64,000 nucleotides of DNA, from IMG/VR virus record IMGVR_UViG_3300028596_000009, positions 1-64,000 of that record; one strand, 5' to 3'. A model generated the notes under the pieces. The model ran no database searches, was not told where the DNA came from, and was given only the letters and a program-made list of their open reading frames with translations. Each line of letters starts with the position of its first letter. The first letter of the stretch is position 1. Shown here piece by piece: positions 1 to 64,000 of the stretch. Both the position numbers and the translations under genes were made by a program. The stretch is from a virus.

Positions 1-224
1 GGCGGGACGTGCGCCGGGTGGCGGGTCTGTGGTGGCGGGTGCGGGTGATCCGGGTGCGGGCGCGGGTCGGGTTCGGCCGGTCGGCGTGGTCGTTGTTCCG
101 GGTGTGCGTGCCGGTGTGGGTGGCGCGTTATCAGGTTCGGGAGCGGGTGGCCCGGGTGTGGGTGGCGGTGTCGGTTCAGTTCCGGGCGTTCTTCGCCGTG
201 GAATTGGGTTGGGTCCGCCAGTAG
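1..224 (+). CDS. 3' end of an unrecognised gene (truncated by window edge)
   Basis: An open frame enters from the left edge and stops with TAG at 222-224. The visible ~73 residues are rich in Arg, Val and Trp, with alternating hydrophobic and basic residues that could be an amphipathic or membrane-associated tail. Wobble positions are almost all G or C, as in the neighbours. No family recognised; the start lies outside the window. Confidence 0.5.
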   Translation, partial: RDVRRVAGLWWRVRVIRVRARVGFGRSAWSLFRVCVPVWVARYQVRERVARVWVAVSVQFRAFFAVELGWVRQ

Positions 225-262
225 TTTCAGGTCAGTTTTTCCTTCGGAAAGGGGAAAGATCG

Positions 263-523
263 ATGGGCGTTTCTCTGGCGAAAGCGTTGGAGCCGGTCCG
301 TTCGGCCCGGGTGTTCAGCGCGAATCCGCTGTATCGGTGGTTCACGGTTACGGAGTTCAGCAACACGACCGTGCGCATCACCCTGGGTCGGCGTGACGGT
401 ACGTACATCAGCCTTCCGGCGGTCCGGAACAACTGGGAGAACACGTTGTCCGACTGGACGCGTGCGGAGCACGCGGGCGGGACGTTCATCCTCTCGGAGA
501 TGCTGTACGACACCCGCGCCTGA
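263..523 (+). CDS. hypothetical protein, 86 aa
   Basis: Start ATG at 263 chosen because GGAAAGGGGAAAG lies 5-10 bases upstream; an in-frame GTG further left has no ribosome binding site. The protein contains Ser/Thr/Arg-rich beta-like stretches (TTVRITLGRRDGTYISLP) and ends in a short acidic/aromatic tail. Its leader has the same GGAAAGGGGA-type binding site as later genes but no TTATC element. Function unknown. Confidence 0.75.
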   Translation: MGVSLAKALEPVRSARVFSANPLYRWFTVTEFSNTTVRITLGRRDGTYISLPAVRNNWENTLSDWTRAEHAGGTFILSEMLYDTRA

Positions 524-579
524 CTGAAAATCGATCCCGCCACTAAGGGGTTTGGGAGTCGGGACGATAGGTTTCTGGT

Positions 580-606
580 CGGGCCCGGGACGTGTTTCCG
601 GGCCCG
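580..606 (+). terminator. GC hairpin between genes
   Basis: CGGGCCCGG (580-588) pairs perfectly with CCGGGCCCG (598-606) around a 9-base loop. It sits after the 263-523 gene and just before the binding site of the next gene. No T tract follows, as with most hairpins in this genome, so it may be an insulator, processing site or weak terminator. Confidence 0.6.
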
Positions 607-625
607 GGGATTGGAGGAAAGCGGC

Positions 626-1033
626 ATGGACGCGTTGCAGTACGCGGGGCACATGGACGGTTCGTCGCTTCACCGGGACATCTACGGGGTGTTCGGGCCG
701 CGCCGGGGTGTGGTCCGGTCGGCGGACGCCAACGGCGGCACGGAGATCTTCGGGACGTACACGCGGGTGTGGCTGCACAACGGCTACGGGATTCTTGTGC
801 TCGCTGCCGAGTACCCGGACGGCGAGCCGACGGGGTGGCTGACCCTGTTCCCGATCAAGCACGTGGGACCGGGGCGCGCGGAAGACATGTTCCGGATCAT
901 CGGTACCGACTGGGAGCCGCTGGGGTTCGGGACGCGGGCGACGGGCCGGACGGACGCGGACGTGGGCGACGGGATCGACCTGTTGGCGGCGCTGTCGGAG
1001 CTGGACGGGCACTCGATGGCGGGTGTCGTGTGA
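626..1033 (+). CDS. hypothetical protein, 135 aa
   Basis: ATG at 626 follows TTGGAGGAAAGC; the TTG at 611 lies inside that site and is unlikely to be used. Acidic protein with alternating aromatic/hydrophobic segments and a C-terminal Asp/Leu-rich helix. Its stop overlaps the GTG of the next gene, implying translational coupling. No recognised domain. Confidence 0.78.
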   Translation: MDALQYAGHMDGSSLHRDIYGVFGPRRGVVRSADANGGTEIFGTYTRVWLHNGYGILVLAAEYPDGEPTGWLTLFPIKHVGPGRAEDMFRIIGTDWEPLGFGTRATGRTDADVGDGIDLLAALSELDGHSMAGVV

Positions 1034-1377
1034 AGCCGGTGGAGGTGGCGCGGCAGGCGGCGGGGATCCTCTCCAGTCTGGGCGTGGCCGTGACCGTGGA
1101 ACGTGTGCCGGGCATGCCGAATTACCAGACTCTGGCGTGGCTGGGCAACGGGTTCGGGGTGTCGCTGGTCGTGTGGCCGGTGGACCCGTTCCCGGAGCTG
1201 CGGATCACACGGCGGGGTGTGGGGTGCGACTGGGCACCGCCGCGACCGGTGCGGGTCGGCATGCGCGGCATGGGCAAGGGGTCGGACGGTCACGGGATCA
1301 TCCGGGACGTGACGCCTGCCGAGGTTGCGGCGGTACTGGCCACGCTGAACGAGTGGCGGGCGGACGGCGGCGCGTGA
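1030..1377 (+). CDS. hypothetical protein, 115 aa
   Basis: GTG at 1030 overlaps the previous stop (GTGTGA). N-terminal helix (VEVARQAAGILSSLGV), then beta-like strands, a basic Arg/Gly-rich middle (PRPVRVGMRGMGKGSDG) and a C-terminal helix beginning TPAEVAAVLATL. The middle could contact nucleic acid, but no family is recognised. Confidence 0.75.
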   Translation: MKPVEVARQAAGILSSLGVAVTVERVPGMPNYQTLAWLGNGFGVSLVVWPVDPFPELRITRRGVGCDWAPPRPVRVGMRGMGKGSDGHGIIRDVTPAEVAAVLATLNEWRADGGA

Positions 1378-1384
1378 GCGTCAC

Positions 1385-1389
1385 TTATC
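1385..1389 (+). promoter_or_regulatory. TTATC start-associated element
   Basis: First copy of the recurrent element: CTTATCGATTCTGGGAGGG, 20 bases before the ATG at 1410. It begins directly after the previous stop and has no obvious hairpin in front. Confidence 0.55.
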
Positions 1390-1409
1390 GATTCTGGGAG
1401 GGATGGGCA

Positions 1410-1592
1410 ATGGAGCACATCACGCACGACGTGACGTCGGTGTGGCACGTGTTCGCGGGCGGTGAGTGGCTGGCCACGGAGTACGGCGGCTACGCCCCGG
1501 TGAATGTGTGGGTCGGTGAGCGGCTGGTTCCGGTGGAACGGCGGCACATGGCCTCGTCGGTATCGGCGGCCTGCGGCGTCTGCAACAAGTGA
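1410..1592 (+). CDS. hypothetical protein, 60 aa
   Basis: ATG at 1410 after GGGAGGGATGGGCA. Small protein with a WHVFAGGEWLATEYGG beta-like core and a C-terminal CGVC pair that could be redox-active or bind metal. Preceded by a TTATC element. No family recognised. Confidence 0.7.
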   Translation: MEHITHDVTSVWHVFAGGEWLATEYGGYAPVNVWVGERLVPVERRHMASSVSAACGVCNK

Positions 1593-1605
1593 ATCCCGGT
1601 GGGGT

Positions 1606-1655
1606 TTCCGGCATGCGCGGATCACGGGGGTGCCGTGCGTGTCGGAAGTCCTATC
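1606..1655 (+). terminator. hairpin plus CTATCGG variant element
   Basis: TTCCG-CATGCGCGG pairs with CCGTGCGTG-TCGGAA (1606-1647). CTATCGG follows, a one-base variant of the TTATCG motif, then a purine-rich binding site. Confidence 0.5.
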
Positions 1656-1689
1656 GGATCCGGTGGGACCAGGAAAAGGGAGAAAGACA

Positions 1690-2052
1690 ATGCGGAAGAT
1701 CATGATGGCGCTCGGGCTGGTCGTCGCGGTGCTCATGGGCATGGGGACGGCGTCGGCGGCGGTGCGGCCGGGACCGGTCGCGAAGATCACCAAGCCGGTG
1801 ATGCGTCCGGTGGTGGTGCGGGTGTTCCACCCGTGCGACTTCAACCACAACACGGTCATCGGCGACGCGACGGAGCGTCTGTGCATGCGGGTCTGGGCCC
1901 ACGACGCGTACAGCGTGGACGGCTCGGAGACGCCCGCCGGTCCGGTGGTCGTGGTCGGGCTGATCGATGAGGCGCGGGTGGAGGGTGCCGGGGTCGCGTA
2001 CGTCCGTGAGGGGCTGCGCAACGAGGAGGCGAACTACAAGCTGCGTGACTGA
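1690..2052 (+). CDS. secreted hypothetical protein, 120 aa
   Basis: ATG at 1690 after AGGAAAAGGGAGAAAGACA. Residues 1-24 form a Sec-type signal peptide: basic MRK, hydrophobic LGLVVAVLMGMG, then ASA before AVRP, a plausible signal peptidase I site. The mature ~96 residues have two Cys that could form a disulfide, a His/Asn-rich segment and a charged tail. Export suggests action at or outside the host membrane, possibly superinfection exclusion or envelope modification; that role is inference. Confidence 0.75.
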   Translation: MRKIMMALGLVVAVLMGMGTASAAVRPGPVAKITKPVMRPVVVRVFHPCDFNHNTVIGDATERLCMRVWAHDAYSVDGSETPAGPVVVVGLIDEARVEGAGVAYVREGLRNEEANYKLRD

Positions 2053-2081
2053 TCGCGGCGTGGTCGTGTGACCACTCGGAG

Positions 2082-2134
2082 CGGCCGGGAATTGCGCGCC
2101 CGGCCGTTGCGACGGCATCACACGGTGACTTATC
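2082..2134 (+). promoter_or_regulatory. hairpin followed by TTATC element
   Basis: CGGCCGGG (2082-2089) pairs with CCCGGCCG (2099-2106). TTATC at 2130-2134 precedes the ATG at 2159. Confidence 0.6.
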
Positions 2135-2158
2135 GAGTGCGGGACGAAAGGGAGAGGC

Positions 2159-2389
2159 ATGGACACCAGGACGACGGTCGGACGCTGGGAGTCGGACGGC
2201 GGGAAGTACTGGGTGGAGCTGTACCGGGACCGGTGGGGTTACGGCTACGACGCCAAGGGGAGCGGCGGGTTCATCGGCAAGCACGAGAACGTGAGCGAGT
2301 CGGACGCGGTCGACTACATCACGGCGCGGACGGCGGGCGGTGTCGGGTACTTCCACTCAGGCAAGCGGCCCATGCTCCGCACGGTCTGA
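2159..2389 (+). CDS. hypothetical protein, 76 aa
   Basis: ATG at 2159 after GAAAGGGAGAGGC. Aromatic-rich N-terminal half (WESDGGKYWVELYRDRWGYG) suggests a small beta sheet; a short helix follows (SESDAVDYITART). Similar Trp/Tyr patterns occur in many neighbours but no domain is recognised. Confidence 0.75.
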   Translation: MDTRTTVGRWESDGGKYWVELYRDRWGYGYDAKGSGGFIGKHENVSESDAVDYITARTAGGVGYFHSGKRPMLRTV

Positions 2390-2432
2390 ACCTGCGGCAC
2401 GTACGTCAGTCATTTCGGAAAGGGGAGAGTTC

Positions 2433-2927
2433 ATGAGGGTTCTGGCAGTGGAGAGCGTGTCCGGTGTGCCGATCAATGCGGTACTGAACCGGGACAGCGG
2501 GCGGGTCATGTTCTACGACGCCCGCCACACGGGGGACGCGCCGTCCGGGTCGCGGCGGCAGGATCTGCGGACGCCGGAGGGGCACTTCATCGCGGAGTAC
2601 TCGACCGGCGACTACCTGATCGCCCCGACGACCGTGCTCTACGGGAACGACTACGACCGCAAGCTGACATCGGAATCCATGGACGCCGTGGTCAAGTGGC
2701 TCCGGTGTGCCCGTACCGGGAAGTACTCCACGGCCCGGGAGAACGGTATGGCGTTCATCGCGAACCGGTGGACGTACGCGGGTGACCAGGGGTACCGGGT
2801 GGTGCCGGACGGGACGCTGTGGCGGGTGGACTCGTACGCGCACACGGACTTGCGTCCGACGTCGATCGGCAGGCTGACGGAGGACGACGCGCACGACGCG
2901 GCATGGCGTCTCGCGTACGGGAAGTGA
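2433..2927 (+). CDS. hypothetical protein, 164 aa
   Basis: ATG at 2433 after CGGAAAGGGGAGAGTTC. Mixed alpha/beta protein with a basic segment SGSRRQDLR, a helix SMDAVVKWLRCARTG and an acidic-His tail (TEDDAHDAAWRL). The leader contains CATTTCGGAAAGGGGAG, the distal half of the repeated element without TTATC. No recognised family. Confidence 0.78.
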   Translation: MRVLAVESVSGVPINAVLNRDSGRVMFYDARHTGDAPSGSRRQDLRTPEGHFIAEYSTGDYLIAPTTVLYGNDYDRKLTSESMDAVVKWLRCARTGKYSTARENGMAFIANRWTYAGDQGYRVVPDGTLWRVDSYAHTDLRPTSIGRLTEDDAHDAAWRLAYGK

Positions 2928-2947
2928 ATCGGTCGGCACATCGGGCG

Positions 2948-2987
2948 GGCAGGGGCGTGATCGTCCCTGCCGGTCCGTGTCCTTATC
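2948..2987 (+). promoter_or_regulatory. hairpin followed by TTATC element
   Basis: GGCAGGG (2948-2954) pairs perfectly with CCCTGCC (2965-2971). TTATC at 2983-2987 is followed by GATTCTGGGAAAGGGGAG, a near-consensus copy. Confidence 0.65.
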
Positions 2988-3015
2988 GATTCTGGGAAAG
3001 GGGAGAGGCAGAGAG

Positions 3016-3525
3016 ATGAACAAGATCAAGTTTGTGTCCGCGTACGACGCCGGGCATGTGCAGATGGGCGGTCACTGGCTGCGGGAGGGTGCCGCGCCGG
3101 TGATGAACAACACGCTGGACGCGTTGATGTCCCATGACCACGTGATCCTGGTCAACGCCGACGGGACCGTGACGGACAACCCGGACGGGGTGTGGGCGCC
3201 GGAGCTGAACGTCTGCGTGAACTGGGAGGGTCAGGAGGACCCGGGGACGGACGCCGACCTGATCGCGACAGCCAAGAGCGCGGGGTGGGACATCGCCTCG
3301 GGCTGGACGGGTCAGTACGGCTACTCCGGGATCGCCATGCACACGGACGAGCGGGTGGGCGGCGGTCTCGCGGAGCACGTGATCGAGACGCCCGGTTACT
3401 GGGTGGTGACGTCCCCCTCCGTGTTGCCGGGGCACTGCGTGGGGGCGGACGACGACTGCGACGAGTGCCGGATCCTGATGGAGCGCGGCGCGGACTACTG
3501 GCTGATCATGCACAAGGAGGCGTGA
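3016..3525 (+). CDS. hypothetical protein, 169 aa
   Basis: ATG at 3016, 28 bases after TTATC, behind GGGAAAGGGGAGAGGC. Acidic protein with a CVGADDDCDECRIL segment near residues 147-160 (three Cys among Asp residues, possibly metal-binding) and repeated Gly/Trp stretches. Its stop is 3 bases from the next ATG. Function not recognised. Confidence 0.8.
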   Translation: MNKIKFVSAYDAGHVQMGGHWLREGAAPVMNNTLDALMSHDHVILVNADGTVTDNPDGVWAPELNVCVNWEGQEDPGTDADLIATAKSAGWDIASGWTGQYGYSGIAMHTDERVGGGLAEHVIETPGYWVVTSPSVLPGHCVGADDDCDECRILMERGADYWLIMHKEA

Positions 3526-3528
3526 GGG

Positions 3529-3882
3529 ATGAGCAACAACTACGCGATCACGGACGCGATGCTGGCCCGCCCGGTGGTGGACGCGGACGACGTGGACCGC
3601 TTCCCGGAGATCCTGGGGAAGTACGAGGAGGGGGACCGGGTCCCGGATCACTTCGGTTCGGTGGGCGCGTTCGTCGCGTTCATGTGGTCCATGGACTCCG
3701 CCCAGGACGAGGACTGCGGGGCGGCGACGGACGCCGGGGCGAGCTGGTACGGCGTGTTCTGGTCGGATCACGTGATCCTGCGGTGCGAGGGGACGGGGCC
3801 CATCTCCGCGTGGCGGGTCGGCCCGGACTACATCGAAGCGGCGTGGGCGAAGATCCAGGACGGTGCGGTCCACCTGGTGTGA
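3529..3882 (+). CDS. hypothetical protein, 117 aa
   Basis: ATG at 3529, with the binding site AAGGAGG inside the end of the preceding gene. Strongly acidic; an ARPVVDADDVDRFPEI motif near the N-terminus and Trp-rich strands further on. Probably co-translated with the 169-aa protein upstream. Confidence 0.78.
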   Translation: MSNNYAITDAMLARPVVDADDVDRFPEILGKYEEGDRVPDHFGSVGAFVAFMWSMDSAQDEDCGAATDAGASWYGVFWSDHVILRCEGTGPISAWRVGPDYIEAAWAKIQDGAVHLV

Positions 3883-3899
3883 CCTGGTGGGGGTTCGGT

Positions 3900-3939
3900 G
3901 GCGTGCGTTGGGGGGACGTGCGCTCGCCGTGGCCTTATC
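3900..3939 (+). promoter_or_regulatory. hairpin followed by TTATC element
   Basis: GGCG-TGCGT (3900-3908) pairs with ACGTGCG-CTCGCC (3916-3928). TTATC at 3935-3939 precedes GAGTCCGGGAAATGGGAGG. Confidence 0.55.
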
Positions 3940-3966
3940 GAGTCCGGGAAATGGGAGGAAGACGGA

Positions 3967-4365
3967 ATGACGGAACTGGCGAGCAACGGGACGCCCATGG
4001 ACGTGCTGACGGAAGAGGACTGGGAGACGCCCTACGGGCTGGGCAAGTTCGACAGCATCGCGCAGGAAAAGCTGTACGTGTGGTCCCTGGACGGTGGCCA
4101 CAAGGACGAGACGGGCGGCGGGGAGTTCCCGTGGTCGTGCCTGTTCGTGCAGCCGGAGCGGGAGGCGGACCGGGTTCCGGCGCTGCGGGCCGGGGTGATC
4201 CTCACGGTGTCGACGGGTGGGGGCGTGTCCTCGGCGCGGTACGACACGGCGGAGGAACTGGCCGTCGCGTGGAAGGACCACGAGGACACCTACGCGCAGT
4301 GGTTGCACTCCGAGTGCGAGGACGGCGTCGAGTGCGACGGCTGTAACGCGTGTGAGAACGCCTGA
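3967..4365 (+). CDS. hypothetical protein, 132 aa, Cys-rich tail
   Basis: ATG at 3967 after AAATGGGAGGAAGACGGA. The C-terminus carries four closely spaced Cys (residues ~117-130, CEDGVECDGCNAC), a zinc-knuckle-like cluster. The rest is acidic with several Trp. Function unknown. Confidence 0.78.
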   Translation: MTELASNGTPMDVLTEEDWETPYGLGKFDSIAQEKLYVWSLDGGHKDETGGGEFPWSCLFVQPEREADRVPALRAGVILTVSTGGGVSSARYDTAEELAVAWKDHEDTYAQWLHSECEDGVECDGCNACENA

Positions 4366-4380
4366 TTCGGTCGGGTTGAC

Positions 4381-4422
4381 GGCGGCGCATGTCGTGAGGC
4401 GTGCGCGCGCCGTGTCCTTATC
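4381..4422 (+). promoter_or_regulatory. imperfect hairpin followed by TTATC element
   Basis: GGCGGCGCATG pairs imperfectly with CGTGCGCGCGCC. TTATC at 4418-4422 then GAGTCTGGGAAAGGGGAC. Confidence 0.55.
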
Positions 4423-4446
4423 GAGTCTGGGAAAGGGGACAGGGAC

Positions 4447-4905
4447 ATGCATGTCGAATACATCGGGGTCAACGATCGTCAGGTCGGGACGGGGACGCTG
4501 CACAAGGTGCACGCGCACTGGGAGTCGACAAAGACGGAGAAGGGGGAGGTCAAGCGGGCCGCGTCGGCGGCGGTGCGCAAGGTGGTCGGCAAGGGCGGGA
4601 GCGTCACGTTCTCGTCGTGGACGGTCGGTAACTACAACGCTCCGCGCATGGACGCGGCGATCCTGGTCCGTGTGCTGACGGACGCGCAGGTGGCGGCGCG
4701 CAAGGAACTCAAGTCGCTTCGGTTCACGGAGTGCGAGGGGCCGGGGGCCGACGGCAAGGGGTGCGGGAAGTTCCCCGGGCAGGTGGTCCGGATGACCGAC
4801 GGCACGGAGCAGCCGCTGTGTTTCGACTGCTGGAACCCGATGCGGGGGACCGGGGTCAAGGTCATGCACTACATCCAGCGTGACGGCCGGGTGCAGATCA
4901 ACTGA
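4447..4905 (+). CDS. hypothetical protein with possible zinc ribbon, 152 aa
   Basis: ATG at 4447 after GGGAAAGGGGACAGGGAC. The basic N-terminal half contains many Lys/Val residues. The C-terminal half has a Cys pair around residues 98 and 107 and a later CFDC pair (residues ~126-129), consistent with a small zinc ribbon. Such ribbons often mediate nucleic-acid or protein contacts. No family assigned. Confidence 0.78.
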   Translation: MHVEYIGVNDRQVGTGTLHKVHAHWESTKTEKGEVKRAASAAVRKVVGKGGSVTFSSWTVGNYNAPRMDAAILVRVLTDAQVAARKELKSLRFTECEGPGADGKGCGKFPGQVVRMTDGTEQPLCFDCWNPMRGTGVKVMHYIQRDGRVQIN

Positions 4906-4920
4906 GCGGGTCGGGTTCGT

Positions 4921-4962
4921 GGCGGCACGCATCGCACGGTGTGTGCGCGCCATGTCCTTATC
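4921..4962 (+). promoter_or_regulatory. imperfect hairpin followed by TTATC element
   Basis: GGCGGCACGCA pairs with TGTGTGCGCGCC. TTATC at 4958-4962 then GGCTGTGGAACCAACAAGGAAAGAGG. Confidence 0.5.
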
Positions 4963-4995
4963 GGCTGTGGAACCAACAAGGAAAGAGGTACGGAC

Positions 4996-5202
4996 ATGAA
5001 CGCGCGCGAAGAGCTGGTGGCGGCGGAGATCGCTTTCGACGAACTGACGGAGGGTGGCCGGAGCCTGGTGACGGCGGCGAGCGACCCGCAGGTGGCCTTC
5101 TGCGACGGGACGGTCACCAGGACGTGGGCGGAGGCGGCGGCGCACGCGAACCACCTGGTGGAGGTAACCCGGGAGCAGATCGCCAAGAACGAGTCCCGCT
5201 GA
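4996..5202 (+). CDS. hypothetical protein, 68 aa, helical
   Basis: ATG at 4996 after AAGGAAAGAGGTACGGAC. Predominantly helical and Ala/Glu-rich. No motif recognised. Followed within 36 bases by a gene whose leader contains CTATCGGCAACGGAACCAAGG, a degenerate copy of the element. Confidence 0.75.
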   Translation: MNAREELVAAEIAFDELTEGGRSLVTAASDPQVAFCDGTVTRTWAEAAAHANHLVEVTREQIAKNESR

Positions 5203-5238
5203 ACCTGATCTATCGGCAACGGAACCAAGGAGAGAGAC

Positions 5239-5610
5239 ATGGGCAAGCGTGTGGAGTCGGGCCGGGACGGTGTCCTGGTGGGCGGGAGCCTGGCGCAGAA
5301 CAACGTCTACATCTGGGTGATGAGCGACGAGCCGGTGTTGACCCGGATCCGCCGGATCATGGCGGGTGAGGACAGCTACCGGGGTGATCTGTCGGATCGG
5401 GAGGCGCGAGTTCTGGCGTTCGTCCACCACATCCTGTACGCGGACGACGGATCGGCGTACCGGGCGACGTGGCGGGCGTTCTACGGGGAGCCGGTATCGG
5501 GCTTCGACCCGAACATGCCGCGCAACATCCGTACGGACTTCACGCGTACGGACTTCGACCTGATCGACTGGGCGCGTCTGTGCCGCGACTTGGTGGAGGA
5601 CGGCAAGTGA
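5239..5610 (+). CDS. hypothetical protein, IDW paralogue 1, 123 aa
   Basis: ATG at 5239 after AACCAAGGAGAGAGAC. Helical protein ending in the signature FTRTDFDLIDWARLCRDLVE. The gene directly downstream ends with FTRTEFDHIDWAPLTYDLME and the 13.7-kb gene with VEHIDWEAVRNFL, so the three form a paralogous family. All share a run of helices before an Ile-Asp-Trp motif. Function unknown. Confidence 0.8.
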   Translation: MGKRVESGRDGVLVGGSLAQNNVYIWVMSDEPVLTRIRRIMAGEDSYRGDLSDREARVLAFVHHILYADDGSAYRATWRAFYGEPVSGFDPNMPRNIRTDFTRTDFDLIDWARLCRDLVEDGK

Positions 5611-5939
5611 GCGACTTCGGGACCCTGGAGCACAGCATTCGGGCGTGGCTGGAAAACGACTACCCGCTCTATCGCGAGGTGCAGCGGATCGCGGCCCGGG
5701 ACAACCGGCATCACGTGCGGACGCGGGATGTCCAGCGGCTGGTGACGAGCATCCTGTACGGGCTCAACGGGATGTCGGACCTTCGGCACCTGTACCGCAA
5801 GGCGGCGGAGGAGAAGAACCGGGAGCCCCGTTCTCCGGACTGGGCGGCGCTGGGCAAGTTCCGTGACAGCTTCACGCGTACGGAATTCGACCACATCGAC
5901 TGGGCGCCGCTGACGTACGACCTGATGGAAGGGATGTAG
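5607..5939 (+). CDS. hypothetical protein, IDW paralogue 2, 110 aa
   Basis: GTG at 5607 overlaps the stop of paralogue 1 (GTGA). C-terminal FTRTEFDHIDW matches its neighbour; the N-terminus (LEHSIRAWLENDYPLYREV) differs. A diverged tandem duplication, likely translated by coupling. Confidence 0.8.
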   Translation: MSDFGTLEHSIRAWLENDYPLYREVQRIAARDNRHHVRTRDVQRLVTSILYGLNGMSDLRHLYRKAAEEKNREPRSPDWAALGKFRDSFTRTEFDHIDWAPLTYDLMEGM

Positions 5940-5963
5940 CGGGCCCGACCGGGTTTCGGGAGG

Positions 5964-5996
5964 CCCCGGGTGACCGGGGTTTCCAGTGGCCTTATC
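5964..5996 (+). promoter_or_regulatory. terminator-like hairpin with TTATC element
   Basis: CCCCGG-GTGA-CCGGGGTTT (5964-5982) is a GNRA-type loop hairpin with a short T run. TTATC at 5992-5996 follows CCAGTGGCC, the same spacer seen before TTATC at 13677. Confidence 0.65.
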
Positions 5997-6020
5997 GGTT
6001 CTGGAACAGGGAGAAAGATC

Positions 6021-6533
6021 ATGGGAAAGACGATGAACATCAACGGGCACACGGTGACGGCGACGGGCACGACCGCCAAGGGACTGCCGGGTAACCCGGC
6101 CCTGTACCGGTGCGAGGGGTGCGGGGAGACGGTGGCCGCGCCGTCGTTCGAGAACGGCCCGTACGGGTGCCCGGGTGACCCGGCGTCCACCGTCCTCCAG
6201 GTGTGCCCGGGCGGGGAGCGGTGCGAGGGACACAGGGACACGGACTCGGCGGAGTACCGGGCGTGGAAGGAGATCGCTTCGGTGTCGGAGGACACCATTC
6301 CGACCTACCGGCACGGGGACCCGGCGGACCGTAAAACGGGGCTGGCGTACCGGGCGGCGTCGGCGTACATCGCGTGGGCGGACGGCGTGGGCATGCGGTT
6401 CTCCGTGTGGGCGCAGGAGGGGTTCAAGGTCGGCCCGGACGGCGGGAAGGTCGCGGAGATGACGTTCCGGGGCGAGTCGTGGGCGGTGTGGGTGGACCAC
6501 TTCGGGCACATCACCGCGCGGCGGGACAACTGA
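6021..6533 (+). CDS. hypothetical protein with Cys cluster, 170 aa
   Basis: ATG at 6021 after ACAGGGAGAAAGATC. A CEGCGE motif (residues ~33-38) followed by further Cys (CPGD, CPGGERCEGH) suggests a zinc-binding N-terminal half. The C-terminal half is Trp/Gly-rich beta-like. No family recognised. Confidence 0.78.
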   Translation: MGKTMNINGHTVTATGTTAKGLPGNPALYRCEGCGETVAAPSFENGPYGCPGDPASTVLQVCPGGERCEGHRDTDSAEYRAWKEIASVSEDTIPTYRHGDPADRKTGLAYRAASAYIAWADGVGMRFSVWAQEGFKVGPDGGKVAEMTFRGESWAVWVDHFGHITARRDN

Positions 6534-6548
6534 CACCGGTAGGGGTCG

Positions 6549-6594
6549 GGGAGGGTGCGGGGCCATGTGCTCCGTAGCTTCCTCTGTCCTTATC
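6549..6594 (+). promoter_or_regulatory. weak hairpin followed by TTATC element
   Basis: GGGGAGGGTGC..GCTTCCTC is an imperfect stem. TTATC at 6590-6594 then AGTCTCGGGAAGGAG. Confidence 0.45.
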
Positions 6595-6617
6595 AGTCTC
6601 GGGAAGGAGATGGACGA

Positions 6618-7016
6618 ATGAGCGGTTACCCGAAGGCGCGTTGGTCGGTCGGCAAGGACACCGTGGGTGCGTCCGTGTGGACACGGAAGCTGGAGGACCG
6701 GGCCGGAGAGGGTGGCGGGTACTTCCGCTACACGTGGGCGCGCGGAACGGGGCTGGTCGTGGTGGAGGAGCTGGTCTCGGCGGCCGGTCGGGAGCGGCGT
6801 CAGTTCCCGTACGGGGAGAAGAGCGCGTACGTGATGGTTTCCACGTTCCACGTGCCGACGGAGGTCCGGGGAGCGGACGGGCGGAGTCAGGAACTCGCAG
6901 TGGCGAAGCTGATCCACGCCGCCGTGATGGAGCGCTTCGGTCCGGTCGCGGAGTGGATCGGCTACGACAACGGCGGTCGCGCGGTGTGGTTTCACGCGCA
7001 GGTGACCGGCGCCTAG
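6618..7016 (+). CDS. hypothetical protein, 132 aa
   Basis: ATG at 6618 after GGGAAGGAGATGGACGA. Basic N-terminal half with Trp/Lys, an RERRQFPYGEKSAY segment, and a C-terminal helix (ELAVAKLIHAAVMERF). No domain recognised. Confidence 0.78.
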   Translation: MSGYPKARWSVGKDTVGASVWTRKLEDRAGEGGGYFRYTWARGTGLVVVEELVSAAGRERRQFPYGEKSAYVMVSTFHVPTEVRGADGRSQELAVAKLIHAAVMERFGPVAEWIGYDNGGRAVWFHAQVTGA

Positions 7017-7030
7017 GGGCTCGTCGAGCC

Positions 7031-7035
7031 TTATC
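7031..7035 (+). promoter_or_regulatory. TTATC start-associated element
   Basis: CCTTATCGATTTCGGGAAAAGGAG between genes only 44 bases apart; close to consensus. GGCTCGTCGAGCC just before it is a short perfect palindrome (7018-7030). Confidence 0.6.
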
Positions 7036-7060
7036 GATTTCGGGAAAAGGAGAAGGACGA

Positions 7061-7333
7061 ATGAGCGGTGCGTACTACACGGACGACATGCCCCCGCTGA
7101 TCGGGGAGGTCGTCAAGGTGCCGGACGGCGAGGGCGGGCAGTACGGGCGGTGTCGCCTGGGGTACTTCAACGGCAACCCGGACGCCGGGCACTTCGAGGT
7201 GGAGATGCCGGGCGGCGCGGTGCGCCTGGTGCCGTGGGCGGACACCCACAAGCCGTGGCCGGTGCCCTCGGGGCTGGACATCCCGTCCCGGCTCACGCCC
7301 TACACGCCGAAGTACGGGAAGCGGAGGGTCTGA
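7061..7333 (+). CDS. hypothetical protein, 90 aa
   Basis: ATG at 7061 after GGGAAAAGGAGAAGGACGA. Opens MSGAYYTDDMPPLIGEVVKV, then a compact beta-like region (GYFNGNPDAGHFEVEMPGG) with many Gly/Pro, possibly a small barrel. Stop lies 2 bases before the next ATG. Confidence 0.78.
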   Translation: MSGAYYTDDMPPLIGEVVKVPDGEGGQYGRCRLGYFNGNPDAGHFEVEMPGGAVRLVPWADTHKPWPVPSGLDIPSRLTPYTPKYGKRRV

Positions 7334-7335
7334 TC

Positions 7336-7722
7336 ATGGCGGATCGAGCGGTGTTCGTGGAACACGACGGGTACACGGTGGACGCTCACCGGACCTGCGG
7401 GGCGGAGACCTGCGTCAAGGAGGTGATGATCAAGCTGGGTGTGCCGGTTCTCGCGGCGGTGGAGCTGGAGGCCGGGAACCGGAAGTCGTACACGTTCAAG
7501 GACGGCGGCGACCTCGGGAACGTGGTCATCACGACCGGGGACCCCGGGGAGCCCAGCGGCGACGCGTACTGCGTGTGGTGCGGTGACTTCCTGGAGCACG
7601 GCACGGACTGCAAGCACACGGACAAGGGGACAGAGCTGGCGCCGCTGGCGTCCGGCGTCCTGAACCCGTACCCGGGGCGCATGAACCACAGCGACTATCC
7701 GGGCCGGTACAGCAAGCCGTGA
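7336..7722 (+). CDS. hypothetical protein with Cys/His cluster, 128 aa
   Basis: ATG at 7336, coupled to the gene before it. Cys at CGAETC (residues ~21-26) and CVWCGDFLEHGTDCKH (~78-93) could form a zinc site. Pro/Gly/Tyr-rich tail. No recognised family. Confidence 0.78.
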   Translation: MADRAVFVEHDGYTVDAHRTCGAETCVKEVMIKLGVPVLAAVELEAGNRKSYTFKDGGDLGNVVITTGDPGEPSGDAYCVWCGDFLEHGTDCKHTDKGTELAPLASGVLNPYPGRMNHSDYPGRYSKP

Positions 7723-7739
7723 CGGCGTCGGTCGGTGTG

Positions 7740-7783
7740 CGGGCGGGTTCCGGGAGTCCTCGGAGCCCGTCCGGATCCTTATC
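7740..7783 (+). promoter_or_regulatory. hairpin followed by TTATC element
   Basis: CGGGCGGG (7740-7747) pairs with CCCGTCCG (7766-7773), with inner TCCG/CGGA pairing. TTATC at 7779-7783 then GACACTGGGAAATGGAGG. Confidence 0.6.
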
Positions 7784-7808
7784 GACACTGGGAAATGGAG
7801 GAAGACGC

Positions 7809-8003
7809 ATGGAGCTGGGACACCTGCCGGAGCTGCGGGCGAAGTTCGAGAAGTTCGCGGAGGCGGCGCGGGAGCTGGACTACGCGATCCAGGTGTACCG
7901 GATGCACTCGATCTGCCCGCTGGACGAAGCGACGGTGCAGAACATCACGCTCGCCCGGCACACGGCGGACAACGTCATGCGGAACATGGAGGAGGGCAAG
8001 TGA
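7809..8003 (+). CDS. hypothetical helical protein, 64 aa
   Basis: ATG at 7809 after GGGAAATGGAGGAAGACGC. Two helices with a CPLDEATVQN turn. Stop overlaps the GTG of the next gene. Confidence 0.75.
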   Translation: MELGHLPELRAKFEKFAEAARELDYAIQVYRMHSICPLDEATVQNITLARHTADNVMRNMEEGK

Positions 8004-8281
8004 GCGAGACCAGCGAGGATGACGGTATCGACGTGAACTGCCTGGAGGTCGGTGACGTCGTCGGCCGGACCTGGGACCGGGACACTCGCGAGGAGGACTC
8101 GTGTCACTGCGACTTCCGGGCGATCGTGGCGTGGGTGGATGCCCGGCCGATGGCGGAGGGCAGGCGCACGGTGGAGGTGATCTCTCACGACCTGATGGCG
8201 GGGGACATCATCCGGGGCAAGGAGGACAACCCGGTCTCGGGTGACTGCCACTGCGACTACATTTTCACCGTGGAACGCTGA
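8000..8281 (+). CDS. hypothetical protein with paired CHCD motifs, 93 aa
   Basis: GTG at 8000 overlaps the preceding stop (GTGA). The motif Cys-His-Cys-Asp followed by an aromatic occurs twice (SCHCDF at ~residue 35 and DCHCDY at ~85), an arrangement well suited to binding one metal ion between two strands. Strongly acidic otherwise. No known family recognised. Confidence 0.78.
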   Translation: MSETSEDDGIDVNCLEVGDVVGRTWDRDTREEDSCHCDFRAIVAWVDARPMAEGRRTVEVISHDLMAGDIIRGKEDNPVSGDCHCDYIFTVER

Positions 8282-8310
8282 CGGTTTCCGTCGCGGGTCG
8301 GGGTGCAGTC

Positions 8311-8348
8311 GGGTTCCGGTGTCTGCCGGAATCCGGCCGGATCCTTAT
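8311..8348 (+). promoter_or_regulatory. hairpin followed by TTATC element
   Basis: GGTTCCGG (8312-8319) pairs with CCGGAATCC (8326-8334). TTATC at 8344-8348 then GGTTTCGGGAAAGG. Confidence 0.6.
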
Positions 8349-8372
8349 CGGTTTCGGGAAAGGTGAAACGAA

Positions 8373-8729
8373 GTGCTGGACAACTGGGTGATCACGGACG
8401 CTGACCCGGTGTGGGACTTCCGCGTGGAGATCAGGTACGACGCGGAGGCCGGACGGCCGGAGAACAACGGCGACGTGTACGACGCCGACATGATGCTGAG
8501 GAAGAGCGGCGAGGAGGCCGCGCGGTGGGCCCGGGACGCGGTGAAGGCGTGGGAACGGGACGAATGGTGTTTCGCCGTCATCACCGTGACGCCGGTGCGC
8601 AAGGATTCCGGGGTGGTGTTCGCGGGTTCCGCCGACTCGCTCGGCGGGTGCGACTACGGATGGCTTCCGGGCGACGTGGACGACAAGCCGACGAACACGG
8701 CCGATCACGCGTACATGCGTACGGCGTGA
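8373..8729 (+). CDS. hypothetical protein, 118 aa
   Basis: GTG at 8373 after GGGAAAGGTGAAACGAA. Alternating strands and a central helix (EEAARWARDAVKAWERDEW). Acidic. No domain recognised. Its stop is followed by ~125 bases without a convincing gene. Confidence 0.75.
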   Translation: MLDNWVITDADPVWDFRVEIRYDAEAGRPENNGDVYDADMMLRKSGEEAARWARDAVKAWERDEWCFAVITVTPVRKDSGVVFAGSADSLGGCDYGWLPGDVDDKPTNTADHAYMRTA

Positions 8730-8792
8730 GTCGACGACATGATCGACATCGCTCGGGACAGCGCCACGGAAGTACTCGGGAAGATGGCCTGA

Positions 8793-8835
8793 AACCTGGT
8801 ATCCGTTCCGGTAGAAACCGGTAAGGATTCAGGTT
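8793..8835 (+). terminator. nested hairpin
   Basis: AACCTG-GT-ATCC (8793-8804) pairs with GGAT-T-CAGGTT (8825-8835), enclosing CCGGT-AGAA-ACCGG. This AT-richer palindrome differs from the GC hairpins of neighbouring junctions. Confidence 0.5.
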
Positions 8836-8854
8836 CGAAAAGAGGATGGGAAGC

Positions 8855-9295
8855 ATGGAGTTCTGGCACACGCACTACGACCCGTACGGGCCTCCGCGCA
8901 AGGTGGCGGGAACGCTGCTGGACTGCGACCAGTGGATGTCGCACGACGTATCGCGCTCGGGAATCCACGCGGACTACCCGTACGCGCCCGAGCTGGTTCC
9001 GTCCAAGTCGACGGGAATGGACCCGGCGGCCGAACGCAGCCTGATGGAGCACATCACCGCCACGACGGACATGTCCCGGCCGCTGGGCATCACGGACGTG
9101 AGCGGGCCGCAGGACGACGACGGCAACGGGCGGGGAGCCCTGCGTTATCTGGTCCGGGTGTCCGCACGGACCCCGCACGGCGCCTGGGGAGTCATCACCT
9201 TCGGTCTGTACGACACGGGCTGGAACCGTGTGCCGGAGAACCCGCACCCCGGTTATCCGCACTGGTCCTCGTTCTGCGAGAACTGCGGCCACTGA
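8855..9295 (+). CDS. hypothetical protein, 146 aa
   Basis: ATG at 8855 preferred over 8846 because AAGAGG then lies ~9 bases upstream rather than abutting the codon. Long His/Tyr/Pro-rich N-terminus, a beta-like centre (RGALRYLVRVSARTP) and a terminal FCENCG pair of Cys. No family recognised. Confidence 0.75.
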   Translation: MEFWHTHYDPYGPPRKVAGTLLDCDQWMSHDVSRSGIHADYPYAPELVPSKSTGMDPAAERSLMEHITATTDMSRPLGITDVSGPQDDDGNGRGALRYLVRVSARTPHGAWGVITFGLYDTGWNRVPENPHPGYPHWSSFCENCGH

Positions 9296-9327
9296 TCTAT
9301 CCGTTCTGGAACAAGGAGAAAGACACC

Positions 9328-9681
9328 ATGAGCACCTTCAAGTACTTCAAGCCTGCTGAGCTGATGCAGTACGGCGCCGGTGCCCGGGACTTCGAAACGG
9401 TGATCGGCCGCAAGGGCGCGGACGCCGAGCGGGTCGGGCTGAACAACGCCGCCAGGATCACCCGCACGCGGGAAGGGTTCGCCCGCAAGCCGGAGCAGAC
9501 GTGGAACGCCCGTTACGGCATGGGGCTGTACGGCAAGACGATCGACGGCGTCGAGTGGACGCAGGGCGCGCACCCGGACGCCGAGGACGGCATGGTGACG
9601 GTCCGGTTCGACGACGGGACGCAGGAGTACATCAGCCGGAAGGATCTGCTGTGCGTGGAGTTCGTCGAGATCGGTAAGTGA
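9328..9681 (+). CDS. hypothetical protein, 117 aa
   Basis: ATG at 9328 after GAACAAGGAGAAAGACACC; CTATCCGTTCTGGAAC upstream is a degenerate copy of the TTATC element. Basic middle (NNAARITRTREGFARKPEQT) and a C-terminal beta-like region with DDGTQEYISRKDLL. No domain recognised. Confidence 0.78.
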   Translation: MSTFKYFKPAELMQYGAGARDFETVIGRKGADAERVGLNNAARITRTREGFARKPEQTWNARYGMGLYGKTIDGVEWTQGAHPDAEDGMVTVRFDDGTQEYISRKDLLCVEFVEIGK

Positions 9682-9778
9682 CGGGCCGGTCTTCGCGGCT
9701 TATCCGGTCTGGGTGCCGGGTCGGATGAGCCGAGTGGACTTACCCGCTGGGTGAGTACTGGAAAGGGAGGAAGGCGTC

Positions 9779-10183
9779 ATGGAGTTTTCCGAGTACGTGC
9801 GGGACATGGACGGCCGTACGGGCGCGGTGGTCACTACGTTCCCGGAGCAGGGCAAGTTCCACGTGGACTGGTTCGACGGTTCCCAGTCGACGGAGAGCCT
9901 GGCCGACGAGCGTCAGGAGAACGACGACCGCGACTGGTGGTGGGTCCGGCTGCTGGACCGGGCGACGGCGACCAGGTGCCGGGACGCGGTCCGGGCGTGG
10001 ACCGGGGACAACGCGGCGACGCTGCACGAGCCGGGGTTCCACGCCGACGGGTGGACGATCGCCCTGGAGAGCGGGCCGGAGGACTGGACCATCAAGATCT
10101 CGGAGCCGGGAGTCGCCCAGTGGCCTGCCGGGGTGGCTGTGGAGCCGCTGAACCATTGGGCCCTGTCCGTGTTCGTCGACTGA
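9779..10183 (+). CDS. hypothetical protein, 134 aa
   Basis: ATG at 9779 after GGAAAGGGAGGAAGGCGTC. Acidic, Trp-rich (DDRDWWWVRLLDRA). The leader holds a TTATCCGG at 9699 that fits the motif less well and lies 75 bases from the start. Function unknown. Confidence 0.78.
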   Translation: MEFSEYVRDMDGRTGAVVTTFPEQGKFHVDWFDGSQSTESLADERQENDDRDWWWVRLLDRATATRCRDAVRAWTGDNAATLHEPGFHADGWTIALESGPEDWTIKISEPGVAQWPAGVAVEPLNHWALSVFVD

Positions 10184-10200
10184 CCGAAGGAGTTCGGGAC

Positions 10201-10491
10201 ATGACGCGGACGATCGCCGTGGATCCGTGGGGCTGCGGGTGCACGGAGTGCATCACGGGTGAGTATGTGCCGCTGCGCCGTGCGACGGACGACAACGTGG
10301 CAGATCTCCTGGCGGGCAGGATCGCTAACCATCTCGACAACGGAACCGAGCTGGACGTGATGGTCACGTACCGGACCGATTCCACCGGCAGGAACACGGT
10401 GCTGCGGGTCGACAGCGTGTCGGTCCGGTACACCCACCACGACGGACAGATGCAGACCTGGACGCCGGACCCGTTCCGGGCCGGGCTGTAG
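10201..10491 (+). CDS. hypothetical protein, 96 aa
   Basis: ATG at 10201 after GAAGGAGTTCGGGAC. N-terminal Cys trio (WGCGCTECITG, residues ~10-20), then helical and beta-like stretches ending in a Trp/Pro segment. Possibly zinc-binding. Confidence 0.75.
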   Translation: MTRTIAVDPWGCGCTECITGEYVPLRRATDDNVADLLAGRIANHLDNGTELDVMVTYRTDSTGRNTVLRVDSVSVRYTHHDGQMQTWTPDPFRAGL

Positions 10492-10506
10492 GGGAGAGGG
10501 AGAAAG

Positions 10507-10971
10507 ATGCAGACGAAGGTCATATGTGCGCCGCTCGGCGGTGTGGGGGTTCCGGGGTTCGGCCTGTGGCTGGGACAGCGGGCCGTGGAGGTCGAGCGGG
10601 AGACCATCCTGGTCCGCAGCAGGCTGGAGGTGGACAACCCGCTGCGGATGGTGGCCGACGAGAAGCACCGCAGTTTCGCCGGTTTGCTGCACCGGTGGGT
10701 GCTGCTGACGAAGCACAGGACGTCGCCGGAGGGCGGACCGAACCCGCGCGCCGACTTCGAGAGCCACTTGATCGCGCAGGTGGTGACGGCGGCCGAGATG
10801 CACGAGAACGCTGCGAAAGGCCAGGTTCGCGGTCGGTCGATGGTGCTGATCAGCGCGGAGTACGAGTGGGCCCGGCTGTTCCTCGCCCGGTACCTCGGCA
10901 TCGACCCGAAGCGGGTGGCCGAGTGCGGCAGCAGGGCGGATGAGGTCGCGGCGCTCGGGGGCGTGCGGTGA
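10507..10971 (+). CDS. hypothetical protein, 154 aa
   Basis: ATG at 10507 after GGGGAGAGGGAGAAAG. Gly-rich N-terminus (LGGVGVPGFGLWLG) then mostly helices with several His, including LLHRWVLLTKHR. Coupled by overlap to the membrane protein downstream. No recognised family. Confidence 0.78.
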   Translation: MQTKVICAPLGGVGVPGFGLWLGQRAVEVERETILVRSRLEVDNPLRMVADEKHRSFAGLLHRWVLLTKHRTSPEGGPNPRADFESHLIAQVVTAAEMHENAAKGQVRGRSMVLISAEYEWARLFLARYLGIDPKRVAECGSRADEVAALGGVR

Positions 10972-11228
10972 GCCGGTTGAAGAGACTGGGCACTCCGGCG
11001 GGCATCACGCTGGCCGTCTGGGCGGTTCTCGCCGTGTTCATCGTGCTGGTCCTCAAGCCGTCGATGCGGGACAGCTTCATCTCGGGTTCGGAAGTGTCCC
11101 GGGATGTTCTGACGCAGTGCGAGCGGGGCCACGGGCCGTGTGACACGGCGCTGCGTGAGGCGAACGACCGGCTCCGTCCGATGGGTCTGCGGATCTTCGA
11201 GGACGGGAGTGTGGTGCAGGAGCGCTGA
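10968..11228 (+). CDS. single-pass membrane protein, 86 aa
   Basis: GTG at 10968 overlaps the preceding stop. Basic N-terminus (MSRLKRLG) followed by one hydrophobic helix (residues ~11-30), then a ~55-residue soluble tail with two Cys (CERGHGPC) that may form a disulfide if outside. Positive-inside rule suggests N-in/C-out. Could be an envelope-acting accessory protein; inference only. Confidence 0.75.
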   Translation: MSRLKRLGTPAGITLAVWAVLAVFIVLVLKPSMRDSFISGSEVSRDVLTQCERGHGPCDTALREANDRLRPMGLRIFEDGSVVQER

Positions 11229-11259
11229 TCGGTTGCGGCCGGGGGATGCATGAGGCGCC

Positions 11260-11264
11260 TTATC
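11260..11264 (+). promoter_or_regulatory. TTATC element, long leader
   Basis: CCTTATCGGGTCTGG lies 53 bases before the ATG at 11318, about twice the usual spacing; the insert CTTCCTCCAGTCGTCATCTCGGC separates it from the GGGAAGGAG binding site. Confidence 0.45.
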
Positions 11265-11317
11265 GGGTCTGGTGCTTCCTCCAGTCGTCATCTCGGCGAC
11301 GGGAAGGAGAGCTGAAC

Positions 11318-11575
11318 ATGCACGACTACGACGAGATGCGGACGTTCCAGTTCGGCGAGGAGCACCCCGGGTATCGGCGGGAGCTGGCCCCGATCACCCC
11401 GACGGCGGAGGACATCCTCGACCCGGACTGGCACGAAGCCTGGCTTGCGGCGCAGGAGCACACGGACGCGGAGAACGCGAGCATCTGGAAGTCCAACAAC
11501 CGGACGGAGGTCGCCCGGCTGCGCGGGATCCTCGCGGCGCACGGGATCGACCCGGACCAGGACGAGGAGGGGTGA
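11318..11575 (+). CDS. hypothetical protein, 85 aa
   Basis: ATG at 11318 after GGGAAGGAGAGCTGAAC. Acidic helical protein (LDPDWHEAWLAAQEHTD), a C-terminal helix with LRGILAAHGIDP. Two bases from the next ATG. Confidence 0.78.
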   Translation: MHDYDEMRTFQFGEEHPGYRRELAPITPTAEDILDPDWHEAWLAAQEHTDAENASIWKSNNRTEVARLRGILAAHGIDPDQDEEG

Positions 11576-11577
11576 CG

Positions 11578-11805
11578 ATGAGCGACCTTCTGTATCGGCT
11601 GATCAACGAGGCGCCGGACGGCGTCACGGTCAAGGACACGGGAACCCACAACGGTAGGCGGGTGATCCAGTGGTGGGCCTGTGAGCGGTACGGGATCAGC
11701 CTGCGCACCGGCGAGGGGTACCACTGGGCGGAGGCCCCGGCGGAAGAGGAACTGTGGTTCGGTCCGGCCGAGGCCCCGTTCCGGTTCGAAGGGGAGATGG
11801 GGTGA
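11578..11805 (+). CDS. hypothetical protein, 75 aa
   Basis: ATG at 11578, binding site GAGGAGGGG in the end of the upstream gene. Trp/Glu-rich, beta-like. Stop overlaps the next GTG. Confidence 0.75.
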   Translation: MSDLLYRLINEAPDGVTVKDTGTHNGRRVIQWWACERYGISLRTGEGYHWAEAPAEEELWFGPAEAPFRFEGEMG

Positions 11806-12071
11806 GGGTCGAACGTCGGGCGGCGATACGTGAGCTGCTGCGTGAGCTGTTTCGGATACGGGCCAGCGCGGTGGCGACCACGGAGCGGATCGTGGCTGTC
11901 CTGCCGTCCGGCGAGGCGTGGCACGCGGTGTACCGGTTCGACGGGCCCGGTCTGGGGTGCTGGGACTTCTTCCCCCAGTCCCGTAACCCCGACTCGTACG
12001 ACCTGATGGTGTCCGATCAGCTCCGGACAACGAGGGAGGTGGTTGACCGCGTGCGGCGCATGATCGGCTGA
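11802..12071 (+). CDS. hypothetical protein, 89 aa
   Basis: GTG at 11802 overlaps the previous stop. Arg-rich N-terminal helix (RRAAIRELLRELFRIRA) then a beta-like core and a C-terminal amphipathic helix. The basic helix could contact nucleic acid. No family recognised. Confidence 0.75.
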   Translation: MRVERRAAIRELLRELFRIRASAVATTERIVAVLPSGEAWHAVYRFDGPGLGCWDFFPQSRNPDSYDLMVSDQLRTTREVVDRVRRMIG

Positions 12072-12088
12072 ACCTGTGCGCCTTGGTG

Positions 12089-12118
12089 GGGCACCCGGCT
12101 TATCGATTCCGGGTGCCC
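12089..12118 (+). promoter_or_regulatory. TTATC element inside a perfect hairpin loop
   Basis: GGGCACCCGG (12089-12098) and CCGGGTGCCC (12109-12118) form a perfect 10-bp stem; the loop is CTTATCGATT. Elsewhere TTATC follows the hairpin, so this copy presents the motif single-stranded in RNA. Confidence 0.65.
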
Positions 12119-12148
12119 TCGCCATTCCGTCCAGGGAGGGAGAGAAGG

Positions 12149-12352
12149 ATGCAGGACCAGTGTGTGAAGGGAGACGGCGGGGTGTGCGTGAAGCACGCGG
12201 CCTCGTTCGACGGCGGTCACACGGAGTGGGGCAACGAGCCGGTGTGCGACTGGTACGCGGGGATGTGGGTGCACGGTGAGTGCATGGTGTGCCCGGCCCC
12301 CAAGGTGTCTGCGCCGAAGAAGCGCAGGAGGAGGGAGAGCAGCGATGCATGA
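12149..12352 (+). CDS. Cys-rich hypothetical protein, 67 aa
   Basis: ATG at 12149 after CAGGGAGGGAGAGAAGG. Five Cys (at ~5, 12, 33, 45, 48, the last two as CMVC) and several His, then a Lys/Arg-rich tail (PKKRRRRES). Suggests a small zinc-binding, nucleic-acid-contacting protein. Overlaps the next gene by 8 bases. Confidence 0.75.
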   Translation: MQDQCVKGDGGVCVKHAASFDGGHTEWGNEPVCDWYAGMWVHGECMVCPAPKVSAPKKRRRRESSDA

Positions 12353-12659
12353 CGTGAAGGACCCGAGCGAGATTCTCGCCGGTCGCAAGGCGTACACCAC
12401 GTGTGGTGACACGGACTGTGACGCGTTGGTCCTGGCGTGGCTGGGCGTCGACATGAACGACGTGGACTCGGTGCGCATGGTCCGCAACCTTCCGGTGGAC
12501 GGCCGGATGGTGTCGTGTGTGCCGCTGGTGGTGCCGCAGGGCGCGGACATGTTCTGTGCCGTGTGCGGGATGTTCGTGATGCACGGCATCGCCTGCCGGG
12601 ACACCGAGGACCACCCGGGGACGGGTGCGCCGCACCCCGACTTCGCCGACCTGATCTGA
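12345..12659 (+). CDS. hypothetical protein with Cys motifs, 104 aa
   Basis: ATG at 12345 lies within the 3' end of the upstream gene behind GGAGGGAGAGC. Cys pairs at CGDTDC (~residues 20-25) and CAVC (~71-74) plus a later Cys before a His/Pro-rich tail. Possibly zinc-binding. No family. Confidence 0.78.
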   Translation: MHDVKDPSEILAGRKAYTTCGDTDCDALVLAWLGVDMNDVDSVRMVRNLPVDGRMVSCVPLVVPQGADMFCAVCGMFVMHGIACRDTEDHPGTGAPHPDFADLI

Positions 12660-12670
12660 GAGGGAACGAC

Positions 12671-12931
12671 ATGGCTTACGACAAGCGCGGGGACCTGACG
12701 CACCGCACGGTGACCTTCAGAGGGGATCCGGACCAAATCGGTCTGGTGGTCCACGACGGCAGCGGTGAGCGGGTCCGGGTGCGCTTCAAGGGCGCGGAGT
12801 ACCCGAACAGCCCCCACTACCAGCCCGGTGGTCCCGGTGAGTACGTGGACCGGGGCGCGCTGACCGACGTGACCGACGTCCGCGACCTGGCGGCGGAGTG
12901 GGGTTACACCGAAGAGGAGGACGAGGACTGA
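12671..12931 (+). CDS. hypothetical protein, 86 aa
   Basis: ATG at 12671 after GAGAGGGAACGAC. Small beta-barrel-like pattern (LTHRTVTFRGDPDQIGLVV) with a short acidic tail (TEEEDED). Stop overlaps the next start (TGATG). Confidence 0.78.
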   Translation: MAYDKRGDLTHRTVTFRGDPDQIGLVVHDGSGERVRVRFKGAEYPNSPHYQPGGPGEYVDRGALTDVTDVRDLAAEWGYTEEEDED

Positions 12932-13089
12932 TGGACAGCACGTATGTACTCGCGGAGCCGACCAACGCGCTGGAGCCCGGCGAGCCGGTGAAGATCAAGG
13001 CGATCGGGCCGTACGGGGAATCCAAGTGGGTCAGCGTCACGCCGGAGCGGTTCGGCCAGATTCTGGCGCTGTTCGAGAACGACAACTGA
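12931..13089 (+). CDS. hypothetical protein, 52 aa
   Basis: ATG at 12931 within TGATG, behind GAAGAGGAGGACGAGG. Small protein with Pro/Glu-rich strands and a C-terminal helix (RFGQILALFEN). Unknown. Confidence 0.72.
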   Translation: MDSTYVLAEPTNALEPGEPVKIKAIGPYGESKWVSVTPERFGQILALFENDN

Positions 13090-13093
13090 CGGG

Positions 13094-13098
13094 TTATC
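13094..13098 (+). promoter_or_regulatory. compact TTATC element
   Basis: GGGTTATCAGGAAAGGGAAAGACC fills nearly the whole 25-base gap. This short form lacks a hairpin and has A after TTATC; the same compact form recurs at 15747, 23683 and 27796. Confidence 0.6.
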
Positions 13099-13114
13099 AG
13101 GAAAGGGAAAGACC

Positions 13115-13624
13115 ATGACCGAAAGCACCATCTGCCCGCTGTGCAAGATCAACGAGCGCGAGTACGACAGCGAGCCGTCCGGCCGGGGGAGCTACTTCTC
13201 CCACTGCACCCGGTGTTCGTCGCTGATCACGCAGTCGGAGCACAACCACACGGTCTACCCGTCCCCGGCGCAGGTGGCGGCCGGTTCGTACCGCGCAGGT
13301 CACTCCTGGCGGACGGCACAGACCACCATCCCGATCATGGAGTCGGGTGTGCACGTCGGCTACCGCTGCACCCGGTTCGAACAGTGCGGCTGGGAACGCC
13401 GCTTCACGCCGGAGGAGCTGGAGCCGTGCACCGAGCACACGGACCGCTTCGGGTTCCCGATCGAAATGATCAAGGGCCGGTGTGCCCGCCTGCACGTGGA
13501 CCGGCTGGCCCTCGGTGAGATCGACGGGCGGGGTTACATCACGGAGCACGGGCGTGGTGTGGAGGTGGCCCGCGAGATCGCCACCACGTGGGACCCCGGC
13601 CGGTACGTCGAGCCGGTCCGGTAG
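13115..13624 (+). CDS. zinc-ribbon-like hypothetical protein, 169 aa
   Basis: ATG at 13115. N-terminal CPLC (residues 7-10) and CTRC (~31-34) form a typical four-Cys zinc ribbon; two further Cys (YRCTRFEQCGW) follow. The C-terminal half has helices with Arg/Glu. Probably nucleic-acid- or protein-binding. Exact role unknown. Confidence 0.8.
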   Translation: MTESTICPLCKINEREYDSEPSGRGSYFSHCTRCSSLITQSEHNHTVYPSPAQVAAGSYRAGHSWRTAQTTIPIMESGVHVGYRCTRFEQCGWERRFTPEELEPCTEHTDRFGFPIEMIKGRCARLHVDRLALGEIDGRGYITEHGRGVEVAREIATTWDPGRYVEPVR

Positions 13625-13648
13625 AGAGTCTGGTCGGGCTTCGGGAGG

Positions 13649-13681
13649 GCGCGGCTTGCCGCGCTTTCCAGTGGCCTTATC
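13649..13681 (+). promoter_or_regulatory. terminator-like hairpin with TTATC element
   Basis: GCGCGG-CTTG-CCGCGC-TTT (13649-13667), then CCAGTGGCC and TTATC at 13677-13681. Same organisation and spacer as 5964-5996, also upstream of or near an IDW-family gene. Confidence 0.65.
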
Positions 13682-13724
13682 GGCTGTGGGCCGCCGGACG
13701 GCGGCTTGGCGGGAAGGGGAAGCG

Positions 13725-14051
13725 ATGATCGAGAGCACCGGCCGGGGGCACGGCCCCATGACGCAGAAGGTCATGGACTGGGTGGTGTCGACTCCGACGC
13801 TGCGGGCGTACCTGGCGCAGATCGCGGAGGGGGACAGGTTCAACTACGGGGACAACGCCCTCGCCGAGATGGTGATGAGCCTGCTGCACACGGAGCCGAA
13901 CGACCTCACGCTGGACATGCTGGCGGAGATGGGGGTCAGTCACGAGAGTGCCCGGGAGGTGGGTGCGGAGCTGGAGCGAACGGAGCGGTACTGGGTGGAG
14001 CACATCGACTGGGAGGCCGTCCGTAACTTCCTGATCGGAGGAAACGCATGA
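13725..14051 (+). CDS. hypothetical protein, IDW paralogue 3, 108 aa
   Basis: ATG at 13725 after GGGAAGGGGAAGCG. Helical protein related to the 5.2-5.9 kb pair: helix with LRAYLAQIAEGD, a conserved LLH segment in the centre and terminal VEHIDWEAVRNFL. Stop overlaps the next ATG (ATGA). Confidence 0.78.
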   Translation: MIESTGRGHGPMTQKVMDWVVSTPTLRAYLAQIAEGDRFNYGDNALAEMVMSLLHTEPNDLTLDMLAEMGVSHESAREVGAELERTERYWVEHIDWEAVRNFLIGGNA

Positions 14052-14539
14052 GCTGGATCCGGCACGGTTTCGCGCGAGACGCCGGAGACTTCGCCAATGA
14101 CATCCAGGTCGGCAGCTCGGCGGCAGTCTGGTTCGTGAATCCGGAGCTTCCGGGACGCCTGGTGACGGTGTACATGTGCCCGGTGGCACCGGTGCTGGAC
14201 TTCGATGACCAGCCGAAGTGTGAGCACCGGGCCGAACTCCTGGAGGACTTCGGGAACGGCGTGGGGCGCTACGCCCCGCTTCCGGCGGAGCACTGGAGCT
14301 GCACGCACAGGATGGGCGCGGTCGACATTCAGATGGTCACTGAGTTCATGATCTGTGACGACGTGGAGGATCCGGGTTCCACCGAGAAGTGGTCGGCCTA
14401 CGACCACCAGAGCCGGGAGACGCCTCCGTTCTCGGGAACGGTCGAGGAGATCATCAGGGCTGCGGAGGCCAAGGCCGTCACTCTGGCGGAGGGGTTCGAC
14501 GCGAACCTGTCGATCCACTGGGACGGCGAACGGTTCTGA
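14048..14539 (+). CDS. hypothetical protein, 163 aa
   Basis: ATG at 14048 overlaps the stop of IDW paralogue 3; AGGAAACGC precedes it. Cys at MCPV, KCEH, SCTH and ICDD are spread through the first 105 residues; acidic C-terminal half with a helix (VEEIIRAAEAKAVTLAEGF). No family recognised. Confidence 0.78.
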   Translation: MSWIRHGFARDAGDFANDIQVGSSAAVWFVNPELPGRLVTVYMCPVAPVLDFDDQPKCEHRAELLEDFGNGVGRYAPLPAEHWSCTHRMGAVDIQMVTEFMICDDVEDPGSTEKWSAYDHQSRETPPFSGTVEEIIRAAEAKAVTLAEGFDANLSIHWDGERF

Positions 14540-14581
14540 CGATCACCAACTGAAAAGCTGGCCTGATTTCGACCGCATCAA

Positions 14582-14652
14582 GGGCGCGCACGATGGATCT
14601 CTAGTAGGTTCTCGTGTGCGTCCTTGTCGTTATCGTGAGATGGCGGCTTATC
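14582..14652 (+). promoter_or_regulatory. long hairpin plus two TTATC copies
   Basis: GGGCGCGCACGA (14582-14593) pairs over 12 positions with TCGTGTGCGTCC (14612-14623). TTATC occurs at 14630-14634 (right after the hairpin) and again at 14648-14652, before CTTTCGGAACTG and a GAGGAG site. The doubled element is unique here. Confidence 0.6.
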
Positions 14653-14684
14653 GCTTTCGGAACTGAACACGAGGAGAAAACGAC

Positions 14685-15008
14685 ATGAAGGTAACCACCC
14701 GCTCGATCACCGTGGAGATCCTGGCCATGGAGCTGGCCAACCGCTCCGTGTGGCACGGGCAGAACATCCACGGGCACTCGGTGCAGGGCATCCACTTCGG
14801 CGGGCGGGGCATCCTGCCGGAGCCGTACTGGACGGCCGCCGAGGGCGCCGTGTACGCGGTCTACCACTACGAGACGCCGATCGCCTGGGAGGGCACCGGC
14901 GGCGCGTGGTACGTGCCGAACGAGCGCTACAGCCAGACCACCAACGTCTTCCGGAACAAGGTCGTCAAGGCTCTGGAGGCCAACGGTTACACGGTCGAGT
15001 CGATCTGA
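14685..15008 (+). CDS. hypothetical protein, 107 aa
   Basis: ATG at 14685 after GAGGAGAAAACGAC. N-terminal amphipathic strand/helix (STVEILAMELANR-like), a His/Gly-rich centre and a C-terminal helix NVFRNKVVKALEANGY. No family recognised. Confidence 0.78.
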   Translation: MKVTTRSITVEILAMELANRSVWHGQNIHGHSVQGIHFGGRGILPEPYWTAAEGAVYAVYHYETPIAWEGTGGAWYVPNERYSQTTNVFRNKVVKALEANGYTVESI

Positions 15009-15037
15009 GAAACCACCCAGGAAAGGACCGAAAGACG

Positions 15038-15727
15038 ATGCACGAGTACCCCGACAAGTACGTTCCGTTCGGTGACGTGAAGCCGATGAAGCACCCGTTC
15101 CAGCTCCGGGTGGAGGGGCACGCCTACCACTACACCGACTACTCCACGGCGCTGGAGGAGTTCCACGCGCTGACCGACGACGAGCCGGGAACACAGGTCA
15201 CGCTGTTCCAGCTCGGGTACTACGCGCCGGACCGGCCCGAGTGGTGGCTGATCTCCATCGGCAACATCAAGGAGACCTCGCGGCCGGTGTGGACGAACCT
15301 GTTCGCCGGGTACACCCTGTCGCGGCTGTTCTTCCTGCGCAACGCCGACCGCCGAACGCTTGCCCGCCTCCACTGGCCCGCCCCGCCGAACGCGGTGAGC
15401 TGGAAGTACGCCCCGGAGGTCCCGCCGCTGGAGCAGCAGGTGGCGGAGGCTCTGGAGCCGGGGTTCGCGCCGTACATGGCCTCTGTGGACGAGGTCGAGG
15501 AGCCGGAGCCCGAGGTGGCTCCCGAAGAGATCGACTTCGCCAAGGTGGCAGCCTCGCCGGGATGCCGGGTGGACGAGGCGACGCTCCGCCGCCGTATGGC
15601 GATGGGCTGGGATCTGGACCGGGCGATGACGACCCCCCTGCTCGGCACGAGCCTCGGTGAGGAGAGCTGGGTGAAGGTCAACGGCAAGTGGCGTCACGTA
15701 CCCGGAACCCCCAGCACCCGCTCGTAG
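15038..15727 (+). CDS. hypothetical protein, 229 aa
   Basis: ATG at 15038 after AGGAAAGGACCGAAAGACG. One of the larger proteins in this arm. The N-terminal ~110 residues are aromatic-rich beta-like; a Pro/Glu-rich linker near residues 145-170 (EEPEPEVAPEE) leads to a basic helical segment (EATLRRRMAMGW) and a terminal WVKVNGKWRHVP strand pair. Two-domain appearance; function unknown. Confidence 0.8.
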   Translation: MHEYPDKYVPFGDVKPMKHPFQLRVEGHAYHYTDYSTALEEFHALTDDEPGTQVTLFQLGYYAPDRPEWWLISIGNIKETSRPVWTNLFAGYTLSRLFFLRNADRRTLARLHWPAPPNAVSWKYAPEVPPLEQQVAEALEPGFAPYMASVDEVEEPEPEVAPEEIDFAKVAASPGCRVDEATLRRRMAMGWDLDRAMTTPLLGTSLGEESWVKVNGKWRHVPGTPSTRS

Positions 15728-15746
15728 TCCACCGCCCGCCGCAGGC

Positions 15747-15751
15747 TTATC
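15747..15751 (+). promoter_or_regulatory. compact TTATC element
   Basis: GCTTATCAGGAAAGGAAGAGGAC directly before the GTG at 15768. Confidence 0.6.
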
Positions 15752-15767
15752 AGGAAAGGAAGAGGAC

Positions 15768-16061
15768 GTGGGACGGAACAGTCTGGATCTGGAGATCGGT
15801 GACGATTTCCAGGGTGGCAGCGTGATCGCAATCCACCAGCAGGAGAACCACGGCAGCGCTGGTGTGGTGCTGACGTTCAGCCACGAGGACCGGTACGTGG
15901 TGTGGACGGTGGACCCGCACCTGAAGGTCATCGACCAGGATCAGTACCCGGTCGGCACGTACGCCTACAGCCGGTACGTGGAGCTGGTGGCACATCAGCT
16001 CTTCACGCACTTCAACCAGGCGGCGCCGGGTGTGACGTTCATGGTCAAGAACAGCGGCTGA
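15768..16061 (+). CDS. hypothetical protein, 97 aa
   Basis: GTG at 15768 after AGGAAAGGAAGAGGAC. Beta-like strands (SVIAIHQQENHGSAGVVLTF) and a C-terminal helix region with HQLFTHFNQA. No family. Confidence 0.76.
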   Translation: MGRNSLDLEIGDDFQGGSVIAIHQQENHGSAGVVLTFSHEDRYVVWTVDPHLKVIDQDQYPVGTYAYSRYVELVAHQLFTHFNQAAPGVTFMVKNSG

Positions 16062-16076
16062 CTCGGCTGGGGTTCG

Positions 16077-16116
16077 GGGGTACGCGGCCCGTTCCGTGTG
16101 CCCCAGTGCCCTTATC
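16077..16116 (+). promoter_or_regulatory. hairpin followed by TTATC element
   Basis: GGGGTACGCGG (16077-16087) pairs with CCGTGTGCCCC (16094-16104). TTATC at 16112-16116 then GGGTCAAGGAAAGAGGAG. Confidence 0.6.
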
Positions 16117-16140
16117 GGGTCAAGGAAAGAGGAGAAGGCG

Positions 16141-16434
16141 ATGAGCGAGAACGTGACGAACCAGGAAGTCAAGATGGTGTGGTTCCCCAGCGTGAAGCTG
16201 GGAGTGGACACCTTCGAGGAACTGCTCAGTGAGGCACTGTGCGAGGCTTCCCCGGCAGACATGCGGGCCGGTGCCACCAAGGCCGCCCGGTACATCGAGA
16301 ACGTCACCCAGGACGCCGGTCTGGACATGAACCGGATCAACAACGCCACGTCCACCCTGTGCAGGATCATCTCCTCCTTGTCCGGTCAGGTGGAGAGCCT
16401 GCGGGCGGAACTGGAGAAGGGCGAGGAGAAGTGA
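16141..16434 (+). CDS. hypothetical protein, tandem paralogue 1 (WFP family), 97 aa
   Basis: ATG at 16141 after AAGGAAAGAGGAGAAGGCG. Shares most landmarks with the gene at 16685: a WFP start, LG-D-F, the P-MRA helix, GLDM..I.NAT.TLC, and a VE-LR-EL coiled-coil end. A clear tandem duplication with one small gene in between. Helical, probably oligomeric. Function unknown. Confidence 0.8.
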   Translation: MSENVTNQEVKMVWFPSVKLGVDTFEELLSEALCEASPADMRAGATKAARYIENVTQDAGLDMNRINNATSTLCRIISSLSGQVESLRAELEKGEEK

Positions 16435-16643
16435 CTCCGGCGGAGAAGAAGCGACTGGTGGCCAAGGCTCTGATCTACCAGGCAGGGAGTCTGGTCGAGT
16501 TCTGGTCCGACATGACAAGCAACCTCCTCGAACCGGAGGAGGCGGAGGAGATCTCGCCCGAGTTCGCACGGGAGTGCCTGAACACTTGGCTCAAGAACCT
16601 TCCCGGGGACTCCTGGGACACTCGGCTCGGGCCCGTCGACTGA
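16431..16643 (+). CDS. hypothetical helical protein, 70 aa
   Basis: GTG at 16431 overlaps the preceding stop. Helical and acidic (LLEPEEAEEISPEFA). Inserted between the two WFP paralogues. Confidence 0.74.
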   Translation: MTPAEKKRLVAKALIYQAGSLVEFWSDMTSNLLEPEEAEEISPEFARECLNTWLKNLPGDSWDTRLGPVD

Positions 16644-16656
16644 CGGGGCCTGCGGC

Positions 16657-16661
16657 TTATC
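16657..16661 (+). promoter_or_regulatory. compact TTATC element
   Basis: GCTTATCAGATCAAGGAAGAGGAGAAAGAG; the same GATCAAGGAA-type spacer precedes paralogue 1 (GGGTCAAGGAA), so the leader was duplicated with the gene. Confidence 0.6.
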
Positions 16662-16684
16662 AGATCAAGGAAGAGGAGAAAGAG

Positions 16685-16957
16685 ATGGCGACCGAGGAGA
16701 ACTGGTTTCCTCGCTTCGAGCTGGGCATCGACAGGTTCAAGTGGTGCCTGGGAGAGGCGATGGCGCGGGCGACCCCGAGCGAGATGCGTGCTGCCGCTGC
16801 GCGTGCCGCCCATTGCATCGAGAAGGAGGCCGTGAGCGTCGGCCTGGACATGGACCAGATCAGCAACGCCACGGACACCCTGTGCACGATCGTCCGCGAA
16901 CTGGCCATCGAGGTGGAGAACCTGCGGACGGAGCTGGGGAAGGGTGGCGAACGGTGA
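16685..16957 (+). CDS. hypothetical protein, tandem paralogue 2 (WFP family), 90 aa
   Basis: ATG at 16685 after AAGGAAGAGGAGAAAGAG. Aligns almost end to end with the 16141 protein (WFPRFELGIDRF; MRAAAARAAHCIE; GLDMDQISNATDTLC; LRTELGKG). Lacks the first few residues of paralogue 1. Overlaps the next GTG. Confidence 0.8.
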   Translation: MATEENWFPRFELGIDRFKWCLGEAMARATPSEMRAAAARAAHCIEKEAVSVGLDMDQISNATDTLCTIVRELAIEVENLRTELGKGGER

Positions 16958-17262
16958 CGGGATACCCCATCGACCCGTACGAGGTGAACGAATTCCTCGC
17001 CCGGAACACGACGGTGCAGCGATCGGTCACGATCGCCCCCATTACGTGGTCTGCCGGATTCCTCGTCTACATCGGGAAGGAGGACCGGCTCCGGGTGGAG
17101 TACTGCCACGGAAACCGTCACCAGCGTAACGACGAGGTCGCGGCCGACGCTCTCGACCGGATGGAGAAGGCCCTCTCTGGGCGCTACACGGTGACGCGCA
17201 GGAGGGACCAGTACACCCCCAACTCGTGGAGTGACGAGTACTTGGCCATCACTCCGAAGTAA
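16954..17262 (+). CDS. hypothetical protein, 102 aa
   Basis: GTG at 16954 overlaps the preceding stop. N-terminal Pro/Tyr segment, beta-like core (VTIAPITWSAGFLVYIGKED) and a helix (EVAADALDRMEKALSG). No family. Confidence 0.76.
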   Translation: MTGYPIDPYEVNEFLARNTTVQRSVTIAPITWSAGFLVYIGKEDRLRVEYCHGNRHQRNDEVAADALDRMEKALSGRYTVTRRRDQYTPNSWSDEYLAITPK

Positions 17263-17289
17263 CCGAGAGCACAGGAAGAGGAGAAGGGC

Positions 17290-17754
17290 ATGCAGCACGA
17301 CTACGACACGTGGGTGACGGCGCTCGGAGAGGCCGAGGACGTTGACTTCGACGAGAACCAGTGCCAGGACGGCACTCTGGAGGCCCTGATCTCGCATCTG
17401 GTCCAGAACAACCCGGGCAACCGGAACGGCTACGGGCCCGACGAGGTGGAGGGGCTGTTTTCCGCCATGTACGAGAACGGGGTGCACGTGTTCTCGGAGG
17501 AGGCGGTCCAGCGGGCCCTCGCCTCGGAGATCGTCACGACGGACGAGGACTTCACCGAACTGTCCCACATGTACGCCCTCAACCTGGGTCAGGACTCGCT
17601 CGACATGATGGTCTCGATGGCGGATCAGATGGAGTGGGGTGACGGCGACTACGAGTCGTGGTACCGGGCTCACTGCCGCAAGGGCGAGGTGTCCGGCGAG
17701 GACTCGTCCGGGAAGCTGCACTGGTTCCAGTCGAACGTGATCAAGGCCAACTGA
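17290..17754 (+). CDS. acidic hypothetical protein, 154 aa
   Basis: ATG at 17290 after AGGAAGAGGAGAAGGGC. Very acidic (many Asp/Glu, e.g. AEDVDFDENQCQDG) and largely helical. The charge is reminiscent of DNA-mimic proteins, but that is only compositional. No family. Confidence 0.78.
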   Translation: MQHDYDTWVTALGEAEDVDFDENQCQDGTLEALISHLVQNNPGNRNGYGPDEVEGLFSAMYENGVHVFSEEAVQRALASEIVTTDEDFTELSHMYALNLGQDSLDMMVSMADQMEWGDGDYESWYRAHCRKGEVSGEDSSGKLHWFQSNVIKAN

Positions 17755-17786
17755 GCTACCAGCTCGACCAGGACAAGGAGAAGGAC

Positions 17787-18140
17787 ATGACCAGCTACGC
17801 CGTAATCAGCCAGATGCGTGAGGCGGAGGCCGCCCCGTACGCCTGGATCATCGACATCGACCACACGGAGGAACCCACCTCCGAGCACAACGAGATGGGC
17901 ACCACCGGCCCCAGTTGGGCCACGGACGAGCAGGTCGCGCGCCTGGCCAACGACATGAGCCTCGGGCGCAGGTTCCGGATGCTCGACGACCGTGGCGAGG
18001 TGTATTACTCCGGCCGCCTGATCGACGAGCGCGACGAGAAGGAAGTGGAGTGGTTCGGCCCGCTGGACGACTTCGGGCACCCGAACGCCGGGGCCGTGAC
18101 CATCGAGTACCAGGAGAACGGGGAGTGGGTGAAGGTCTGA
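17787..18140 (+). CDS. hypothetical protein, 117 aa
   Basis: ATG at 17787 after GACAAGGAGAAGGAC. Beta/alpha mix with a His/Glu-rich segment (DHTEEPTSEHNEMG) and a C-terminal WFGPLDDFGHPNAGAV region. Stop overlaps the next ATG (TGATG). Confidence 0.78.
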   Translation: MTSYAVISQMREAEAAPYAWIIDIDHTEEPTSEHNEMGTTGPSWATDEQVARLANDMSLGRRFRMLDDRGEVYYSGRLIDERDEKEVEWFGPLDDFGHPNAGAVTIEYQENGEWVKV

Positions 18141-18424
18141 TGGCTACGGAGGGTACGAAGTTCCATCTGGACAAGCACGGAGTGTCGGTGCACTGCACCC
18201 TGTGCTCCGACCACATTGAAACACGAGCACGGGAGGGCAAGCCGGTGAAGCGTCTGGAGCTGGAGATCGAGGGGCAGTCGGTCGGGGATCTGTACCGGAT
18301 GGTGCGGCACCTCGCGGAGAACATCCTCAGGGGCCACGATGAGGACGAGGGCGAGTACGTCACCGGCTGCGGGGACGGGCCCACGGCGCTGTACTTCTAC
18401 CGGATCACGGAGCTGGAGGGGTGA
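18140..18424 (+). CDS. hypothetical protein, 94 aa
   Basis: ATG at 18140 in TGATG. CTLCSDH near residue 18 is a potential metal half-site. A helix (GDLYRMVRHLAENILRG) follows. Coupled both sides. Confidence 0.77.
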   Translation: MATEGTKFHLDKHGVSVHCTLCSDHIETRAREGKPVKRLELEIEGQSVGDLYRMVRHLAENILRGHDEDEGEYVTGCGDGPTALYFYRITELEG

Positions 18425-18753
18425 AGACTCTGGCGGAGCGGATCGCGGAGGACGGGCTGACGGCCACCTCCATCCCGCTTATCAGCGATGGGCCGGTTCA
18501 GCTCCACGGTGTGGAGGTCCACTGTCCCGGCCAGCGTTCGCTCCGGCTTCCTGACGGCTTCCCCTCGTCGGAGGAGCCGACGGTGGAGCAGGTCATGCGG
18601 TACGTGCTGGACGGGTGCAAGACGGTGAACCGGGAGCGCCCCGAGGAGATGGAGATCTCCGCCTACCTGTACTGGGTCCGCATCGACGCGAAGCTTTTCG
18701 ATCTTCTGGGGTCCGCACGGAAGTGGGCCTATCTCAACGAGACGGAGTGGTGA
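18421..18753 (+). CDS. hypothetical protein, 110 aa
   Basis: GTG at 18421 overlaps the previous stop. Basic/helical N-terminus, Pro-rich centre and aromatic C-terminal half. It contains TTATCAGC at 18479 inside codons, judged coincidental. Confidence 0.76.
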   Translation: MKTLAERIAEDGLTATSIPLISDGPVQLHGVEVHCPGQRSLRLPDGFPSSEEPTVEQVMRYVLDGCKTVNRERPEEMEISAYLYWVRIDAKLFDLLGSARKWAYLNETEW

Positions 18754-19112
18754 TGACTTCCTTCGATCTGCCGTACACCGACGGGAAGACGAAAGCGTTC
18801 TGGGCTTCCCAGACTATGGTGCCGGGTGAGCCGATCTTCGTTCTGATCCAGGACGACAGCTCGGACGGTAAAAAGTCCCTGTGCGTGACGTCGGGCTCTC
18901 TGAGCTGGATGAAGGACCAGGTGGACCAGCTCTGGAACGCGCCTGACGGCCTGGATTCGATGGCCATCAAGGTGTACGCCCTGCTGCCGAGTGAGACCGA
19001 GCTGTCGGAGTACGGCATCTCTGTGCGTCAGGCGGACGGCAAGGAAATCCTCCACCTCACCAAGATGCTCACTCCGACCCACAGCATCTCCATGTGGTCC
19101 TGCGAGCTGTAG
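18753..19112 (+). CDS. hypothetical protein, 119 aa
   Basis: ATG at 18753 (TGATG); a GTG at 18750 is an alternative. Beta-like N-terminal half with PGEPIFVLIQDD and two helices. No family. Confidence 0.76.
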   Translation: MTSFDLPYTDGKTKAFWASQTMVPGEPIFVLIQDDSSDGKKSLCVTSGSLSWMKDQVDQLWNAPDGLDSMAIKVYALLPSETELSEYGISVRQADGKEILHLTKMLTPTHSISMWSCEL

Positions 19113-19121
19113 GGGGATCCG

Positions 19122-19571
19122 ATGGCGCGCAGCAGGATCACTCTGGAGACGGTGATCGAGGTCATGGACAAGGTCATCGCGGGCACACCGGCGGGCGCGG
19201 ATTCCCGGGTCGGCCGGAAGCTCGGTGGCCGGTACGCGGAGCACGGTAAGCCGTGCTGCCTGGTCGGCGTGATGCTTATCGAGTTCGGGGCGTCGGTCGC
19301 CACGCTCAAGGAGCTGGACCGCGAGGCGAAGTGGATCGAGGAATCGGTTCACCCGTACTGGCGCCGGTTCGAACCGCTCGCTCTGAGCTTGCTCGCCTTC
19401 CTCCAGCGCCAGAACGACAGCGGCGATTCGTGGGAGGAGGCAGCCCTCGCCGCCTTCACCGGCTCCTCGTACTGGAGGGACCTTCTGACCGGCGGAGAGG
19501 CGTACTACCTGGACCGGGTTTTCCGGGGACGCCCCTGGCTCACGGCCGACAAGGTGAGGAAGTGGAGCTGA
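19122..19571 (+). CDS. hypothetical protein, 149 aa
   Basis: ATG at 19122 after GTAGGGGGATCCG. Helical, with GKPCCLVGVML near residues 44-54 recalling the CG-LCLAGK core of the 20.2/21.3 kb family, so it may be a distant member. C-terminal half acidic with Trp. TTATCGAG at 19275 is within the coding frame. Confidence 0.77.
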   Translation: MARSRITLETVIEVMDKVIAGTPAGADSRVGRKLGGRYAEHGKPCCLVGVMLIEFGASVATLKELDREAKWIEESVHPYWRRFEPLALSLLAFLQRQNDSGDSWEEAALAAFTGSSYWRDLLTGGEAYYLDRVFRGRPWLTADKVRKWS

Positions 19572-19572
19572 G

Positions 19573-19872
19573 GTGAAGTACACCGAGCACGTCCAGTTCA
19601 AGGAGCACCGGCGCTGGCTGTTCGAACAGGTGTGGTCCGGCGCGGCACTCCTGGCTCGACAGCCCAAGGATTACTTGGGCCGCGAATTCCTGGATGGTCA
19701 GTACCAGGGTTACGTGATGGCCCTGGCTCTGCACACGGATCGCGATCCGGACCGGATCCGTCAGCTCACGGACCGACAGGAACTGTGGGAGTTCTTGAAG
19801 AACGGCCCGTCCTGGAAGGCCAAGATAAACCGCGACTACGACCGTGCGATGAGGAAGGAGAGGGATGGCTGA
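19573..19872 (+). CDS. hypothetical protein, 99 aa
   Basis: GTG at 19573 after GTGGAGCTGAG (GGAG). Helical throughout, with charged C-terminus (NRDYDRAMRKERDG). Overlaps the next gene by 8 bases. Confidence 0.76.
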   Translation: MKYTEHVQFKEHRRWLFEQVWSGAALLARQPKDYLGREFLDGQYQGYVMALALHTDRDPDRIRQLTDRQELWEFLKNGPSWKAKINRDYDRAMRKERDG

Positions 19873-20155
19873 CGAGATCATGCCTGAGGTCGAGGAGACG
19901 ATCCGGTACGGGAAGCGGGGTGTGCGGATCGCCAACGCCTACGCCTCGGAGTACGCCGACGCGATCAACTACTACGACCGAGACCGCTACGAGGCGTGGC
20001 AGGAGGACCGCACCGCCGAGAACGCCGAGGGGCTGCCGTACGAGGTCACTCGTGACGACAGGCGCAAGGACATCTCCTGGAACGAGGCGGAGACCCGCCT
20101 CATGCTGGCCCGGCTGACGGAGATCGTCGCCGGGTGGGATGCCAAGAAGCGCTGA
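19865..20155 (+). CDS. hypothetical protein, 96 aa
   Basis: ATG at 19865 behind AGGAAGGAGAGGG. Tyr/Asp/Arg-rich helical protein (ANAYASEYADAINYYDRDRY). No family. Confidence 0.77.
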   Translation: MADEIMPEVEETIRYGKRGVRIANAYASEYADAINYYDRDRYEAWQEDRTAENAEGLPYEVTRDDRRKDISWNEAETRLMLARLTEIVAGWDAKKR

Positions 20156-20167
20156 CGGTGCCCGGCC

Positions 20168-20193
20168 GCGCACAGGGGATGCCCTCCGTGCGT
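20168..20193 (+). terminator. hairpin, GCGCAC type
   Basis: GCGCAC(A)GGGG pairs with CCCTC(C)GTGCGT. A near-copy lies at 27129-27152 (GCGCACAGGGA..CTGTGCGTGTGCCG). No TTATC follows this copy; the next gene has TCAGAGGGCTGGAAAGGGGAG instead. Confidence 0.55.
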
Positions 20194-20236
20194 GTGCCGA
20201 GTGCTCTCAGACTCAGAGGGCTGGAAAGGGGAGACG

Positions 20237-20680
20237 ATGTACGACCTGGAGAAGCTGATGCGGCTGCGGGAGTGGGCGCAGTACGGCGGCACGGAGAAGG
20301 AGCGGTTCGACTACGGCTGCTGGGCCCGGCAGGTCGCCGGTGGTGTGTCCCTGTGCTTCGCGGCGAAGACGTGCGCGGACGCCGGTGCACGGTTCCTGTG
20401 GCAGTTCAACACGGCCCGGGACGTCATGGACAAGGACGGACGACGTGTCTCGATCATGTCGTTCGCCGCGCGGGAACTCGGGCTCGGGGAGATGGAGTCG
20501 ACGGTCCTGTTCGCCCCCGACCACGAGGACGGTGACAACCTCGGCTGCGCGTTCGCGTTCCTGGATGTGCTGATCGAGCGGGCGCGGGCCAGCAAGGACA
20601 GCATGTCGAACCGGGAGGCGCTGGACTGGATGAAGGCGTGGTTCGAGGAGAACCAGGTGCAGGAGGAAGAGGAGAAGTGA
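20237..20680 (+). CDS. hypothetical protein, WAxxGG paralogue 1, 147 aa
   Basis: ATG at 20237 after GGAAAGGGGAGACG. Related to the gene at 21302: both start with a helix ending in EWAQYGG/EWAEQGG, then a Cys/Leu core (VSLCFAAKTC), an ELGLGE/ALGLSY turn before LF-P-D, and a final Ala-Phe-Leu helix ending W-E-W-E-EN. Function unknown; the conserved Cys core could be structural. Confidence 0.8.
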   Translation: MYDLEKLMRLREWAQYGGTEKERFDYGCWARQVAGGVSLCFAAKTCADAGARFLWQFNTARDVMDKDGRRVSIMSFAARELGLGEMESTVLFAPDHEDGDNLGCAFAFLDVLIERARASKDSMSNREALDWMKAWFEENQVQEEEEK

Positions 20681-21207
20681 AGCAGGAGCTGATCACGTTC
20701 CCGAGCGGGGGCGAGTGGGAGGACAGTGGCGAGGGCGGCATGTACGCGCTGCTGGTGGTGAAGGAGCCGCTGGAGTGGCGCACCAACTGCAACGTGGATG
20801 TGCACACGCTGATCCAGCGCAACCGGCCGGACGCGAAGCGCTCGACGACGGTCCGGATGACCCCGCACGACGTGTGCGTATCGAGTCAGGAAGCGAAGCT
20901 TCTGTGGGCTCCGTACAACTACCAGTCGTCCGGGTATCAGCACGATGCGGCGAAGGTGCTGCGGTCCAAGGGGATGGCTGTCGAAGCCCAGTGGGTGGAG
21001 CGCGCCGACGACCCGGATGACTACAGCACGTCGATGCTGGCCACGGCGTTTCTCGGGTCCACTTCGCAGTCGCTGTTCAGCGAGGAGCGGGGTGCGTACT
21101 TCGAGGCGACGATCGAGGATCTGACAGAGCAAGGTCGTGCTCTGCACCGGCTCTACAAGTCGGCGTACGGGATCAAGCCGGTGATCCTGACGTTCCTTGA
21201 CACCTGA
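20677..21207 (+). CDS. hypothetical protein, 176 aa
   Basis: GTG at 20677 overlaps the stop of the WAxxGG protein. Two-part protein with a beta-like N-terminal half and a helical C-terminal half (TIEDLTEQGRALHRLYKSAYG). No family recognised. Confidence 0.78.
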   Translation: MKQELITFPSGGEWEDSGEGGMYALLVVKEPLEWRTNCNVDVHTLIQRNRPDAKRSTTVRMTPHDVCVSSQEAKLLWAPYNYQSSGYQHDAAKVLRSKGMAVEAQWVERADDPDDYSTSMLATAFLGSTSQSLFSEERGAYFEATIEDLTEQGRALHRLYKSAYGIKPVILTFLDT

Positions 21208-21218
21208 CCTGACCCACG

Positions 21219-21280
21219 GGCGCGCACTCTGGTGGGTGCGCGCCTTCCTCATGCCCCGCGTTTCGGTGCGGCGGCTTATC
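21219..21280 (+). promoter_or_regulatory. perfect hairpin followed by TTATC element
   Basis: GGCGCGCAC (21219-21227) pairs perfectly with GTGCGCGCC (21236-21244), then TTCC. TTATC at 21276-21280 precedes AGGAAATGAAGGAG. Confidence 0.65.
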
Positions 21281-21301
21281 AGGAAATGAAGGAGAAAGAT
21301 C

Positions 21302-21787
21302 ATGGGTTACATCCTGGAAGCCATGGAACCCCTGCTGGAGTGGGCGGAGCAGGGCGGCGACGAGGAGTACGAGTTCCACATGGGCGAGTGGGCGGCCCGG
21401 CCGAGGTACGGAGCGCCTGCCGAGGACTGCGGTACGACCCTGTGCCTGGCGGGCAAGGCAGCGCACAGCGGCGGGTACAAGATCGTCTGGGGCGGCAGGA
21501 TCAACGCCCGCGACAAGGAAGTGGCGCGTCACGCGCGCCCGATCAATCCGGACGGCAGCACCGGCTTTCTCCAGCCGATCAAGGAGGCTGGCAGGAATGC
21601 CCTGGGTCTGTCGTACGCGGAGTCGGAGGCGCTGTTCGTTCCGGACCTGGACGGGACCGACGAGGACCGGAAGTTCGCGGTGGCCTTCCTGGCCCACCTG
21701 ACGGACCGGGCGCGGGACGATCTGCGGAACATGTCGCCGACGGAGGTGGAGAGCTGGGTCGAGGAGTGGAAGGAGGAGAACGAGTAG
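21302..21787 (+). CDS. hypothetical protein, WAxxGG paralogue 2, 161 aa
   Basis: ATG at 21302 after GAAATGAAGGAGAAAGATC. EWAEQGGDEEYEF near the N-terminus and CGTTLCLAGKAAHSGG at ~residues 42-57; the CG-T-LCLAGKA core is the best conserved part versus the 20237 gene. C-terminal acidic tail. Confidence 0.8.
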   Translation: MGYILEAMEPLLEWAEQGGDEEYEFHMGEWAARPRYGAPAEDCGTTLCLAGKAAHSGGYKIVWGGRINARDKEVARHARPINPDGSTGFLQPIKEAGRNALGLSYAESEALFVPDLDGTDEDRKFAVAFLAHLTDRARDDLRNMSPTEVESWVEEWKEENE

Positions 21788-21794
21788 CACGACC

Positions 21795-21824
21795 TGAAAC
21801 CGGTTTGAAATTGGCTTGGTTTCA
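21795..21824 (+). terminator. hairpin in a 167-base gap
   Basis: TGAAACC (21795-21801) pairs with GGTTTCA (21818-21824). The remaining gap to 21955 has a TAGGAT hexamer at ~21873, a possible -10 box without a convincing -35; nothing else is visible. Confidence 0.45.
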
Positions 21825-21954
21825 TCTCAGCCGAGAACCGTAAAACAGGTCATGATTCCCCGGTGACGCCCTAGGATGGCCAGGTGCCTGTCACTTGGCC
21901 GTCCGGGAGCGTTCCTGGCGTGCAGGACGCACCGACAAGGAGAGAGGTTCTGAC

Positions 21955-22188
21955 GTGAGCATCAGGTTCGAGGCGAACATCGCCTCCGATCTGTCCCACT
22001 TCCTCACCGCCGAGGTCGAAGGATGGGACGAGGAGCGAGAGTCCACTGAGTGGATCATCTACCTCCTCGGGGTCGAGATGGACCGCGTGTTCAGCAGGAA
22101 GGAGAACGCAAACGCGGTTCTCACCGAGGGCAACTACTGGGCGAAGGCTGAGCGTGTGGTGAAGAGGATGTGGGAGGAGACGCCGTGA
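21955..22188 (+). CDS. hypothetical protein, 77 aa
   Basis: GTG at 21955 after AAGGAGAGAGGTTCTGAC; an upstream in-frame start at 21895 has no ribosome binding site. Acidic N-terminal half and a basic helical C-terminus (WAKAERVVKRMWEE). Overlaps the next GTG. Confidence 0.74.
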   Translation: MSIRFEANIASDLSHFLTAEVEGWDEERESTEWIIYLLGVEMDRVFSRKENANAVLTEGNYWAKAERVVKRMWEETP

Positions 22189-22514
22189 ACGAGTTGAAGG
22201 CTGTGGTCAAGCAAGTGGTGAGCGTCCAGGTGGGGGACCTGGAGAAATTCGTCAAGGAGTGTTACGGCGTCGCCTCCTGGAACTTCAACGATCAGGCGAT
22301 GGGCCTGTACGACACCGACACCTTCGTGGTGTACCAGGTGGACGGTTCGACCGGCAAAGCGGGCATGGGCTGGCTGAACCGCTGGCTCGATAACCCTTCG
22401 GATGAGCTGGACCCGAACCCTCTCCTGGTCCTGAACGACCTGGCCCGGCGTGGTCTGATCGTCAAGGGCGAGTACCTGATCGAGGACCGGCGCTTCGGAA
22501 GCGGTATCTGGTGA
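22185..22514 (+). CDS. hypothetical protein, 109 aa
   Basis: GTG at 22185 overlaps the previous stop. Val/Lys-rich N-terminal helix (LKAVVKQVVSVQVGDLEKF), then beta-like stretches. No family. Confidence 0.76.
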   Translation: MNELKAVVKQVVSVQVGDLEKFVKECYGVASWNFNDQAMGLYDTDTFVVYQVDGSTGKAGMGWLNRWLDNPSDELDPNPLLVLNDLARRGLIVKGEYLIEDRRFGSGIW

Positions 22515-22738
22515 GCGCCCGCCACGCCCGCTCCGAGGAGGAGATACGGGCCCAGGTCATGGCCACGGCGGAGTCCTTCGAGGCCCAGTGGGGGCACAGC
22601 CTGCGCATGGCACAGGGAGGGCCGAAGCGGTCTTTACAGGACCGGGTGAACGAGTACGTCGAGGCCCGCAGGCAGGACAACAAGGACTGGGAGAAGGAGG
22701 AGAAGACATGCCACTTCGGATTTTCGACCGAGGACTGA
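22511..22738 (+). CDS. hypothetical protein, 75 aa
   Basis: GTG at 22511 overlaps the previous stop. Highly charged and helical. Its last 31 bases overlap the next gene, longer than usual for this genome, so the C-terminus may be a recent extension. Confidence 0.7.
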   Translation: MSARHARSEEEIRAQVMATAESFEAQWGHSLRMAQGGPKRSLQDRVNEYVEARRQDNKDWEKEEKTCHFGFSTED

Positions 22739-23064
22739 AGAACCCGGACGAGCTGAAGGTGTTCTTCCCGGAAGGCTGGTGGGAGTGGGACTTCGAGACG
22801 ATCCGTCTCGGCCACTTCATGGTGCCGATGGGCATCGGCCGCATCGCCGAACGCAACCTGAGCGAGGTGCTTCGGCGGTTGCGTGCCCTGGAGTCCATCG
22901 AGGGGCCTCTCGGGCTGGAGCCGGACGGCGAGCCGAAGCCCTACGACGAGATGATCGTGGTGCGCCGGGTCGGACTGGCGGCGGTCGTGAACGAGATCCC
23001 ACGCCCCAAGTTCGACGCCTGGATCAAGAGCGAGCAGGCCAAGTCGGAGAAGAAGGGGGTGTAA
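22708..23064 (+). CDS. hypothetical protein, 118 aa
   Basis: ATG at 22708 after GAGAAGGAGGAGAAGAC, inside the end of the upstream gene. FFPEGWWEWDFETIRLG near residue 20, then a helix (LSEVLRRLRALESIEG) and basic tail (EQAKSEKKG). No family. Confidence 0.77.
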   Translation: MPLRIFDRGLKNPDELKVFFPEGWWEWDFETIRLGHFMVPMGIGRIAERNLSEVLRRLRALESIEGPLGLEPDGEPKPYDEMIVVRRVGLAAVVNEIPRPKFDAWIKSEQAKSEKKGV

Positions 23065-23066
23065 CC

Positions 23067-23384
23067 GTGGTGCCTCAGCAGGAGTCTCCGGATGAGCTGG
23101 TGGAGGCCATCGCCCGGAACCTCACGCAGCATCAGCGCAGGCTCCTGGTCGAGGCGATCGTCCGGGCGGACCCGAACGCGCAGGTCTGCCCGGTGACCGG
23201 TTCGCTGGATCTCCGGGTGATCAATCCGCTGATCCGGCGCCGGTCGCCGCTCGTTCAGGAGTGGCGTTTCTCTCTGTACCTGACCAAGCTCGGCGAGCAG
23301 GTGGCCAGGTATCTGAACCGGACGGGGGACTGGGAGGTCCCGAGGTTCATGCAGGTGAAGGAAGAGTTCGAGATCGAGGTCTGA
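23067..23384 (+). CDS. hypothetical protein, 105 aa
   Basis: GTG at 23067 (a second GTG at 23070 is equally possible) after AAGAAGGGGGTGTAACC. Amphipathic helices (LVEAIARNLTQHQRRLLVEA) and a basic centre (RRRSPLVQEW). No family. Confidence 0.75.
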   Translation: MVPQQESPDELVEAIARNLTQHQRRLLVEAIVRADPNAQVCPVTGSLDLRVINPLIRRRSPLVQEWRFSLYLTKLGEQVARYLNRTGDWEVPRFMQVKEEFEIEV

Positions 23385-23406
23385 GTCCCATGGAAAGGGG
23401 ATCGAG

Positions 23407-23676
23407 ATGATCAAGTACGAGCTGAGCTGGAAGGCTCCCGAGGGCAAGACGGCGAAGGCCGAACTGGATGGCCTGAGGGTCGACGGTAACGCGCCGGTGG
23501 CGTGCAACACCTGGTGGGCGGCAGCTCTCCTGGCGGCCAAGATCGCCTTCGAGAACGAGTCCTTCACAGAGCGGGTGACGGCTGCCGCCGAGTACCTGGA
23601 CGACGAACTCCCGGTTCGTGAGGTCGAGGTCAACGGCTGGGTGTTCGCGGCCCGCGACGTCCAGTACTCCGCCTGA
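23407..23676 (+). CDS. hypothetical protein, 89 aa
   Basis: ATG at 23407 after GGAAAGGGGATCGAG. Short beta N-terminus (IKYELSWKAPEG), Ala-rich helix with one Cys, and a second helix (VTAAAEYLDDELP) and terminal strand. No family. Confidence 0.77.
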   Translation: MIKYELSWKAPEGKTAKAELDGLRVDGNAPVACNTWWAAALLAAKIAFENESFTERVTAAAEYLDDELPVREVEVNGWVFAARDVQYSA

Positions 23677-23682
23677 GCGCGG

Positions 23683-23687
23683 TTATC
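23683..23687 (+). promoter_or_regulatory. compact TTATC element
   Basis: GCGGTTATCAGAAAGGGGAAGACACC fills the 28-base gap. Confidence 0.6.
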
Positions 23688-23704
23688 AGAAAGGGGAAGA
23701 CACC

Positions 23705-23944
23705 ATGACACACCTTCCGTTCAACGAGATCGTCCGCCGGGCTGACGCACAGCTCCTGATGGACGCCCGCCAGTACGTGTCGGATGTCCTGCACGTGGCG
23801 CTGGACGACGTTCCGTTCATCACCGCCGTCGCCTACATCGACAAGCACTTCGAGCAGGGCACCTACTCCGGCTGGGAGGGCTGGGTCGAGATGGGTCTGG
23901 GCGACGAGGAGTCCGTGCGCCGGGCGAAGGAGCGGCAGGCATGA
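23705..23944 (+). CDS. hypothetical protein, 79 aa
   Basis: ATG at 23705 after AGAAAGGGGAAGACACC. Helical (IVRRADAQLLMDARQYVSDV) with acidic C-terminal half. Stop overlaps the next ATG (ATGA). Confidence 0.77.
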   Translation: MTHLPFNEIVRRADAQLLMDARQYVSDVLHVALDDVPFITAVAYIDKHFEQGTYSGWEGWVEMGLGDEESVRRAKERQA

Positions 23945-24255
23945 ACTTCTCCCGCAGCGATGTGGGCAAGGTGATGAACCACGCCAACATCACCACGGGC
24001 TGGCAGCCGACCAACCAGGAGGCACAGGAGGTCATCCTCTCCGCGATCAAGTGCGGTGTCCTGCCTGGCGTCACGGGTTTCTGCATCACGCTGGACGGCG
24101 ACTTCCTCGTGGTCCTGACGCAGGACGGTTCCCTGTGCACGACGACCGCACCTGTCTCCACCCGCTATCTGTGGAGGTCGGGTCTGACCGGCTCGGCTGC
24201 CGTACGGGACATGCTCGACACCGTGGCTGACCTGACCGAGGAGGCTCGTAGCTGA
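23941..24255 (+). CDS. hypothetical protein, 104 aa
   Basis: ATG at 23941 overlaps the previous stop. Short helical N-terminus, then a Thr/Val/Leu-rich beta-like stretch with three Cys (KCGV, FCIT, LCTT). No family. Confidence 0.77.
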   Translation: MNFSRSDVGKVMNHANITTGWQPTNQEAQEVILSAIKCGVLPGVTGFCITLDGDFLVVLTQDGSLCTTTAPVSTRYLWRSGLTGSAAVRDMLDTVADLTEEARS

Positions 24256-24542
24256 TGAAGCAGATCGAGGTGGAGTTCGACCTGGGTAAACCGGGCGACG
24301 AAAACGTGACGTTCACCGTGAACTGGCCCTCCGGTTTCGATCTTCCGCGCGTTGGCGAGTGGGTCGAGTTCGATTCTGCGGGTGGGGTCATTCCTGATTT
24401 CCAGGTGAACATCCTGAAGCGTCACTTCACGACGGAAGGGAAGGCCATCGTGTTGGCGTACGCCACTCCCAGCGAACCGTTCACCCTTTCGGCGCTGAAC
24501 GCCCTGAAGAAGAACCCTTTGATCAAGGAGGTGGGGGAATGA
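24255..24542 (+). CDS. hypothetical protein, 95 aa
   Basis: ATG at 24255 in TGATG. Beta-sandwich-like pattern of Val/Phe strands (VTFTVNWPSGFDLPRVGEWV). No family. Overlaps the following ATG. Confidence 0.77.
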   Translation: MKQIEVEFDLGKPGDENVTFTVNWPSGFDLPRVGEWVEFDSAGGVIPDFQVNILKRHFTTEGKAIVLAYATPSEPFTLSALNALKKNPLIKEVGE

Positions 24543-24895
24543 GCGAAGCACGCGGCCGGGTGCATGCCCGGATCTGCAAGGGCTCCTGCATCGCGTACGG
24601 GGACACCCCGTCCGACCTGTGCCGCAGCGTGGACCGGCTTCTGGACCGAGTCGAGCAGGACGCTCTGCACATGGCGGCCCTGGACTTCGAGGCCCGGATG
24701 GATGCCCAGGGGTGGCCTCGCGGGATCGGGCCGGGGGTGAGCTACATGGTCCGGGAGATGGACCCCTTCGAGAAGATCGACGCCTTCGATCCGGACCTCC
24801 ACGACGTGCACCCGAGCGAGTTCTCGGACTGTCCGCAGTGCGCAGGCGGCGTGGAGCACTGGCACCACAAGGGAACGCAGGATCCGGTGCTGTGA
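24539..24895 (+). CDS. hypothetical protein with Cys/His tail, 118 aa
   Basis: ATG at 24539 overlaps the previous stop. N-terminal Cys pair (CKGSC), long helix (CRSVDRLLDRVEQDALHMAA), and C-terminal CPQC followed by EHWHH, a plausible zinc site. Confidence 0.77.
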   Translation: MSEARGRVHARICKGSCIAYGDTPSDLCRSVDRLLDRVEQDALHMAALDFEARMDAQGWPRGIGPGVSYMVREMDPFEKIDAFDPDLHDVHPSEFSDCPQCAGGVEHWHHKGTQDPVL

Positions 24896-25005
24896 TGGCG
24901 CCCCGGGATGGACGGCTCTGGCCGCCTGTCCTGGAGTGCTCTCACCAGCCAGGCGAGAGACATGGAAAAGGAGAAAACGACATGAAGACCCTGACGGAGG
25001 GCTGA
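24895..25005 (+). CDS. possible 36-aa ORF or gene remnant
   Basis: ATG at 24895 in TGATG opens a 36-codon frame. A second ATG in the same frame at 24982 has a much better binding site (AAAAGGAGAAAACGAC) but would encode only MKTLTEG. Either a leader peptide coupled to the next gene or the remains of a deleted gene whose start signals survive. Confidence 0.35.
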   Translation: MAPRDGRLWPPVLECSHQPGERHGKGENDMKTLTEG

Positions 25006-25006
25006 T

Positions 25007-25327
25007 GTGGGCGTCGAGATGACCAGGTACCTGTTCGAGAGCGTGGCCGAGGAGGCCGGGTTCGATCTCGACAGGATCAAGATCCGGAACTACCACGGTC
25101 GCGGTCCGGGCCACGGACACACGGGACTGGTCGGTGTGCCGGAAGCCATCTTGAAATTCTTCGCACTCCTCGGTCAGGAATCCCTCGGGGGTAGCGCCGT
25201 CAGCATGGACGGGATCGAGGAGCTGGCCGACGGTATGGCCACGAACGCCATGGGCGTGAACTCCGAGGGCCGCACCGAGTTCATCTACTTCTGGAATATC
25301 GACACCCTGAACCTGAAGGAGAACTGA
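25007..25327 (+). CDS. hypothetical protein, 106 aa
   Basis: GTG at 25007 has GGAGGG five bases upstream; ATG at 25019 is the alternative. Helix with EEAGFDLDRI, a His/Gly-rich loop (NYHGRGPGHGHTG) and helical centre. Nearby stop/start spacing suggests coupling. Confidence 0.75.
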   Translation: MGVEMTRYLFESVAEEAGFDLDRIKIRNYHGRGPGHGHTGLVGVPEAILKFFALLGQESLGGSAVSMDGIEELADGMATNAMGVNSEGRTEFIYFWNIDTLNLKEN

Positions 25328-25329
25328 CC

Positions 25330-25611
25330 ATGAAGTACCGCACGCACCAGGACGACGAGCAGATCACGGTGGAGCAGGTGGACGAGAAGGGGACCGTGAC
25401 CGGTCACATGTCGACCGCCCGGAACGACTTCCTGTACCTCCAGAGCGCCGGTGTGAGCAACGAGGTGGTCCTCCGGATGTTCAACGACGGTGAGGTGGCG
25501 CCGGGCGGCATCTTCGACCACACCGCCGCTGCCAAGCACATGGCGGGCAAGGCCGTGAACTGGACCGGCGAGCACACCCCGACGGGCTTCGTGTTCGTCG
25601 TCGCCCAGTAG
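25330..25611 (+). CDS. hypothetical protein, 93 aa
   Basis: ATG at 25330 after AAGGAGAACTGACC. Charged N-terminal half, helical centre, His/Ala-rich C-terminal part (FDHTAAAKHMAGKAV). No family. Confidence 0.77.
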   Translation: MKYRTHQDDEQITVEQVDEKGTVTGHMSTARNDFLYLQSAGVSNEVVLRMFNDGEVAPGGIFDHTAAAKHMAGKAVNWTGEHTPTGFVFVVAQ

Positions 25612-25637
25612 GAACCCAAGGAGAAGGAGACAGAGAC

Positions 25638-25892
25638 ATGGCCATCACCAGGGACGACATCATCTGGTTGGAGCCGGGCTTCAACACCCCGCAGCGTACG
25701 GCCGACGAGGACGCGAAGCGGTGGGACATCTGGGCCGACATGACCGGCACCCCGTGGGAGAGGAGGAATCACTTTCCGTTCGCCCTGGTCGCCACCATGC
25801 AGGGAACGGAGGCTCACTTCCTCGTGGAGCGCCTGTACGAGCTGAACGGCGACAAGGTCCGGTACGGCCTGTACCACGCGTGGACCGCCTGA
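25638..25892 (+). CDS. hypothetical protein, 84 aa
   Basis: ATG at 25638 after AAGGAGAAGGAGACAGAGAC. Acidic N-terminal half with RWDIWADMTGTPWERRNHF, then a beta-like segment and YGLYHAW tail. No family. Confidence 0.77.
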   Translation: MAITRDDIIWLEPGFNTPQRTADEDAKRWDIWADMTGTPWERRNHFPFALVATMQGTEAHFLVERLYELNGDKVRYGLYHAWTA

Positions 25893-25902
25893 GCGCGTCC
25901 GC

Positions 25903-25907
25903 TTATC
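25903..25907 (+). promoter_or_regulatory. TTATC element
   Basis: GCTTATCAGCAACGGAAAGGGGAGGG directly before the GTG at 25930; no hairpin. Confidence 0.55.
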
Positions 25908-25929
25908 AGCAACGGAAAGGGGAGGGAAC

Positions 25930-26307
25930 GTGAACGACGAGGAGCTGAAGGACTTCCTGGGGCCGGTGGCCTGGGAGAAGTACGGAAGGATCTCCGAACT
26001 GGAAAAGGGGCGCGTCCAAAAGTGGTGTGCCGAGGTGGCAGCCATGAGCGATGCCGAGCTGGTCCGGGCAACTGCTAGTCAGGTCACCGGCGAAGCCGTC
26101 CTGTCGAGCCGTGGTGTGTACAGCACCTACGACGACATCCTCACGACGGTCTGCTACCAGGAGTCCGGAAGGCGTCACGTGAAGGCCGGACACACTGAGG
26201 AGTGCCGGGGCGACACCCTCTACAGCAAGGGGCACAGCCGGGCTGTCCGAGAGGCCGGGTTCACGGCCTCGGATCCGTACCCGTGCGACTGCGGGGCGGT
26301 CTCGTGA
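25930..26307 (+). CDS. hypothetical protein with Cys tail, 125 aa
   Basis: GTG at 25930 after GGAAAGGGGAGGGAAC. Helical N-terminal half (ELEKGRVQKWCAEVAAM), Cys/His in the C-terminal half (HTEECRGD; PCDCGA). Stop overlaps the next start. Confidence 0.77.
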   Translation: MNDEELKDFLGPVAWEKYGRISELEKGRVQKWCAEVAAMSDAELVRATASQVTGEAVLSSRGVYSTYDDILTTVCYQESGRRHVKAGHTEECRGDTLYSKGHSRAVREAGFTASDPYPCDCGAVS

Positions 26308-26474
26308 TGCCCGGAACCCGGTACGACCACGTGCGCGCGTTCACGGAGAACGGGTGGCGTGTGCTGCGGGTGGGTCCGAAGGGCGGCCACACCACGGTCG
26401 CCGTCTACGAGACGGAAGAGGCTGCCGCTGAGGTGGCCGAGGTGCTGAACCGGCTGATCCGGTTCGAGAAGTGA
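26307..26474 (+). CDS. hypothetical protein, 55 aa
   Basis: ATG at 26307 in TGATG. Basic N-terminal half (RYDHVRAFTENGWRVLRVG) forming likely strands, Glu/Ala helix at the end. Size and pattern fit a beta-alpha mini-fold. No family. Confidence 0.72.
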   Translation: MPGTRYDHVRAFTENGWRVLRVGPKGGHTTVAVYETEEAAAEVAEVLNRLIRFEK

Positions 26475-26484
26475 GGGGAGAAGG

Positions 26485-26673
26485 ATGAGCTGGATTCCGC
26501 CGGACTGGGAGACCAGCCGGGCCTCGGGTTACTTCGAGTTCCACTACCTGACGCACACGCCGTGCGGATGGACCTCGCACAACTACTACGACCTGGTGCT
26601 GGATCTGTCGTCCCTGGGGCGGCAGCAGGCGAAGAACGTGGTCTACAGCCACCGATGCGACGGAGAGGACTGA
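26485..26673 (+). CDS. hypothetical protein, 62 aa
   Basis: ATG at 26485 after GTGAGGGGAGAAGG. His/Tyr/Cys-rich (YFEFHYLTHTPCGWTSHNYY) with a terminal SHRC: a compact metal-binding candidate. Confidence 0.75.
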   Translation: MSWIPPDWETSRASGYFEFHYLTHTPCGWTSHNYYDLVLDLSSLGRQQAKNVVYSHRCDGED

Positions 26674-26675
26674 TC

Positions 26676-26912
26676 GTGAAGAACGACCAGGAAGTCTGCT
26701 GGGTCAGGACCGAGGCGGAAGAGAACTTCTTCGGAACGTTCGATGACACGGTGCGCTTCCTCAACAAGCAGCACGGGATGGATCCCTTCCAGGCGCAGAA
26801 GTGGTTGCAGGGCCTCCTGAGCGCTCATTCTGCGTTCGTGGAGGAGCGGATTCGGGCTGGCATCTGGCCCGGCTGGCAGAACCCGACGACCCCGAAGGGA
26901 GTCAGCGAGTGA
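26676..26912 (+). CDS. hypothetical protein, 78 aa
   Basis: GTG at 26676, two bases after the previous stop, with GGAGAGG in its end. Helical with Phe/Trp clusters. Stop overlaps the next GTG. Confidence 0.75.
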   Translation: MKNDQEVCWVRTEAEENFFGTFDDTVRFLNKQHGMDPFQAQKWLQGLLSAHSAFVEERIRAGIWPGWQNPTTPKGVSE

Positions 26913-27112
26913 TCGAGCGAGGTATGGAACAGGGTGAGGCGCGGCGCCGCGCCAAGGAGCTGGGCGGGATCGCCGTCGAGGCGCGCTGGTCGGAGAAGGC
27001 TGGTACGTGGCTGACCGGTGGGTGGGCCAGCGCACGAGGCAAGGCGTGGATCGTCGTGTCACTCGACCACATGGTGGTCCTGGCCGATGAGCCGGAGGTC
27101 AAGCAGGTCTGA
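26909..27112 (+). CDS. hypothetical protein, 67 aa
   Basis: GTG at 26909 overlaps the previous stop. Arg-rich helix (QGEARRRAKELGGIAVEARW) then Trp/Val strands. No family. Confidence 0.75.
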   Translation: MIERGMEQGEARRRAKELGGIAVEARWSEKAGTWLTGGWASARGKAWIVVSLDHMVVLADEPEVKQV

Positions 27113-27128
27113 CGGACTCGGTTCGGCC

Positions 27129-27182
27129 GCGCACAGGGACCCCTCTGTGCGTGTGCCGTGTCGCCTTCGTCGGAGGCTTATC
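27129..27182 (+). promoter_or_regulatory. hairpin followed by TTATC element
   Basis: GCGCACAG (27129-27136) pairs with CTGTGCGT (27145-27152), extended by GGGA/CCCCT. TTATC at 27178-27182 then AGGGAGGGGAAGGGC. The hairpin is nearly identical to that at 20168. Confidence 0.62.
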
Positions 27183-27198
27183 AGGGAGGGGAAGGGCA

Positions 27199-27507
27199 GT
27201 GGAGTACAAGCAAGCGGTCGAAGGTGACCAGGAAGCGCTCAGGGAAGCGGCCCGGATCGTGCGTCTGGTCAACCGCGACAAGGACGGCAGGCCGGATGCG
27301 CAGCTCGACTGGGAGCTGAACGGCTGGATGATGGGCGGCCAGTACCGGATGGCTTCGGTGGCGTCCGTGGAGCTTGCCGATGTACTGGCCGACATGTTCG
27401 ACGCGTGGGCTCGTATGGGCGAGCTGGACCTCGACATGCTCAACCGGGTCGGCGGCACAGAGCTGGTCGCGATGGCCCGGATCATCGTGAAGGGAGACCA
27501 GGGGTGA
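27199..27507 (+). CDS. hypothetical protein, 102 aa
   Basis: GTG at 27199 after AGGGAGGGGAAGGGCA. Helical, Met/Ala-rich C-terminal half. Overlaps the next GTG. Confidence 0.77.
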   Translation: MEYKQAVEGDQEALREAARIVRLVNRDKDGRPDAQLDWELNGWMMGGQYRMASVASVELADVLADMFDAWARMGELDLDMLNRVGGTELVAMARIIVKGDQG

Positions 27508-27785
27508 GCTTCGACAGGTGGGCCGAGGAGGTCCGCACCGCGCTGAGGACGTACGGGCGCACGAGCGAGGAGCTGCGAGTCGCCATGGTACGGGTCGGGG
27601 TGGAGAGCGGGAACACGGTGGTTCTCCACTGGCGCCGTAAGTGCTCCTGCTGTGCCGACGAGAACCCGCGCCTGGCGCTGGAGCAGTTCTCCGACGCGAA
27701 CGCGGCCCGGTTCGAGTGGTCGCGCCAGGAGATGAAGCCGGTCCATTCGGTGACCTTGGGCACGTGGCTTGAGCTGGGCGGCTGA
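27504..27785 (+). CDS. hypothetical protein with CxCC motif, 93 aa
   Basis: GTG at 27504 overlaps the previous stop. Helical N-terminus, then HWRRKCSCCADEN at ~residue 40, a Cys-rich turn in a basic/acidic context. No family. Confidence 0.76.
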   Translation: MSFDRWAEEVRTALRTYGRTSEELRVAMVRVGVESGNTVVLHWRRKCSCCADENPRLALEQFSDANAARFEWSRQEMKPVHSVTLGTWLELGG

Positions 27786-27795
27786 CGGCCGCCGG

Positions 27796-27800
27796 TTATC
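27796..27800 (+). promoter_or_regulatory. compact TTATC element
   Basis: CCGGTTATCAGAAAGGGGAAAGAGG; almost identical to the 23683 copy. Confidence 0.6.
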
Positions 27801-27816
27801 AGAAAGGGGAAAGAGG

Positions 27817-28173
27817 ATGGACTGCCACGAGGATTCTCTGTGCCACCGGTTTCCGGTTCTGTCCGGACTGTTCGAGCATGACCGGGTTGGCCACACGGCG
27901 TTCAACGCCCTCCTTCGGGGAGTGACGCCCCTCCACGGCATGCGCAGCGAGAAGGAGTACATCGAGATCCTGGCCGTCATGGAGGAAAAGGGCATGCGCT
28001 CTCTGCCTCACGTGGGTGAAGTCCGGATCCAGCGCCTGGCGGAAGCGAAGGCCGAGGCCCGTAAGTGGATCGAGTTCAACCGCACGCCGAGCTACTGCCG
28101 TGGTTGTGCCGGTACGTGCTGCACGGGGGTCGGCTCCGATCCTTGCACTTGCGAAGGCACCGAGGAGGAATGA
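27817..28173 (+). CDS. hypothetical protein: HhH-like region plus Cys-rich tail, 118 aa
   Basis: ATG at 27817 after AGAAAGGGGAAAGAGG. The middle (MEEKGMRSLPHVGEVRIQRLAE, quoted only in part as EKGMRSLPHVGEVRIQRL) resembles the second half of an RNA-polymerase-alpha-CTD/HhH fold. The C-terminus has six Cys in ~20 residues (YCRGCAGTCCTG ... CTC), a likely zinc cluster. DNA-binding role is inference. Confidence 0.77.
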   Translation: MDCHEDSLCHRFPVLSGLFEHDRVGHTAFNALLRGVTPLHGMRSEKEYIEILAVMEEKGMRSLPHVGEVRIQRLAEAKAEARKWIEFNRTPSYCRGCAGTCCTGVGSDPCTCEGTEEE

Positions 28174-28174
28174 C

Positions 28175-28387
28175 GTGCCCAAGTGGGAGTGCGAGCTGTG
28201 CCCGTACGAGGTGCAGGACGAGGACCGCGACAAGGTTCCGGCGCTGAGGGATTTCCACATGCGAACCAAGCATGGTTCGGATCAGGTGGTTCCGGCGTCG
28301 GGCCGGAAGCCCAAGGAGAGGGACAGCGAGTTCATGGAGGCGGTCGGCTACGTGGCCACCCTCATCTTCGGCAAGAGCTTCGACTGA
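28175..28387 (+). CDS. small C2H2-type zinc-finger-like protein, 70 aa
   Basis: GTG at 28175 after GAGGAGGAATGAC. CELCPYEV near the N-terminus followed ~20 residues later by FHMRTKHG gives a C-x2-C ... H-x4-H pattern typical of C2H2-like fingers. The C-terminal third is a hydrophobic helix. Probably binds nucleic acid; role unknown. Confidence 0.78.
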   Translation: MPKWECELCPYEVQDEDRDKVPALRDFHMRTKHGSDQVVPASGRKPKERDSEFMEAVGYVATLIFGKSFD

Positions 28388-28399
28388 GGAGAAGGAGAC

Positions 28400-28564
28400 G
28401 TGAAGGTACACACCACGAGCAACGGCCGGAAGTGGGCCAACATGCAGGTCACCCATCGGGTGAACCGCTTCTCCATCGCCGACTGCCTGTGCTTCATGGC
28501 CACGCACAGTATCGGTCCCATCTACATCAACGTTCCGGAACTTGTCGAGGAGGCAGCGGGATGA
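28400..28564 (+). CDS. hypothetical protein, THRV paralogue (short), 54 aa
   Basis: GTG at 28400 after GAGGAGAAGGAGAC. Residues around MQVTHRVNRFSIADCLCF match NIQITHRVDGDDFINVLCL of the gene at 29132, so this is a shorter relative. Stop overlaps the next ATG (ATGA). Confidence 0.72.
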   Translation: MKVHTTSNGRKWANMQVTHRVNRFSIADCLCFMATHSIGPIYINVPELVEEAAG

Positions 28565-28914
28565 GCGTGATCGAGGCGGGGACGCGAGTGTTCTACGCCA
28601 GGAACGCCGGTGAGGCGGACTTCCCGTGGCATCGGGCCCGGGTGGTGTCCTACGATCCGGCGGCCCGTGAGTACGTACTGAACGCGCAGCGAACGCCGAC
28701 GGTCTACTGGTGCGAGGAGATCCGTGTGCCGCAGGACTGGGTGCAGCGGGAGACCTCGGACGACTGCATCCATGAGGAGATGGACTACACGGGCAAGCCT
28801 CTGCTGGCGACGCATCCGATTCCTCAGACGTGGCTGGCCGGAAGTCCGGTGATCCCGGGAAGTGTGTGGTGCTGGTCGCATGGCCGCCACGAGACGGTGG
28901 AGGTGAAGGCATGA
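28561..28914 (+). CDS. hypothetical protein, small-barrel paralogue 1, 117 aa
   Basis: ATG at 28561 overlaps the previous stop. N-terminal half (EAGTRVFYAR..RARVVSYD..EYVLN) parallels the next gene, suggesting an SH3/KOW-like small barrel. The C-terminal half is longer, with His/Cys/Trp. Ends in ...VEVKA, identical to the end of paralogue 2. Confidence 0.78.
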   Translation: MSVIEAGTRVFYARNAGEADFPWHRARVVSYDPAAREYVLNAQRTPTVYWCEEIRVPQDWVQRETSDDCIHEEMDYTGKPLLATHPIPQTWLAGSPVIPGSVWCWSHGRHETVEVKA

Positions 28915-29135
28915 AGCGGCTTCCGATCAAGGTCGGCACTGTGGTGATCTACACCCGGCAGGCCGTCGAGTGGCTGGACGGGATGGTCCGGCCCCAGGGC
29001 AAGCCCCGGCTGGCCAGGGTGGTCGGCTACGACATGTTCCGCAGCAAGTACCACTTGGGCCTGGAGTACGCGCCGGGCCTGTTCGCCGATTCCGGTACGT
29101 GGGCGTTCGACAAGGAAGTGGAGGTCAAGGCGTGA
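28911..29135 (+). CDS. hypothetical protein, small-barrel paralogue 2, 74 aa
   Basis: ATG at 28911 overlaps the stop of paralogue 1. KVGTVVIYTRQAVEW, ARVVGYDMFRSKYHL and terminal EVEVKA align with its neighbour. Tandem duplication with loss or gain of a middle segment. Confidence 0.78.
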   Translation: MKRLPIKVGTVVIYTRQAVEWLDGMVRPQGKPRLARVVGYDMFRSKYHLGLEYAPGLFADSGTWAFDKEVEVKA

Positions 29136-29422
29136 AGCCGACCAGGTCCGTGGACGGCGTGATGCGGGTGAACATTCAGATCACGCATCGGGTGGACGGC
29201 GACGACTTCATCAATGTCCTGTGCTTGGAGCACCAGAGTGACGATGAGGATGAGCTGCCGGACCTGACCCGGGCGCAGATCGAGGAGAAGATCCGCAAGG
29301 TGCTGGCGCAGCGCCCGGACAGCCGTCACTGGTGGGGAGACGAGCTGAATGAGGAGGGCATCGGCATGCCCAGGAGGTGGGCGGACGAGCTGGTCCGCCG
29401 CCGTTTCCCGGAGCTGTTCTGA
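29132..29422 (+). CDS. hypothetical protein, THRV paralogue (long), 96 aa
   Basis: GTG at 29132 overlaps the previous stop. NIQITHRVDGDDF shared with the 28400 protein; an acidic centre (SDDEDELPDL) and a helical C-terminal half follow. The order THRV-barrel-barrel-THRV suggests duplication of a two-gene unit with rearrangement. Confidence 0.78.
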   Translation: MKPTRSVDGVMRVNIQITHRVDGDDFINVLCLEHQSDDEDELPDLTRAQIEEKIRKVLAQRPDSRHWWGDELNEEGIGMPRRWADELVRRRFPELF

Positions 29423-29453
29423 CATGCAGCAGAGCTGATCAAGAAGGAGAGGG

Positions 29454-29714
29454 ATGGCAAGCATCAGGATGGATGAGATCGAGGGCCTGGTCTCGGCGGA
29501 CTACACCTTCTGGCACGGCAAGGAGCAGGCGGTTCTGTCGTTCCTGGGTGAACCGGTGCTGTACGGCCCGCCCTCGTTGATCAAGGGCAGGCATCTGCGT
29601 GAAGAGGCGGAGCAGGAGTTCAAGGAGCGGATCGCCCGCGTCCTGGGGCGGCTCCTGATGGCCGAGGGCGGCCTGGGTGACTGGCAGACCGAGCCGCTGA
29701 GCGACGAGGACTAG
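29454..29714 (+). CDS. hypothetical protein, 86 aa
   Basis: ATG at 29454 after AAGAAGGAGAGGG. Aromatic N-terminal half and a long charged helix (REEAEQEFKERIARVLGRLL). No family. Confidence 0.77.
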   Translation: MASIRMDEIEGLVSADYTFWHGKEQAVLSFLGEPVLYGPPSLIKGRHLREEAEQEFKERIARVLGRLLMAEGGLGDWQTEPLSDED

Positions 29715-29726
29715 GGAAGGGGAGAG

Positions 29727-29888
29727 ATGGACAGGATGCAGATCGAGCGAGCCGTCCGGATCGAGTGGGCGGAGAAGATCCGTCTGGAGTTCGGCAAGTA
29801 CCACAACCACAGCGACAGCGGCGGGGAGTGCGGCTCCTGCGGCGCCGTCCAGGCTGCGAACTTCATGGATCCGGAGGTCGAGGGGTGA
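29727..29888 (+). CDS. hypothetical protein, 53 aa
   Basis: ATG at 29727 after GGGAAGGGGAGAG. Helix (RAVRIEWAEKIRLEF), His/Ser loop and CGSCGA pair. Stop overlaps the next GTG. Possibly zinc-binding. Confidence 0.72.
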   Translation: MDRMQIERAVRIEWAEKIRLEFGKYHNHSDSGGECGSCGAVQAANFMDPEVEG

Positions 29889-30139
29889 CCTACAGGAAGG
29901 CTTCGCCTGAGGAGATCATGGAGGATCTGATGGGGCGTTACAGCCTGGCCAGCCTCCTGGAGTTCCAGCAGAAGATCGGTCAGGCCGTGTGTGCTGAGGT
30001 CGTCAGGGAGCTTCGCTACAAGCATGATCACTTCAGGAGGGGTGACGATTTCGCGGACGGTTTCGCTGCCGCGATCGACTACCTCGACCCTGACGAATCC
30101 GCCTGGGAAGGCCCGCTTCCGTCGGGCATCGTGAAGTGA
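29885..30139 (+). CDS. hypothetical helical protein, 84 aa
   Basis: GTG at 29885 overlaps the previous stop. Helical N-terminal half (EEIMEDLMGRYSLASLLEFQ) and acidic tail. Last gene before the strong hairpin at 30167. Confidence 0.75.
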   Translation: MTYRKASPEEIMEDLMGRYSLASLLEFQQKIGQAVCAEVVRELRYKHDHFRRGDDFADGFAAAIDYLDPDESAWEGPLPSGIVK

Positions 30140-30161
30140 CGCACCCTCACTGACCTGCGGG

Positions 30162-30196
30162 TTATCAAGAACGGGATCCTTCGGGGTCCCGTTCTT
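30162..30196 (+). terminator. strong hairpin with TTCG loop, after TTATC
   Basis: TTATC at 30162-30166 comes first here. AAGAACGGGATCC (30167-30179), TTCG loop, GGGTCCCGTTCTT (30184-30196): 13 bp with one wobble. Order is reversed relative to the usual hairpin-then-TTATC. Best intrinsic-terminator candidate at the end of the 27-30 kb unit. Confidence 0.75.
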
Positions 30197-30210
30197 CCAT
30201 CAACACCACC

Positions 30211-30271
30211 TTGACCAACGAAGAGTTGTCGCTGTACAACTTGACGTACACGATGACCAACAGGATATAGT
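30211..30271 (+). promoter_or_regulatory. tandem sigma-70-like promoters
   Basis: TTGACC (30211-30216) with TACAAC (30235-30240), 18-base spacer; and TTGACG (30241-30246) with TATAGT (30266-30271), 19-base spacer. The stretch is AT-rich compared with its surroundings. It directly follows a terminator and precedes the ParB-like gene, the clearest promoter in the window. Confidence 0.7.
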
Positions 30272-30308
30272 CCTGGCAACGGAGAAAGACCGGAAGGAAA
30301 AACAAGAT

Positions 30309-31400
30309 ATGTCCGAGATCGGCACGTTCAACCCGAAGGCCGTCAGCCCGATCGAGAAGGAGCTGGGCTTCGCCTTCATCTCCGACCCGCGCGGCTCCCG
30401 CTTCGCCCTGCCGGAGGTCCCGGCCGAGTACGCCGACGCTTTCCCCGGTGAGCCCTACAGCCAGCCGGTCGACATCACGCCGGAGAAGGCCCGTGACTGG
30501 CTGATGTACCGGGTGATCCGCGAGGACCGTACCCCCAAGGAGCTGAAGACCGACGGCTTCCGCCCCAACCGCAACTTCGTCATGGGTGCCCTCAAGGGCA
30601 ACTCGAACAAGAAGGGCTGGATCTCCACCGTCGAGGACGGCGAGCTGAAGGTGACCCACCAGGGCCTGGCCTTCACGCCCAACGGCTTCCTGTCCGACGG
30701 CCAGCACCGCCTCGCCGCCATCGCCCTGGCCAACCTGGACAAGCCGGTTCGCATCCAGGTCTCCGTGAACGTGCCCTGGGAGGGCTTCGCGTACATGGAT
30801 TCCGGCCGCATCCGGCAGGCCGGTCAGATGCTGGGCACGATCCCCAACGGCACCGCGTGCGCTGCCTCCGCCCGCTACATCTTCCCCGTCTTCGACGGCG
30901 TCGAGCGCCGTGAGTACATGATCAAGGCCCGGACCAAGCAGGAGGTCATCGATCTGGTCATGGCCACCCCCTTCTACCGGGCCCGCTGGAGCAGGGAGGT
31001 CTACACCGCCGCCTCGGGCTCCAACGTCCCCCACACGATCCTCCTCGCCCACATCATCATGGCGCTGGCCGCCGGTGCCGACGTCTTCAAGGTCCAGAGG
31101 TTCCTGGACGGCCTGAAGAGCGGAAAGCGCATCGACCCCAGCGACTTCAAGGGGTTCGGACAGAACGGTAAGGACCCGCGCTGGATCCTGCGTGGACAGT
31201 TCATGAGCAAGAAGACCTTCTCCCCGGCGGAGATCTACGGCAACGTCGGACTGATCCGGCGGGCCCTTCAGATCTGGCTCGACGAGGAGGAGGCGGGCAG
31301 CTTCCTCCGCACCCCCACGAGCCGGGCGCTTCCGCCGGTCTGGCGGGAGGAGAAGGTCCGCGAGTACTTCGCCGGTCTCGGCTTCAAGATCAACTACTGA
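30309..31400 (+). CDS. ParB/Srx-fold (ParB-like nuclease domain) protein, 363 aa
   Basis: ATG at 30309 after GGAAGGAAAAACAAGAT. The segment FTPNGFLSDGQHRLAAIALAN (residues ~122-142, key motif DGQHRLAA) is the ParB/sulfiredoxin-fold signature; the N-terminal ~110 residues include a THQGLAFTPNG strand. The C-terminal ~200 residues are helical, without an obvious ParB helix-turn-helix. In bacteria the fold binds CTP or ATP and DNA; phage versions are also annotated as nucleases. Likely acts on DNA (partition-like, recombination or regulation). Driven by the tandem promoter upstream; exact activity unknown. Confidence 0.8.
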   Translation: MSEIGTFNPKAVSPIEKELGFAFISDPRGSRFALPEVPAEYADAFPGEPYSQPVDITPEKARDWLMYRVIREDRTPKELKTDGFRPNRNFVMGALKGNSNKKGWISTVEDGELKVTHQGLAFTPNGFLSDGQHRLAAIALANLDKPVRIQVSVNVPWEGFAYMDSGRIRQAGQMLGTIPNGTACAASARYIFPVFDGVERREYMIKARTKQEVIDLVMATPFYRARWSREVYTAASGSNVPHTILLAHIIMALAAGADVFKVQRFLDGLKSGKRIDPSDFKGFGQNGKDPRWILRGQFMSKKTFSPAEIYGNVGLIRRALQIWLDEEEAGSFLRTPTSRALPPVWREEKVREYFAGLGFKINY

Positions 31401-31429
31401 GCGCGCGGACCAAGAGGAGAACCGGAAGC

Positions 31430-31861
31430 ATGAGCACCAAGACCTACATCAAGTGGATCGACCCCGAGCGTGAGGGCGAGGAGGTCGAGACGCAGCAGCA
31501 GACGGCCGCCCGGCTCGGTCTGGACGTCGAGACCCTCAAGTCGTACGTCTACCGCTACTCGGGCGAGTACCCCACGGAGATTGCCTACCTGATGCCGACG
31601 CGTCTGCGCCTGCGCAGCGTGAAGGAGCTGGGGGAGTTCTTCGAGTGGCTGGCCAACAAGCCGAAGCTCCGCAGCGCCGCCGAGATCAGCAAGGGTGAGG
31701 TCGTACGCCTGGAGCGGTCCATGACGGCCGCCGAGAAGCGCCGAAAGCGGCTCCAGCGGGAACTCGACGGTGTGGACCAGGAGCTGAAGCGCCTGAGGAC
31801 CCTGCTGCGCAAGGAGAAGGAGAACCTGAGCATCCTGACCTTTGGGGAGTCGGATGCCTGA
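31430..31861 (+). CDS. coiled-coil hypothetical protein, 143 aa
   Basis: ATG at 31430 after AAGAGGAGAACCGGAAGC. N-terminal ~60 residues include a putative helix-turn-helix (QQTAARLGLDVETLKSYVYR); the C-terminal ~70 are a charged coiled coil (MTAAEKRRKRLQRELDGV). DNA-binding adaptor of the ParB-like gene is a reasonable guess. Confidence 0.78.
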   Translation: MSTKTYIKWIDPEREGEEVETQQQTAARLGLDVETLKSYVYRYSGEYPTEIAYLMPTRLRLRSVKELGEFFEWLANKPKLRSAAEISKGEVVRLERSMTAAEKRRKRLQRELDGVDQELKRLRTLLRKEKENLSILTFGESDA

Positions 31862-31887
31862 GAGGCACAAGGTCTTCATATCGAACC

Positions 31888-31951
31888 TCACCGCCTGATG
31901 CGGTGAACAGTGGCGGCGCCGGGCGGTTCTTCCGTCCGGCGCCGTCTTATC
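31888..31951 (+). promoter_or_regulatory. two hairpins then TTATC element
   Basis: TCACCGC-CTGAT-GCGGTGA (31888-31906) then GGCGCCGGGCGG-TTCTT-CCGTCCGGCGCC (31915-31943, 12 bp). TTATC (31947-31951) follows immediately, then AGGAAGGGGAAAGAC. Confidence 0.68.
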
Positions 31952-31966
31952 AGGAAGGGGAAAGAC

Positions 31967-32386
31967 GTGAACCAGACCGAGGTCGACGCCATGCTGGCGA
32001 CGTTCGAGGACATGGACTACAGCGCCCACCCGGCGCTCCAGGATCTGGGCCGGGGCACGATGCTCGCCGCTGGACGCCTGCTGTGGGAGAAGGACGTCAA
32101 GCTGTCGTCGGACAACCTGAAGCGAGCTGTGCTGGCGTTCTACGGCTACCTGATGGACGAGAACACCTTCGCCTGCTCCGAGGACCAGAAGTTCATGGAT
32201 GCAATCGACGTGCGCAAGTTCGGCGCCTTCCTGGTGGACGAGATCGCCAAGAAGGTCACCGACAACAAGATCCACGAGTTCCAGCAGCGCGGCTGGTACG
32301 TCGTGAAGCTGCGCGCCAAGCACGCCGGAGTCGACGAGAACGACGAGGGCTACTACATCTTCACCGACGCGGCCATCGCCAAGTAA
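31967..32386 (+). CDS. hypothetical protein, 139 aa
   Basis: GTG at 31967 after GGAAGGGGAAAGAC. Helical N-terminal half with LQDLGRGTMLAAGRLL and a basic C-terminal half (WYVVKLRAKHAG). No family recognised. Confidence 0.79.
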   Translation: MNQTEVDAMLATFEDMDYSAHPALQDLGRGTMLAAGRLLWEKDVKLSSDNLKRAVLAFYGYLMDENTFACSEDQKFMDAIDVRKFGAFLVDEIAKKVTDNKIHEFQQRGWYVVKLRAKHAGVDENDEGYYIFTDAAIAK

Positions 32387-32416
32387 CAGCACACCAACCG
32401 GAAAGGGAAGACGCAC

Positions 32417-32653
32417 ATGCCGAAGATCGAGATCGAGGTTCTGTACACCCGTCTGGTGCGAGAGGAGGGGTCCGCCGTCATCACGGTGAACGTTCCGGCC
32501 GCCATCGCGGACGACGAGAACGAGATCCAGGGATGGCTGGACGAACAGATTGAGGAGAACAAGATCGACGTGATGAAGGACATCTACAAGCACGGTGAAC
32601 TGTCCGACGAGGACGAGCAGATCCAGGTCGACGAGGTGCATCTCACGGAGTAA
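32417..32653 (+). CDS. hypothetical protein, 78 aa
   Basis: ATG at 32417 after GGAAAGGGAAGACGCAC. Val/Ile-rich strands then a strongly acidic C-terminal half (LSDEDEQIQVDEVHLTE). No family. Confidence 0.78.
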   Translation: MPKIEIEVLYTRLVREEGSAVITVNVPAAIADDENEIQGWLDEQIEENKIDVMKDIYKHGELSDEDEQIQVDEVHLTE

Positions 32654-32661
32654 CGGTGGTG

Positions 32662-32711
32662 GCCCAGCCCTTCGCAGGGGGTTTTGCGGGGTTCGAATCC
32701 CCGTCTGGGCG
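32662..32711 (+). tRNA. tRNA-like mini-structure (degenerate tRNA or 3' tRNA fragment)
   Basis: GCCCAG (32662-32667) pairs with CTGGGC (32705-32710) as an acceptor-like stem, and CGGGG-TTCGAAT-CCCCG (32687-32703) is a canonical T arm. Only ~18 bases lie between, enough for one small stem-loop (CCCT-TCGC-AGGG) instead of D and anticodon arms, so it cannot be a normal tRNA. It could be a deleted tRNA, a tRNA-like RNA, or a tRNA 3'-end copy of the kind used in phage attachment sites. It sits between two rightward genes. Confidence 0.5.
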
Positions 32712-32728
32712 CGGAAAGGAGACGTCTC

Positions 32729-33016
32729 ATGGATGAGAACGAAGAGATCACTCGGCGTCTGGGCAGGATCAAAGCAGAGAACGAGTGGATCCGGGCCAAC
32801 CCGGAAAACCCTTCGTGCCGGGGCTGTAATCGCCGGGAGCTGGCCGACAAGCTCACCGGCGGGATCTGTGTTGAATGCCAGGACACGGTGAACTACCTGC
32901 GCACCGGATGCCGGTTCGCGGAGACCTCCGGCTGCACGCATCCGGACTGCCAGATGCCGTTGGATCCGGACGAGTACCCGCTGGTCGAGATGTTCAACAG
33001 GGGTGAGATCCAGTGA
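32729..33016 (+). CDS. zinc-finger-like hypothetical protein, 95 aa
   Basis: ATG at 32729 after GGAAAGGAGACGTCTC; an in-frame start upstream would translate the tRNA-like element. CRGC (residues ~30-33) and CVEC (~47-50) form a zinc-finger pattern, with three more Cys in TGCRFAETSGCTHPDC. A charged helix precedes it. Confidence 0.78.
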   Translation: MDENEEITRRLGRIKAENEWIRANPENPSCRGCNRRELADKLTGGICVECQDTVNYLRTGCRFAETSGCTHPDCQMPLDPDEYPLVEMFNRGEIQ

Positions 33017-33132
33017 GTGAGCTGTTCGTGGCCCAGATCGATGGAAACACGTTCCTCTCCCCGCAGGAGGTGGAGGAGTACTACGAAATGATGGCCGAAA
33101 GGGCTCAGGCAGAGGCCGAAGAAACCTACTAG
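33013..33132 (+). CDS. hypothetical small acidic protein, 39 aa
   Basis: GTG at 33013 overlaps the previous stop. Short strand then a Glu/Met-rich helix (QEVEEYYEMMAERAQAEAEE). Coding-like wobble use supports it despite its size. Confidence 0.62.
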   Translation: MSELFVAQIDGNTFLSPQEVEEYYEMMAERAQAEAEETY

Positions 33133-33164
33133 GATCCACCTGGAAACCGGATAAGGAGAAGGAC

Positions 33165-33509
33165 ATGTTGAACATCAAGTTCCGCCAGGAGGGCGGCCCG
33201 GCGATGGATGTCTTCGTCGTCAAGAAGACGTACGACAGCATGGTGACCAGCGCCCTCACCACGAGCGGCTACATCCTGGAGATCGCCGAGGTCGAGAACC
33301 CGTGGCAGGCCGTCGCCGTCAGTACCCTGGACCGGGTGGACTCCAAGTCCGGCGACGGCATGATGCTCCTCGTCAGCCCGCAGCAGTTCGGTCCTGAGAG
33401 GCCGGTGGAGATGGTACTGAAGGCGATCAGCATCTACTCCCCGCAGGTGGCCAACGACACATGGCGGACGATGCACCGGCCGGTCCACCACGAGACGCAG
33501 GACCGCTGA
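33165..33509 (+). CDS. hypothetical protein, 114 aa
   Basis: ATG at 33165 after ATAAGGAGAAGGAC. Beta-rich with VVKKTYDSMVTSALTTSG and a C-terminal basic/His tail. Stop overlaps the next ATG (TGATG). Confidence 0.78.
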   Translation: MLNIKFRQEGGPAMDVFVVKKTYDSMVTSALTTSGYILEIAEVENPWQAVAVSTLDRVDSKSGDGMMLLVSPQQFGPERPVEMVLKAISIYSPQVANDTWRTMHRPVHHETQDR

Positions 33510-33745
33510 TGTTCCAGGTCCCCAAGTACCGGCCTGGAGGGTTCGAGATCGAAGTCTGGCCTCCCGAGGGAACTCAGGTTCCGATCCTTCCGCTCATGGC
33601 GGTCGGTCAGATGATCGCAGAAGCCACCCACTCGAAGCCCTTCCGGATCACCGAGGTCACTGTGCGAGAGCACCGTGCCCCCGACAGCGCACCGTTCAGC
33701 TTCTACTACTCGTACCTCTACGAGGTCGTCGAGGTGGATGACTGA
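33509..33745 (+). CDS. hypothetical protein, 78 aa
   Basis: ATG at 33509 in TGATG. Pro/Gly-rich strands (KYRPGGFEIEVWPPEGTQV), central helix, aromatic end (FSFYYSYLYEVVEV). No family. Stop overlaps the next ATG. Confidence 0.77.
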   Translation: MFQVPKYRPGGFEIEVWPPEGTQVPILPLMAVGQMIAEATHSKPFRITEVTVREHRAPDSAPFSFYYSYLYEVVEVDD

Positions 33746-33945
33746 TGGGCATCTTCCGGGACCAGGCCCGCAACATCGCGACGTCGGCCGTCGTGTCGGC
33801 AACTCTGCCGGAAGAGATCAACCAGGCGAAGGACGTTGTCTGGGAAGCGTTGCCGGAGAACATGAAGGCCGCCGTCGCGGTCTCGTCGATAGCGGCCTCG
33901 ATCGCGTACGGGGCCATCAAGGAGAGAGGACAGGAGCAGGCATGA
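33745..33945 (+). CDS. hypothetical protein, 66 aa
   Basis: ATG at 33745 in TGATG. Ala/Val-rich helices (NMKAAVAVSSIAASIAYGAI) that might associate with membrane or form a helical hairpin. Stop overlaps the next ATG. Confidence 0.76.
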   Translation: MGIFRDQARNIATSAVVSATLPEEINQAKDVVWEALPENMKAAVAVSSIAASIAYGAIKERGQEQA

Positions 33946-34163
33946 GCAGCACGGCCAAGAGCAACGAGCGACTGATGGCGTTCTTCAGCAACCTGGCGGC
34001 CACGCTGGAGCGGGAGGGCGGCATTTTCCAGGATGACAACCTGACCCCGGTCGAGGTGAAGTCGGCCGTCGGGTTCTTCCGGGCGCGGGCCCGTGAGCAC
34101 GAGCAGCGGATGCTCGAAGCGGAAGCCCGGGACCGGGTCAACCAGCAGAACAACGAGAACTGA
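33942..34163 (+). CDS. hypothetical helical protein, 73 aa
   Basis: ATG at 33942 overlaps the previous stop. Helix, short loop (QDDNLTP), then a charged coiled-coil-like helix (FFRARAREHEQRMLEAEARD). No family. Confidence 0.77.
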   Translation: MSSTAKSNERLMAFFSNLAATLEREGGIFQDDNLTPVEVKSAVGFFRARAREHEQRMLEAEARDRVNQQNNEN

Positions 34164-34175
34164 AGGAGAAGGATC

Positions 34176-34340
34176 ATGGGCGTCTTCAAGCGTGGCGGCG
34201 GTTCCAGCGGCTCCGGCAACAGCGGAACCTCGACGAACCGCGACCCGTACATCAGCGGCAACCGGGACGACTGGAACAACCGGCCGAAGTCCGACGGCGA
34301 GAACTTCAAGACGGACAAGAAGGACAAGGACAAAAAGTGA
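34176..34340 (+). CDS. small disordered Lys-rich protein, 54 aa
   Basis: ATG at 34176 after GAAGGAGAAGGATC. Begins MGVFKRGGGSSGSG and ends with alternating Lys/Asp (DKKDKDKK); low-complexity and probably disordered. Similar in size, start (MGxxK) and KK end to the 54-aa protein at 59629. Overlaps the next GTG. Confidence 0.72.
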   Translation: MGVFKRGGGSSGSGNSGTSTNRDPYISGNRDDWNNRPKSDGENFKTDKKDKDKK

Positions 34341-35188
34341 CGCAGCGTCGGATCCTCTTCGCCGGAGACACCCACGGGAACTTCGGCCACATGCAGTTCC
34401 TGTTGAACGTCGCGGCGAAGGAGGATGCCGACGCGGTATTCGTCCTCGGTGACTTCGGCATCTGGGACCACGACGACCAGGGCTCCTTCACCGACGCGGT
34501 CAGCAAGTACAGCGTTCGAGCGGGCAAGCCGGTGTACTTCCTGCCGGGCAACCACGAGAACTACGACCTGCTGGAGCAGTGGGAGAAGGAGAACGACCGG
34601 GACGAGGACGGCTTCGTCATCGTCAAGCCGAACGTCCTGTACTCGCCTCGCGGCCACCGCTGGTCGTGGGGCGGGGTCCGGTTCATGTCGCTGGGCGGCG
34701 CGTACAGCGTCGATCTGGACGCACGGAAGAAGGAGGACGCGGCAACTCTGGAGGGCGCTCGGCGCAAGGTCGGCGTCGGGCACAGGGTAAATGCCAGGCA
34801 GCGCTACCTGCTGAAGTTCGGTCACTACCTGTGGTGGCCGCAGGAGGAGATCACCGAGGACGATCTGGTGCACGCACTGCGTCCGGGCGCGGTGGATGTG
34901 CTGCTGACGCACGACAAGCCGCGCGACTCCGACCCGGGCTGGAACAGGAAGGACTTGTTCCGGTGCCACCCGAACCAGGACAAGATCCAGAAGGTGGTCC
35001 ACGCCAAGCGGCCTCAGGTTCTGCTGCACGGTCACCTGCATCATCCGTACGAGCAGATGGTCGGTCAGACCTGGGTGCGTTCCCTGAACTGCGATCCCGA
35101 GGCTTCGCTGAAGTCGGGTGGTTCGGGTGACCGGCACAGCTCGTACACGGTGATGTCGTTCGAGAACGGCTCGGCCGACTTCGCGTGA
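34337..35188 (+). CDS. calcineurin-like metallophosphoesterase, 283 aa
   Basis: GTG at 34337 overlaps the previous stop. All family motifs are visible: D11-x-H13 (GDTHG), GD39, GNHE (71-74), H192 (LLTHDKP) and HGHLHH (231-236). The di-metal centre hydrolyses phosphomono- or diesters; in phages such enzymes act on nucleotides, RNA or DNA ends, but the substrate cannot be read here. Acidic insertions around residues 80-95 and 160-180 are typical of phage members. Cytosolic. Confidence 0.88.
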   Translation: MTQRRILFAGDTHGNFGHMQFLLNVAAKEDADAVFVLGDFGIWDHDDQGSFTDAVSKYSVRAGKPVYFLPGNHENYDLLEQWEKENDRDEDGFVIVKPNVLYSPRGHRWSWGGVRFMSLGGAYSVDLDARKKEDAATLEGARRKVGVGHRVNARQRYLLKFGHYLWWPQEEITEDDLVHALRPGAVDVLLTHDKPRDSDPGWNRKDLFRCHPNQDKIQKVVHAKRPQVLLHGHLHHPYEQMVGQTWVRSLNCDPEASLKSGGSGDRHSSYTVMSFENGSADFA

Positions 35189-35198
35189 TCCGTACATG

Positions 35199-35236
35199 GG
35201 GCCGCCTGCCTTCGGGTGGGCGGCCCTCGGCTTATC
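35199..35236 (+). promoter_or_regulatory. strong hairpin (TTCG loop) then TTATC element
   Basis: GGGCCGCCTGCC (35199-35210), TTCG, GGTGGGCGGCCC (35215-35226). TTATC at 35232-35236 then AGAAACGG; the following leader is unusually long (start at 35289). Confidence 0.68.
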
Positions 35237-35288
35237 AGAAACGGTGCACACGTTCTCCACCGCTCAGCACCCGGACAGAAGAGGAGAG

Positions 35289-35594
35289 ATGGAACTCAAG
35301 AAGTGGCTGGGGATCGGAAAGGCTTCCCCCGAAGAAGAACTGAAGTGGCCGCAGAGGCAGATCGAGGCCATTCGCCGTGATCCCAAGAAAATCGTGACCA
35401 TCTACAGGTGTGCGTCCATGAACGGGGCGATTCGCGAGGCGCAGAAGATCAACCTCGGACTGGAGTCGCTGTTCGATTCGTCGACCTTCTGGGCTGGGTA
35501 CCTGCGCGACGAGAAGGCCCGGGATTACGTGGTGGTCCTGGGGCTTCGCAGTCACCTGCCGGAGGGTTGGCGCAAGTTCGTCACCGGCGCCTGA
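35289..35594 (+). CDS. hypothetical protein, GLRxHxPxGW paralogue, 101 aa
   Basis: ATG at 35289 after AGAGGAGAG. C-terminal LGLRSHLPEGWRKFV resembles IGLREHAPVGWQPVI of the 37981 gene; both also share charged helices before it. No known family. A compact TTATC element (35599-35603) follows. Confidence 0.76.
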   Translation: MELKKWLGIGKASPEEELKWPQRQIEAIRRDPKKIVTIYRCASMNGAIREAQKINLGLESLFDSSTFWAGYLRDEKARDYVVVLGLRSHLPEGWRKFVTGA

Positions 35595-35626
35595 CCGGTT
35601 ATCAGAAACGGAAAAAGGAGAAGGAC

Positions 35627-36187
35627 ATGACCACGTTCAGCGCGAAGAACAAGCTGACCCGGTTGGAGCGCGTACCTGTGCCGATGGACCGCTGGCACAA
35701 GGACCACTGGTCGATGCTGGCCTACCTGGAGGTGGGTGAGGTCGACTACCACGGCATCGTCGACTGGGACCACGTGCGTGTCTCGGAGAAGAACTGGGGC
35801 GGCGTCTACAAGGCGCGCTCGGGATGGGCCAGGAGCAACTTCGACAAGGACGGCGCCGACTACGGGCTTCGGGTGCGTGGGGAGGGCAACTTGATCTTGC
35901 GTCAGATGGGCCACTGCGAGGTCGACGCCATCATGGACATGGTCGACGCCGGTCTGGTGGTCATCGAGCTGCCGAAGCTGGCCAAGAGCGGCGACTACTA
36001 CCTGAAGCCGAACGGTACGCCGCTCTCGCGGCCCGGAGACCCGGATCCGGCGGACGAGCCGGACGACATGGACTTGCTGCCGTACTCGGCGTTCCGTCTG
36101 ACCGAGCGGGGTCGCGAGATCGAGAACCGGCTCCGGAAGCACAAGGCGGACGGCCAGAACTACGGCACGTTCAAGCCGGAGGTCTGA
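35627..36187 (+). CDS. hypothetical protein, 186 aa, winged-helix-like
   Basis: ATG at 35627 after AAAAAGGAGAAGGAC, downstream of TTATCAGAAACGG. Several helices and strands with AIMDMVDAGLVVIELP and LTERGREIENRLRK, arranged as in winged-helix DNA-binding proteins (the latter like MarR-type recognition/wing ends). No confident assignment. Confidence 0.77.
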   Translation: MTTFSAKNKLTRLERVPVPMDRWHKDHWSMLAYLEVGEVDYHGIVDWDHVRVSEKNWGGVYKARSGWARSNFDKDGADYGLRVRGEGNLILRQMGHCEVDAIMDMVDAGLVVIELPKLAKSGDYYLKPNGTPLSRPGDPDPADEPDDMDLLPYSAFRLTERGREIENRLRKHKADGQNYGTFKPEV

Positions 36188-36189
36188 CG

Positions 36190-36537
36190 GTGAGGAAGTT
36201 TCAGACCGTGAGCGACCCGAGACTGGGTGCCGACTGGGTTCTCCGGCGGCGCCGGATGATGCTGGCGGAAATGCGGCCGGTCATCGATAACGAGTCGATG
36301 GGGCCGGTCCCTGATTCTCCGGCCCGGTTCGACTTCTTCTGTGATCTGCGGACGGCTGCCGGTGTGCACATGGGTCCCCTCGGCAGCGCGTACGGGGAGG
36401 ACGACGAGGCGCCGGAGAACGGCGAGATCGTGAAGGTGAACGGGATCCCTGTCCGCGTGCTGAAGGTGACGACGCTGATGCGGAGCGACTACAGGCTCGT
36501 CCGCTACGAGATCGAGATCGAGAGGGCTACGGCATGA
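36190..36537 (+). CDS. hypothetical protein, 115 aa
   Basis: GTG at 36190 two bases after the previous stop, with GGAGG in its end. Basic N-terminus (WVLRRRRMMLAEM), then a beta-like C-terminal half (VKVNGIPVRVLKVTTL). Stop overlaps the next ATG. Confidence 0.76.
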   Translation: MRKFQTVSDPRLGADWVLRRRRMMLAEMRPVIDNESMGPVPDSPARFDFFCDLRTAAGVHMGPLGSAYGEDDEAPENGEIVKVNGIPVRVLKVTTLMRSDYRLVRYEIEIERATA

Positions 36538-36773
36538 GCGAGGCCGAGGAGAAGTTCAACGAGGAGTTCGCCCTCGTGGCGGGTTCGATCTTCGAGGACA
36601 CGATCGTGAGCCTGGAGGATGCCGAGGAGTCCGTGCGGGACCTGCTGCGGGCGCACGCCGCACTGCTGGCGGAGAGGATCCTGGCCAACACCCAGCACAT
36701 CCGCTACGGGTGTGCCACGGACTACGCCGAGCGCTACTCGAAGTTGATCACGAAGGAGGGAGAGGAATCGTGA
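36534..36773 (+). CDS. hypothetical helical protein, 79 aa
   Basis: ATG at 36534 overlaps the previous stop. Acidic helices followed by CATDYAERYSKLI. No family. Overlaps the next GTG. Confidence 0.77.
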   Translation: MSEAEEKFNEEFALVAGSIFEDTIVSLEDAEESVRDLLRAHAALLAERILANTQHIRYGCATDYAERYSKLITKEGEES

Positions 36774-36931
36774 CCCGGCGCGAGGAGGTGATCCAGGGCC
36801 TGATGAAGGGCGAGATGTCCCGGGAGGAGGCGAGCAAGCTGGTGAAGGAGCTGTGCGAGGAGTACCGCTCCGAGGGGTGGAGTGAGGGCTACGACGAGGG
36901 CTACAGGCAGGCTGAGCGCGACGCCGAGTGA
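36770..36931 (+). CDS. hypothetical helical protein, 53 aa
   Basis: GTG at 36770 overlaps the previous stop. Charged helices ending EGWSEGYDEGYRQAERD, a repeated E-G-W/Y-x-E-G-Y pattern. No family. Confidence 0.72.
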   Translation: MTRREEVIQGLMKGEMSREEASKLVKELCEEYRSEGWSEGYDEGYRQAERDAE

Positions 36932-36953
36932 GATTCATGACGAGAGGAGAGCT

Positions 36954-37232
36954 GTGAACAAGGTGACGATCCCCGAGGGGGTCGAGGGGTTCTCCCTGGC
37001 GCAGGAGGAGGGCCAGCATTTCGTGTTCCTGGCCTCTGCGGAGGACGGAAACTACGTCATCGTCTGTGCCGATTCTGACGGATTCGTCCTGATGCGGTAC
37101 GCGGTAAGGCGCAGCGGTTCGGTGTGCGTCACCCAGTCCCTGGAACTCAGCTCGGACGACTTCTCCGAGGTGTTCGGCCGGATGCTGGACCTGGACGCGA
37201 AGGTTTCGGAGAGGGGAAGCAAGCATGCGTAA
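36954..37232 (+). CDS. hypothetical protein, TIPEG paralogue 1, 92 aa
   Basis: GTG at 36954 after CGAGAGGAGAGCT. NKVTIPEGVEGFSL start parallels RKVAIPKGAEWIGL of the next gene; both have a Val-rich beta core. Tandem duplication. Overlaps paralogue 2 by 8 bases. Confidence 0.77.
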   Translation: MNKVTIPEGVEGFSLAQEEGQHFVFLASAEDGNYVIVCADSDGFVLMRYAVRRSGSVCVTQSLELSSDDFSEVFGRMLDLDAKVSERGSKHA

Positions 37233-37458
37233 GGTGGCAATCCCGAAGGGCGCCGAGTGGATCGGCCTGGAGGGTATGGCGGGCCGGTTCTACCCGATCG
37301 CCCTGGCGGGCTCGGTGGTTCTGGTGGACGACTTCGGCTCGGTGTGGGCAGAGCTGTTCCACACGGATCGAACGAACCTGCTGTTCCGCACGTTCCAGCC
37401 CATGAGTGACGCGAACGTGAAGTCGGCGTTCTCGTACCTGATGGAGGACGCCAGGTAG
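37225..37458 (+). CDS. hypothetical protein, TIPEG paralogue 2, 77 aa
   Basis: ATG at 37225 behind GGAGAGGGGAAGC. Shares the start KVxIPxGxE and the VVLVDDFGS core with paralogue 1, but is shorter. Followed by a ~250-base non-coding region. Confidence 0.77.
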   Translation: MRKVAIPKGAEWIGLEGMAGRFYPIALAGSVVLVDDFGSVWAELFHTDRTNLLFRTFQPMSDANVKSAFSYLMEDAR

Positions 37459-37711
37459 GGGCCCCTTCCCGGGTCCTCCGGCCCTGCTGTACAGTCCAGC
37501 TCACAAGACCCGTCCGGCCTCTGCGTGCATGCTGCCGGGTTATGGATGACCGAAGGTCCACTGGTGCTCAGGCCGGTGGGCCTTCGTCATTTCCTGGTTC
37601 AGAGTACCCGCCAGCGGGTATTGAGTTTCCTTTCGACCGTCCCTGCTGTGACATTTTTACGCTTTAGAAAAGAGGCAGAAACTAGGCCCCGAATCAGTCA
37701 GGAGAATCTTG
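37459..37711 (+). other. non-coding region with strong hairpin
   Basis: No credible gene. GAAGGTCCACTGG (37552-37564) pairs over 13 positions with CCGGTGGGCCTTC (37573-37585), a terminator-like hairpin followed by GTCATTT. The stretch at 37640-37690 is AT-rich (CATTTTTACGCTTTAGAAAAG) and probably holds the promoter of the membrane-protein gene, although no clear -35/-10 pair was found. Confidence 0.55.
37552..37585 (+). terminator. long hairpin terminator
   Basis: 13-bp stem with G-U pairs and an 8-base loop, followed by GTCATTTCC; ends the 35.6-37.5 kb gene run. Confidence 0.65.
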
Positions 37712-37921
37712 GTGCGTTTCATTCACTTAGCCCAGTGTGCGGCCTTCTCACTGTTTGCTCTGGTCACCACCTTCGCCCTCGGGTATGCCCTCAGCAGGGA
37801 TCTTGTCCCATCGGTGATCGTTGCAGTTGCATGCTCGGCCATCACCCTCCTCTACACGGGCACGGTGTACTGTTGGCTTTACCGCCGCACGCGTGCTGGA
37901 ATCCACCGGAAGTCACGGTAA
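37712..37921 (+). CDS. two-helix membrane protein, 69 aa
   Basis: GTG at 37712 has AGGAG seven bases upstream; TTG at 37709 is too close. Two hydrophobic helices (residues ~6-25 and ~32-52) separated by a short SRDLVPS loop, then a basic tail (RRTRAGIHRKSR), giving N-in/C-in topology. Size and form resemble phage holins, but no lysis genes are adjacent in this window, so holin is only a possibility. Confidence 0.7.
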   Translation: MRFIHLAQCAAFSLFALVTTFALGYALSRDLVPSVIVAVACSAITLLYTGTVYCWLYRRTRAGIHRKSR

Positions 37922-37980
37922 GATCTTTGCGTTAACGTGGTGGGAAACACCATTGATGATGCAGAGAAAGGGGACACACT

Positions 37981-38433
37981 GTGGCCCGAGTACGTGATGT
38001 TGTTGTGCGTGACGCCCCCGATGGTCCCCCCGGACAGGGTGTGTACACGACCAAGCTCCAGGCGCTGGCCGTGGATCCGACCAAGACGGTGGTCGACGCA
38101 CGGTTCGACACCCTCAAGGCCGTCGAGGACGCCGCATTCCGCGTGAACAGCGGACAGCGGAAGGACTGGCCGAACGACAAGTACTACGCCGCGTTCGACT
38201 ACGACATCGCCGACGAGTCGATCGAGGGCAGCAGCGCCGGGAAGTGGCTGCTTCTGATCGGTCTGAGGGAGCACGCCCCGGTCGGCTGGCAGCCGGTGAT
38301 CAATGCCCCCGGCAGCCGCAAGCGGCGGAAGTCGGCCAAGGCGGAGACAGAGATCGAGCAGAGCGTCGAGCAGGACGCCGACGAGCAGTCCGAGGCGGAG
38401 AACGCCGCCTTTTTCCAGGAGCCGACGGAGTAG
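37981..38433 (+). CDS. hypothetical protein, GLRxHxPxGW paralogue, 150 aa
   Basis: GTG at 37981 after GCAGAGAAAGGGGACACACT. LIGLREHAPVGWQPVI at ~residues 90-105 is shared with the 35289 protein. The C-terminal ~45 residues are low-complexity, basic then acidic (RKRRKSAKAETE, then Glu/Asp-rich). Followed by a strong terminator. Confidence 0.78.
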   Translation: MARVRDVVVRDAPDGPPGQGVYTTKLQALAVDPTKTVVDARFDTLKAVEDAAFRVNSGQRKDWPNDKYYAAFDYDIADESIEGSSAGKWLLLIGLREHAPVGWQPVINAPGSRKRRKSAKAETEIEQSVEQDADEQSEAENAAFFQEPTE

Positions 38434-38463
38434 AACCTCTGGTTCACCTTGCGGTAGCCGCAG

Positions 38464-38498
38464 AGCCCATCCTCACGGAAAATGAGGGTGGGCTTTGT
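38464..38498 (+). terminator. intrinsic terminator
   Basis: AGCCCATCCTCA (38464-38475) pairs with TGAGGGTGGGCT (38483-38494), then TTGTCGTT. Confidence 0.75.
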
Positions 38499-38790
38499 CG
38501 TTGCCATCGTCTAGTTGACGGAGATCGAATCGTTCTGACGTGCGTGTTCGCCCTGTCACGCTACGTGAAGTCACCTTGCGGACCTGCGAGTTGACCAAGG
38601 AAAGACTCAACTTCCCTACCGGTTTCCGAGTTCTACTCCCAAGGTGATTCGATGGAACCTGGCACACGAGGGACGTACCCGTGGCACATGCGGTACCTTC
38701 GGCTTGCCGACACAAAAACGATCCTCCCGGTCGGGGGGTTTCCGGTCACACGGGGAATGAGTCTCACCGGGTCAGCGCAGGGGAGTGGGG
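38499..38790 (+). other. non-coding region with possible promoter and second hairpin
   Basis: No gene with a ribosome binding site. TTGACG at ~38516 and TTGACC at ~38592 are -35-like but lack good -10 partners. GAGTTGACC..GACTCAAC is a near-palindrome. CCTCCC-GGTC-GGGGGGTTT (38723-38741) is a terminator-like hairpin close to the next gene. Confidence 0.45.
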
Positions 38791-39183
38791 ATGGCAAGAC
38801 CTTCGGGGCCGCTGAGGAGATACAGCGTCTACTGTGTGTGGCCGGTGCATCCCGGCCAGTGGAGGCTGACGGTCGACATGATCGACGGACCTACGGCAAG
38901 AGAGAGTGCGGCGGCACTGCGGAGGATGAACTACCCGGTACGGGTTGTCACGATTCTGCTCCGCCCCACCACTGCCCGGACTCTCGAAGCACGTTTCCTG
39001 GCCGCCGAATGGGACAGATACGGCAGGGTGGTCTACCGCTACGACGGCGAATACGCCAAGTACGTGGCACCGTGGGCTCTGGGGGAAGAGCCCCTGGAAA
39101 AGGAGAAGGCCGGTGGAGCAGCAGGAAGGATCGTTCGACGACCTCGTGAGCCTGGTGGAATCGCTGCCCGACAGAAGCGATGA
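38791..39183 (+). CDS. hypothetical protein, 130 aa
   Basis: ATG at 38791 after GCAGGGGAGTGGGG; GTG at 38785 is an alternative. Beta/alpha N-terminal ~85 residues (YSVYCVWPVHPGQWRLTVDM). The last ~25 residues (Arg/Gly-rich) overlap a second gene and may be a run-on. No family. Confidence 0.65.
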   Translation: MARPSGPLRRYSVYCVWPVHPGQWRLTVDMIDGPTARESAAALRRMNYPVRVVTILLRPTTARTLEARFLAAEWDRYGRVVYRYDGEYAKYVAPWALGEEPLEKEKAGGAAGRIVRRPREPGGIAARQKR

Positions 39184-39232
39184 CGTGATGTGGCCGGTGC
39201 TCGACGACTACGACTACGAAGAGCGCGACTGA
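39113..39232 (+). CDS. small acidic protein, 39 aa
   Basis: GTG at 39113 after AAAAGGAGAAGGCCG. Strongly acidic (LVSLVESLPDRSDDVMW, then LDDYDYEERD). Overlaps the preceding gene by 71 bases in another frame, but has the better binding site and composition in that stretch. Confidence 0.6.
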   Translation: MEQQEGSFDDLVSLVESLPDRSDDVMWPVLDDYDYEERD

Positions 39233-39238
39233 ACATCA

Positions 39239-39272
39239 GGGACCGGTCCTTCGGGGCCGGTTCCGCTTTATC
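39239..39272 (+). promoter_or_regulatory. TTCG-loop hairpin with last TTATC element
   Basis: GGGACCGGTCC (39239-39249), TTCG, GGGCCGGTTCC (39254-39264), then GCTTTATCGTGAGG. TTATC at 39268-39272 is the rightmost copy of the element found. Confidence 0.65.
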
Positions 39273-39302
39273 GTGAGGGAACAGACGATGTCAGGAGCCC
39301 TC

Positions 39303-39746
39303 ATGGCCAGCACTTTCCAGCTCATCGGCAACTACCTGAAGCCGGACGGTTCTCCGCACAGCGGTTTCATCACCATCACCCCCGAGCCGGTCTCCGTGCA
39401 GGACTCCGGTGTGGGCGGCGTGGTCACTCTCCAGACGACGCGCATTGAACTCGACAGCGAGGGCGGCGTGTACGTCGATCTCCTCGACCCGAACGACCCG
39501 GGCCTGACGCCCGGCGGCGCGTCCGGCAATCCGTGGTCCTACTGCATCCGCGAGTCGCTTCAGGGATCGGCGGTCATCGGCTGGTGGCTGCGTCCGCAGA
39601 ACATCACGCCCGTCACCGATCTCGCCACGGTGGAAAGGTCGGATCTGACGGTGGTCCGCCCGGCGGACTGGTTCCCGCACCACTGGATCGACTCCGCCGC
39701 ACAGGCCGGACGCATCTCGCCGACGATCGGTTTCCTCAATTCCTGA
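39303..39746 (+). CDS. putative virion fibre / minor tail accessory protein, 147 aa
   Basis: ATG at 39303 has AGGAG six bases upstream; ATG at 39288 is possible. Starts with FQLIGNYLKPDGSPHSGFIT, the G-x-Y-x-x-x-D-G-x-P-x-x-G-x-I/V pattern common at the N-terminus of actinophage minor tail and fibre proteins, and continues as a beta-rich fold with Thr/Asp/Pro loops. Located beside a collagen-like protein, supporting a virion role. Not proven. Confidence 0.65.
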   Translation: MASTFQLIGNYLKPDGSPHSGFITITPEPVSVQDSGVGGVVTLQTTRIELDSEGGVYVDLLDPNDPGLTPGGASGNPWSYCIRESLQGSAVIGWWLRPQNITPVTDLATVERSDLTVVRPADWFPHHWIDSAAQAGRISPTIGFLNS

Positions 39747-39754
39747 GAAGCGGA

Positions 39755-39794
39755 AGGGGAACACGACCGACTCCCTCTGAAGCCGTGTTCCCCT
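39755..39794 (+). terminator. long-stem hairpin
   Basis: AGGGGAACACG (39755-39765) pairs perfectly with CGTGTTCCCCT (39784-39794); CCTATCG follows, a variant of TTATCG. Confidence 0.68.
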
Positions 39795-39867
39795 CCTATC
39801 GCTTCGAGCTGCCTGAGCGATGGGACGATTGGATCATCTGGAATCGCTTAAGGCAAAGGAGTGCACG

Positions 39868-40377
39868 GTGACGTCCTACCCGAATGTGTGCGGTGGCTAC
39901 GGAATTCCCGGACCGCCTGGACCGCCCGGCGCTCCACTCGCCGCGACCGGCGCCGCCCTGTATCTGACCTCTCCGGTGTCCGGCATCACGACCGGTGTGC
40001 CGACACTCCTGTCCCCGATCGCGGTGGAGTACGAGCACGGCGTGGTGGACACAGAGACGTCGCCGCTCGCTGTGCTGCTCTCCATCCCGGGCCTGTACCT
40101 CGTGGAGGCGAGGGTGGTGTGGACCGAAGATCCCGGCGAGGTCGCCGAGGGCACGGTGCGGACGATGACGGTCAGCCTGCCCGACGGCGTGGTGCCGACA
40201 CTGACCCGTTCCTCCGGAGGTTCGACCACGACGCAGAGCTTCACGCGGGTGATCGAGGTTCTCTCGCCCGGCGCCGTCGGCATGCTGTCGGTTTCGCACA
40301 TGTCGGCCGAGACGCTGTCGGTGGCCTCGGCCCGGTTCAGCGTGACTCTGCTCGGTGAGGTGGAAGGGCCGTCCTGA
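39868..40377 (+). CDS. collagen-like/C1q-like virion protein, 169 aa
   Basis: GTG at 39868 after GGCAAAGGAGTGCACG. After a short N-terminus, a Gly-x-Pro run (IPGPPGPPGAP, residues ~12-22) marks a short collagen-like trimerisation segment. The remaining ~145 residues show strand-rich, Val/Thr-rich spacing (GLYLVEARVVWTED; VIEVLSPGAVGMLSVSHMS) like the C1q/TNF jelly roll used in phage fibre heads. Likely a trimeric surface decoration of the particle; inference from sequence pattern. Confidence 0.68.
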   Translation: MTSYPNVCGGYGIPGPPGPPGAPLAATGAALYLTSPVSGITTGVPTLLSPIAVEYEHGVVDTETSPLAVLLSIPGLYLVEARVVWTEDPGEVAEGTVRTMTVSLPDGVVPTLTRSSGGSTTTQSFTRVIEVLSPGAVGMLSVSHMSAETLSVASARFSVTLLGEVEGPS

Positions 40378-40397
40378 CCAGCATGTTCTGATCCGTC

Positions 40398-40423
40398 AAC
40401 AGCCCTCGTTTCCGGGGGCTGTT
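40398..40423 (+). terminator. intrinsic terminator-like hairpin
   Basis: AACAGCCCTCG-TTTC-CGGGGGCTGTT followed by CTGCTTCC. Confidence 0.7.
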
Positions 40424-40494
40424 CTGCTTCCTAGGGGCGTTGTCAGTGGCGGGTGAGAGAGTGGAACCACTGCCTGAGGGAAGGGGAAAACACC

Positions 40495-41556
40495 ATGGCG
40501 GGGAACCAGAACTACATCAACCACGTCGCGCTCGTCCTCGACGCCAGCATCTCGATGGCGCACCTGAGCCGGAAGGTGATCGAGGTCGCCGACCAGCAGA
40601 TCACGTACCTGGCCCGCCGTTCCCAGGAGCTGGACCAGGAGACCCGGGTCACCGTGTACGTCTTCGACGACGAGGTGCAGTGCGTGGTCTACGACAAGGA
40701 CGTGCTGCGGATGCCGTCCATCGCCACCCTGTACCGGCCGAGGGGGAACACCGCTCTGCTCGCCGCCACCCTGAAGTCGCAGGCGGAGCTGGCGGAGACG
40801 GCGCAGCGGTACGGTGACCACTCGTTCCTCACCTTCGTCCTGACCGACGGCCAGGAGAACAGCTCCCACCGCGCCGAGGGCTACCGTCACCTCATGCAGC
40901 ACCAGCTCCGGGCGGAGGTGGCGCAGATGATCCAGACGCAGGACGACAACTGGACGCTGGCCGTTCTCGTGCCGGACCAGATGGGCAAGCGTGAGGCCAT
41001 GCAGTGCGGCTTCCCGAAGGACAACATCGCCATCTGGGATGCGACCTCGACGCGCGGCATGGAGGAGGCCGGGGAGGTCATCAAGCAGGCCACCGAGAAC
41101 TTCATGCAGGCGCGCACGCGCGGCATCCGGGGCACGAAGTCGGTGTTCTCCAACGGCGCTGAGGCCGTCAACGCGAAGACGATCCAGTCGGCCGGTCTGA
41201 AGGCCGTGGACCCGAAGTCGTTCATGCTGGTGCACGCCACGAACGACGGCGTGATGCGCAACCCGGCGATCCGCGAGTGGGTCATGAACGAGGCCGGGCA
41301 CACGTACCGGACGGGGATGGCCTACTACGAGCTGACGAAGTCGGAGAAGATCCAGCCGCAGAAGTCGGTGATGGTGATGGACAAGAAGACGAAGAAGGTC
41401 TACGGCGGCGAGGAGGCCCGAAACCTGCTGGGCCTGCCGGACATGGAGGTCCGCGTGAAGCCGGACTTCAACCCGGACTTCAAGATCTTCGTGCAGTCCA
41501 CTTCCACGAACCGGAAGCTGGTGGGCAACACTCAGGTTCTGCTCATGACTCGATGA
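40495..41556 (+). CDS. von Willebrand factor A (vWA) domain protein, 353 aa
   Basis: ATG at 40495 after GGGAAGGGGAAAACACC. N-terminal vWA fold with a MIDAS metal site: D16-x-S18-x-S20 (LDASIS), T86 (RGNTAL) and D118 (LTDGQE). The C-terminal ~150 residues have Lys/Thr strands and end NTQVLLMTR. vWA domains bind partners through a divalent cation; in phages they occur in TerY/TerF-like or chaperone (MoxR-associated) systems. A second vWA protein lies at 61274. No adjacent AAA+ ATPase seen. Confidence 0.85.
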   Translation: MAGNQNYINHVALVLDASISMAHLSRKVIEVADQQITYLARRSQELDQETRVTVYVFDDEVQCVVYDKDVLRMPSIATLYRPRGNTALLAATLKSQAELAETAQRYGDHSFLTFVLTDGQENSSHRAEGYRHLMQHQLRAEVAQMIQTQDDNWTLAVLVPDQMGKREAMQCGFPKDNIAIWDATSTRGMEEAGEVIKQATENFMQARTRGIRGTKSVFSNGAEAVNAKTIQSAGLKAVDPKSFMLVHATNDGVMRNPAIREWVMNEAGHTYRTGMAYYELTKSEKIQPQKSVMVMDKKTKKVYGGEEARNLLGLPDMEVRVKPDFNPDFKIFVQSTSTNRKLVGNTQVLLMTR

Positions 41557-41581
41557 GCAGTTGCATGGAAAGGAGAGAAAG

Positions 41582-41860
41582 ATGCAGGACGCCGAGGCGA
41601 GGGTTCGCAAGGCTCTGAAGGTGCTGATGGAGGACGGCTCGATCGATGGCGCACACCACAAGATGTGGGTGATCGACCAGGCGGTTCGTGCACTGACCGG
41701 ATGCCCGGAGGAGATCGTGAAGGTCATGACGAGTGCCGGTACGGAGCGTACGTACGAGGAGCTGGGTGAGTCCGAGGAGTACCGGCTTCTGATCGCCGAC
41801 TTCTGCAACGGTGAGGAAGGGCCGGAGACGTACACGTGGGACACCGGCATCGAGCCGTGA
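41582..41860 (+). CDS. hypothetical protein, 92 aa
   Basis: ATG at 41582 after GGAAAGGAGAGAAAG. Helical with MWVIDQAVRALTGCPEEI and acidic end. No family. Confidence 0.76.
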   Translation: MQDAEARVRKALKVLMEDGSIDGAHHKMWVIDQAVRALTGCPEEIVKVMTSAGTERTYEELGESEEYRLLIADFCNGEEGPETYTWDTGIEP

Positions 41861-41882
41861 ACACCTCGGAAAGGGGAAGGAA

Positions 41883-42329
41883 ATGATCCACCCGGCGAAC
41901 AGGATGCTGTCGACGAGCAGGTCTCTCGACATGGAGGAGAAGGTCGAAAGCCTTGAGAATGAACAGGAACGGCTGAAGGTCCTGACGGAACCGGTCAGGG
42001 CGATCGTCGAGATCCCCATGGAGAATCTTCCCGACAGTGACAGCCGGTGGGACAAGGTCTCCGAGGCTTCGGCCTGTCTGGGTATGATCGCTGACGAGCT
42101 TCGCGGGAGGCACGATCACACCATCAAGGGCTTCTACACCCTCGGCAGGGTGACCATCTCGCATGAGCTGTGGGCGCTGGCTCTCGACGGAGCGGACGCG
42201 CTGATCAAGGCGCACAACCATCCGGACATCTCGGCGGGATGGAGCCTGGAGAAGCAGCACAAAGAGCATCTGGGAGAGGTGAGGCGCACGCGGCGACAGA
42301 TCCTCTCCAGGGAGCCGGTAACCAGGTAG
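41883..42329 (+). CDS. hypothetical protein, 148 aa
   Basis: ATG at 41883 after GGAAAGGGGAAGGAA. N-terminal coiled coil (SLDMEEKVESLENEQERL) and helical remainder, His-rich near residue 80 and 130. No family. Last rightward gene before a strong terminator. Confidence 0.78.
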   Translation: MIHPANRMLSTSRSLDMEEKVESLENEQERLKVLTEPVRAIVEIPMENLPDSDSRWDKVSEASACLGMIADELRGRHDHTIKGFYTLGRVTISHELWALALDGADALIKAHNHPDISAGWSLEKQHKEHLGEVRRTRRQILSREPVTR

Positions 42330-42372
42330 CCTGAGTCTGCGCGACCAACGCACTGGCACTCATGCCACGCTA

Positions 42373-42403
42373 AGGGGCCTCCACGACGGTGGGGGCCCTT
42401 TTT
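42373..42403. terminator. bidirectional intrinsic terminator
   Basis: AGGGGCCTCCAC (42373-42384), GACG loop, GTGGGGGCCCTT and TTTTT; the only hairpin here with a full T tract. Lies between converging genes (41883+ and 42410-). Confidence 0.8.
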
Positions 42404-42409
42404 CGGTTG

Positions 42410-42871
42410 TCACTTCGTGGTCGCCGTGACATCCATGTCGGGGTACCTGGACTTCACCTTACGAACGAGCTGGACGTACTTCTCTCGCGGAAGGAACTGC
42501 TGACCACGAGAGAGGGCAGATCTGGCGCGGGCAGGCGTATCGATCGGGTAAGAGCGATCCTCAGGGAAGGCGAACTTGGTGGACGACAGGGCGTTGCGGC
42601 GCTTGGCGTTGAGAGGCGCCTCGCACATCTCGCTGTCCCAGTCGTCCCAGTCGTTGTCCATGCTGTGACCGCCCATGTGCCGGTCGTCGCGGGGCGCGAA
42701 GTACTGGAGCAGGAAGGCGAGGTCGTCCGAGCTGATGGACTCGGTGATGTTGGAGTTGACCGCCTCGCGGGGGCGGATCTGCGGATCGGTGACAGGCTGC
42801 GGCGCTCGCTGCGGAGGTGCCGTACGGGCCTTCGCCATGTAGGCGAGTGACTGTGCGTCGTATCCGTTCAT
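42410..42871 (-). CDS. DUF6582-like phage protein, 153 aa
   Basis: ATG at 42869-42871 (minus). The C-terminal segment FPEDRSYPIDTPARARSAL through LVRKVKSRYPDM matches the YPI..HAR.AL.R..Q...EK..V...V..RYP pattern of a domain found in phage structural and protease-fusion proteins (DUF6582-like). The N-terminal ~90 residues are low-complexity with acidic stretches (MDNDWDDWDSEM). Role unknown. Leaderless start likely: a -10 box sits 6 bases upstream. Confidence 0.75.
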   Translation of the reverse strand: MNGYDAQSLAYMAKARTAPPQRAPQPVTDPQIRPREAVNSNITESISSDDLAFLLQYFAPRDDRHMGGHSMDNDWDDWDSEMCEAPLNAKRRNALSSTKFAFPEDRSYPIDTPARARSALSRGQQFLPREKYVQLVRKVKSRYPDMDVTATTK

Positions 42872-42877
42872 GTCCCA

Positions 42878-42900
42878 AAGGTAAGGCTCTGGAATACGAT
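42878..42900. promoter_or_regulatory. divergent leaderless promoters
   Basis: On minus, TACCTT (complement of 42878-42883) is six bases from the ATG of the DUF6582-like gene; on plus, TACGAT (42895-42900) is six bases from the ATG at 42907. TAnnnT at that distance places +1 at the start codon. No ribosome binding site exists on either side. Confidence 0.65.
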
Positions 42901-42906
42901 ACGGCT

Positions 42907-43617
42907 ATGGCCGATTTCATCATGATCATCCCCACCAGGGGACGCCCGCACGCTGTCCGTCAGCTCGCCGAGGCTTTCTCCCTGGCGTGCACCGCTGACA
43001 CCTGTCTTCTCATAGCCGTGGACAGCGACGATCCCGAACTTCCCGCCTATGAAGAGGCGGTGGTTTCCTCCCGCGAGGTGTTCGCCGGAATCGACCTGAC
43101 CGTGCGCCCGACGCCCGGCAACATGGCGACCGCGCTGAACATGGCGGTCGAGGTGGCGCTCAACGACTATCCGGACGCCAAGGCGTTCGGCTTCATGGGC
43201 GACGACCACCGCCCGAGGACGACTTCATGGGACGCGCGTTATCTGGAGACGCTGGTCGGCACTCCCGGAATCGTGTACGGAAACGACCTGATTCACGGAG
43301 TGAATCTGCCGACGCAGTTCGCGGTTTCCGGCGAGGTCGTCCGAGCGCTGAAGTTCATGTCCCCGGCGGGGCTGCGGCACATGTACATCGACAACTACTG
43401 GCGGGACATCGGACGCCTGACGAAGAGCCTGACGTACGTCTCGGACGTGGTGGTCGAGCACATGCACCCGGTGGCCTCGAAGTCGGAGTACGACGAGGGC
43501 TACGAGCGGGTGAACGCGCCGGAGGTCTTCGCGCACGACGCGGCGGTGTACGAGAAGTACATGAAGGAGCGGTCCGACGCCGATGTGGCGACGATCCTGA
43601 CGGCGATCGGCCGGTGA
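42907..43617 (+). CDS. GT-A (family 2-like) glycosyltransferase, 236 aa
   Basis: ATG at 42907, probably leaderless. IPTRGRPHAVRQL start, an AVDSDD motif (~37-42) and FMGDDHRPR (~96-104) give the donor-binding and metal-binding Asp-x-Asp-type residues of GT-A glycosyltransferases. Transfers sugar from a nucleotide sugar; acceptor unknown. First gene of the glycan island with a methyltransferase and epimerase in overlapping order. Confidence 0.78.
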   Translation: MADFIMIIPTRGRPHAVRQLAEAFSLACTADTCLLIAVDSDDPELPAYEEAVVSSREVFAGIDLTVRPTPGNMATALNMAVEVALNDYPDAKAFGFMGDDHRPRTTSWDARYLETLVGTPGIVYGNDLIHGVNLPTQFAVSGEVVRALKFMSPAGLRHMYIDNYWRDIGRLTKSLTYVSDVVVEHMHPVASKSEYDEGYERVNAPEVFAHDAAVYEKYMKERSDADVATILTAIGR

Positions 43618-44165
43618 TCAGGCTTCGGCCGAGGTGGTCGGACGAGGATCTGAAGAGGATCTACGCCCGGCCGCACGACCACCGGAAGTGGCGTGACCAT
43701 CATCTGCGGATCGGCGTGACGACGGCAGTCGGCGTATGGATGGCGGATCAGGGTCTCGGATCGGCGGCCGACCTGTCGTGCGGGAACGGCGCCGTGCTGA
43801 ACGCGGTGAAGTCGACAACGAAGTTCTACGGCGACTACGCGCCGGGGCACAGGTACACGGGCCCGATCGAGCAGACGGTGGAGCAGATCCCGCATGTGGA
43901 CCTGTTCATCTGCTGCGAGACGCTGGAGCACCTGGACGATCCCCTGTCGGTACTGGAGCAGATCCGGGCGAAGGCTTCGATGATCCTTCTGTCGACGCCG
44001 GTGGACAATTGGGGCGACACAAACGAAGAGCACTACTGGTCCTGGTCGAAGAGCGACGTAGACGGACTGCTTACGAAGGCCGGGTTCCGGCACTGGCTGT
44101 ACACCGAAGTGGATCCGCGCCCGAGCGAGGGCCCCTACAAGTACGGAATATGGGGTTGGCGATGA
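43614..44165 (+). CDS. class I SAM-dependent methyltransferase, 183 aa
   Basis: GTG at 43614 overlaps the glycosyltransferase stop. ADLSCGNGAVL (~52-62) is SAM-binding motif I and ICCETLEHLDDP (~99-110) the motif II/post-II region. The N-terminal HDHRKWRDHHLR helix is a substrate lid-like element. Probably methylates a sugar or small acceptor made by its neighbours. Overlaps the epimerase start. Confidence 0.82.
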   Translation: MIRLRPRWSDEDLKRIYARPHDHRKWRDHHLRIGVTTAVGVWMADQGLGSAADLSCGNGAVLNAVKSTTKFYGDYAPGHRYTGPIEQTVEQIPHVDLFICCETLEHLDDPLSVLEQIRAKASMILLSTPVDNWGDTNEEHYWSWSKSDVDGLLTKAGFRHWLYTEVDPRPSEGPYKYGIWGWR

Positions 44166-45046
44166 AGAAGGCACTGGTGACGGGCTCGACGGGGTTCGTC
44201 GGTCGGCACATGACCGAGGCCCTGACCAAGAAAGGCTACGAGGTGGCGCTGTGCGACATCGCGGATGCGCCTCCCAGGGATGCTCTGGATCTCTTCCATG
44301 AGGACACCACGGTCTACGACCTGGTGGTCCACGCGGCGGCCACGGCTCCGCACCGGATGGCGATCGACAACGTGCCGCTGAACCTGGTCTACGACGCCCA
44401 CCTGGACGCAGCCATGTTCGAGTGGGCGGTGCACACGAAGCAGAAGCACGTCGTGTACCTGTCCTCGTCGGCGGCTTACCCCGTGGAGTTGCAGAGGCGC
44501 GGGCTGACGGACCGGCTGCGGGAAGGCGACATCGACCACACTCGTCCGGAGCCGGGTGACGCGGCGTACGGCACGGTGAAGCTGATGGGCGAGAAGATGG
44601 CCCGCGAGGTGGACCGGTCCGGCCTTCCGGTGACCGTGGTCCGCCCGTTCTCCGGATACGGCGAGGACCAGGGGGAGAACTGGCCGTTCGGCGCGTTCAT
44701 CGGCCGGGCGCTGCGCCGCGAGGACCCGTTCACGATCTGGGGCGATGGTTCGCAGACGCGGGACTGGGTGCACATCGACGACGTCGTGGGTGCGATTCTG
44801 GCGCTGGTCGACGAGCAGGTCTACGGGCCGGTGAACCTGTGCACAGGGGTCGGTACCTCGATGGTGGAGGTCGTCCGTGAGGTGTGCAGGCAGGTCGGTC
44901 ACGAGCCCGCCTTCGACATGAAACTGGATGCGCCGGAGGGTGTGCACTACCGGGTCGGTGATCCGGCGCTGCTGAACCAGTACTACATGCCGAAGGTGTC
45001 GCTGGAGGAGGGCATCGCGCGGGCGCTCAGCGCACGAGGGAAGTGA
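44162..45046 (+). CDS. NAD-dependent epimerase/dehydratase (extended SDR), 294 aa
   Basis: ATG at 44162 overlaps the methyltransferase stop. GSTGFVG (8-14) nucleotide-binding loop, VVHAAA (55-60), SSSAAYP (101-107) and the catalytic Y136-x3-K140 (YGTVK) are all present; length fits the family. Acts on nucleotide-activated sugars to make an unusual sugar. Its 3' end overlaps the convergent gene by 20 bases. Confidence 0.87.
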   Translation: MKKALVTGSTGFVGRHMTEALTKKGYEVALCDIADAPPRDALDLFHEDTTVYDLVVHAAATAPHRMAIDNVPLNLVYDAHLDAAMFEWAVHTKQKHVVYLSSSAAYPVELQRRGLTDRLREGDIDHTRPEPGDAAYGTVKLMGEKMAREVDRSGLPVTVVRPFSGYGEDQGENWPFGAFIGRALRREDPFTIWGDGSQTRDWVHIDDVVGAILALVDEQVYGPVNLCTGVGTSMVEVVREVCRQVGHEPAFDMKLDAPEGVHYRVGDPALLNQYYMPKVSLEEGIARALSARGK

Positions 45047-45968
45047 CCGGGCCGTAGTCGGCGTCGAGGTCGGCCCACGTGTAGTCGCGGGTGATCTCGT
45101 CGGAGAGGGCGTTGAGGTCTTCGGCCTTGAGGCTGAGCAGGTGGTGCGCCCTCTCCTCGACGGTTCCGGTGAGTTCGTTGCCGTGGCGGTGCGGCCCGTT
45201 GTTGATGCCGTCGCGGGTGTTCTCGTTGTTGCAGGCTCCTCCAGCACAAGGGGCGCTGACGTACCCGGCGTGGTAGGCCCGGTTGACGACCGGGTACACG
45301 GTGGTGAGGTTCATCCGGCGCCGGACGCGGCCGAAGGCTCCGTCGATCCCAGCCCATTCGTGGGGCCCGCAGGGGTGGTCGCGGAACACGCGGGCGTTGT
45401 AGGCGACCATGTCGTCCAGGTAGCTGAGTGGCAGCCACTTGAGGATCCTGGCCAGCATCTCGGTGCGAAAGCTGATGGCGACGGTGGGGGCGTAGGGCCT
45501 GAGGGTGGCGAGGCTGTGGTCGGAGGGGTGGAACGGCATCTTGGGCTGCGGCGTGTAGGCGGTGGTGCAAAACGCCTGGGGGTTCAGCCGGTGCGCGGTG
45601 CGGTGGTAGTCGAAGTAGTGCTTGTTGATGAAGATGTCGTCCTCGATGGAGTGGACGAACTCGGCGCCGTACTCCATCGACTCGTGCAGGGCACACAGGA
45701 TGTTCCGGGTGGGGCCGGGATTGTGGTGCGGTTCCCGTTCGATGAGTTCGACGTTGTCGGCGCCGACGGCTTCGGCGAATTTCCCGATGGGCGGGTAGAT
45801 CTCGTCGTCGGCACCGTGGTCGATGTTGATCCGGTAGTGGATGCCAGTTCGGTGTGCGAGGGCGAGTCGAATCAAGGTGGCGCGCAGGAAGTCGGGCCTT
45901 CGCCAGGCGATGACGTTCACGACTTCGGTGGGGCCCGCTTTCGGGTACGTGACATGATTGATCGACAT
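45027..45968 (-). CDS. glycosyltransferase-like protein (EDD family), 313 aa
   Basis: ATG at 45966-45968. VVNVIAWRRPDFLRATL start, then VHSIEDDIFINKHYFDYHR (~105-123) with an Asp/Glu metal motif, and TTVYPVVNRAYHAGY near residue 230. The 49877 protein shares the EDIF...YFDFHRR and STVYPVxxRAYHAG segments, so these are paralogues. GT-A-like fold inferred. A -10 box lies 6 bases upstream, indicating a leaderless mRNA. Confidence 0.75.
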   Translation of the reverse strand: MSINHVTYPKAGPTEVVNVIAWRRPDFLRATLIRLALAHRTGIHYRINIDHGADDEIYPPIGKFAEAVGADNVELIEREPHHNPGPTRNILCALHESMEYGAEFVHSIEDDIFINKHYFDYHRTAHRLNPQAFCTTAYTPQPKMPFHPSDHSLATLRPYAPTVAISFRTEMLARILKWLPLSYLDDMVAYNARVFRDHPCGPHEWAGIDGAFGRVRRRMNLTTVYPVVNRAYHAGYVSAPCAGGACNNENTRDGINNGPHRHGNELTGTVEERAHHLLSLKAEDLNALSDEITRDYTWADLDADYGPVTSLVR

Positions 45969-45974
45969 CGCCCA

Positions 45975-45980
45975 ACCCTA
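45975..45980 (-). promoter_or_regulatory. leaderless -10 box
   Basis: Complement reads TAGGGT-TGGGCG-ATG: TAnnnT, six bases, start codon, the same layout as 42878 (TACCTT-TGGGAC-ATG). Confidence 0.6.
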
Positions 45981-45995
45981 GCTGTGGGGTCCGAC

Positions 45996-46319
45996 ATGAG
46001 CCTGATCGATGTTTCTCCTGCGGTGATGGCCCGGCGCCTGACCGAACTGGCCGGACCGTCCCTGGTGTTCTTCCACAAACAGGGCTGTTCTCCATGTGCC
46101 GCCGTGATGCCGCAGGTGCGTGAGGTGGCGGGCCGTTTCCCCGGGGTCGACGTGTTCACGGTGGACGTGACGGATTCGCAGGCCGGTGTGGAGGGTTACA
46201 CGGGGTCCGGCACACCGCTGGTGGTGCTGTTCGACGCGCGGGGCCTGGAGGAGTGGCGCTGGCGCGGGGGTTCAGTGACGGCGGACAAAATGGCCGCGCA
46301 GATCGAGGAGGTCGTGTGA
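45996..46319 (+). CDS. thioredoxin-like protein, 107 aa
   Basis: ATG at 45996 with a weak GGGG site. FFHKQGCSPCAAVMPQV (residues ~25-41) contains the redox motif C31-S-P-C34, and TGSGTPLVVLF carries the cis-Pro loop; length is standard. Cytosolic thiol-disulfide exchange; in phages thioredoxins may support nucleotide reduction or protein folding. Divergent from the glycosyltransferase, 27 bases away. Confidence 0.85.
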   Translation: MSLIDVSPAVMARRLTELAGPSLVFFHKQGCSPCAAVMPQVREVAGRFPGVDVFTVDVTDSQAGVEGYTGSGTPLVVLFDARGLEEWRWRGGSVTADKMAAQIEEVV

Positions 46320-46453
46320 GCGTGACGACGGCTCTGGTGCTGGTGGTCGGGATCCTGGGCGTGACCCTGTCGATGGTGGTGGGTGTGGCGGCCCGGTCTG
46401 CGGTGAGGATCGCAGAGATCCGGCGCGGTCAGGATCCGGCGCGGCGCACCTGA
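46316..46453 (+). CDS. single-pass membrane micro-protein, 45 aa
   Basis: GTG at 46316 overlaps the thioredoxin stop. One hydrophobic helix (residues ~5-26) followed by a basic tail. Co-translated with the thioredoxin; could anchor or tune an envelope process. Confidence 0.68.
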   Translation: MSVTTALVLVVGILGVTLSMVVGVAARSAVRIAEIRRGQDPARRT

Positions 46454-46538
46454 CGGACTCGGCCGCCCTGTGCCATCCTGGTGTCCGCAGGATCCCATGT
46501 TCCTCTCGGTGGTGCTCAGGGGCTCCTGCTCTCCTCGG

Positions 46539-46563
46539 ACCCTCGGCTTCGGCCGGGGGTTTC
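46539..46563 (+). terminator. intrinsic terminator of thioredoxin unit
   Basis: ACCCTCGGC-TTCG-GCCGGGGGT followed by TTTCC. Confidence 0.72.
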
Positions 46564-46580
46564 CGTGTGTCCGGGCATGG

Positions 46581-46608
46581 AAAAACCCGGCCCTCGAAGG
46601 ACCGGGCT
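46581..46608 (-). terminator. intrinsic terminator of HTH gene
   Basis: On minus: AGCCCGGTCC-TTCG-AGGGCCGGGTTTTT, directly downstream of the leftward gene ending at 46621. Confidence 0.75.
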
Positions 46609-46620
46609 GGTAGGCGGAGT

Positions 46621-47094
46621 TCAGTCCTTGGACTTCTCCAGTTTCTCGTTGCGGGCCCTGGCGTAACGCATGATGTCCATCGGCCGGTAGAGCGGCGTGC
46701 CGTCCTGGAGGTGCATGACCACCTCAGGGAAGTCGGGGTCCTTCTTGGCAAGCTGGGCCACGCGCTGACGGGATACGCCGAGCCAGAAGGCGATGCTGCT
46801 CTGCTTCTCCAGGTCGTCCGTCTCGGTCGGCTGCTCGTAGTCCTTGATCTCCATGTGGGCGATCGGCTCGTCGCCGTGGCCGACGGTCGAGAGGTACTTC
46901 CGTGCCTGCTCGGCGGCGGTCCTGGTGACCTCGTCGAGGGTGTCGGCGTCCTGTTCCCACATGAGAGTGAAGGACTTGAGCGGCCCGTTGTAGGTCAGGC
47001 CGCTTCCGGTGACCCCCATCAGTGCGCTGATCTTGTCGTCGTCCATGTCCTCGGGGAACGGGGCGAAGGTGACGCTTACGGCCCAGTTGGGCAT
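46621..47094 (-). CDS. helix-turn-helix protein, 157 aa
   Basis: ATG at 47092-47094. Residues ~97-120 (KQSSIAFWLGVSRQRVAQLA) form a MerR/excisionase-type helix-turn-helix, followed by LYRPMDIMRYARARN. The N-terminal ~75 residues have an acidic beta/alpha domain (FAPFPEDMDDDKISALMGV). Likely a DNA-binding regulator. Own promoter (47129-47158) and terminator. Confidence 0.78.
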   Translation of the reverse strand: MPNWAVSVTFAPFPEDMDDDKISALMGVTGSGLTYNGPLKSFTLMWEQDADTLDEVTRTAAEQARKYLSTVGHGDEPIAHMEIKDYEQPTETDDLEKQSSIAFWLGVSRQRVAQLAKKDPDFPEVVMHLQDGTPLYRPMDIMRYARARNEKLEKSKD

Positions 47095-47128
47095 GCGAGT
47101 CCTTTGTCGGTCGGATGACTTCGACGGG

Positions 47129-47158
47129 ACCGTATCGAGGGGGTTGCATGGACGTCAA
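47129..47158 (-). promoter_or_regulatory. sigma-70-like promoter of HTH gene
   Basis: On minus TTGACG (complement of 47153-47158), 18-base spacer, TACGGT (complement of 47129-47134), 34 bases before the ATG. Confidence 0.68.
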
Positions 47159-47172
47159 GCCCCTGCAAGGAG

Positions 47173-47203
47173 AAGCCGCCCCGTCTGTCGCACAAGGCGG
47201 CTT
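47173..47203. terminator. hairpin between leftward genes
   Basis: AAGCCGCC (47173-47180) pairs with GGCGGCTT (47196-47203); T-rich on the plus side, CTTCTCC on the minus. Likely ends the Ser-rich gene's transcript. Confidence 0.55.
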
Positions 47204-47326
47204 TCCCGTACCACCAGGTCCCGGCAAGGACATGGTGTTTCCTGCTGGCCTGGCAACGGAGAAGGCCCACTCGCACAGTACAGATTCAGGTGGTGGTCGT
47301 CCAACTCCTTGGTTTGTTCGGGGAGA
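47204..47326. other. gap without gene
   Basis: Nothing convincing was found between the hairpin and the leftward Ser-rich gene. Confidence 0.4.
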
Positions 47327-47521
47327 TCAGTCGCACCCTCCGCCGGAGGAGCCGGAGTCCGACGAGCTGGACGAGGAGCAGTCGGAGGACGACGAGGAGC
47401 TGAACAGGTTGCCGGTCGAGGCGAAGTGGCTGGCCTCGTCGGTGTAGGTGGTGGTCGGCCGGTACCCGTTCCGGCGCTTGCGGGCCTCTTCTTCGCGCTT
47501 GGCGCGCTCGTTCTTGGTCAT
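47327..47521 (-). CDS. small basic/Ser-rich protein, 64 aa
   Basis: ATG at 47519-47521 on minus. First ~25 residues are Lys/Arg/Glu-rich (KNERAKREEEARKRR), the last ~30 almost pure Ser with Asp/Gly/Cys (SSSSSSDCSSSSSSDSG). Low-complexity, probably disordered. Ribosome binding site weak, so confidence is moderate. Confidence 0.55.
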   Translation of the reverse strand: MTKNERAKREEEARKRRNGYRPTTTYTDEASHFASTGNLFSSSSSSDCSSSSSSDSGSSGGGCD

Positions 47522-47660
47522 GTGACGAGGATGCCCGTCCCGGCGGGGACTCCATACTCCTCTTGAGCTAGTTCAGAGGTACGGTTCTGTGTGGAATCGG
47601 GTGTGGTCGGTGACGCGTAGTCTGGCCTTCTCCCCGTCGTCAACGAAAGGATGAAAGCCG

Positions 47661-48566
47661 GTGAGTTCACCGACCGTCCACCTGATCAGCAACGACAACG
47701 GCGTGGGCCTGAGCACCGACATGCAGCTCCTGGAGGACATGCTCACCGCAGCCGGATATGCGGTGCGGCGGTTCCACTGGAAGCAGACGGTCATGCCGCG
47801 CTGCGACATAGCCATTTTCCTGGAGCTGTACAACCACGCTCTGGCCAGGTACGCCGACAAGAAGATCGGCATTTTCAACCTGGAATGGTTTCCCGTCGTC
47901 TGGCGCCCTTACCTGAAAACGTTCGACCAGCTCTGGGCCAAGTCGCTGGAGGCGCAGGATGTTTACCGGCGCTACGGTCTCCCGGCGCATCTGACGGGCT
48001 TCATGACGCGCGACCTGTACGACCCGTCGGTGAAGAAGAAGCCGCACTGCCTGCACCTGCGGGGCAAGTCGTCACTGAAGGGCACCGAAGCGGTGCTGTC
48101 GGCGTGGCAGACACACAAGGATCTCCCGCCGCTCACGATCATCTCCGCCGATCCGCTGAAGGTCCCGGCCAACGTTCGTGTGCTGCCGAGGATCCCGCAG
48201 GAAGCCCTCGTGCAGGAGATGAACTCCCACGCAATCCACGTGTGCCCCTCGAAGTCGGAGGGCTGGGGCCACTACATCACCGAGGGCATGTCGACCGGCG
48301 CGCTGGTGGTGACGACCAACGCCTCGCCGATGAGCGACCACGTCCAGCCCGGCCGGGGCTTCCTGGTTCCGGTGCGCGGGGGGATGGCCCGGCACATGGC
48401 CCGCGAATATCACGTGGCGGCCGACGACCTCGCGGACACGGTTCGCCTGGCCTCTTCCCTTCACCCGGCACACCGCCACTCGGTGTCCACCCAGGCGCGG
48501 CAGTACACGCTCGACGCCACCGCCGCCTTCCAGATGAAGGCGCTGGAACTCCTGAAGGAGCTGTGA
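47661..48566 (+). CDS. GT-B (family 4-like) glycosyltransferase, 301 aa
   Basis: GTG at 47661 after GAAAGGATGAAAGCCG. The C-terminal half has CPSKSEGWGHYITEGMSTGA (195-214) with the E-x7-E type donor site of GT4 enzymes, and VVTTNASPM. The N-terminal half is a Rossmann-like acceptor domain. Retaining transferase of nucleotide sugars predicted. Overlaps the next methyltransferase. Confidence 0.82.
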   Translation: MSSPTVHLISNDNGVGLSTDMQLLEDMLTAAGYAVRRFHWKQTVMPRCDIAIFLELYNHALARYADKKIGIFNLEWFPVVWRPYLKTFDQLWAKSLEAQDVYRRYGLPAHLTGFMTRDLYDPSVKKKPHCLHLRGKSSLKGTEAVLSAWQTHKDLPPLTIISADPLKVPANVRVLPRIPQEALVQEMNSHAIHVCPSKSEGWGHYITEGMSTGALVVTTNASPMSDHVQPGRGFLVPVRGGMARHMAREYHVAADDLADTVRLASSLHPAHRHSVSTQARQYTLDATAAFQMKALELLKEL

Positions 48567-49174
48567 AGCCCATGCACATGAACGAGCTGCTGAACGGTGA
48601 GCTGGAGAGACTGGCCGAGAAGCTGGGGAAGAAGGATCTGCGGATCCTGGAGACCGGCTGCATCCGCAACGGCGGCGAGCAGTACCGGATCAACGACGGC
48701 TGGTCGACGTGGACGTTCGCCAAGTGGGTGCAGGCCAACGGCGGCATGTCGGTCTCGGTCGATCTGGACGTGTCGGTGGCACACATGGTCCTGATGCGTG
48801 ACGGCCTGATGGACGAGGGTCCGGGCCTGGAGCCGACGCAGGAGGGGACGATCCTGACGAAGGGCGTCGAACTCCATCAGGGCTACAGCGTGGATGTCCT
48901 GGCGAAGCTGATGGCCTCCGGCGACTGCCTGTTCGACGTGATCCTGCTGGACAGCGACAACGACCCGAACCTGATCCTGCACGAGTACTTCATCGCCAAG
49001 CACCTGCTGGACGACGGCGGCATCATCCTGATCGACGACGTCGGCGGCACGGAGGGCGACGCCACGAAGGGCGATGCGATCGTCCCGTGGGCGCAGACCC
49101 ACTCGATCCCCTACCGGACGCTGACGCGGACCGGCGACGGCTACGTTACGAGCGTCGTCGTGCTGGACGTGTGA
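48563..49174 (+). CDS. class I methyltransferase (Methyltransf_24/macrocin O-methyltransferase-like), 203 aa
   Basis: GTG at 48563 overlaps the previous stop. RILETGCIRNGGEQYR (~27-42) is motif I in the TylF/MycE-like style with the Trp/Thr loop GWSTWTF; VSVDLDV motif II; DVILLDSDNDPNLI and GGIILIDDV give the acidic metal/SAM region. Consistent with a metal-dependent O-methyltransferase acting on sugar hydroxyls. Pairs with the upstream GT4. Confidence 0.8.
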   Translation: MKPMHMNELLNGELERLAEKLGKKDLRILETGCIRNGGEQYRINDGWSTWTFAKWVQANGGMSVSVDLDVSVAHMVLMRDGLMDEGPGLEPTQEGTILTKGVELHQGYSVDVLAKLMASGDCLFDVILLDSDNDPNLILHEYFIAKHLLDDGGIILIDDVGGTEGDATKGDAIVPWAQTHSIPYRTLTRTGDGYVTSVVVLDV

Positions 49175-49182
49175 CATGAAGA

Positions 49183-49211
49183 AGCCCCGCAGACTGCACC
49201 TCTGCGGGGCT
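49183..49211. terminator. bidirectional terminator
   Basis: AGCCCCGCAGA-CTGCACC-TCTGCGGGGCT, an 11-bp perfect stem between converging genes. Confidence 0.75.
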
Positions 49212-49217
49212 GTGTGC

Positions 49218-49523
49218 TCACGGGTCGACGTGGGCGCCGATGTACTCGATGTCGAGAACCTGGATCTCGCCGGTGCGGTCCCCGTAGGCCCAGACTATGC
49301 GTTCGCCGCCTGGTCCTGTGCGGATGTAGGAGATCCAGCAGTTGGCGCGCCCGAACGGCTTGCCGGTGGCCTGGTGCGACTGGAGCGAGGGGTATGCGGG
49401 TCCTTCGTTCTCCAGCAGGTTCAGGGCCTTCTTCATCTGCTTGATCTTGCCCTGATTACCGGACTTCTGGATCTTGGCCCGTCCGGCGTGGGCTCGCCTG
49501 GTGAACGCCAGTTGGAATTTCAC
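49218..49523 (-). CDS. RelE/ParE-superfamily-like toxin candidate, 101 aa
   Basis: GTG at 49521-49523 (minus) overlaps the antitoxin stop (GTGA). Pattern: FQLAFTRRAHAG, a long Lys-rich helix (IQKSGNQGKIKQMKKALNLL), PSLQSHQ, then WISYIRTG..RIVWAYGD and EIQVLDIEYIGAH: the strand-rich C-terminus with final His typical of RelE-like RNases. Probably cleaves mRNA on ribosomes when unbound; not proven. Confidence 0.62.
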   Translation of the reverse strand: MKFQLAFTRRAHAGRAKIQKSGNQGKIKQMKKALNLLENEGPAYPSLQSHQATGKPFGRANCWISYIRTGPGGERIVWAYGDRTGEIQVLDIEYIGAHVDP

Positions 49524-49804
49524 TCGTCCCTCATCTTGTCGAGGCGGGCGAGGTACTCCTCCAGGTTCTCGTCCAGGTCCCGCCGGATCATCTCCCCGGA
49601 GCCCGGGGTGTCGGACTGCCGCAAGATCTCGGCACCGGTCCGGCCGAACGCGGTTTCCACGGACATGATCGGCACGACTTCGACGCGGACCGGGGTCAGC
49701 TCGATGTGCCCGAAGTCGTTGATGCGGCCCTCGTACAGCCCGTGTCCGTCGGTCAGGGACTTGGGCAGGGTGGCCCGGCCCTTGGAGTCCAGCTTGATCA
49801 GCAT
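49520..49804 (-). CDS. AbrB/MazE-type antitoxin candidate, 94 aa
   Basis: ATG at 49802-49804 on minus behind GAAGGAGGTACGAC, one of the strongest binding sites in the window. MLIKLDSKGRATLPKSL is the swapped-hairpin AbrB N-terminus; the C-terminal ~40 residues (EMIRRDLDENLEEYLARLD) form a charged toxin-binding helix. Precedes the toxin, as is usual. Confidence 0.68.
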   Translation of the reverse strand: MLIKLDSKGRATLPKSLTDGHGLYEGRINDFGHIELTPVRVEVVPIMSVETAFGRTGAEILRQSDTPGSGEMIRRDLDENLEEYLARLDKMRDE

Positions 49805-49832
49805 GTCGTACCTCCTTCTTCGTGGAGGAGCA

Positions 49833-49852
49833 GGCTACCACCCACAGTGGTC
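49833..49852. promoter_or_regulatory. operator-like palindrome upstream of toxin-antitoxin pair
   Basis: ACCAC-CCACA-GTGGT (49838-49852) overlaps a minus-strand TAGCCT (-10-like, complement of 49833-49838). Likely autoregulatory site for the AbrB-like protein. Confidence 0.5.
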
Positions 49853-49876
49853 TAGAGGGAATGAGGGATAGAGGGA

Positions 49877-50776
49877 ATGGATCTCGTGCTGGTGCCGCTG
49901 TGGAAGCGGCCGGGCTTCGCCCGCGCGTGTCTGAAGCGTCTGTCGGCCGCCGCCGCGCAGTACGACGGGAACCTGATGTTCCGGTTGCTGCTGGACGAGG
50001 GCTACAGCCCGCTGGTGGAGAAGGAGGCCGTCGACTTCGCCACGAACGAGAACGTCTTCGCCGACGTGACGGTCCGGCCCAAGCGGTACGGGCGCGGCAA
50101 CTCGTACAACATCATGAAGGCGCTGGCCGACGCGTCGACCGGACCGTGGAAGCGGGTGCACATCGTCGAGGAGGACATCTTCGTCTCCGACGGCTACTTC
50201 GACTTCCACCGCCGCACCCACGCCCTCGCGGGCGACTCGGTCTTCGCCATCTCCGCCTGCCGCAACCAGAACGAGCCGACGCCTGAGCCGGGCGCGCCGC
50301 ACCTGCGGTGGTGGAGGTACGCCGACGACGAGAAGATCCCGGACGAGCACTGGGAGACGGTGTGGCGGCACACCTCGTACCAGTCGCTGGGCGTGTCGCT
50401 GCCGATGGACTCGGTCCGGGCGGTCGTGCCCCACGTGACGGACAAGTACTTCTTCGACCCGGTCGGCTACTGCCGGAAGTACTTCCCGGGCTCCGAGATA
50501 CCGGCGCCGCACGCGGAACAGGACGGTGTGCTGAACCGGCTGCGTGAGCGGGCGGGCATGTCGACGGTGTATCCGGTGGCGCCGAGGGCGTACCACGCGG
50601 GGTTCACGGGCTACAACCGGGCGGGGGTCGCGGCGATGGACGGTTCTCCGGCGGAGCAGGCGGAGGCGTTGCTGAGGATGAACTCGGCGGAGCTGAACAG
50701 CATGGCGTCACACGAGTTCCGTGACCATGAGGTGGTTCCGCTGCACACACTCCGGCCGGTGCGGCGTATGGTGTGA
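49877..50776 (+). CDS. glycosyltransferase-like protein (EED family), 299 aa
   Basis: ATG at 49877 with GAGGGA upstream (duplicated AGAGGGAATG). LVLVPLWKRPGFARACLKRL start, VHIVEEDIFVSDGYFDFHRR (~95-112) with Glu-Glu-Asp metal motif, and STVYPVAPRAYHAGFTG near residue 240, matching the 45027 protein. GT-A-like; acceptor unknown. Confidence 0.77.
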   Translation: MDLVLVPLWKRPGFARACLKRLSAAAAQYDGNLMFRLLLDEGYSPLVEKEAVDFATNENVFADVTVRPKRYGRGNSYNIMKALADASTGPWKRVHIVEEDIFVSDGYFDFHRRTHALAGDSVFAISACRNQNEPTPEPGAPHLRWWRYADDEKIPDEHWETVWRHTSYQSLGVSLPMDSVRAVVPHVTDKYFFDPVGYCRKYFPGSEIPAPHAEQDGVLNRLRERAGMSTVYPVAPRAYHAGFTGYNRAGVAAMDGSPAEQAEALLRMNSAELNSMASHEFRDHEVVPLHTLRPVRRMV

Positions 50777-51203
50777 GTGCTGCCAGGGGCCGTGGGCTTC
50801 TGGAAGCGGGGCCGGAGAACCTGGGGCAGACCGGGTTCCCGGCCTCGCGCTTTTCCCCGGACATGCTCGCGGCGGAGCCGGATGATTCCCCCCAAGGACC
50901 GACTCCGCCGCTGTGCAACGAGGCGAGCGAAACGTAGCACGCACCCGTTCGAAAACACCACTCTGACCTGTGACGTTTCATCAGGTCCCGGAAAAGCGGA
51001 ACGGCCCGCACCAGGAAGGTGGGGCCGTAACCTGCGCAAGCTCATGACCTGCGTCGTGCAATACATCTAGAAGAGAAGCCGCTCGGGGAAGTTTGCGAGA
51101 CGAAACCGGGCGGTTTTCTCGTGGCAGGGAAGTTGGATAAATCTTGGCGACCCCCTACCATGTGCCGACTGTACCAAGTGGCTTCCTGTCGGTCCAGAAC
51201 CCG
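50777..51203. other. 427-base non-coding region with two terminator-like hairpins
   Basis: GGCCGGAGAACC (50810-50821) pairs with GGTTCCCGGCC (50834-50844), then TCGCGCTTTTCC; and AGCCGCTCGG (51077-51086) pairs with CCGGGCGGTT (51106-51115), then TTTC. The 97-codon frame at 50777 is Arg/Pro-rich without ribosome binding site, so no gene is called. The region separates the glycan island from the leftward regulatory block. Confidence 0.6.
50810..50849 (+). terminator. terminator of glycosyltransferase unit
   Basis: Eleven-pair stem with one bulged A, followed by GCGCTTTTCC. Confidence 0.68.
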
Positions 51204-51467
51204 TCAGACGAGCTTCACCCAGTCGGCGCCGATCCAGTGGATCAGGGAGATCGACTTCAGCTCGCGCAGGTCGTCGTCGCTGTAGTCGAAGTCGTCGAGG
51301 CCGGTGACCTTCACGTCGTCGAACGCCTGGCAGGTGAGCCGGACGAGGGCCACGGTCGCGGACGGGCTGACGCCGCTCCTCAGGACCGACATGCCAAGGC
51401 GGCCGATCGAGTCCGCGTGGCTGGTGTCGTTGAGGAAGCCGACGGTGTTGATCCGGGTGGTGCTCAT
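51204..51467 (-). CDS. hypothetical protein, 87 aa
   Basis: ATG at 51465-51467 on minus after GGAAGGAGAAAACG. Acidic helical C-terminal half (VTGLDDFDYSDDDLRELKS). No family. Upstream palindrome at 51533. Confidence 0.76.
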   Translation of the reverse strand: MSTTRINTVGFLNDTSHADSIGRLGMSVLRSGVSPSATVALVRLTCQAFDDVKVTGLDDFDYSDDDLRELKSISLIHWIGADWVKLV

Positions 51468-51532
51468 CGTTTTCTCCTTCCGTGCCGCGCGTTTCGCGAC
51501 AGGAGGAGCATGTCGTTTCCCGCTGACGGACG

Positions 51533-51550
51533 GTGCCCACTACTGGGCAC
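51533..51550. promoter_or_regulatory. perfect palindrome, operator-like
   Basis: GTGCCCA-CTAC-TGGGCAC, between the leftward genes at 51467 and 51568; possible operator. Confidence 0.45.
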
Positions 51551-51567
51551 GGAGTACGTGACGGCGG

Positions 51568-51813
51568 TCACGTCCGGGCGGCGGTCACGCAGGCGTCGAT
51601 GAACGCGGTCTGGTCGGTGTCCTCGTCGTAGAGGTCGATGGACCGGGAGATGCAGGCGGCGTACTGGTCGGCGCTGACGCCTTCGTAGTCGACCGGCGCT
51701 CCGGGGTTTCTGATGGTCTGCCCGTAGTCGCGGCCGACGTCCTCGGGGGCGGTTCCGCATCCGGCGAGGAGGAGAAGAAGGGCAGCGACGGCGGCAGGGC
51801 GTATGAGTCTCAT
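51568..51813 (-). CDS. lipoprotein, 81 aa
   Basis: ATG at 51811-51813 on minus, which gives a proper signal peptide: MRLIRPA, then LLLLLAGC with lipobox LLAG/C at ~residue 18. The mature ~63 residues are acidic with two more Cys. Membrane-anchored outside; phage lipoproteins often block superinfection (Llp/Cor-like function), here only a possibility. Weak ribosome binding site. Confidence 0.75.
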   Translation of the reverse strand: MRLIRPAAVAALLLLLAGCGTAPEDVGRDYGQTIRNPGAPVDYEGVSADQYAACISRSIDLYDEDTDQTAFIDACVTAART

Positions 51814-51869
51814 GGTGTCCCGGTTCCGATCTTGACAGGTGATCGGAAGACTATCGGTGCACATGGAAA

Positions 51870-51929
51870 AGCCGGGTGATGTAAGCCTGTGAACCGACGC
51901 GCCAACATCGATCCACACATCACCCGGCT
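51870..51929. repeat. 13-bp perfect inverted repeat, 34-base spacer
   Basis: AGCCGGGTGATGT (51870-51882) and ACATCACCCGGCT (51917-51929). Lies in a gene-free ~220-base gap between leftward genes. Long loop argues against a simple terminator; could be an operator pair, replication-related hairpin or structured RNA. Confidence 0.65.
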
Positions 51930-52033
51930 GGATGCAGCCACCCTAGGTGCCAGTAGAGCCTAGAGGGGGTTTCCCGAGGTGAACCTAGCAGGAACCGAGC
52001 CGGTTTCCAACCCGGTCCCTACCGGTTTTCGAA

Positions 52034-53308
52034 CTAGACCTCGGTGCGGAGGAGGTCGTTGGCCTTCCGGCGGTTCTCGTCGGCCTCGCGCCAGGCCCTG
52101 AGGGCGGAGGTCTCGGTCTCCGGCGGCTCGGTCATCTTGAACCGGGTGGCCACGGCCTGGCGGCACAGGGCCCTGGCGGTGAGCGCGTCGGTGGTCTCGA
52201 CGACGTCGTTGCCCTTCATTGCCGTCTTGGTGCGGGGGCCGGTGGCGGCCTGGGTGTTGCAGAAGAAGCAGCCGCCGTTGACCGGGTCCTTCTTCGGCGC
52301 CTGCTGGTGACCGGGGTGGTTGCACAGGGGGACGACCGGCTTGGGCGCGTCGGGCAGGCCGCCGAGGTGCCGGGCGTACCAGGTGGGCACGGCGCCGGGG
52401 TTCTTGGCCTTGGTCGGGTCGATGAGGGGCTTCAGCCAGGTTCGGAGGGTGTCCTCGGTCCACCCGGCGTCGAAGGCTTCAACCACCGATTCGGCCAGGA
52501 AGCCGTAGGAGCCGTTCTGGAGGCCGTTCAGGCCCGGGAGGGTCCCCAGGAACCCCAGAGCCCCCAGCAGGGCCTCCTGGACCCCGTCAGTGGCCTCCTC
52601 GAAGGCAGCCCGCCCGGCGCTCCACTCCTCCGGCGGAGCCGAGGGGGTGTGCTTGTCGTCCCTGCCCTTCATCTCCTCCTCATCCTCCAGCGGCGCCTCC
52701 GGCGTCGCGTCGTGCGAACCCGCACCGACGGAGGAGGGAGGAGGAGGAGTGTTCTTGCCTGCCTTCAACGGAGTAAAGGCATGGTCTTCTACGAAGGGAG
52801 TCTTCTTATGTGCCCGATCGGCCTGACCAGGATCAGCCTGATCAGGAAAACCGAGGATAGGTACAAATCCCCCACCCTCCACCTGTGCAGGAAAATCGCA
52901 TTCAGGCTCTGACCTGGGCGTTTCCTTGGCGGGCTCCGAGATTTCCAGACCCTTGGCCAAAAGTTCGTTCAGCGCGGGAAGTCCCTGCGGCATGTCGGTC
53001 AGCAGGTAGACGGCCTGTCCCAGGTGACCCTTCTCGTTTCGCTCGCGATCACGCCTCAGGTAACCCAGCTTCTCCAGCTCGGCCAGGCCGGTGGAGACGG
53101 CATTCGCACCTCCAAGCCCAGCCGCCACCATGGCGGCCACCGAGAATCCGAACCCGTCTTCGTGCGTGAGCGACCACGCGAGGATCCCGCGCGCCTTCGC
53201 GCTGAGACGGCGGTCGCGGAGGGCGCCGTTGTAGATCTGGGTGAAGTGCTTGCCGATGACATCGGCGCCCATGGGGCCACGCTTCAGGCGGCCCGGGTAA
53301 CTGCTCAT
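52034..53308 (-). CDS. winged-helix (replication initiator/helix-turn-helix) protein, 424 aa
   Basis: ATG at 53306-53308 on minus after AAGAGGTACTG; a start 48 bases upstream lacks a site. Residues ~25-110 are a winged helix (LSAKARGILAWSL; VAAGLGGANAVSTGLAELE; GYLRRDRE) closely related to the 93-aa protein at 53463. A Pro/Glu-rich disordered linker (~130-215) leads to a C-terminal helical domain and a CNHPGH...CFFC zinc-like cluster. This layout recalls actinobacterial plasmid/phage helix-turn-helix replication or regulatory proteins. DNA-binding is well supported; initiator role is inference. Confidence 0.78.
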   Translation of the reverse strand: MSSYPGRLKRGPMGADVIGKHFTQIYNGALRDRRLSAKARGILAWSLTHEDGFGFSVAAMVAAGLGGANAVSTGLAELEKLGYLRRDRERNEKGHLGQAVYLLTDMPQGLPALNELLAKGLEISEPAKETPRSEPECDFPAQVEGGGFVPILGFPDQADPGQADRAHKKTPFVEDHAFTPLKAGKNTPPPPSSVGAGSHDATPEAPLEDEEEMKGRDDKHTPSAPPEEWSAGRAAFEEATDGVQEALLGALGFLGTLPGLNGLQNGSYGFLAESVVEAFDAGWTEDTLRTWLKPLIDPTKAKNPGAVPTWYARHLGGLPDAPKPVVPLCNHPGHQQAPKKDPVNGGCFFCNTQAATGPRTKTAMKGNDVVETTDALTARALCRQAVATRFKMTEPPETETSALRAWREADENRRKANDLLRTEV

Positions 53309-53390
53309 CAGTACCTCTTTCGGTGGAGAGGCACCGCAGCTCACGTGGTTTGGCACGCGTCAAGCGTGGTACGTTCCGGGTGGTCGGATG

Positions 53391-53406
53391 TCCCGGATCC
53401 TCGTGA
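53391..53406 (+). promoter_or_regulatory. third copy of TGGTCGGAT repeat
   Basis: TGGTCGGATGTCCCGG upstream of the 424-aa gene, similar to the two repeats upstream of its paralogue (53801, 53830); candidate operator. Confidence 0.5.
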
Positions 53407-53413
53407 TCTGCGG

Positions 53414-53460
53414 TGCCAAACTCTAAGGGCTCAGGAGTGCGAATCCTGGGCCCTTTGGCA
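53414..53460 (-). terminator. long hairpin downstream of small wHTH gene
   Basis: On minus GGGCCCAGGA-TTCGCAC-TCCTGAGCCC plus outer TGCCAAA/TTTGGCA pairing. It superficially resembles a tRNA T arm plus acceptor, but the inner stem is 10 bp and there is no room for other arms. Confidence 0.68.
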
Positions 53461-53462
53461 TG

Positions 53463-53744
53463 TCAGAACTTGTTGGGGGTGTTCGTCGGAATGTACTCCG
53501 TGAACACGATCTTTCCGTTCCCGTCGAGCGTCCTCTTGCGCAAGAGGTAGCCCGCCTCCTCCAGTTCGATGAGCGACGTCCTCACCGACTCGGGGCCGCC
53601 AAGTCCGGCCTCCTTCATCCTCTTCATGGACACGAACAACTGGCGCTCCCGCGCCCAGAGAAGCCACACAAGGACCCCCCTGGCCTTGGCGCTCAGGTTC
53701 TTGTCGGTGATCGCGGTCTCGCTCACGAGTACGGGCTTCGGCAT
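53463..53744 (-). CDS. winged-helix protein, 93 aa
   Basis: ATG at 53742-53744 on minus after GGGAGGAAGAC. LSAKARGVLVWLLWARERQ, MKEAGLGGPESVRTSLIELE and GYLLRKRTLDGNG match the N-terminal domain of the 424-aa protein: a stand-alone wHTH paralogue. Probably a repressor of the adjacent promoters. Confidence 0.8.
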   Translation of the reverse strand: MPKPVLVSETAITDKNLSAKARGVLVWLLWARERQLFVSMKRMKEAGLGGPESVRTSLIELEEAGYLLRKRTLDGNGKIVFTEYIPTNTPNKF

Positions 53745-53767
53745 GTCTTCCTCCCTTTCCGGTGATC

Positions 53768-53843
53768 ACCATACAGACCGACCTGGATCTTGGGTAGGGG
53801 TGGTCGGATTTCCGTCTACCCCCGTGACGTGGTCGGATTTCCG
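53768..53843. promoter_or_regulatory. -10 box with two 14-bp direct repeats
   Basis: ACCATA at 53768-53773 reads TATGGT on minus. TGGTCGGATTTCCG occurs at 53801-53814 and 53830-53843 (29-base step). The repeats fit binding sites for the wHTH pair. Confidence 0.6.
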
Positions 53844-54017
53844 GCCCCCTATCTTGACCTGCGGTTTTGTGCGGAGAGTGGCAGGTCGACTACAGGACGA
53901 CCCGGCGTGTTGTGACGGGGGTCACATGAGCACATGAACGCCCAGGTCAACCGGCCGTTACGGTTCATATACACCCCGTGAATCCCCGATTCCGGGTGCC
54001 CAGAAACGCCTTGGCGG
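53844..54017. other. divergent intergenic region
   Basis: No gene. Contains CATATACAC at ~53967 and several TTGAC-like words but no clean promoter apart from the one at 54018. Confidence 0.4.
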
Positions 54018-54047
54018 TTGTCTAACGTCTCGACCCGATGCTAGCTT
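54018..54047 (+). promoter_or_regulatory. promoter for rightward operon
   Basis: TTGTCT (54018-54023), 18-base spacer, TAGCTT (54042-54047); 49 bases before the ATG at 54097. Confidence 0.55.
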
Positions 54048-54096
54048 GGTCATCGTCAAAGCGACACGGCAGCAACAACAAACGAAGGAGACAGAC

Positions 54097-54219
54097 ATGG
54101 GCTGGAAGGACTGGACGTCCAGCGGCGCCGAGAGCACCGAGACGATCGAGCAGACCGTCCGCGACATGCACGACGAGCAGGACGACGGCCCCCTCCCGGG
54201 CACCGAGGACAACAAGTAG
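54097..54219 (+). CDS. small acidic protein, 40 aa
   Basis: ATG at 54097 after AACGAAGGAGACAGAC. Starts MGWKDW and is Glu/Asp/Thr-rich. First gene of the rightward operon; followed by a 12-bp hairpin. Confidence 0.7.
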   Translation: MGWKDWTSSGAESTETIEQTVRDMHDEQDDGPLPGTEDNK

Positions 54220-54234
54220 TTCGCCACCGGCAAC

Positions 54235-54264
54235 GGGGCGCCTGTCCACCGAGACGGGCGCCCC
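54235..54264 (+). terminator. 12-bp hairpin
   Basis: GGGGCGCCTGTC-CACCGA-GACGGGCGCCCC, one wobble pair, no T tract; may attenuate between genes. Confidence 0.6.
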
Positions 54265-54281
54265 ACCAGGAAGGGAACACC

Positions 54282-54761
54282 ATGAACTTCAACATCGTCA
54301 CCTTCGCCCTGGCCAAGGGCTACGCCGCCGTCACCGGGGCACACAAGGAAACCCACGGTGGCACGGACCCCGCGCTCTCCGTCTACAACCACCGGCGCTC
54401 CGTCTTCGCGGCGAACCGGGGCGAGAACCCGAGAATGGCATCCCGGGCCACCGGCTCTGCGGGCGTCGCCATCGACAAGAAGAACCTGTCCGGCGCCATC
54501 TGGTTCGCCGACGACTACGCCACCGAGTACCAGGCGGTCGAGGAGAACCTCATCCACGTCCGAGGCGGAGGCAACATCTACTTCGCGGACCTCGTGCTCG
54601 GCATCCCGCAGCTCATCGCCGCTGTGCCGGTCGGCGTCTGGTCGATGAAGGAGGAGGAGGTCAGCTCCTACCTCTCCATGGGCAGCGTCCTGGCGTCGGG
54701 CTCCAGTCCGGGCATCGCCTACCAGGAGGCCGTCGTCGCCCTGAAGAAGCTGCGCGCATGA
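54282..54761 (+). CDS. hypothetical protein, 159 aa
   Basis: ATG at 54282 after CCAGGAAGGGAACACC. His/Gly/Asn-rich N-terminal half (GAHKETHGGTDPAL), a Gly-rich centre and helical C-terminus. Stop overlaps the next ATG. Confidence 0.78.
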   Translation: MNFNIVTFALAKGYAAVTGAHKETHGGTDPALSVYNHRRSVFAANRGENPRMASRATGSAGVAIDKKNLSGAIWFADDYATEYQAVEENLIHVRGGGNIYFADLVLGIPQLIAAVPVGVWSMKEEEVSSYLSMGSVLASGSSPGIAYQEAVVALKKLRA

Positions 54762-55009
54762 ACGACGAAACTCCTCCGTTCCGGTTCAGAGCCGAGCGGA
54801 CCATCCACGTCGGACTCCACGAGCGAGGCGTGCAGGCACTCGACCAGATCACCCAGATGACCGATCTGGTCGAGGAGGACGCGGTGAACATCGCCCTCCA
54901 GGCATACGCCCTGATCGTCGAGAAGCTGAAGGAAGGCAGCGACGTCGTCTTCCGTCACCCCGAGGGGCCCAACAGCAAGCTGTCGATCTCCTACTGGAGC
55001 GAGCCGTGA
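54758..55009 (+). CDS. ribbon-helix-helix-like protein, 83 aa
   Basis: ATG at 54758 overlaps the previous stop. FRAERTIHVGLHERGVQALD strand/helix, then LVEEDAVNIALQAYALIVE: the strand-helix-helix layout of small RHH transcription factors. C-terminal tail ends GPNSKLSISYW. Likely DNA-binding. Confidence 0.68.
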   Translation: MNDETPPFRFRAERTIHVGLHERGVQALDQITQMTDLVEEDAVNIALQAYALIVEKLKEGSDVVFRHPEGPNSKLSISYWSEP

Positions 55010-55356
55010 TCGAGACCCGCAACGGTGAGGTCATCAACCCGAACCGGCCCCGCTGGATCGAGCACAGTGACATCCGGCGCCGTACCGACGTCACGCCCTA
55101 CCAGGCAACGACCATCCGCGACGCCATGGCGCGGGGCAGCCAGGTCAACTACTTCACAGGAGTCGACGACACCCGCCCCGGCAGCAGACCGGCGGTCCGC
55201 GAGACCGACCTCACCGTCTTCCTGTGCCCTCTTCTGAGGATGGGCCGCTACGCGGTCCGTGTGCAGTGCGAGACAGGGTGGTGGATCCGGGACTTCGAGT
55301 CCGAAGAGGCCGCTATCACCTACCAGAACTCCGAGCGCAACCGCCTCGCCATCTGA
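55006..55356 (+). CDS. hypothetical protein, 116 aa
   Basis: GTG at 55006 overlaps the previous stop. Basic N-terminal half (NPNRPRWIEHSDIRRRTDV) and a beta-like C-terminal half with Cys at ~73 and 86. No family. Confidence 0.77.
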   Translation: MIETRNGEVINPNRPRWIEHSDIRRRTDVTPYQATTIRDAMARGSQVNYFTGVDDTRPGSRPAVRETDLTVFLCPLLRMGRYAVRVQCETGWWIRDFESEEAAITYQNSERNRLAI

Positions 55357-55369
55357 CAGGAGAACATCC

Positions 55370-56518
55370 ATGAACGAGCCCACCTTCTACAAGGTCGACA
55401 CCGACATCGACGCGCTCTACCCGTACGACTCGCTCGATGACCACACCGTCCTGCACATCACCGACCAAGTGTGGGGCGACCCGCTGGAGGACGGCGGCGA
55501 CTTCTACGGGCAGAACGTGGCGCGGGCCAGCGACGAGGAGCACACCCGCTGGACCGAGGCGTACCAGACCTTCCTGACCAACATCGGTGAGGTCGCCGCC
55601 CGCCGTGACGCCGCCCAGGAGGCGTACGAGAAGGCCCTGAAGGAGTGCGAGGAGGCAGCGGGCACCATCTGGGCCGCCTACAAGGGCACCGTCGACCGGA
55701 TCCAGGCCCGCAACGACGAGGTCGAGGGGATGCGCGAGGCGCACCGTCTCAACGAGATCTCCAAGCAGGAGATCGCCGCGAAGATGGCACAGGACGCCGA
55801 GGACGCCGAGCTGGGCCCCCGGACCTGGGTCACCTACCACCCGAACTCGTCCGAGGTGAAGGTCTCGCCGACCATGCTCCAGCCGGTGATCCACCTGGCC
55901 GTGTGCCCGATGGTCGCCGACAAGGTCGACCGGAACTACCAGATCAAGTACCACTACGCCCGCCGGGACAGGGTGCAGGACGTCCTGCTCGAAGGCGCCC
56001 CGCTGATGAGTGACGGGCGGGCCACCCGGGACCGTGTGCCGACCAAGCTGTGCGGCCGGTGCAAGCCCCACGCCAGCCTGAGCGAGGCGCTGGGCGAGGT
56101 GTTCGACAACTGGCTCGTCGAGGTCGAGTCCGTCCAGGAGCCGATGCCGAAGACCGGCACGTACAGGCAGGTGGAGTTGCTCGCGGGGAAGCTCGGGCTG
56201 GCTGACGAGTGGAGGGACGTCTCTCGTCGCAAGGACGGGTACACCATCGTGTTCGACCGGTCCTTCCGCGCCGAGCGCCTGATCGAGCCGTACGAGCTGC
56301 TGCTCGGCTGGTCCATCTTCGACGAGTACGGCAAGTCCGTGGTCAGCATCGATCACGAGGACAAGCTGGAGCGCCTGATCGAGGAGCTGCCTGCTCGTGG
56401 GTTCATTGCGCGGCACATCAACGAGCCGCAGTCGTACCGCACGGACGGCCGCCAGTGCCTGTCGTCGGTGGCCGTGCGCCGGATGACGAAGCACGAGATC
56501 CGGATGTACAAGGGCTGA
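55370..56518 (+). CDS. coiled-coil hypothetical protein, 382 aa
   Basis: ATG at 55370 after CTGACAGGAGAACATCC. A charged coiled-coil block at ~residues 60-150 (EEHTRWTEAYQTF; LKECEEAAGTIWAAYKG), then CGRCKPH (~219-225) and a C-terminal domain rich in strands (IVFDRSFRAERLIEPYEL). Largest protein of this operon. Role unknown. Confidence 0.8.
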   Translation: MNEPTFYKVDTDIDALYPYDSLDDHTVLHITDQVWGDPLEDGGDFYGQNVARASDEEHTRWTEAYQTFLTNIGEVAARRDAAQEAYEKALKECEEAAGTIWAAYKGTVDRIQARNDEVEGMREAHRLNEISKQEIAAKMAQDAEDAELGPRTWVTYHPNSSEVKVSPTMLQPVIHLAVCPMVADKVDRNYQIKYHYARRDRVQDVLLEGAPLMSDGRATRDRVPTKLCGRCKPHASLSEALGEVFDNWLVEVESVQEPMPKTGTYRQVELLAGKLGLADEWRDVSRRKDGYTIVFDRSFRAERLIEPYELLLGWSIFDEYGKSVVSIDHEDKLERLIEELPARGFIARHINEPQSYRTDGRQCLSSVAVRRMTKHEIRMYKG

Positions 56519-56532
56519 CCAGCCCGCGTTTA

Positions 56533-56562
56533 CCGGGCGCCTGGACCGAACCGGGCGCCCGG
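56533..56562 (+). terminator. strong hairpin
   Basis: CCGGGCGCC (56533-56541) pairs with GGCGCCCGG (56554-56562), no T tract. Confidence 0.62.
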
Positions 56563-56588
56563 CCCCACACCACTGAGAGCGGAGCGGA

Positions 56589-56816
56589 ATGGCCATCACG
56601 ATCGGAAGTGACCCGTACCACCGGCCCCGGAGGACGGCCCTGATCACCGTCCACCTCGCGTGCAAGTGCACCACCAAGACGCGGGTCGTACCGTTCCACG
56701 GCGCCAAGTTCGGATGCGGTTCAGGTCTGGGGCATGGCTACCAGGTCGACTGGGTCCAGGCGGAGCAGCCCAACGGAATCACGATCATCAACAGGAAGAT
56801 GCGAGGAGAGAAGTGA
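56589..56816 (+). CDS. Cys-containing protein, LGHGY paralogue 1, 75 aa
   Basis: ATG at 56589 after GAGAGCGGAGCGGA. ACKCTT (~24-29), FGCGSGLGHGYQVDWV (~41-56): the CxC and C...LGHGYxxxWV arrangement is shared with the 57377 gene. Potential zinc site. Overlaps the next GTG. Confidence 0.77.
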   Translation: MAITIGSDPYHRPRRTALITVHLACKCTTKTRVVPFHGAKFGCGSGLGHGYQVDWVQAEQPNGITIINRKMRGEK

Positions 56817-57103
56817 TCACCTACGACGACGAGCCGGTCCTGTGCACCTTCGAGTCCCGGCCCGGAACGCTGGAGACGCCACCGGAGTACTGCGACGAGG
56901 AGGTGGCCGAGACCGACGAGTACTGCCCGACTCACCGCCAGCTCGTGGCCGACATGGAGGCGCTGGAACTGTGCCGCTGCGGTCACACCTTCAAGCAGCA
57001 CCAGGGTCCCGAGGGGCTGGGCGGCGCGCAGTGCAAGGTGTGCCCCGGCGACTCCGAGCGTTCCTGGCGCCACCCCTTCACCCCGAACGATCAGGAGGAC
57101 TGA
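56813..57103 (+). CDS. zinc-finger-like hypothetical protein, 96 aa
   Basis: GTG at 56813 overlaps the previous stop. Cys at CTFE, YCDEE, CPTH, LCRCGHTF and CKVC plus His: an unusually dense Cys/His pattern for its length. Acidic N-terminus. Confidence 0.77.
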   Translation: MITYDDEPVLCTFESRPGTLETPPEYCDEEVAETDEYCPTHRQLVADMEALELCRCGHTFKQHQGPEGLGGAQCKVCPGDSERSWRHPFTPNDQED

Positions 57104-57104
57104 C

Positions 57105-57377
57105 ATGAGCAAGCACATCCTGCGCCACGACGCCGCGACGATAACGCCGGTGAAGTGCCTGAAGTGCGGCGACATGATCGTCTACAACGGCAACTTCTAC
57201 TGCAACTCGATGGACGCGATCGGCTTCGACAAGGAGAAGCGCGACATCTACATCATCCCGGGATCGTGCGACTGGGCCCTCCAGCAGCCGCCTACCCGCC
57301 GCAAGGACCGCGAGATCGAGATCGCTCTGCATGCGGCGGGCCGGTACCCCAGCAACGAGTACCTGATGGAGGACTGA
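57105..57377 (+). CDS. hypothetical protein with CLKC motif, 90 aa
   Basis: ATG at 57105 after CAGGAGGACTGAC. VKCLKCGDMIVYNGNFYC (~16-33) resembles a zinc ribbon half; a later Cys may complete it. Stop overlaps the next ATG. Confidence 0.78.
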   Translation: MSKHILRHDAATITPVKCLKCGDMIVYNGNFYCNSMDAIGFDKEKRDIYIIPGSCDWALQQPPTRRKDREIEIALHAAGRYPSNEYLMED

Positions 57378-57592
57378 TGGCCCGCAAGGTTGCGCGAGTG
57401 TCAGTCCGCGATGTCGAAGTGACTCTCATCTGCGGCTGCCGAATCCTCCTCTGTGAACGACCGAACTCTCCAGGCTCCAAGCTCGCATGCCCGAACAAGC
57501 TGGGCCACGGCTACAACCTCGAATGGGTCAAGTGGCGCGACGTCAACACCGAGGCGTCCGGCGACAACCCCATGAGTACGAAGGAGATCTGA
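57377..57592 (+). CDS. Cys-containing protein, LGHGY paralogue 2, 71 aa
   Basis: ATG at 57377 in TGATG. LICGCRILLC (~18-27) and ACPNKLGHGYNLEWVKW (~37-53) parallel the 56589 protein. Confidence 0.78.
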   Translation: MARKVARVSVRDVEVTLICGCRILLCERPNSPGSKLACPNKLGHGYNLEWVKWRDVNTEASGDNPMSTKEI

Positions 57593-57595
57593 ACC

Positions 57596-57997
57596 ATGAA
57601 CCGCACCGAGTACAGCATCCTGCTGGACGCCATGATCCCGCCGCAGATCGACAGCTACGCCTTCCGTGAGGGCCCCCGCATGCTGACGCTGCTGCTGGGC
57701 TACACCTGCGACCGCAGCACTTTTCACGTCTACCTGAAGGACAGCCTGATCCACCGCCTCGTGTTCGACGAGAAGGCGCAGGGGTCCGTGGTCCGCTCCT
57801 ACGACTACTTCCGCGCCTGGGACGCGCTGCGCCTGGTCCCGGACAAGCGGGTCTACCCCGAGTCCACCACGGCCCTGATGGCCCTGCTGCTGAAGCGGTC
57901 CGGCGCTGACGTTCCGTACCTGCCGTTCGACGACAACCGGTTCAAGCGCGTCGAGAACTTCCACCTGCACGCCTCGATCCGTGAGGAGATCGGGTGA
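57596..57997 (+). CDS. hypothetical protein, HVYLKD paralogue 1, 133 aa
   Basis: ATG at 57596 after AAGGAGATCTGAACC. Core TLLLGYTCDRSTFHVYLKD then LIHRLVFDEK is shared with genes at 58164 and 58553. C-terminal extension specific. Tandem triplication with one 57-aa gene in between. Function unknown. Confidence 0.8.
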   Translation: MNRTEYSILLDAMIPPQIDSYAFREGPRMLTLLLGYTCDRSTFHVYLKDSLIHRLVFDEKAQGSVVRSYDYFRAWDALRLVPDKRVYPESTTALMALLLKRSGADVPYLPFDDNRFKRVENFHLHASIREEIG

Positions 57998-58167
57998 ACC
58001 GGGACGAGATCCGCGCCATGATCCGCGAGGAACTGGTGGCCGTCCTGAAGAACCTCGCCAGATCCTCCACCGCCGTCTGGGACTACAACACCGAGATGTG
58101 GGGGCCGCCGGACATGGAGAGCGTGTTCCACAGCGCGGCCGACGAACTGGAGAGGAGGCTGACGTGA
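57994..58167 (+). CDS. hypothetical protein, 57 aa
   Basis: GTG at 57994 overlaps the previous stop. Helical N-terminal half (RDEIRAMIREELVAVLKNLA), Trp/Pro centre, charged end. Overlaps the next GTG. Confidence 0.73.
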   Translation: MNRDEIRAMIREELVAVLKNLARSSTAVWDYNTEMWGPPDMESVFHSAADELERRLT

Positions 58168-58553
58168 ACCGCGAGCAGCTCGCCACCGTGCGGACCCTGG
58201 GCGGCAAGGCCCAGACGATCCGTGCCGACGATCTGGTGCACGACCTGGACCGGACTCTGCTCGTCGGCTCGATGGCCAACGGCCACGGTATCCACATCTA
58301 CCTGAAGGGCCACGAGATCCACCGGCTGGTCCACGACCACGCCATGGGTCTGAGCGAGTACACCCACCGCCCCACCTGGTTTGTCGGTGAGCTGGTCCAC
58401 GGACACTGCTTCCGGGCCGAGTGGTCGGACTTCGACTTCGTGTGCCAGGCGGCGGCGAAGGGGGCCTGGTTCTTCTGGCTCGGGTTCGTCGACTCGCTGT
58501 ACCGCCAGTCCTGGCACAGGGACTTCCAGGGACCGATCAGGGAGGAATTCTGA
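58164..58553 (+). CDS. hypothetical protein, HVYLKD paralogue 2, 129 aa
   Basis: GTG at 58164 overlaps the previous stop. TLLVGSMANGHGIHIYLKG and EIHRLVHDHA correspond to the family core; ends HRDFQGPIREEF, matching the RRDFQARTKEEF end of paralogue 3. Confidence 0.8.
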   Translation: MNREQLATVRTLGGKAQTIRADDLVHDLDRTLLVGSMANGHGIHIYLKGHEIHRLVHDHAMGLSEYTHRPTWFVGELVHGHCFRAEWSDFDFVCQAAAKGAWFFWLGFVDSLYRQSWHRDFQGPIREEF

Positions 58554-58948
58554 TGGACCTCTCCGAGATGGAGGAGGTGGAGAGGATGAAGAATCCCGAC
58601 ACCATGATCACGTGGGACGCCACCCCTTCCCTGCACGAACGGACGCTTCTGTGCGGCGTGACCACGCAGCGCGAGGTGTTCCATGTCTACCTCAAGGACC
58701 GTCTGATCCACCGCTTGATCTACCGGTCGGACACCGACCAGGTCATCGACTACGCGGCCTACCCGGCGTGGAATGCGAACCGTCTTGTGCCGGAGGGCGG
58801 CATGGTCCACCCCGAGTACACCTCGGGCGCTTTCGCCCGGGAGCTGGCCGCCCGGAACGTGGAGTTCGAGTTCGGGCCCTACTTCGACCACCTGTACTGC
58901 GAAGCGCGGAGACGTGACTTCCAGGCCAGAACCAAGGAGGAATTCTGA
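58553..58948 (+). CDS. hypothetical protein, HVYLKD paralogue 3, 131 aa
   Basis: ATG at 58553 in TGATG. TLLCGVTTQREVFHVYLKD, LIHRLIYRSD and terminal DFQARTKEEF. The three are diverged at DNA level, so the duplication is not recent. Confidence 0.8.
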   Translation: MDLSEMEEVERMKNPDTMITWDATPSLHERTLLCGVTTQREVFHVYLKDRLIHRLIYRSDTDQVIDYAAYPAWNANRLVPEGGMVHPEYTSGAFARELAARNVEFEFGPYFDHLYCEARRRDFQARTKEEF

Positions 58949-59304
58949 TGGAACGCAAGGACATCTACGTCGGTATGAAGGTCAAGGTCTTCGACGTCAA
59001 CGGGCGCCGCCTCGGTCAGCCCGACGAGGGCTGGGACGGTGAGGTTGTGGCCGTCCGGCGCACCAAGTGCGACATCGAGTACGGCAGCGGCGACCCGCGC
59101 CAGCGGACGTTCGACATCGACAGCCAGCACGTCGAGGACAACTACCGACACCGCTACTTCCGGACGCTGGAGGAGGCCGAGACGGTCGCACGCACCAGCG
59201 CTGCCCGTGCGGTCATCAACGACAAGATCGTCCGTGAGGGCATGTCCCGCATCCCGCTGGAGAAGCTGGAGGCCATCGCCGCCATCCTCCAGGAGGAGAC
59301 GTGA
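58948..59304 (+). CDS. hypothetical protein, KOW/SH3-like N-terminus, 118 aa
   Basis: ATG at 58948 in TGATG. VGMKVKVFDVNGRRLGQ followed by GWDGEVVAVRRTKCDIEYG looks like a small SH3/Tudor-like barrel; the C-terminal half is helical (LEKLEAIAAILQEE). Overlaps the next GTG. Confidence 0.77.
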   Translation: MERKDIYVGMKVKVFDVNGRRLGQPDEGWDGEVVAVRRTKCDIEYGSGDPRQRTFDIDSQHVEDNYRHRYFRTLEEAETVARTSAARAVINDKIVREGMSRIPLEKLEAIAAILQEET

Positions 59305-59543
59305 GGCGCCGGGCGCTGGAGCGCAAGGGGACCTGCCGGGTCTTCTGGGGATCCCACGGATGCTCCAAGCAGCGCGGACACATTGGGCAGCACGTGTGCT
59401 CCACAGGGTGCATCCCGTGCCCTGAGCAAGGGGCGTTCGGATCGGACTGGAACGAACAGTCCTACGCCGAGCAGCTCCAGGACTGGAGGCGGCACCGCGC
59501 CGCCATCGGCAAGCCGTCGGATCTCGACCGGGATCCCTGGTGA
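59301..59543 (+). CDS. Cys/His-rich protein, 80 aa
   Basis: GTG at 59301 overlaps the previous stop. Cys/His spread as CRVF..HGCSKQRGHIGQHVC..CIPC (~12-42), consistent with two metal ions or a treble-clef. Charged helical end. Confidence 0.76.
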   Translation: MRRRALERKGTCRVFWGSHGCSKQRGHIGQHVCSTGCIPCPEQGAFGSDWNEQSYAEQLQDWRRHRAAIGKPSDLDRDPW

Positions 59544-59602
59544 GCCACTGGTACGGGGCCTTCTGCCCCACGTGTGCCGCCTTCAGCAACACCATCAGGT
59601 AA
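59540..59602 (+). CDS. possible 20-aa peptide with CPTC motif
   Basis: GTG at 59540 overlaps the previous stop and opens 20 codons with FCPTCAAF. Too short for certainty; frame, overlap and wobble pattern fit the neighbours. Confidence 0.4.
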   Translation: MSHWYGAFCPTCAAFSNTIR

Positions 59603-59628
59603 CACCACACAGGAAAGCGAGAAAGACC

Positions 59629-59793
59629 ATGGGTTGGCTCAAGCCGTCCTCGTCCACCACCACCACCACCGAGGGGCAGTCCCCCACCGTCGGCGCCAAG
59701 CAGGACGCCAAGGTCAAGAAGAACGAGCGCGACGGCATCACCTTCTGGTCCGAGTCCACCTCGGAGAACAAGGCGCCGGAGGTCAAGAAGTGA
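59629..59793 (+). CDS. small disordered protein, 54 aa
   Basis: ATG at 59629 after AGGAAAG..GAAAGACC. Starts MGWLKPSSSTTTTTEG, Lys/Asp centre, ends PEVKK. Low-complexity and similar in plan to the 34176 protein. Overlaps the next GTG. Confidence 0.7.
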   Translation: MGWLKPSSSTTTTTEGQSPTVGAKQDAKVKKNERDGITFWSESTSENKAPEVKK

Positions 59794-59915
59794 GCGACTA
59801 CAACGAGCCGGTTCCGGACGTTCCCGACCTGGGCGCCGAGCTGGTCCAGCAGTGTCACGACCTGCACGCGGCGATGCACGCGGCGATCGATGCCCGCGAG
59901 GAGGAGCAGAAGTGA
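59790..59915 (+). CDS. small acidic protein, 41 aa
   Basis: GTG at 59790 overlaps the previous stop. Pro/Asp N-terminus then a helix with CHDLHAAMHAAIDAREEEQK. Overlaps the next GTG. Confidence 0.66.
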   Translation: MSDYNEPVPDVPDLGAELVQQCHDLHAAMHAAIDAREEEQK

Positions 59916-60136
59916 GCGAACAGCCGGACTGGTCGAAGTTCCCCGACTCGATGCTCGTGGCCGTGGCCGGGGAGATGGCTCTGGAGCGGAAGCACTCCGA
60001 GGAGTTCGCCGAGGCCCTGCGTGCGATCGGCTTCCCCGAGACCCTGGCTGCGGTTCGCGAGGGCAGGGTCAGGCCGTTCATGGAGGCCGTCGAAGAGGAG
60101 TGGGCGAACCTGAGCGCCGAGGGGGAGCAGGGCTGA
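59912..60136 (+). CDS. hypothetical protein, 74 aa
   Basis: GTG at 59912 overlaps the previous stop. Helical, acidic (MALERKHSEEFAEALRAIG). Stop overlaps the next ATG. Confidence 0.75.
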   Translation: MSEQPDWSKFPDSMLVAVAGEMALERKHSEEFAEALRAIGFPETLAAVREGRVRPFMEAVEEEWANLSAEGEQG

Positions 60137-60291
60137 TGGGCTTCAAGGTGAACTGGTCGAACTACCCGGCGACCGCTGCCCGGGTCGAGGAGAAGAAGTT
60201 ATCGGCGGAGGCCGGGCAGTACCTGGCCTCGCAGTCCGGTGAGGAGTCGTCCGGCAACAGCCAGGCGCATACCGAGGAGGGGGAGGAGTGA
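60136..60291 (+). CDS. hypothetical protein, 51 aa
   Basis: ATG at 60136 in TGATG. Begins MGFKVNWSNYPA, then charged and Ser/Glu-rich, likely disordered. Contains TTATC in codons at 60198, not an element. Confidence 0.68.
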   Translation: MGFKVNWSNYPATAARVEEKKLSAEAGQYLASQSGEESSGNSQAHTEEGEE

Positions 60292-60389
60292 CGCTCGACC
60301 GCATCCCCGTGAACCACGGACACAGCGAGGACGGGTCGACGGGCGGCGGTTCGGATACCACCGAGCCGGACGGACATCCCGAGGACTGA
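60288..60389 (+). CDS. small acidic protein, 33 aa
   Basis: GTG at 60288 overlaps the previous stop. Gly/Ser/Asp-rich, probably disordered. Last member of the overlapping chain that begins at 57596. Confidence 0.55.
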   Translation: MTLDRIPVNHGHSEDGSTGGGSDTTEPDGHPED

Positions 60390-60444
60390 CCTCGGCACAC
60401 AGGACGCGGCTGCTGAATGTCGGCGGTCGCGCCCACCCGTGCCT

Positions 60445-60478
60445 GACACTTTCTAACCGGAGACGGTTGCGAAGTGTC
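60445..60478 (+). terminator. interrupted hairpin before TerD gene
   Basis: GACACTT-TCT-AACCG (60445-60459), GAGA loop, CGGTT-GCG-AAGTGTC (60464-60478). Followed by CACTATCTACTTAGACG, which may hold the -10 of the TerD promoter (TACTTA); the -35 would overlap the hairpin. Confidence 0.6.
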
Positions 60479-60550
60479 GGTGCGTGTGTCACTATCTACT
60501 TAGACGATCGCCAAGGGGAACGGCGGTCCAAGGAAACGGAGAAAGAACAG

Positions 60551-61186
60551 ATGACCACGGTTGACTTCAACAAGCACCTCGCGAGCGGCAACTCGCTCAC
60601 CCTCGACGGCCACATCCGACTGGGCGCCGCGTGGGACGTCTCCTCCCGGGGTCAGGGCGGCCTGAAGGGCATGCTCTCCCGCTTCGTCGGCGCCGACATC
60701 GACGCGGTCGCCCTCATCGTGGAGAACGGCCAGCCCACCGCTCTCGCGGGCCTGAACAACAACGACCCGCTGGACAACGGTTCCGTCCTGCACTCCGGCG
60801 ACAACGAGAACGGCAAGGCCGACGGCGACGACGAGATCATCGACCTCCACCTCGGCCGCATTCCGTCCGGTGTCGACAAGATCTACCTCGCCATCACGGC
60901 CTACAAGAAGATCAACCAGGCCATGAACAAGATCACCGGAACGTCCGGCTTCGGCGGCGCCGACAACCCCAAGTTCAAGCTCTACGACATGGCCTCCGAC
61001 GCCAAGAACCCGATCTTCACCGTGAAGCCCCCGATGACCTCCACCGAGAACACGTGGGTCATGGGCGTTCTCACCCCCACGCCCGGGAAGCCCGGCTTCT
61101 GGGAGCTGACGAAGGTCGACAAGCGCATCGACGTCAAGTACGACGACCGCGACGACCTCGTCCGCCAGATCATGGCCTCCGCCTGA
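60551..61186 (+). CDS. terD: TerD-domain protein, 211 aa
   Basis: ATG at 60551 after GGAAACGGAGAAAGAACAG. LGAAWDVS (24-31), the acidic Ca2+-binding segments ADIDAVALIV (48-57) and NNDPLDNGSVLHSGD (70-84) with DGDDEIIDLHLGRIP (91-105) identify the TerD fold. TerD proteins bind calcium and belong to the tellurite-resistance/stress (ter) system, also linked to colicin and phage resistance in bacteria. Sits upstream of a TerF/TerY-like vWA protein, forming a phage ter-like pair. Molecular role in the phage unknown. Confidence 0.88.
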   Translation: MTTVDFNKHLASGNSLTLDGHIRLGAAWDVSSRGQGGLKGMLSRFVGADIDAVALIVENGQPTALAGLNNNDPLDNGSVLHSGDNENGKADGDDEIIDLHLGRIPSGVDKIYLAITAYKKINQAMNKITGTSGFGGADNPKFKLYDMASDAKNPIFTVKPPMTSTENTWVMGVLTPTPGKPGFWELTKVDKRIDVKYDDRDDLVRQIMASA

Positions 61187-61273
61187 CCTGCGAGTCCTCT
61201 CCGTCTTCGGCACACCGCCGGAGGCGGGGGGAATCCGCAGATCATCGCGGTACAACCGAAGGAGAAAGACAGC

Positions 61274-61939
61274 ATGGGTTTCTTCACCAAGAAGGACAAG
61301 GACATCCCCGCCGACATGGGTGCGCTGGTCGAGAAGGCCCGCATCTCCCTGGTCAAGCACGGCATCGGCGACCTGAAGGCGGCCGTCTACCTGGTCCTGG
61401 ATCACTCGGGATCCATGTCGAGCTACTACCGCAACGGTGACGTGCAGAAGCTTGCCGAGCGGGCGCTGGGCCTGTCGGCCAACCTCGACGACGACGGCAT
61501 CGTGCCGGTCGTGCTGTTCGCCGACCACGCCGAGAAGATCCAGGAAGTCAGCGTCACCGACTACATCGGCGCCGCCGAGCGGCTGTCCTCCCAGGCGCAG
61601 TGGGGAGGTACCAACTACATCGCCGCCATCGACGCCATGGTGGAGCACTACGGGAAGTCCGGCTCCACCGACCCGGCCCTCGTCATCTTCCAGACCGACG
61701 GCGACCCCGCCTTCAGGGCCGAGACCACCGAGAAGATTCGGTCGCTGCGCGGCAAGAACGTCTTCATCGCCTTCGTGTCCTTCGGTTCGAGCGTGCCCTA
61801 CCTCAACACCCTCGACAACCTCGGCACCGGCCGCGAGGACATCGTCTCGCACTTCAGGGCGCCGAAGCCGTCGCAGGTGACCGACGAGGAGCTGTACGAC
61901 GGCATCACCGGCGAGTTCGCTCGGTGGGTCAAGAGCTGA
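61274..61939 (+). CDS. vWA-domain protein (TerF/TerY-like), 221 aa
   Basis: ATG at 61274 after CGAAGGAGAAAGACAGC. A short basic N-terminus is followed by vWA with a complete MIDAS: D43-x-S45-x-S47 (LDHSGSM), T113 (GGTNY) and D142 (TDGDP). Matches the C-terminal vWA of TerF/TerY. Directly behind TerD, suggesting a working partner. Ends before a tRNA. Confidence 0.86.
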   Translation: MGFFTKKDKDIPADMGALVEKARISLVKHGIGDLKAAVYLVLDHSGSMSSYYRNGDVQKLAERALGLSANLDDDGIVPVVLFADHAEKIQEVSVTDYIGAAERLSSQAQWGGTNYIAAIDAMVEHYGKSGSTDPALVIFQTDGDPAFRAETTEKIRSLRGKNVFIAFVSFGSSVPYLNTLDNLGTGREDIVSHFRAPKPSQVTDEELYDGITGEFARWVKS

Positions 61940-62038
61940 TTTCGCATCAGAAACACCTAGTAACACCCGCTGAAAAGCGGTAGGGTTCCACTACTTCCTG
62001 ACGGCATCGGATGGCGAAGGCCGGTGTCGTCGGGTTCA

Positions 62039-62112
62039 CGAGATGTAGCTCAGCCTGGTAGAGCACCGCCCTGATAAGGCGTTTGTCGCTGGTTCGAATC
62101 CAGCCCTCTCGA
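62039..62112 (+). tRNA. tRNA-Ile(GAT)
   Basis: Complete cloverleaf: acceptor CGAGATG/CCTCTCG with one T-C mismatch, D arm GCTC..GAGC, anticodon arm CCGCC-CTGATAA-GGCGT with GAT at 62073-62075, T arm GCTGG-TTCGAAT-CCAGC. CCA not encoded (ACAAGG). Reads AUC/AUU. Confidence 0.88.
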
Positions 62113-62117
62113 CAAGG

Positions 62118-62148
62118 AACCCGCCCTCGGCTCCCCCGGGGCGGGTTT
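62118..62148 (+). terminator. intrinsic terminator after tRNA
   Basis: AACCCGCCC (62118-62126) pairs perfectly with GGGCGGGTT (62139-62147), then TCGTC. Confidence 0.75.
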
Positions 62149-62177
62149 CGTCATATCCGGACAACGAAAGGACCGAC

Positions 62178-62930
62178 ATGCAGGAAGTTATAGGGGGGTT
62201 CGTCAAGACACTCGAAGAGTTCGAGACGCATCTGAACCGACACGGCTGGACGACCTCGCGCGAGGAACTCCGGTCCAAGGACAAGCCCCTGCTCAAGCAG
62301 ACCGTGACAGGGCGACAGGGCGAGTTCTGGGCCCGAGCCGTCTACACGCGGCGCAAGGTGGAGACCGACGCCGACCAGATCCACTTCGACTACACAGGCG
62401 CCTACCTGCCCGAGGGCGGGGACCAGCCACGGTGGTCGGTGTTCAAGACCTACGACGACATCATGCGGTTCGTCCACGAGTACGACATCACGCTCCTGGT
62501 GGCTTCCGGGCCCCCACCCACGCCGAAGTCCCATCAGTGCAGGTGCGGGAAGGTCCGTCACACCAAGGCGATAGCTCACGGGATCCTGCGCAAGTCGCAG
62601 CGAGAACGGCGCCGCATGGGACCGAGCAGCAACCGGATGGAAGAGCGGGTCTACGCCTGCCCGACCGACAGCAAGGTCTTCCATCTGACCTCACGCAAGC
62701 ACTGGACCGAGGAGACACCCGAGGGGAGGGAGAAGACCGATGGGCGCAGCACCGGCGATCCGGATGCCAGCGGAGTTGGAGCAGTTCGACCGGCGGATAC
62801 GGCTGATGGGGTGGGCGACCGAGCGGTGCCTGGAAAGGGACGACGTCAACCTCAGGTACCGAAGGCACGTGACCGCTCGCCGGGGCGGCTTCCGGGTGAA
62901 GGTCCTGATGGTGAAGAAGGTGATGTCTGA
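62178..62930 (+). CDS. hypothetical protein, KVFHLTS paralogue 1, 250 aa (extended C-terminus)
   Basis: ATG at 62178 after ACGAAAGGACCGAC. About 185 residues align in plan with the next gene: helix before GW, a CRCGK (~118-122) motif, basic helices, then CPTDSKVFHLTS (~160-171). The remaining ~62 residues overlap the next gene out of frame and are Gly/Arg/Pro-rich, suggesting a lost stop codon rather than a real domain. Probably zinc-binding via Cys. Confidence 0.75.
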   Translation: MQEVIGGFVKTLEEFETHLNRHGWTTSREELRSKDKPLLKQTVTGRQGEFWARAVYTRRKVETDADQIHFDYTGAYLPEGGDQPRWSVFKTYDDIMRFVHEYDITLLVASGPPPTPKSHQCRCGKVRHTKAIAHGILRKSQRERRRMGPSSNRMEERVYACPTDSKVFHLTSRKHWTEETPEGREKTDGRSTGDPDASGVGAVRPADTADGVGDRAVPGKGRRQPQVPKARDRSPGRLPGEGPDGEEGDV

Positions 62931-63303
62931 CGGATCGTCGATCACCAACACCTGGCATCTCGGCTCGTACACCTTGAGCGGCAAGCCGCACTGGTGCTAC
63001 CTCAGGAGCGAGTACGACATGTGGGCCTTCGCCGAGACCTTCGACACCAGCCTGCTGATCTCCCCGTTCACCCACGAGCCTGTCATCTTCCGTGTGCCGC
63101 CTCCCGCACCTCCTCCGGAGAACGTCTCGAAGTGCATGTGCGAGAAGGAGGAGCTGACGGAGCGGGAAGCCCGTGAGGCTGTCGAGCAGGCGCTGATCCG
63201 CAGGGTCCTGCGGGGGTCAAGGAGACGCCAGGAGCGATCCCACTACCCGTGCCCCACTCAGCCCAAGGTTTTCCATCTCACGTCCCAGGAGGACAGGTAC
63301 TGA
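62740..63303 (+). CDS. hypothetical protein, KVFHLTS paralogue 2, 187 aa
   Basis: ATG at 62740 after GGGAGGGAGAAGACCG. KCMCEK (~129-134) and YPCPTQPKVFHLTSQEDRY at the C-terminus match paralogue 1; the middle has W-H-L-G-S-Y-T strands. Tandem duplication. Stop overlaps the next ATG. Confidence 0.8.
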   Translation: MGAAPAIRMPAELEQFDRRIRLMGWATERCLERDDVNLRYRRHVTARRGGFRVKVLMVKKVMSDGSSITNTWHLGSYTLSGKPHWCYLRSEYDMWAFAETFDTSLLISPFTHEPVIFRVPPPAPPPENVSKCMCEKEELTEREAREAVEQALIRRVLRGSRRRQERSHYPCPTQPKVFHLTSQEDRY

Positions 63304-63581
63304 TGAGTGGCACATCAAGGCGCCACCGGCGTCGCGATCCTCACTGGAGGACGCTTCGCGACCTGCTCAACGACGGGCGCCCAGGCCCCACGGCTGCGCA
63401 GATCACGCACACCCTCTTCGACGCCGGGGTGACCTCTCCGGAGAAACTGCGCCGGATGACGCCCGCTGAAGTGAAGGCGATCGAGGGCCTGGGGGCCAAG
63501 GCGCAAACCCGAGTGATCTTGCTCAGGAAACGTCTGGACGACGCGGCTCGATCCAGCACCGACACGGACAAGGAGAACTGA
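63303..63581 (+). CDS. helix-hairpin-helix protein, 92 aa
   Basis: ATG at 63303 in TGATG. Basic N-terminus (RRHRRRDPHWR), then LFDAGVTSPEKLRRMTPAEV and IEGLGAKAQTRVILLRKRL: two helices around a GLG turn, as in RNA-polymerase-alpha-CTD/HhH DNA-binding folds. Probably binds DNA non-specifically. Confidence 0.76.
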   Translation: MSGTSRRHRRRDPHWRTLRDLLNDGRPGPTAAQITHTLFDAGVTSPEKLRRMTPAEVKAIEGLGAKAQTRVILLRKRLDDAARSSTDTDKEN

Positions 63582-63582
63582 C

Positions 63583-63975
63583 ATGAGCGCATGGTCCGAC
63601 CGTTTGATGCAGGGCTCTCGCGCCAGGATCGTCGATCACGGCAACGGAGTAGTCGTCCACGGATCCGGCGAGCCGGTGCTGTCCGTGCTGGACGTCCTGG
63701 GCGCCGAGCTGGAGGACATCTTCGTCATCGGCATCAACGACCGGTGCGGATCCCTGGTCGTCCCCACCCAGGAGAAGGCGGAGCGCCTGGGTGTGCTGAT
63801 GAACCCCGCCTACAAGGTGAAGATCAAGGCTCCGGAGCGAGGTACCAACTGGAAGGTCGACTACGACCAGAGGAACCTCGACGGCACCGTGGACAGCAAC
63901 TTCATCATCAACGTCACGCTGAAGGACGGGCGTGTCGTCATGAAGGACGGCAAGTGGATCGAGAAGGAGAACTGA
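63583..63975 (+). CDS. hypothetical protein, 130 aa
   Basis: ATG at 63583 after CAAGGAGAACTGAC. Beta-rich first half (GVVVHGSGEPVLSVLDVLG), a basic/aromatic stretch and a terminal NVTLKDGRVVMKDGKWIEKEN strand pair. No family. Confidence 0.78.
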   Translation: MSAWSDRLMQGSRARIVDHGNGVVVHGSGEPVLSVLDVLGAELEDIFVIGINDRCGSLVVPTQEKAERLGVLMNPAYKVKIKAPERGTNWKVDYDQRNLDGTVDSNFIINVTLKDGRVVMKDGKWIEKEN

Positions 63976-63976
63976 C

Positions 63977-64000
63977 ATGGCGGAGCTGACGAAGGTGAAC
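63977..64000 (+). CDS. 5' end of a gene (truncated by window edge)
   Basis: ATG at 63977 behind GAGAAGGAGAACTGAC opens MAELTKVN and continues off the right edge. Confidence 0.65.

Follow-up and report, generated by a model that had tools for sequence, protein, structure and literature searches.

A bipartite element in the left arm

The window analysed here is the first 64 kb of a 166.8-kb record from a large virus of soil bacteria related to Streptomyces cluster-BM phages, with a genome G+C content of 65%. Its left arm is hyperplastic, built mostly of orphan genes, and it holds nearly all copies of a short repeated element between 1 and 39.3 kb (Table 1). The element, cTTATC-R-N5-GG, is bipartite and asymmetric, spans 14 bp with a variable centre, and has TTATC as its sole AT-rich block. 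Thirty copies are intergenic and on the plus strand, four or five more are intragenic, and with a few variants the total comes to about 35; the copies share one orientation, along transcription and ahead of small genes. A first-pass annotation had listed 30 TTATC positions, all of which are real and on the plus strand (8344 should read 8345); its count of about 30 holds for those copies, but missed 9700 and, within genes, 128, 9145, 9253, 18479 and 19276.

TTATC occurs 38 times on the plus and 7 times on the minus strand of the window, and 8 and 7 times, respectively, in the remaining 102.8 kb of the record. By our own gene calls, the upstream gap is 20 nt or longer for 54 left-arm genes, 24 of which carry TTATC at -45 to -12, where 0.84 would be expected; the maximum among 1,000 dinucleotide shuffles was 6 left-arm genes, and to the right of 40 kb the count is 1 of 99 genes with such a gap. 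Element presence tracks gene-group boundaries: copies are found in 20 of 27 gaps of at least 45 nt, in 9 of 22 gaps of 20 to 44 nt, and before none of 50 abutting genes. An unanchored EM motif finder returned CTTATCgg.TccGG with a log-likelihood of 175, versus 44 for shuffled sequence. None of 37 related records contains the motif, and pattern scans gave 26 matches in one set of viral contigs and 9 in genomes, which were scattered and, in the subset inspected, attributable to chance. The association with starts held up against both shuffled sequence and related genomes, the two comparisons by which the first-pass annotation had proposed to judge it. A search for close relatives with left-arm proteins as probes found none. 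Beyond the arm, a strong element-like site in the gene's own orientation occurs only at gene 250 (110 kb), which bears no regulator signature.

The spacing between TTATC and GG is constant at 6 nt, with G at offset 12 in 29 and at offset 11 in 27 of the 30 intergenic copies, whereas the start codon lies at varying distances (20 to 38 nt in 24 of 30, 48 to 147 nt in the others). The earlier estimate of 20 to 35 nt thus describes most copies, but not six of those listed, at 48 to 147 nt. Among the listed copies that are intragenic or distant from a start, GG is kept in 11 of 11, or 11 of 12 if the TTATC at 14630 is included (binomial P ~1e-10), compared with 2 of 10 and 1 of 14 for TTATC elsewhere. 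Because the 6-nt spacing persists far from ribosome-binding sites, the GG is not merely part of a Shine-Dalgarno sequence; the purines beyond it, which the first-pass annotation had counted with the element, are ordinary Shine-Dalgarno sequence and disappear in start-distant copies. Upstream of the element (-60 to -2) no position exceeds 0.4 bits, and there is no -35 information. At offset 12 to 13, the position expected of a leaderless start, five of the start-distant copies carry GTG.

Table 1. Positions of the element, the family hairpin and the canonical sigma-A-like promoter in the window
Feature	Position	Strand	Score (bits)	Remark
Element	1384..1397	+		25 nt upstream of ATG 1410
Element	2129..2142	+		29 nt upstream of ATG 2159
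Element	2982..2995	+		within 3' foot of hairpin
Element	3934..3947	+		within 3' foot of hairpin
Element	4417..4430	+		within 3' foot of hairpin
Element	4957..4970	+		within 3' foot of hairpin
Element	5991..6004	+		within 3' foot of hairpin
Element	6589..6602	+		within 3' foot of hairpin
Element	7030..7043	+		short gap; adjacent hairpin small, no other
Element	7778..7791	+		within 3' foot of hairpin
Element	8344..8357	+		within 3' foot of hairpin
Element	9699..9712	+		start 79 nt away; no Shine-Dalgarno link
Element	11259..11272	+		start 58 nt away
Element	12099..12112	+		start 49 nt away
Element	13093..13106	+		TTATCAGGAAAGG type; no hairpin
Element	13676..13689	+		within hairpin foot; start 48 nt away
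Element	14647..14660	+		weaker tandem TTATC at 14630, without GG
Element	15746..15759	+		no hairpin
Element	16111..16124	+		within 3' foot of hairpin
Element	16656..16669	+		no hairpin
Element	21275..21288	+
Element	23682..23695	+		no hairpin
Element	25902..25915	+		no hairpin
Element	27177..27190	+
Element	27795..27808	+		no long hairpin
Element	30161..30174	+		next start 147 nt away; GG in 5' arm of terminator-like hairpin
Element	31946..31959	+		downstream of strong hairpin of different kind
Element	35231..35244	+		downstream of a different hairpin; start 57 nt away
Element	35598..35611	+		no hairpin
Element	39267..39280	+	7.9	weakest; downstream of terminator-like hairpin
Element inside called reading frame	127..140	+	18.6
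Intragenic element	9144..9157	+	13.9
Intragenic element	9252..9265	+	12.5
Intragenic element	18478..18491	+	15.5
Intragenic element	19275..19288	+	19.5
Variant element	1650..1663	+		CCTATCGGATCCGG; in hairpin foot, upstream of gene at 1690
Family hairpin	1595..1660	+	45
Family hairpin	2928..2992	+		TTATCG = 3' basal strand
Family hairpin	3883..3944	+
Family hairpin	4366..4427	+
Family hairpin	4906..4967	+
Family hairpin	5944..6001	+
Family hairpin	6535..6599	+
Family hairpin	7727..7788	+
Family hairpin	8293..8354	+
Family hairpin	9681..9749	+	40	weaker
Family hairpin	13629..13686	+
Family hairpin	16062..16121	+
Canonical sigma-A-like promoter	30241..30271	+		TTGACG ... TATAGT; sole one in left-arm gaps; upstream of gene at 30309

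An older hairpin at gene boundaries

In about ten cases the element forms part of the 3' foot of a hairpin of 58 to 66 nt, whose basal stem takes TTATCG as its 3' strand. A hairpin immediately upstream, as first described, is found at about half of the copies; in some ten of these the motif belongs to the stem itself. TTATC does not pair with an upstream strand throughout: it does so in these ten or so copies and not in the other 20. Covariation across the hairpin is strong, with stems that vary by compensatory changes; next to TTATC (columns 5-67 and 6-66) such changes are also present, with modest covariation, and the units are probably paralogous. Eight relatives each carry 9 to 12 copies of the hairpin, in the same arm and on the same strand throughout, without the TTATC motif, which means that any function of the hairpin does not depend on TTATC. 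The hairpin is therefore a separate feature, older than the element and common to cluster-BM relatives. It has no Rfam match above the gathering score, and it does not resemble an intrinsic terminator, having no U-tract and stems that lead straight into the ribosome-binding site.

A candidate promoter and its alternatives

We propose, tentatively and with a probability of about 0.48, that the element serves as a promoter specific to this phage and lacking a -35 box. Its -10 region would be TTATCR (or CTTATC), with transcription starting at the two Gs 6 to 7 nt further on, and it would be read by host RNA polymerase together with a putative phage-supplied or phage-modified factor. Each of the roughly 30 short gene groups of the left arm would thereby receive its own start, so that the arm might be expressed as a single class. 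At about ten gaps the promoter would be written into the 3' foot of the older RNA hairpin, which may end or trim the upstream message, the two forming a composite end-and-start cassette. The element has the geometry of a -10 to +1 region, and a canonical sigma-A-like promoter is found in only 1 of 52 left-arm gaps, not at an element; that gap, before the gene at 30309, has no element near the start. Against a promoter, profile searches gave no match to sigma-70 region 2 (PF04542) and only a sub-threshold match to sigma region 4 (PF04545; 10.9 bits, E 0.067). The predicted start would leave copies 20 to 22 nt from an ATG with a leader of just 8 to 10 nt, a promoter at 30162 would be futile upstream of its terminator-like hairpin, and the relatives run the same arm without the motif.

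The first-pass annotation had left promoter, repressor, antiterminator and RNA-level roles side by side. Fixed inner spacing, variable start distance and a GG kept where it has no Shine-Dalgarno role favour a site in DNA, with a promoter likeliest, over one in translation. Recognition in RNA, with UUAUC...GG bound upstream of the ribosome-binding site by an endonuclease or RNA-binding protein as a processing or translation-control site and the hairpins as processing structure, would suit the copies that lie within covarying stems and the usual proximity to ATG. We nevertheless consider it quite improbable, given the 20 or so copies with no stem, the GG kept inside genes and where no ribosome-binding site follows, the hairpins of relatives that have no motif, and basal-stem covariation that is modest among units that are probably paralogous.

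A phage regulator of elongation or initiation, damping or timing early genes from a transcription-oriented site of 13 to 14 bp that two protein domains might touch one helical turn apart, is an unlikely alternative to which several traits of the element lend themselves: its asymmetric bipartite form, its copy number and single orientation, and its place in short gaps near starts and sometimes within genes recall the stoperators of cluster A phages (PMC9283540). In one relative (G031) the CTTATC half-site forms part of a dyad of 25 bp, TTATC-N15-GATAA, such as a dimeric regulator might bind, and this relative alone has a detected relative of an HTH_17-like protein (104212-104445), though at 17.5 bits, below cut-off, the HTH link is a weak one. 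The sites keep to one arm instead of covering all operons, and profiles for integrase, serine recombinase and ParA (PF00589, PF00239 and PF13614) found no match in a record that may be incomplete; the cluster-BM relative Frankenweenie is likewise described as having neither integrase nor repressor (PMC10652959). Copying or recombination of an intergenic cassette with no function as such could account for the long flanks common to the units at 7779/8345, 5992/13677 and 3935/4418/4958. This is very improbable and already disfavoured, because most copies show no similarity outside the 14 bp in the logo, hairpin stems differ by compensatory changes, and TTATC-N6-GG is exact even amid unrelated flanks.

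Other candidates were rejected. A promoter for a single-subunit RNA polymerase finds no T7-like enzyme among the longest proteins, and a PF00940 search had a silent control, so that absence is unproven. A WhiG-type -10 (GCCGATAA) on the opposite strand fits only the TTATCGGC copies, and a DnaA box (TTATCCACA) is not matched by the bases that follow. Were TTATC a -35, a -10 lying 17 nt further would hit the coding start. A reading as an RNase E site, RN-CNU, would not hold in the five copies with G at -1.

Relation to described phage systems

The nearest described arrangement is the motif of Microbacterium cluster EC phages, an 18-bp sequence (TAGaCTATaGGTgTaAgC) with 12 copies genome-wide (PMC7302621). 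Both are asymmetric, keep a single orientation and lie in small intergenic gaps upstream of the ribosome-binding site, 21 to 30 bp before starts in cluster EC, a placement that the element shares; the sequence is different, and neither a hairpin foot nor a bipartite spacer with GG has been described there. The start-associated sequence (SAS) of cluster K mycobacteriophages, to which the element was first likened, is a 13-bp GGGATAGGAGCCC at the ribosome-binding site, 3 to 9 bp from ATG (PMC3203893, PMC11373665). The arrangement is alike, with repeated copies in one orientation upstream of starts and, in some, an upstream inverted repeat, but consensus, start distance and hairpin differ, and the extended form (ESAS) holds SigA -35 and -10 boxes that the elements lack. 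The element does not belong to SAS or ESAS.

Stoperators are 13 to 14 bp long, asymmetric, oriented with transcription and present in 20 to 35 copies in short gaps (PMC9283540). As asymmetric short sites oriented with transcription the two are alike, but stoperators have another sequence and occur genome-wide in temperate phages with an immunity repressor. Promoters of the phiEco32 gp36 type (tAATGTAtA, six copies; PMC8948821) likewise offer one conserved -10-like element with no -35; transcription there starts 6 to 8 bp downstream, where our element has a fixed G, and a phage sigma factor is encoded there, of a kind not detected by the searches above. The PeSL promoter-terminator cassettes of T4-type phages (Arbiol 2010; Comeau 2014, as cited in PMC4177764 and PMC4503421) pair, as far as the citing papers describe them, a stem-loop with a motif resembling a promoter, placed between the genes of a hyperplastic region of orphan genes; they use the T4 early promoter sequence, whereas here a putative promoter motif lies inside the stem foot. 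A more specific proposal, which we regard as doubtful, is a promoter class that arose in one lineage as about 35 sites, is used by host polymerase with the help of a phage factor not recognisable as sigma, and was written, G-U wobble preserving the pairing, into the foot of an ancestral, itself undescribed structured RNA that would mark gene boundaries across cluster-BM phages.

Orphan genes account for tens of kilobases in large actinobacteriophages. One 14-bp signal before about 30 gene groups, together with relatives that do without it, makes control of the "dark" left arm directly testable, and the element predicts where exactly transcripts begin and that a factor remains to be found. The boundary hairpin, with its covarying stems, represents an undescribed structured RNA family, and since it is present in the isolated, cultivable phages Satis, JustBecause and Frankenweenie, it can be tested immediately.

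The TTATC element and its anatomy

Every TTATC position listed in the first-pass annotation was found in the sequence. Across the whole virus record (G000), the word occurs 46 times on the plus strand and 14 times on the minus strand; 31 of the 46 plus-strand copies are intergenic and lie within 1-39.3 kb, namely the 30 taken as elements (cTTATC-R-N5-GG) and a tandem copy at 14630. Near gene starts, predicted by our own codon-model caller with no annotation used, we observed 24 copies against 0.84 expected, an excess restricted to the left arm. A position-weight scan (>=10.5 bits) returned 38 plus-strand matches in that arm, whereas the remaining combinations of strand and region summed to 11. 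Run without prior knowledge of TTATC, an EM motif finder recovered CTTATCgg.TccGG upstream of left-arm genes, in half of the regions, far more strongly than in shuffled sequence; nine relatives yielded no comparable motif. By gap size, elements stand in 20 of 27 gaps of at least 45 nt and in 9 of 22 measuring 20-44 nt, but in none of the 50 below that length, and CTATC/GTATC variants explain part of the gaps without an element. A lone strong element-like site outside the arm (see table) is oriented as its single minus-strand gene, which has no family match.

In the logo of the 30 intergenic copies, the invariance of TTATC is a consequence of the anchor choice; beyond it, C occupies -1 in 24/30, a purine +5 in 29/30, A/T +8 in 28/30, and G +11 and +12 in 27/30 and 29/30, with no -35-like information upstream. 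Two apparent classes, TTATCG(A/G)TTCTGGG and TTATCAGAAAGGG, are a single motif with a single spacing and differ chiefly in their distance to ATG. GG is kept in all 11 listed start-distant or intragenic copies (11/12 counting the weak tandem copy at 14630, which lacks it), compared to 3/24 for TTATC elsewhere. As GG in such copies has no Shine-Dalgarno reason, we regard this as the decisive point on element anatomy. Of the purine-rich binding site previously included in the element, GG thus belongs to it, but the purines beyond do not, their run being lost in those same copies.

A hairpin family at gene boundaries

In ten gaps (2983 to 8345, 13677, and 16112), a hairpin of about 20 pairs has TTATCG as the 3' side of its foot, opposite a conserved 5' partner, GGTCGG/GGTAGG. 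The association of hairpin and element suggested earlier holds in these gaps but is not general, as hairpin-free and intragenic copies exist. Double-sided pair changes among the ten (MAFFT alignment) numbered 43 cells versus 19 when shuffled, a count inflated by relatedness, and slid controls collapsed; the foot alone was weaker than the whole stem (10 versus 5.1). Two covariance models, one built from the ten G000 hairpins and one adding relatives, identified 94 hairpins in 1.4 Mb (E-values of such home-made models are rough), all 94 on the transcribed strand of the corresponding arm. Satis, JustBecause, Frankenweenie, five metagenomic relatives, and G000 each carry 9-12 of them, and the median distances are 3 nt from the stop codon before and 21 nt to the start that follows. 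Family-wide, 22/23 pairs show double changes (123 cells versus 34 shuffled), to be read with caution because the alignment was model-fitted and relatedness again inflates the count. Many members share two 1x1 mismatches flanking a C-G pair (UUCGGGAG / UUCCAGUG), and no U-tract follows the hairpin. It matched no Rfam family, and as far as Rfam and the literature searched go, the family appears undescribed. The hairpin is a feature separate from the element, and an older one. Relatives carry CGACCG or ACCATCGG at the 3' foot in place of CCTTATCG, so the TTATC motif seems to have been inserted into a pre-existing stem, with G-U wobble preserving pairing.

A candidate promoter and its alternatives

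We favor a reading of the element as a promoter lacking a -35 box, in which TTATCR would be the -10 and GG the predicted transcription start. The proposal builds on the observed motif, spacing, location, orientation, lineage restriction, and hairpin structure; it would further assign the promoter a factor and a time class and have the hairpin end or trim the upstream message. In its favor, the two parts are spaced as -10 and +1 typically are, element presence depends on the boundaries of gene groups, co-orientation is strict, the block is AT-rich within GC-rich DNA, canonical promoters are nearly absent from these gaps, and phiEco32 offers a working precedent for promoters without a -35 box (PMC8948821). 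The 169-nt gap before the gene at 30309 lacks an element close to the start and carries TTGACG...TATAGT instead, the only canonical promoter that a strict scan found in left-arm gaps. Its chief weak point is the failure to recognize any sigma-like factor or polymerase in G000. Stoperator-like protein binding is the best rival, as the element's geometry would equally suit a two-domain protein, but no temperate-phage gene was found in G000, and Frankenweenie reportedly lacks integrase and repressor (PMC10652959). For the hairpin, an RNA-level role is possible, though it leaves hairpin-free and intragenic element copies unexplained.

Repeated start-associated sequences are recognized yet unexplained in actinobacteriophages, and we consider the element a variant of them. 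In arrangement it comes closest to the motif of Microbacterium cluster EC, which lies 21-30 bp upstream of starts (PMC7302621); cluster K SAS/ESAS, cluster O palindromes (PMC4351075), and cluster A stoperators have unlike defining features.

Relatives and other genome features

G000 is 166,823 bp long, and the window covers its bases 1-64,000. The G000 major capsid protein shares 74-76% identity with its counterparts in the cluster-BM phages of Streptomyces, namely Satis, Kradal, JustBecause, Kela, and Frankenweenie (PMC6687918, PMC10652959). Gene order is the reverse of the cluster-BM records, and the left 40 kb matches their right arm (tblastn synteny); G000 is metagenomic, and ends of the record may be missing. 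The left arm holds about 107 small plus-strand genes, nearly all orphans; among 104 proteins scanned, there was no informative Pfam match, and PHROG matches fell in seven families, all without a named function.

The full-element pattern occurs at 0 places in 37 related records versus 12 in G000 (control, reversed pattern); equal frequency in related genomes, which the first-pass annotation had named as refuting its claim, was not observed. Homologous genes in relatives are preceded by the hairpin or by plain gaps, and one orthologous hairpin carries single TTATC-like words in Frankenweenie and in the relative G030. The more distant relative G031 has an intergenic dyad whose first half-site is TTATC or TTGTC/TTCTC, with 12 sites (<=1 mismatch) at the exact 15-nt spacing and almost none at others, several with a terminator-like hairpin on one side and a start on the other. 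As this is a different version with GATAA, the TTATC half-site may be older than both arrangements.

Coordinates of individual features in G000 and relatives
Feature	Location	Detail
Element-like site	L011:6429-6445	Record 110442, minus strand
TTATC-N15-GATAA dyad	L133-L140 (G031 loci), e.g., L138:8036-8060
GGCCTAGG(TCA) repeat	L017-L019 and arms of other relatives	Cluster-BM relatives
TAGATGATGGCCA, copy 1	L009:5500-5550	Before gene at record 69550
TAGATGATGGCCA, copy 2	L009:18800-18858	Before gene at record 82858
TAGATGATGGCCA, copy 3	L013:9980-10030	Before gene at record 154030
tRNA-like T-arm	Window 32662-32712	Intergenic, GGTTCGAATCCCC
Exchanged gene (putative)	Window 27817-28173
TerD-domain and TerF-type vWA genes	Window 60551-61939 and 40495-41556
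TROVE (Ro60-like) + von Willebrand A protein	Record 67807-69405 (L009:3807-5405)	In a phage
Stand-alone FtsK gamma domain protein	Record 156354-156533 (L186)	KOPS-reading winged helix

In cluster-BM relatives, the GGCCTAGG(TCA) repeat lies just past -10-like boxes of the same arm (e.g., in Satis, TTGACG...TACGATGGCCTAGG) and is possibly their own regulatory signal, and the three TAGATGATGGCCA copies could represent a second promoter class beyond the left arm. ARAGORN made no call at the T-arm, where a tRNA-like Rfam family match was weak. The putatively exchanged gene's product matches part of the phage G020 at 95% identity and Satis and G031 at 80-86%, far exceeding the identity of neighboring genes, which points to recent exchange among these phages. 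The TerD-domain and TerF-type genes form a small tellurium-resistance-like set. Within record 40-167 kb, there is one protein with a match to the Acb2/Tad1 hairpin domain, a cyclic-nucleotide sponge of anti-defense type, and another with a match to a phage ProQ C-terminal-like domain.
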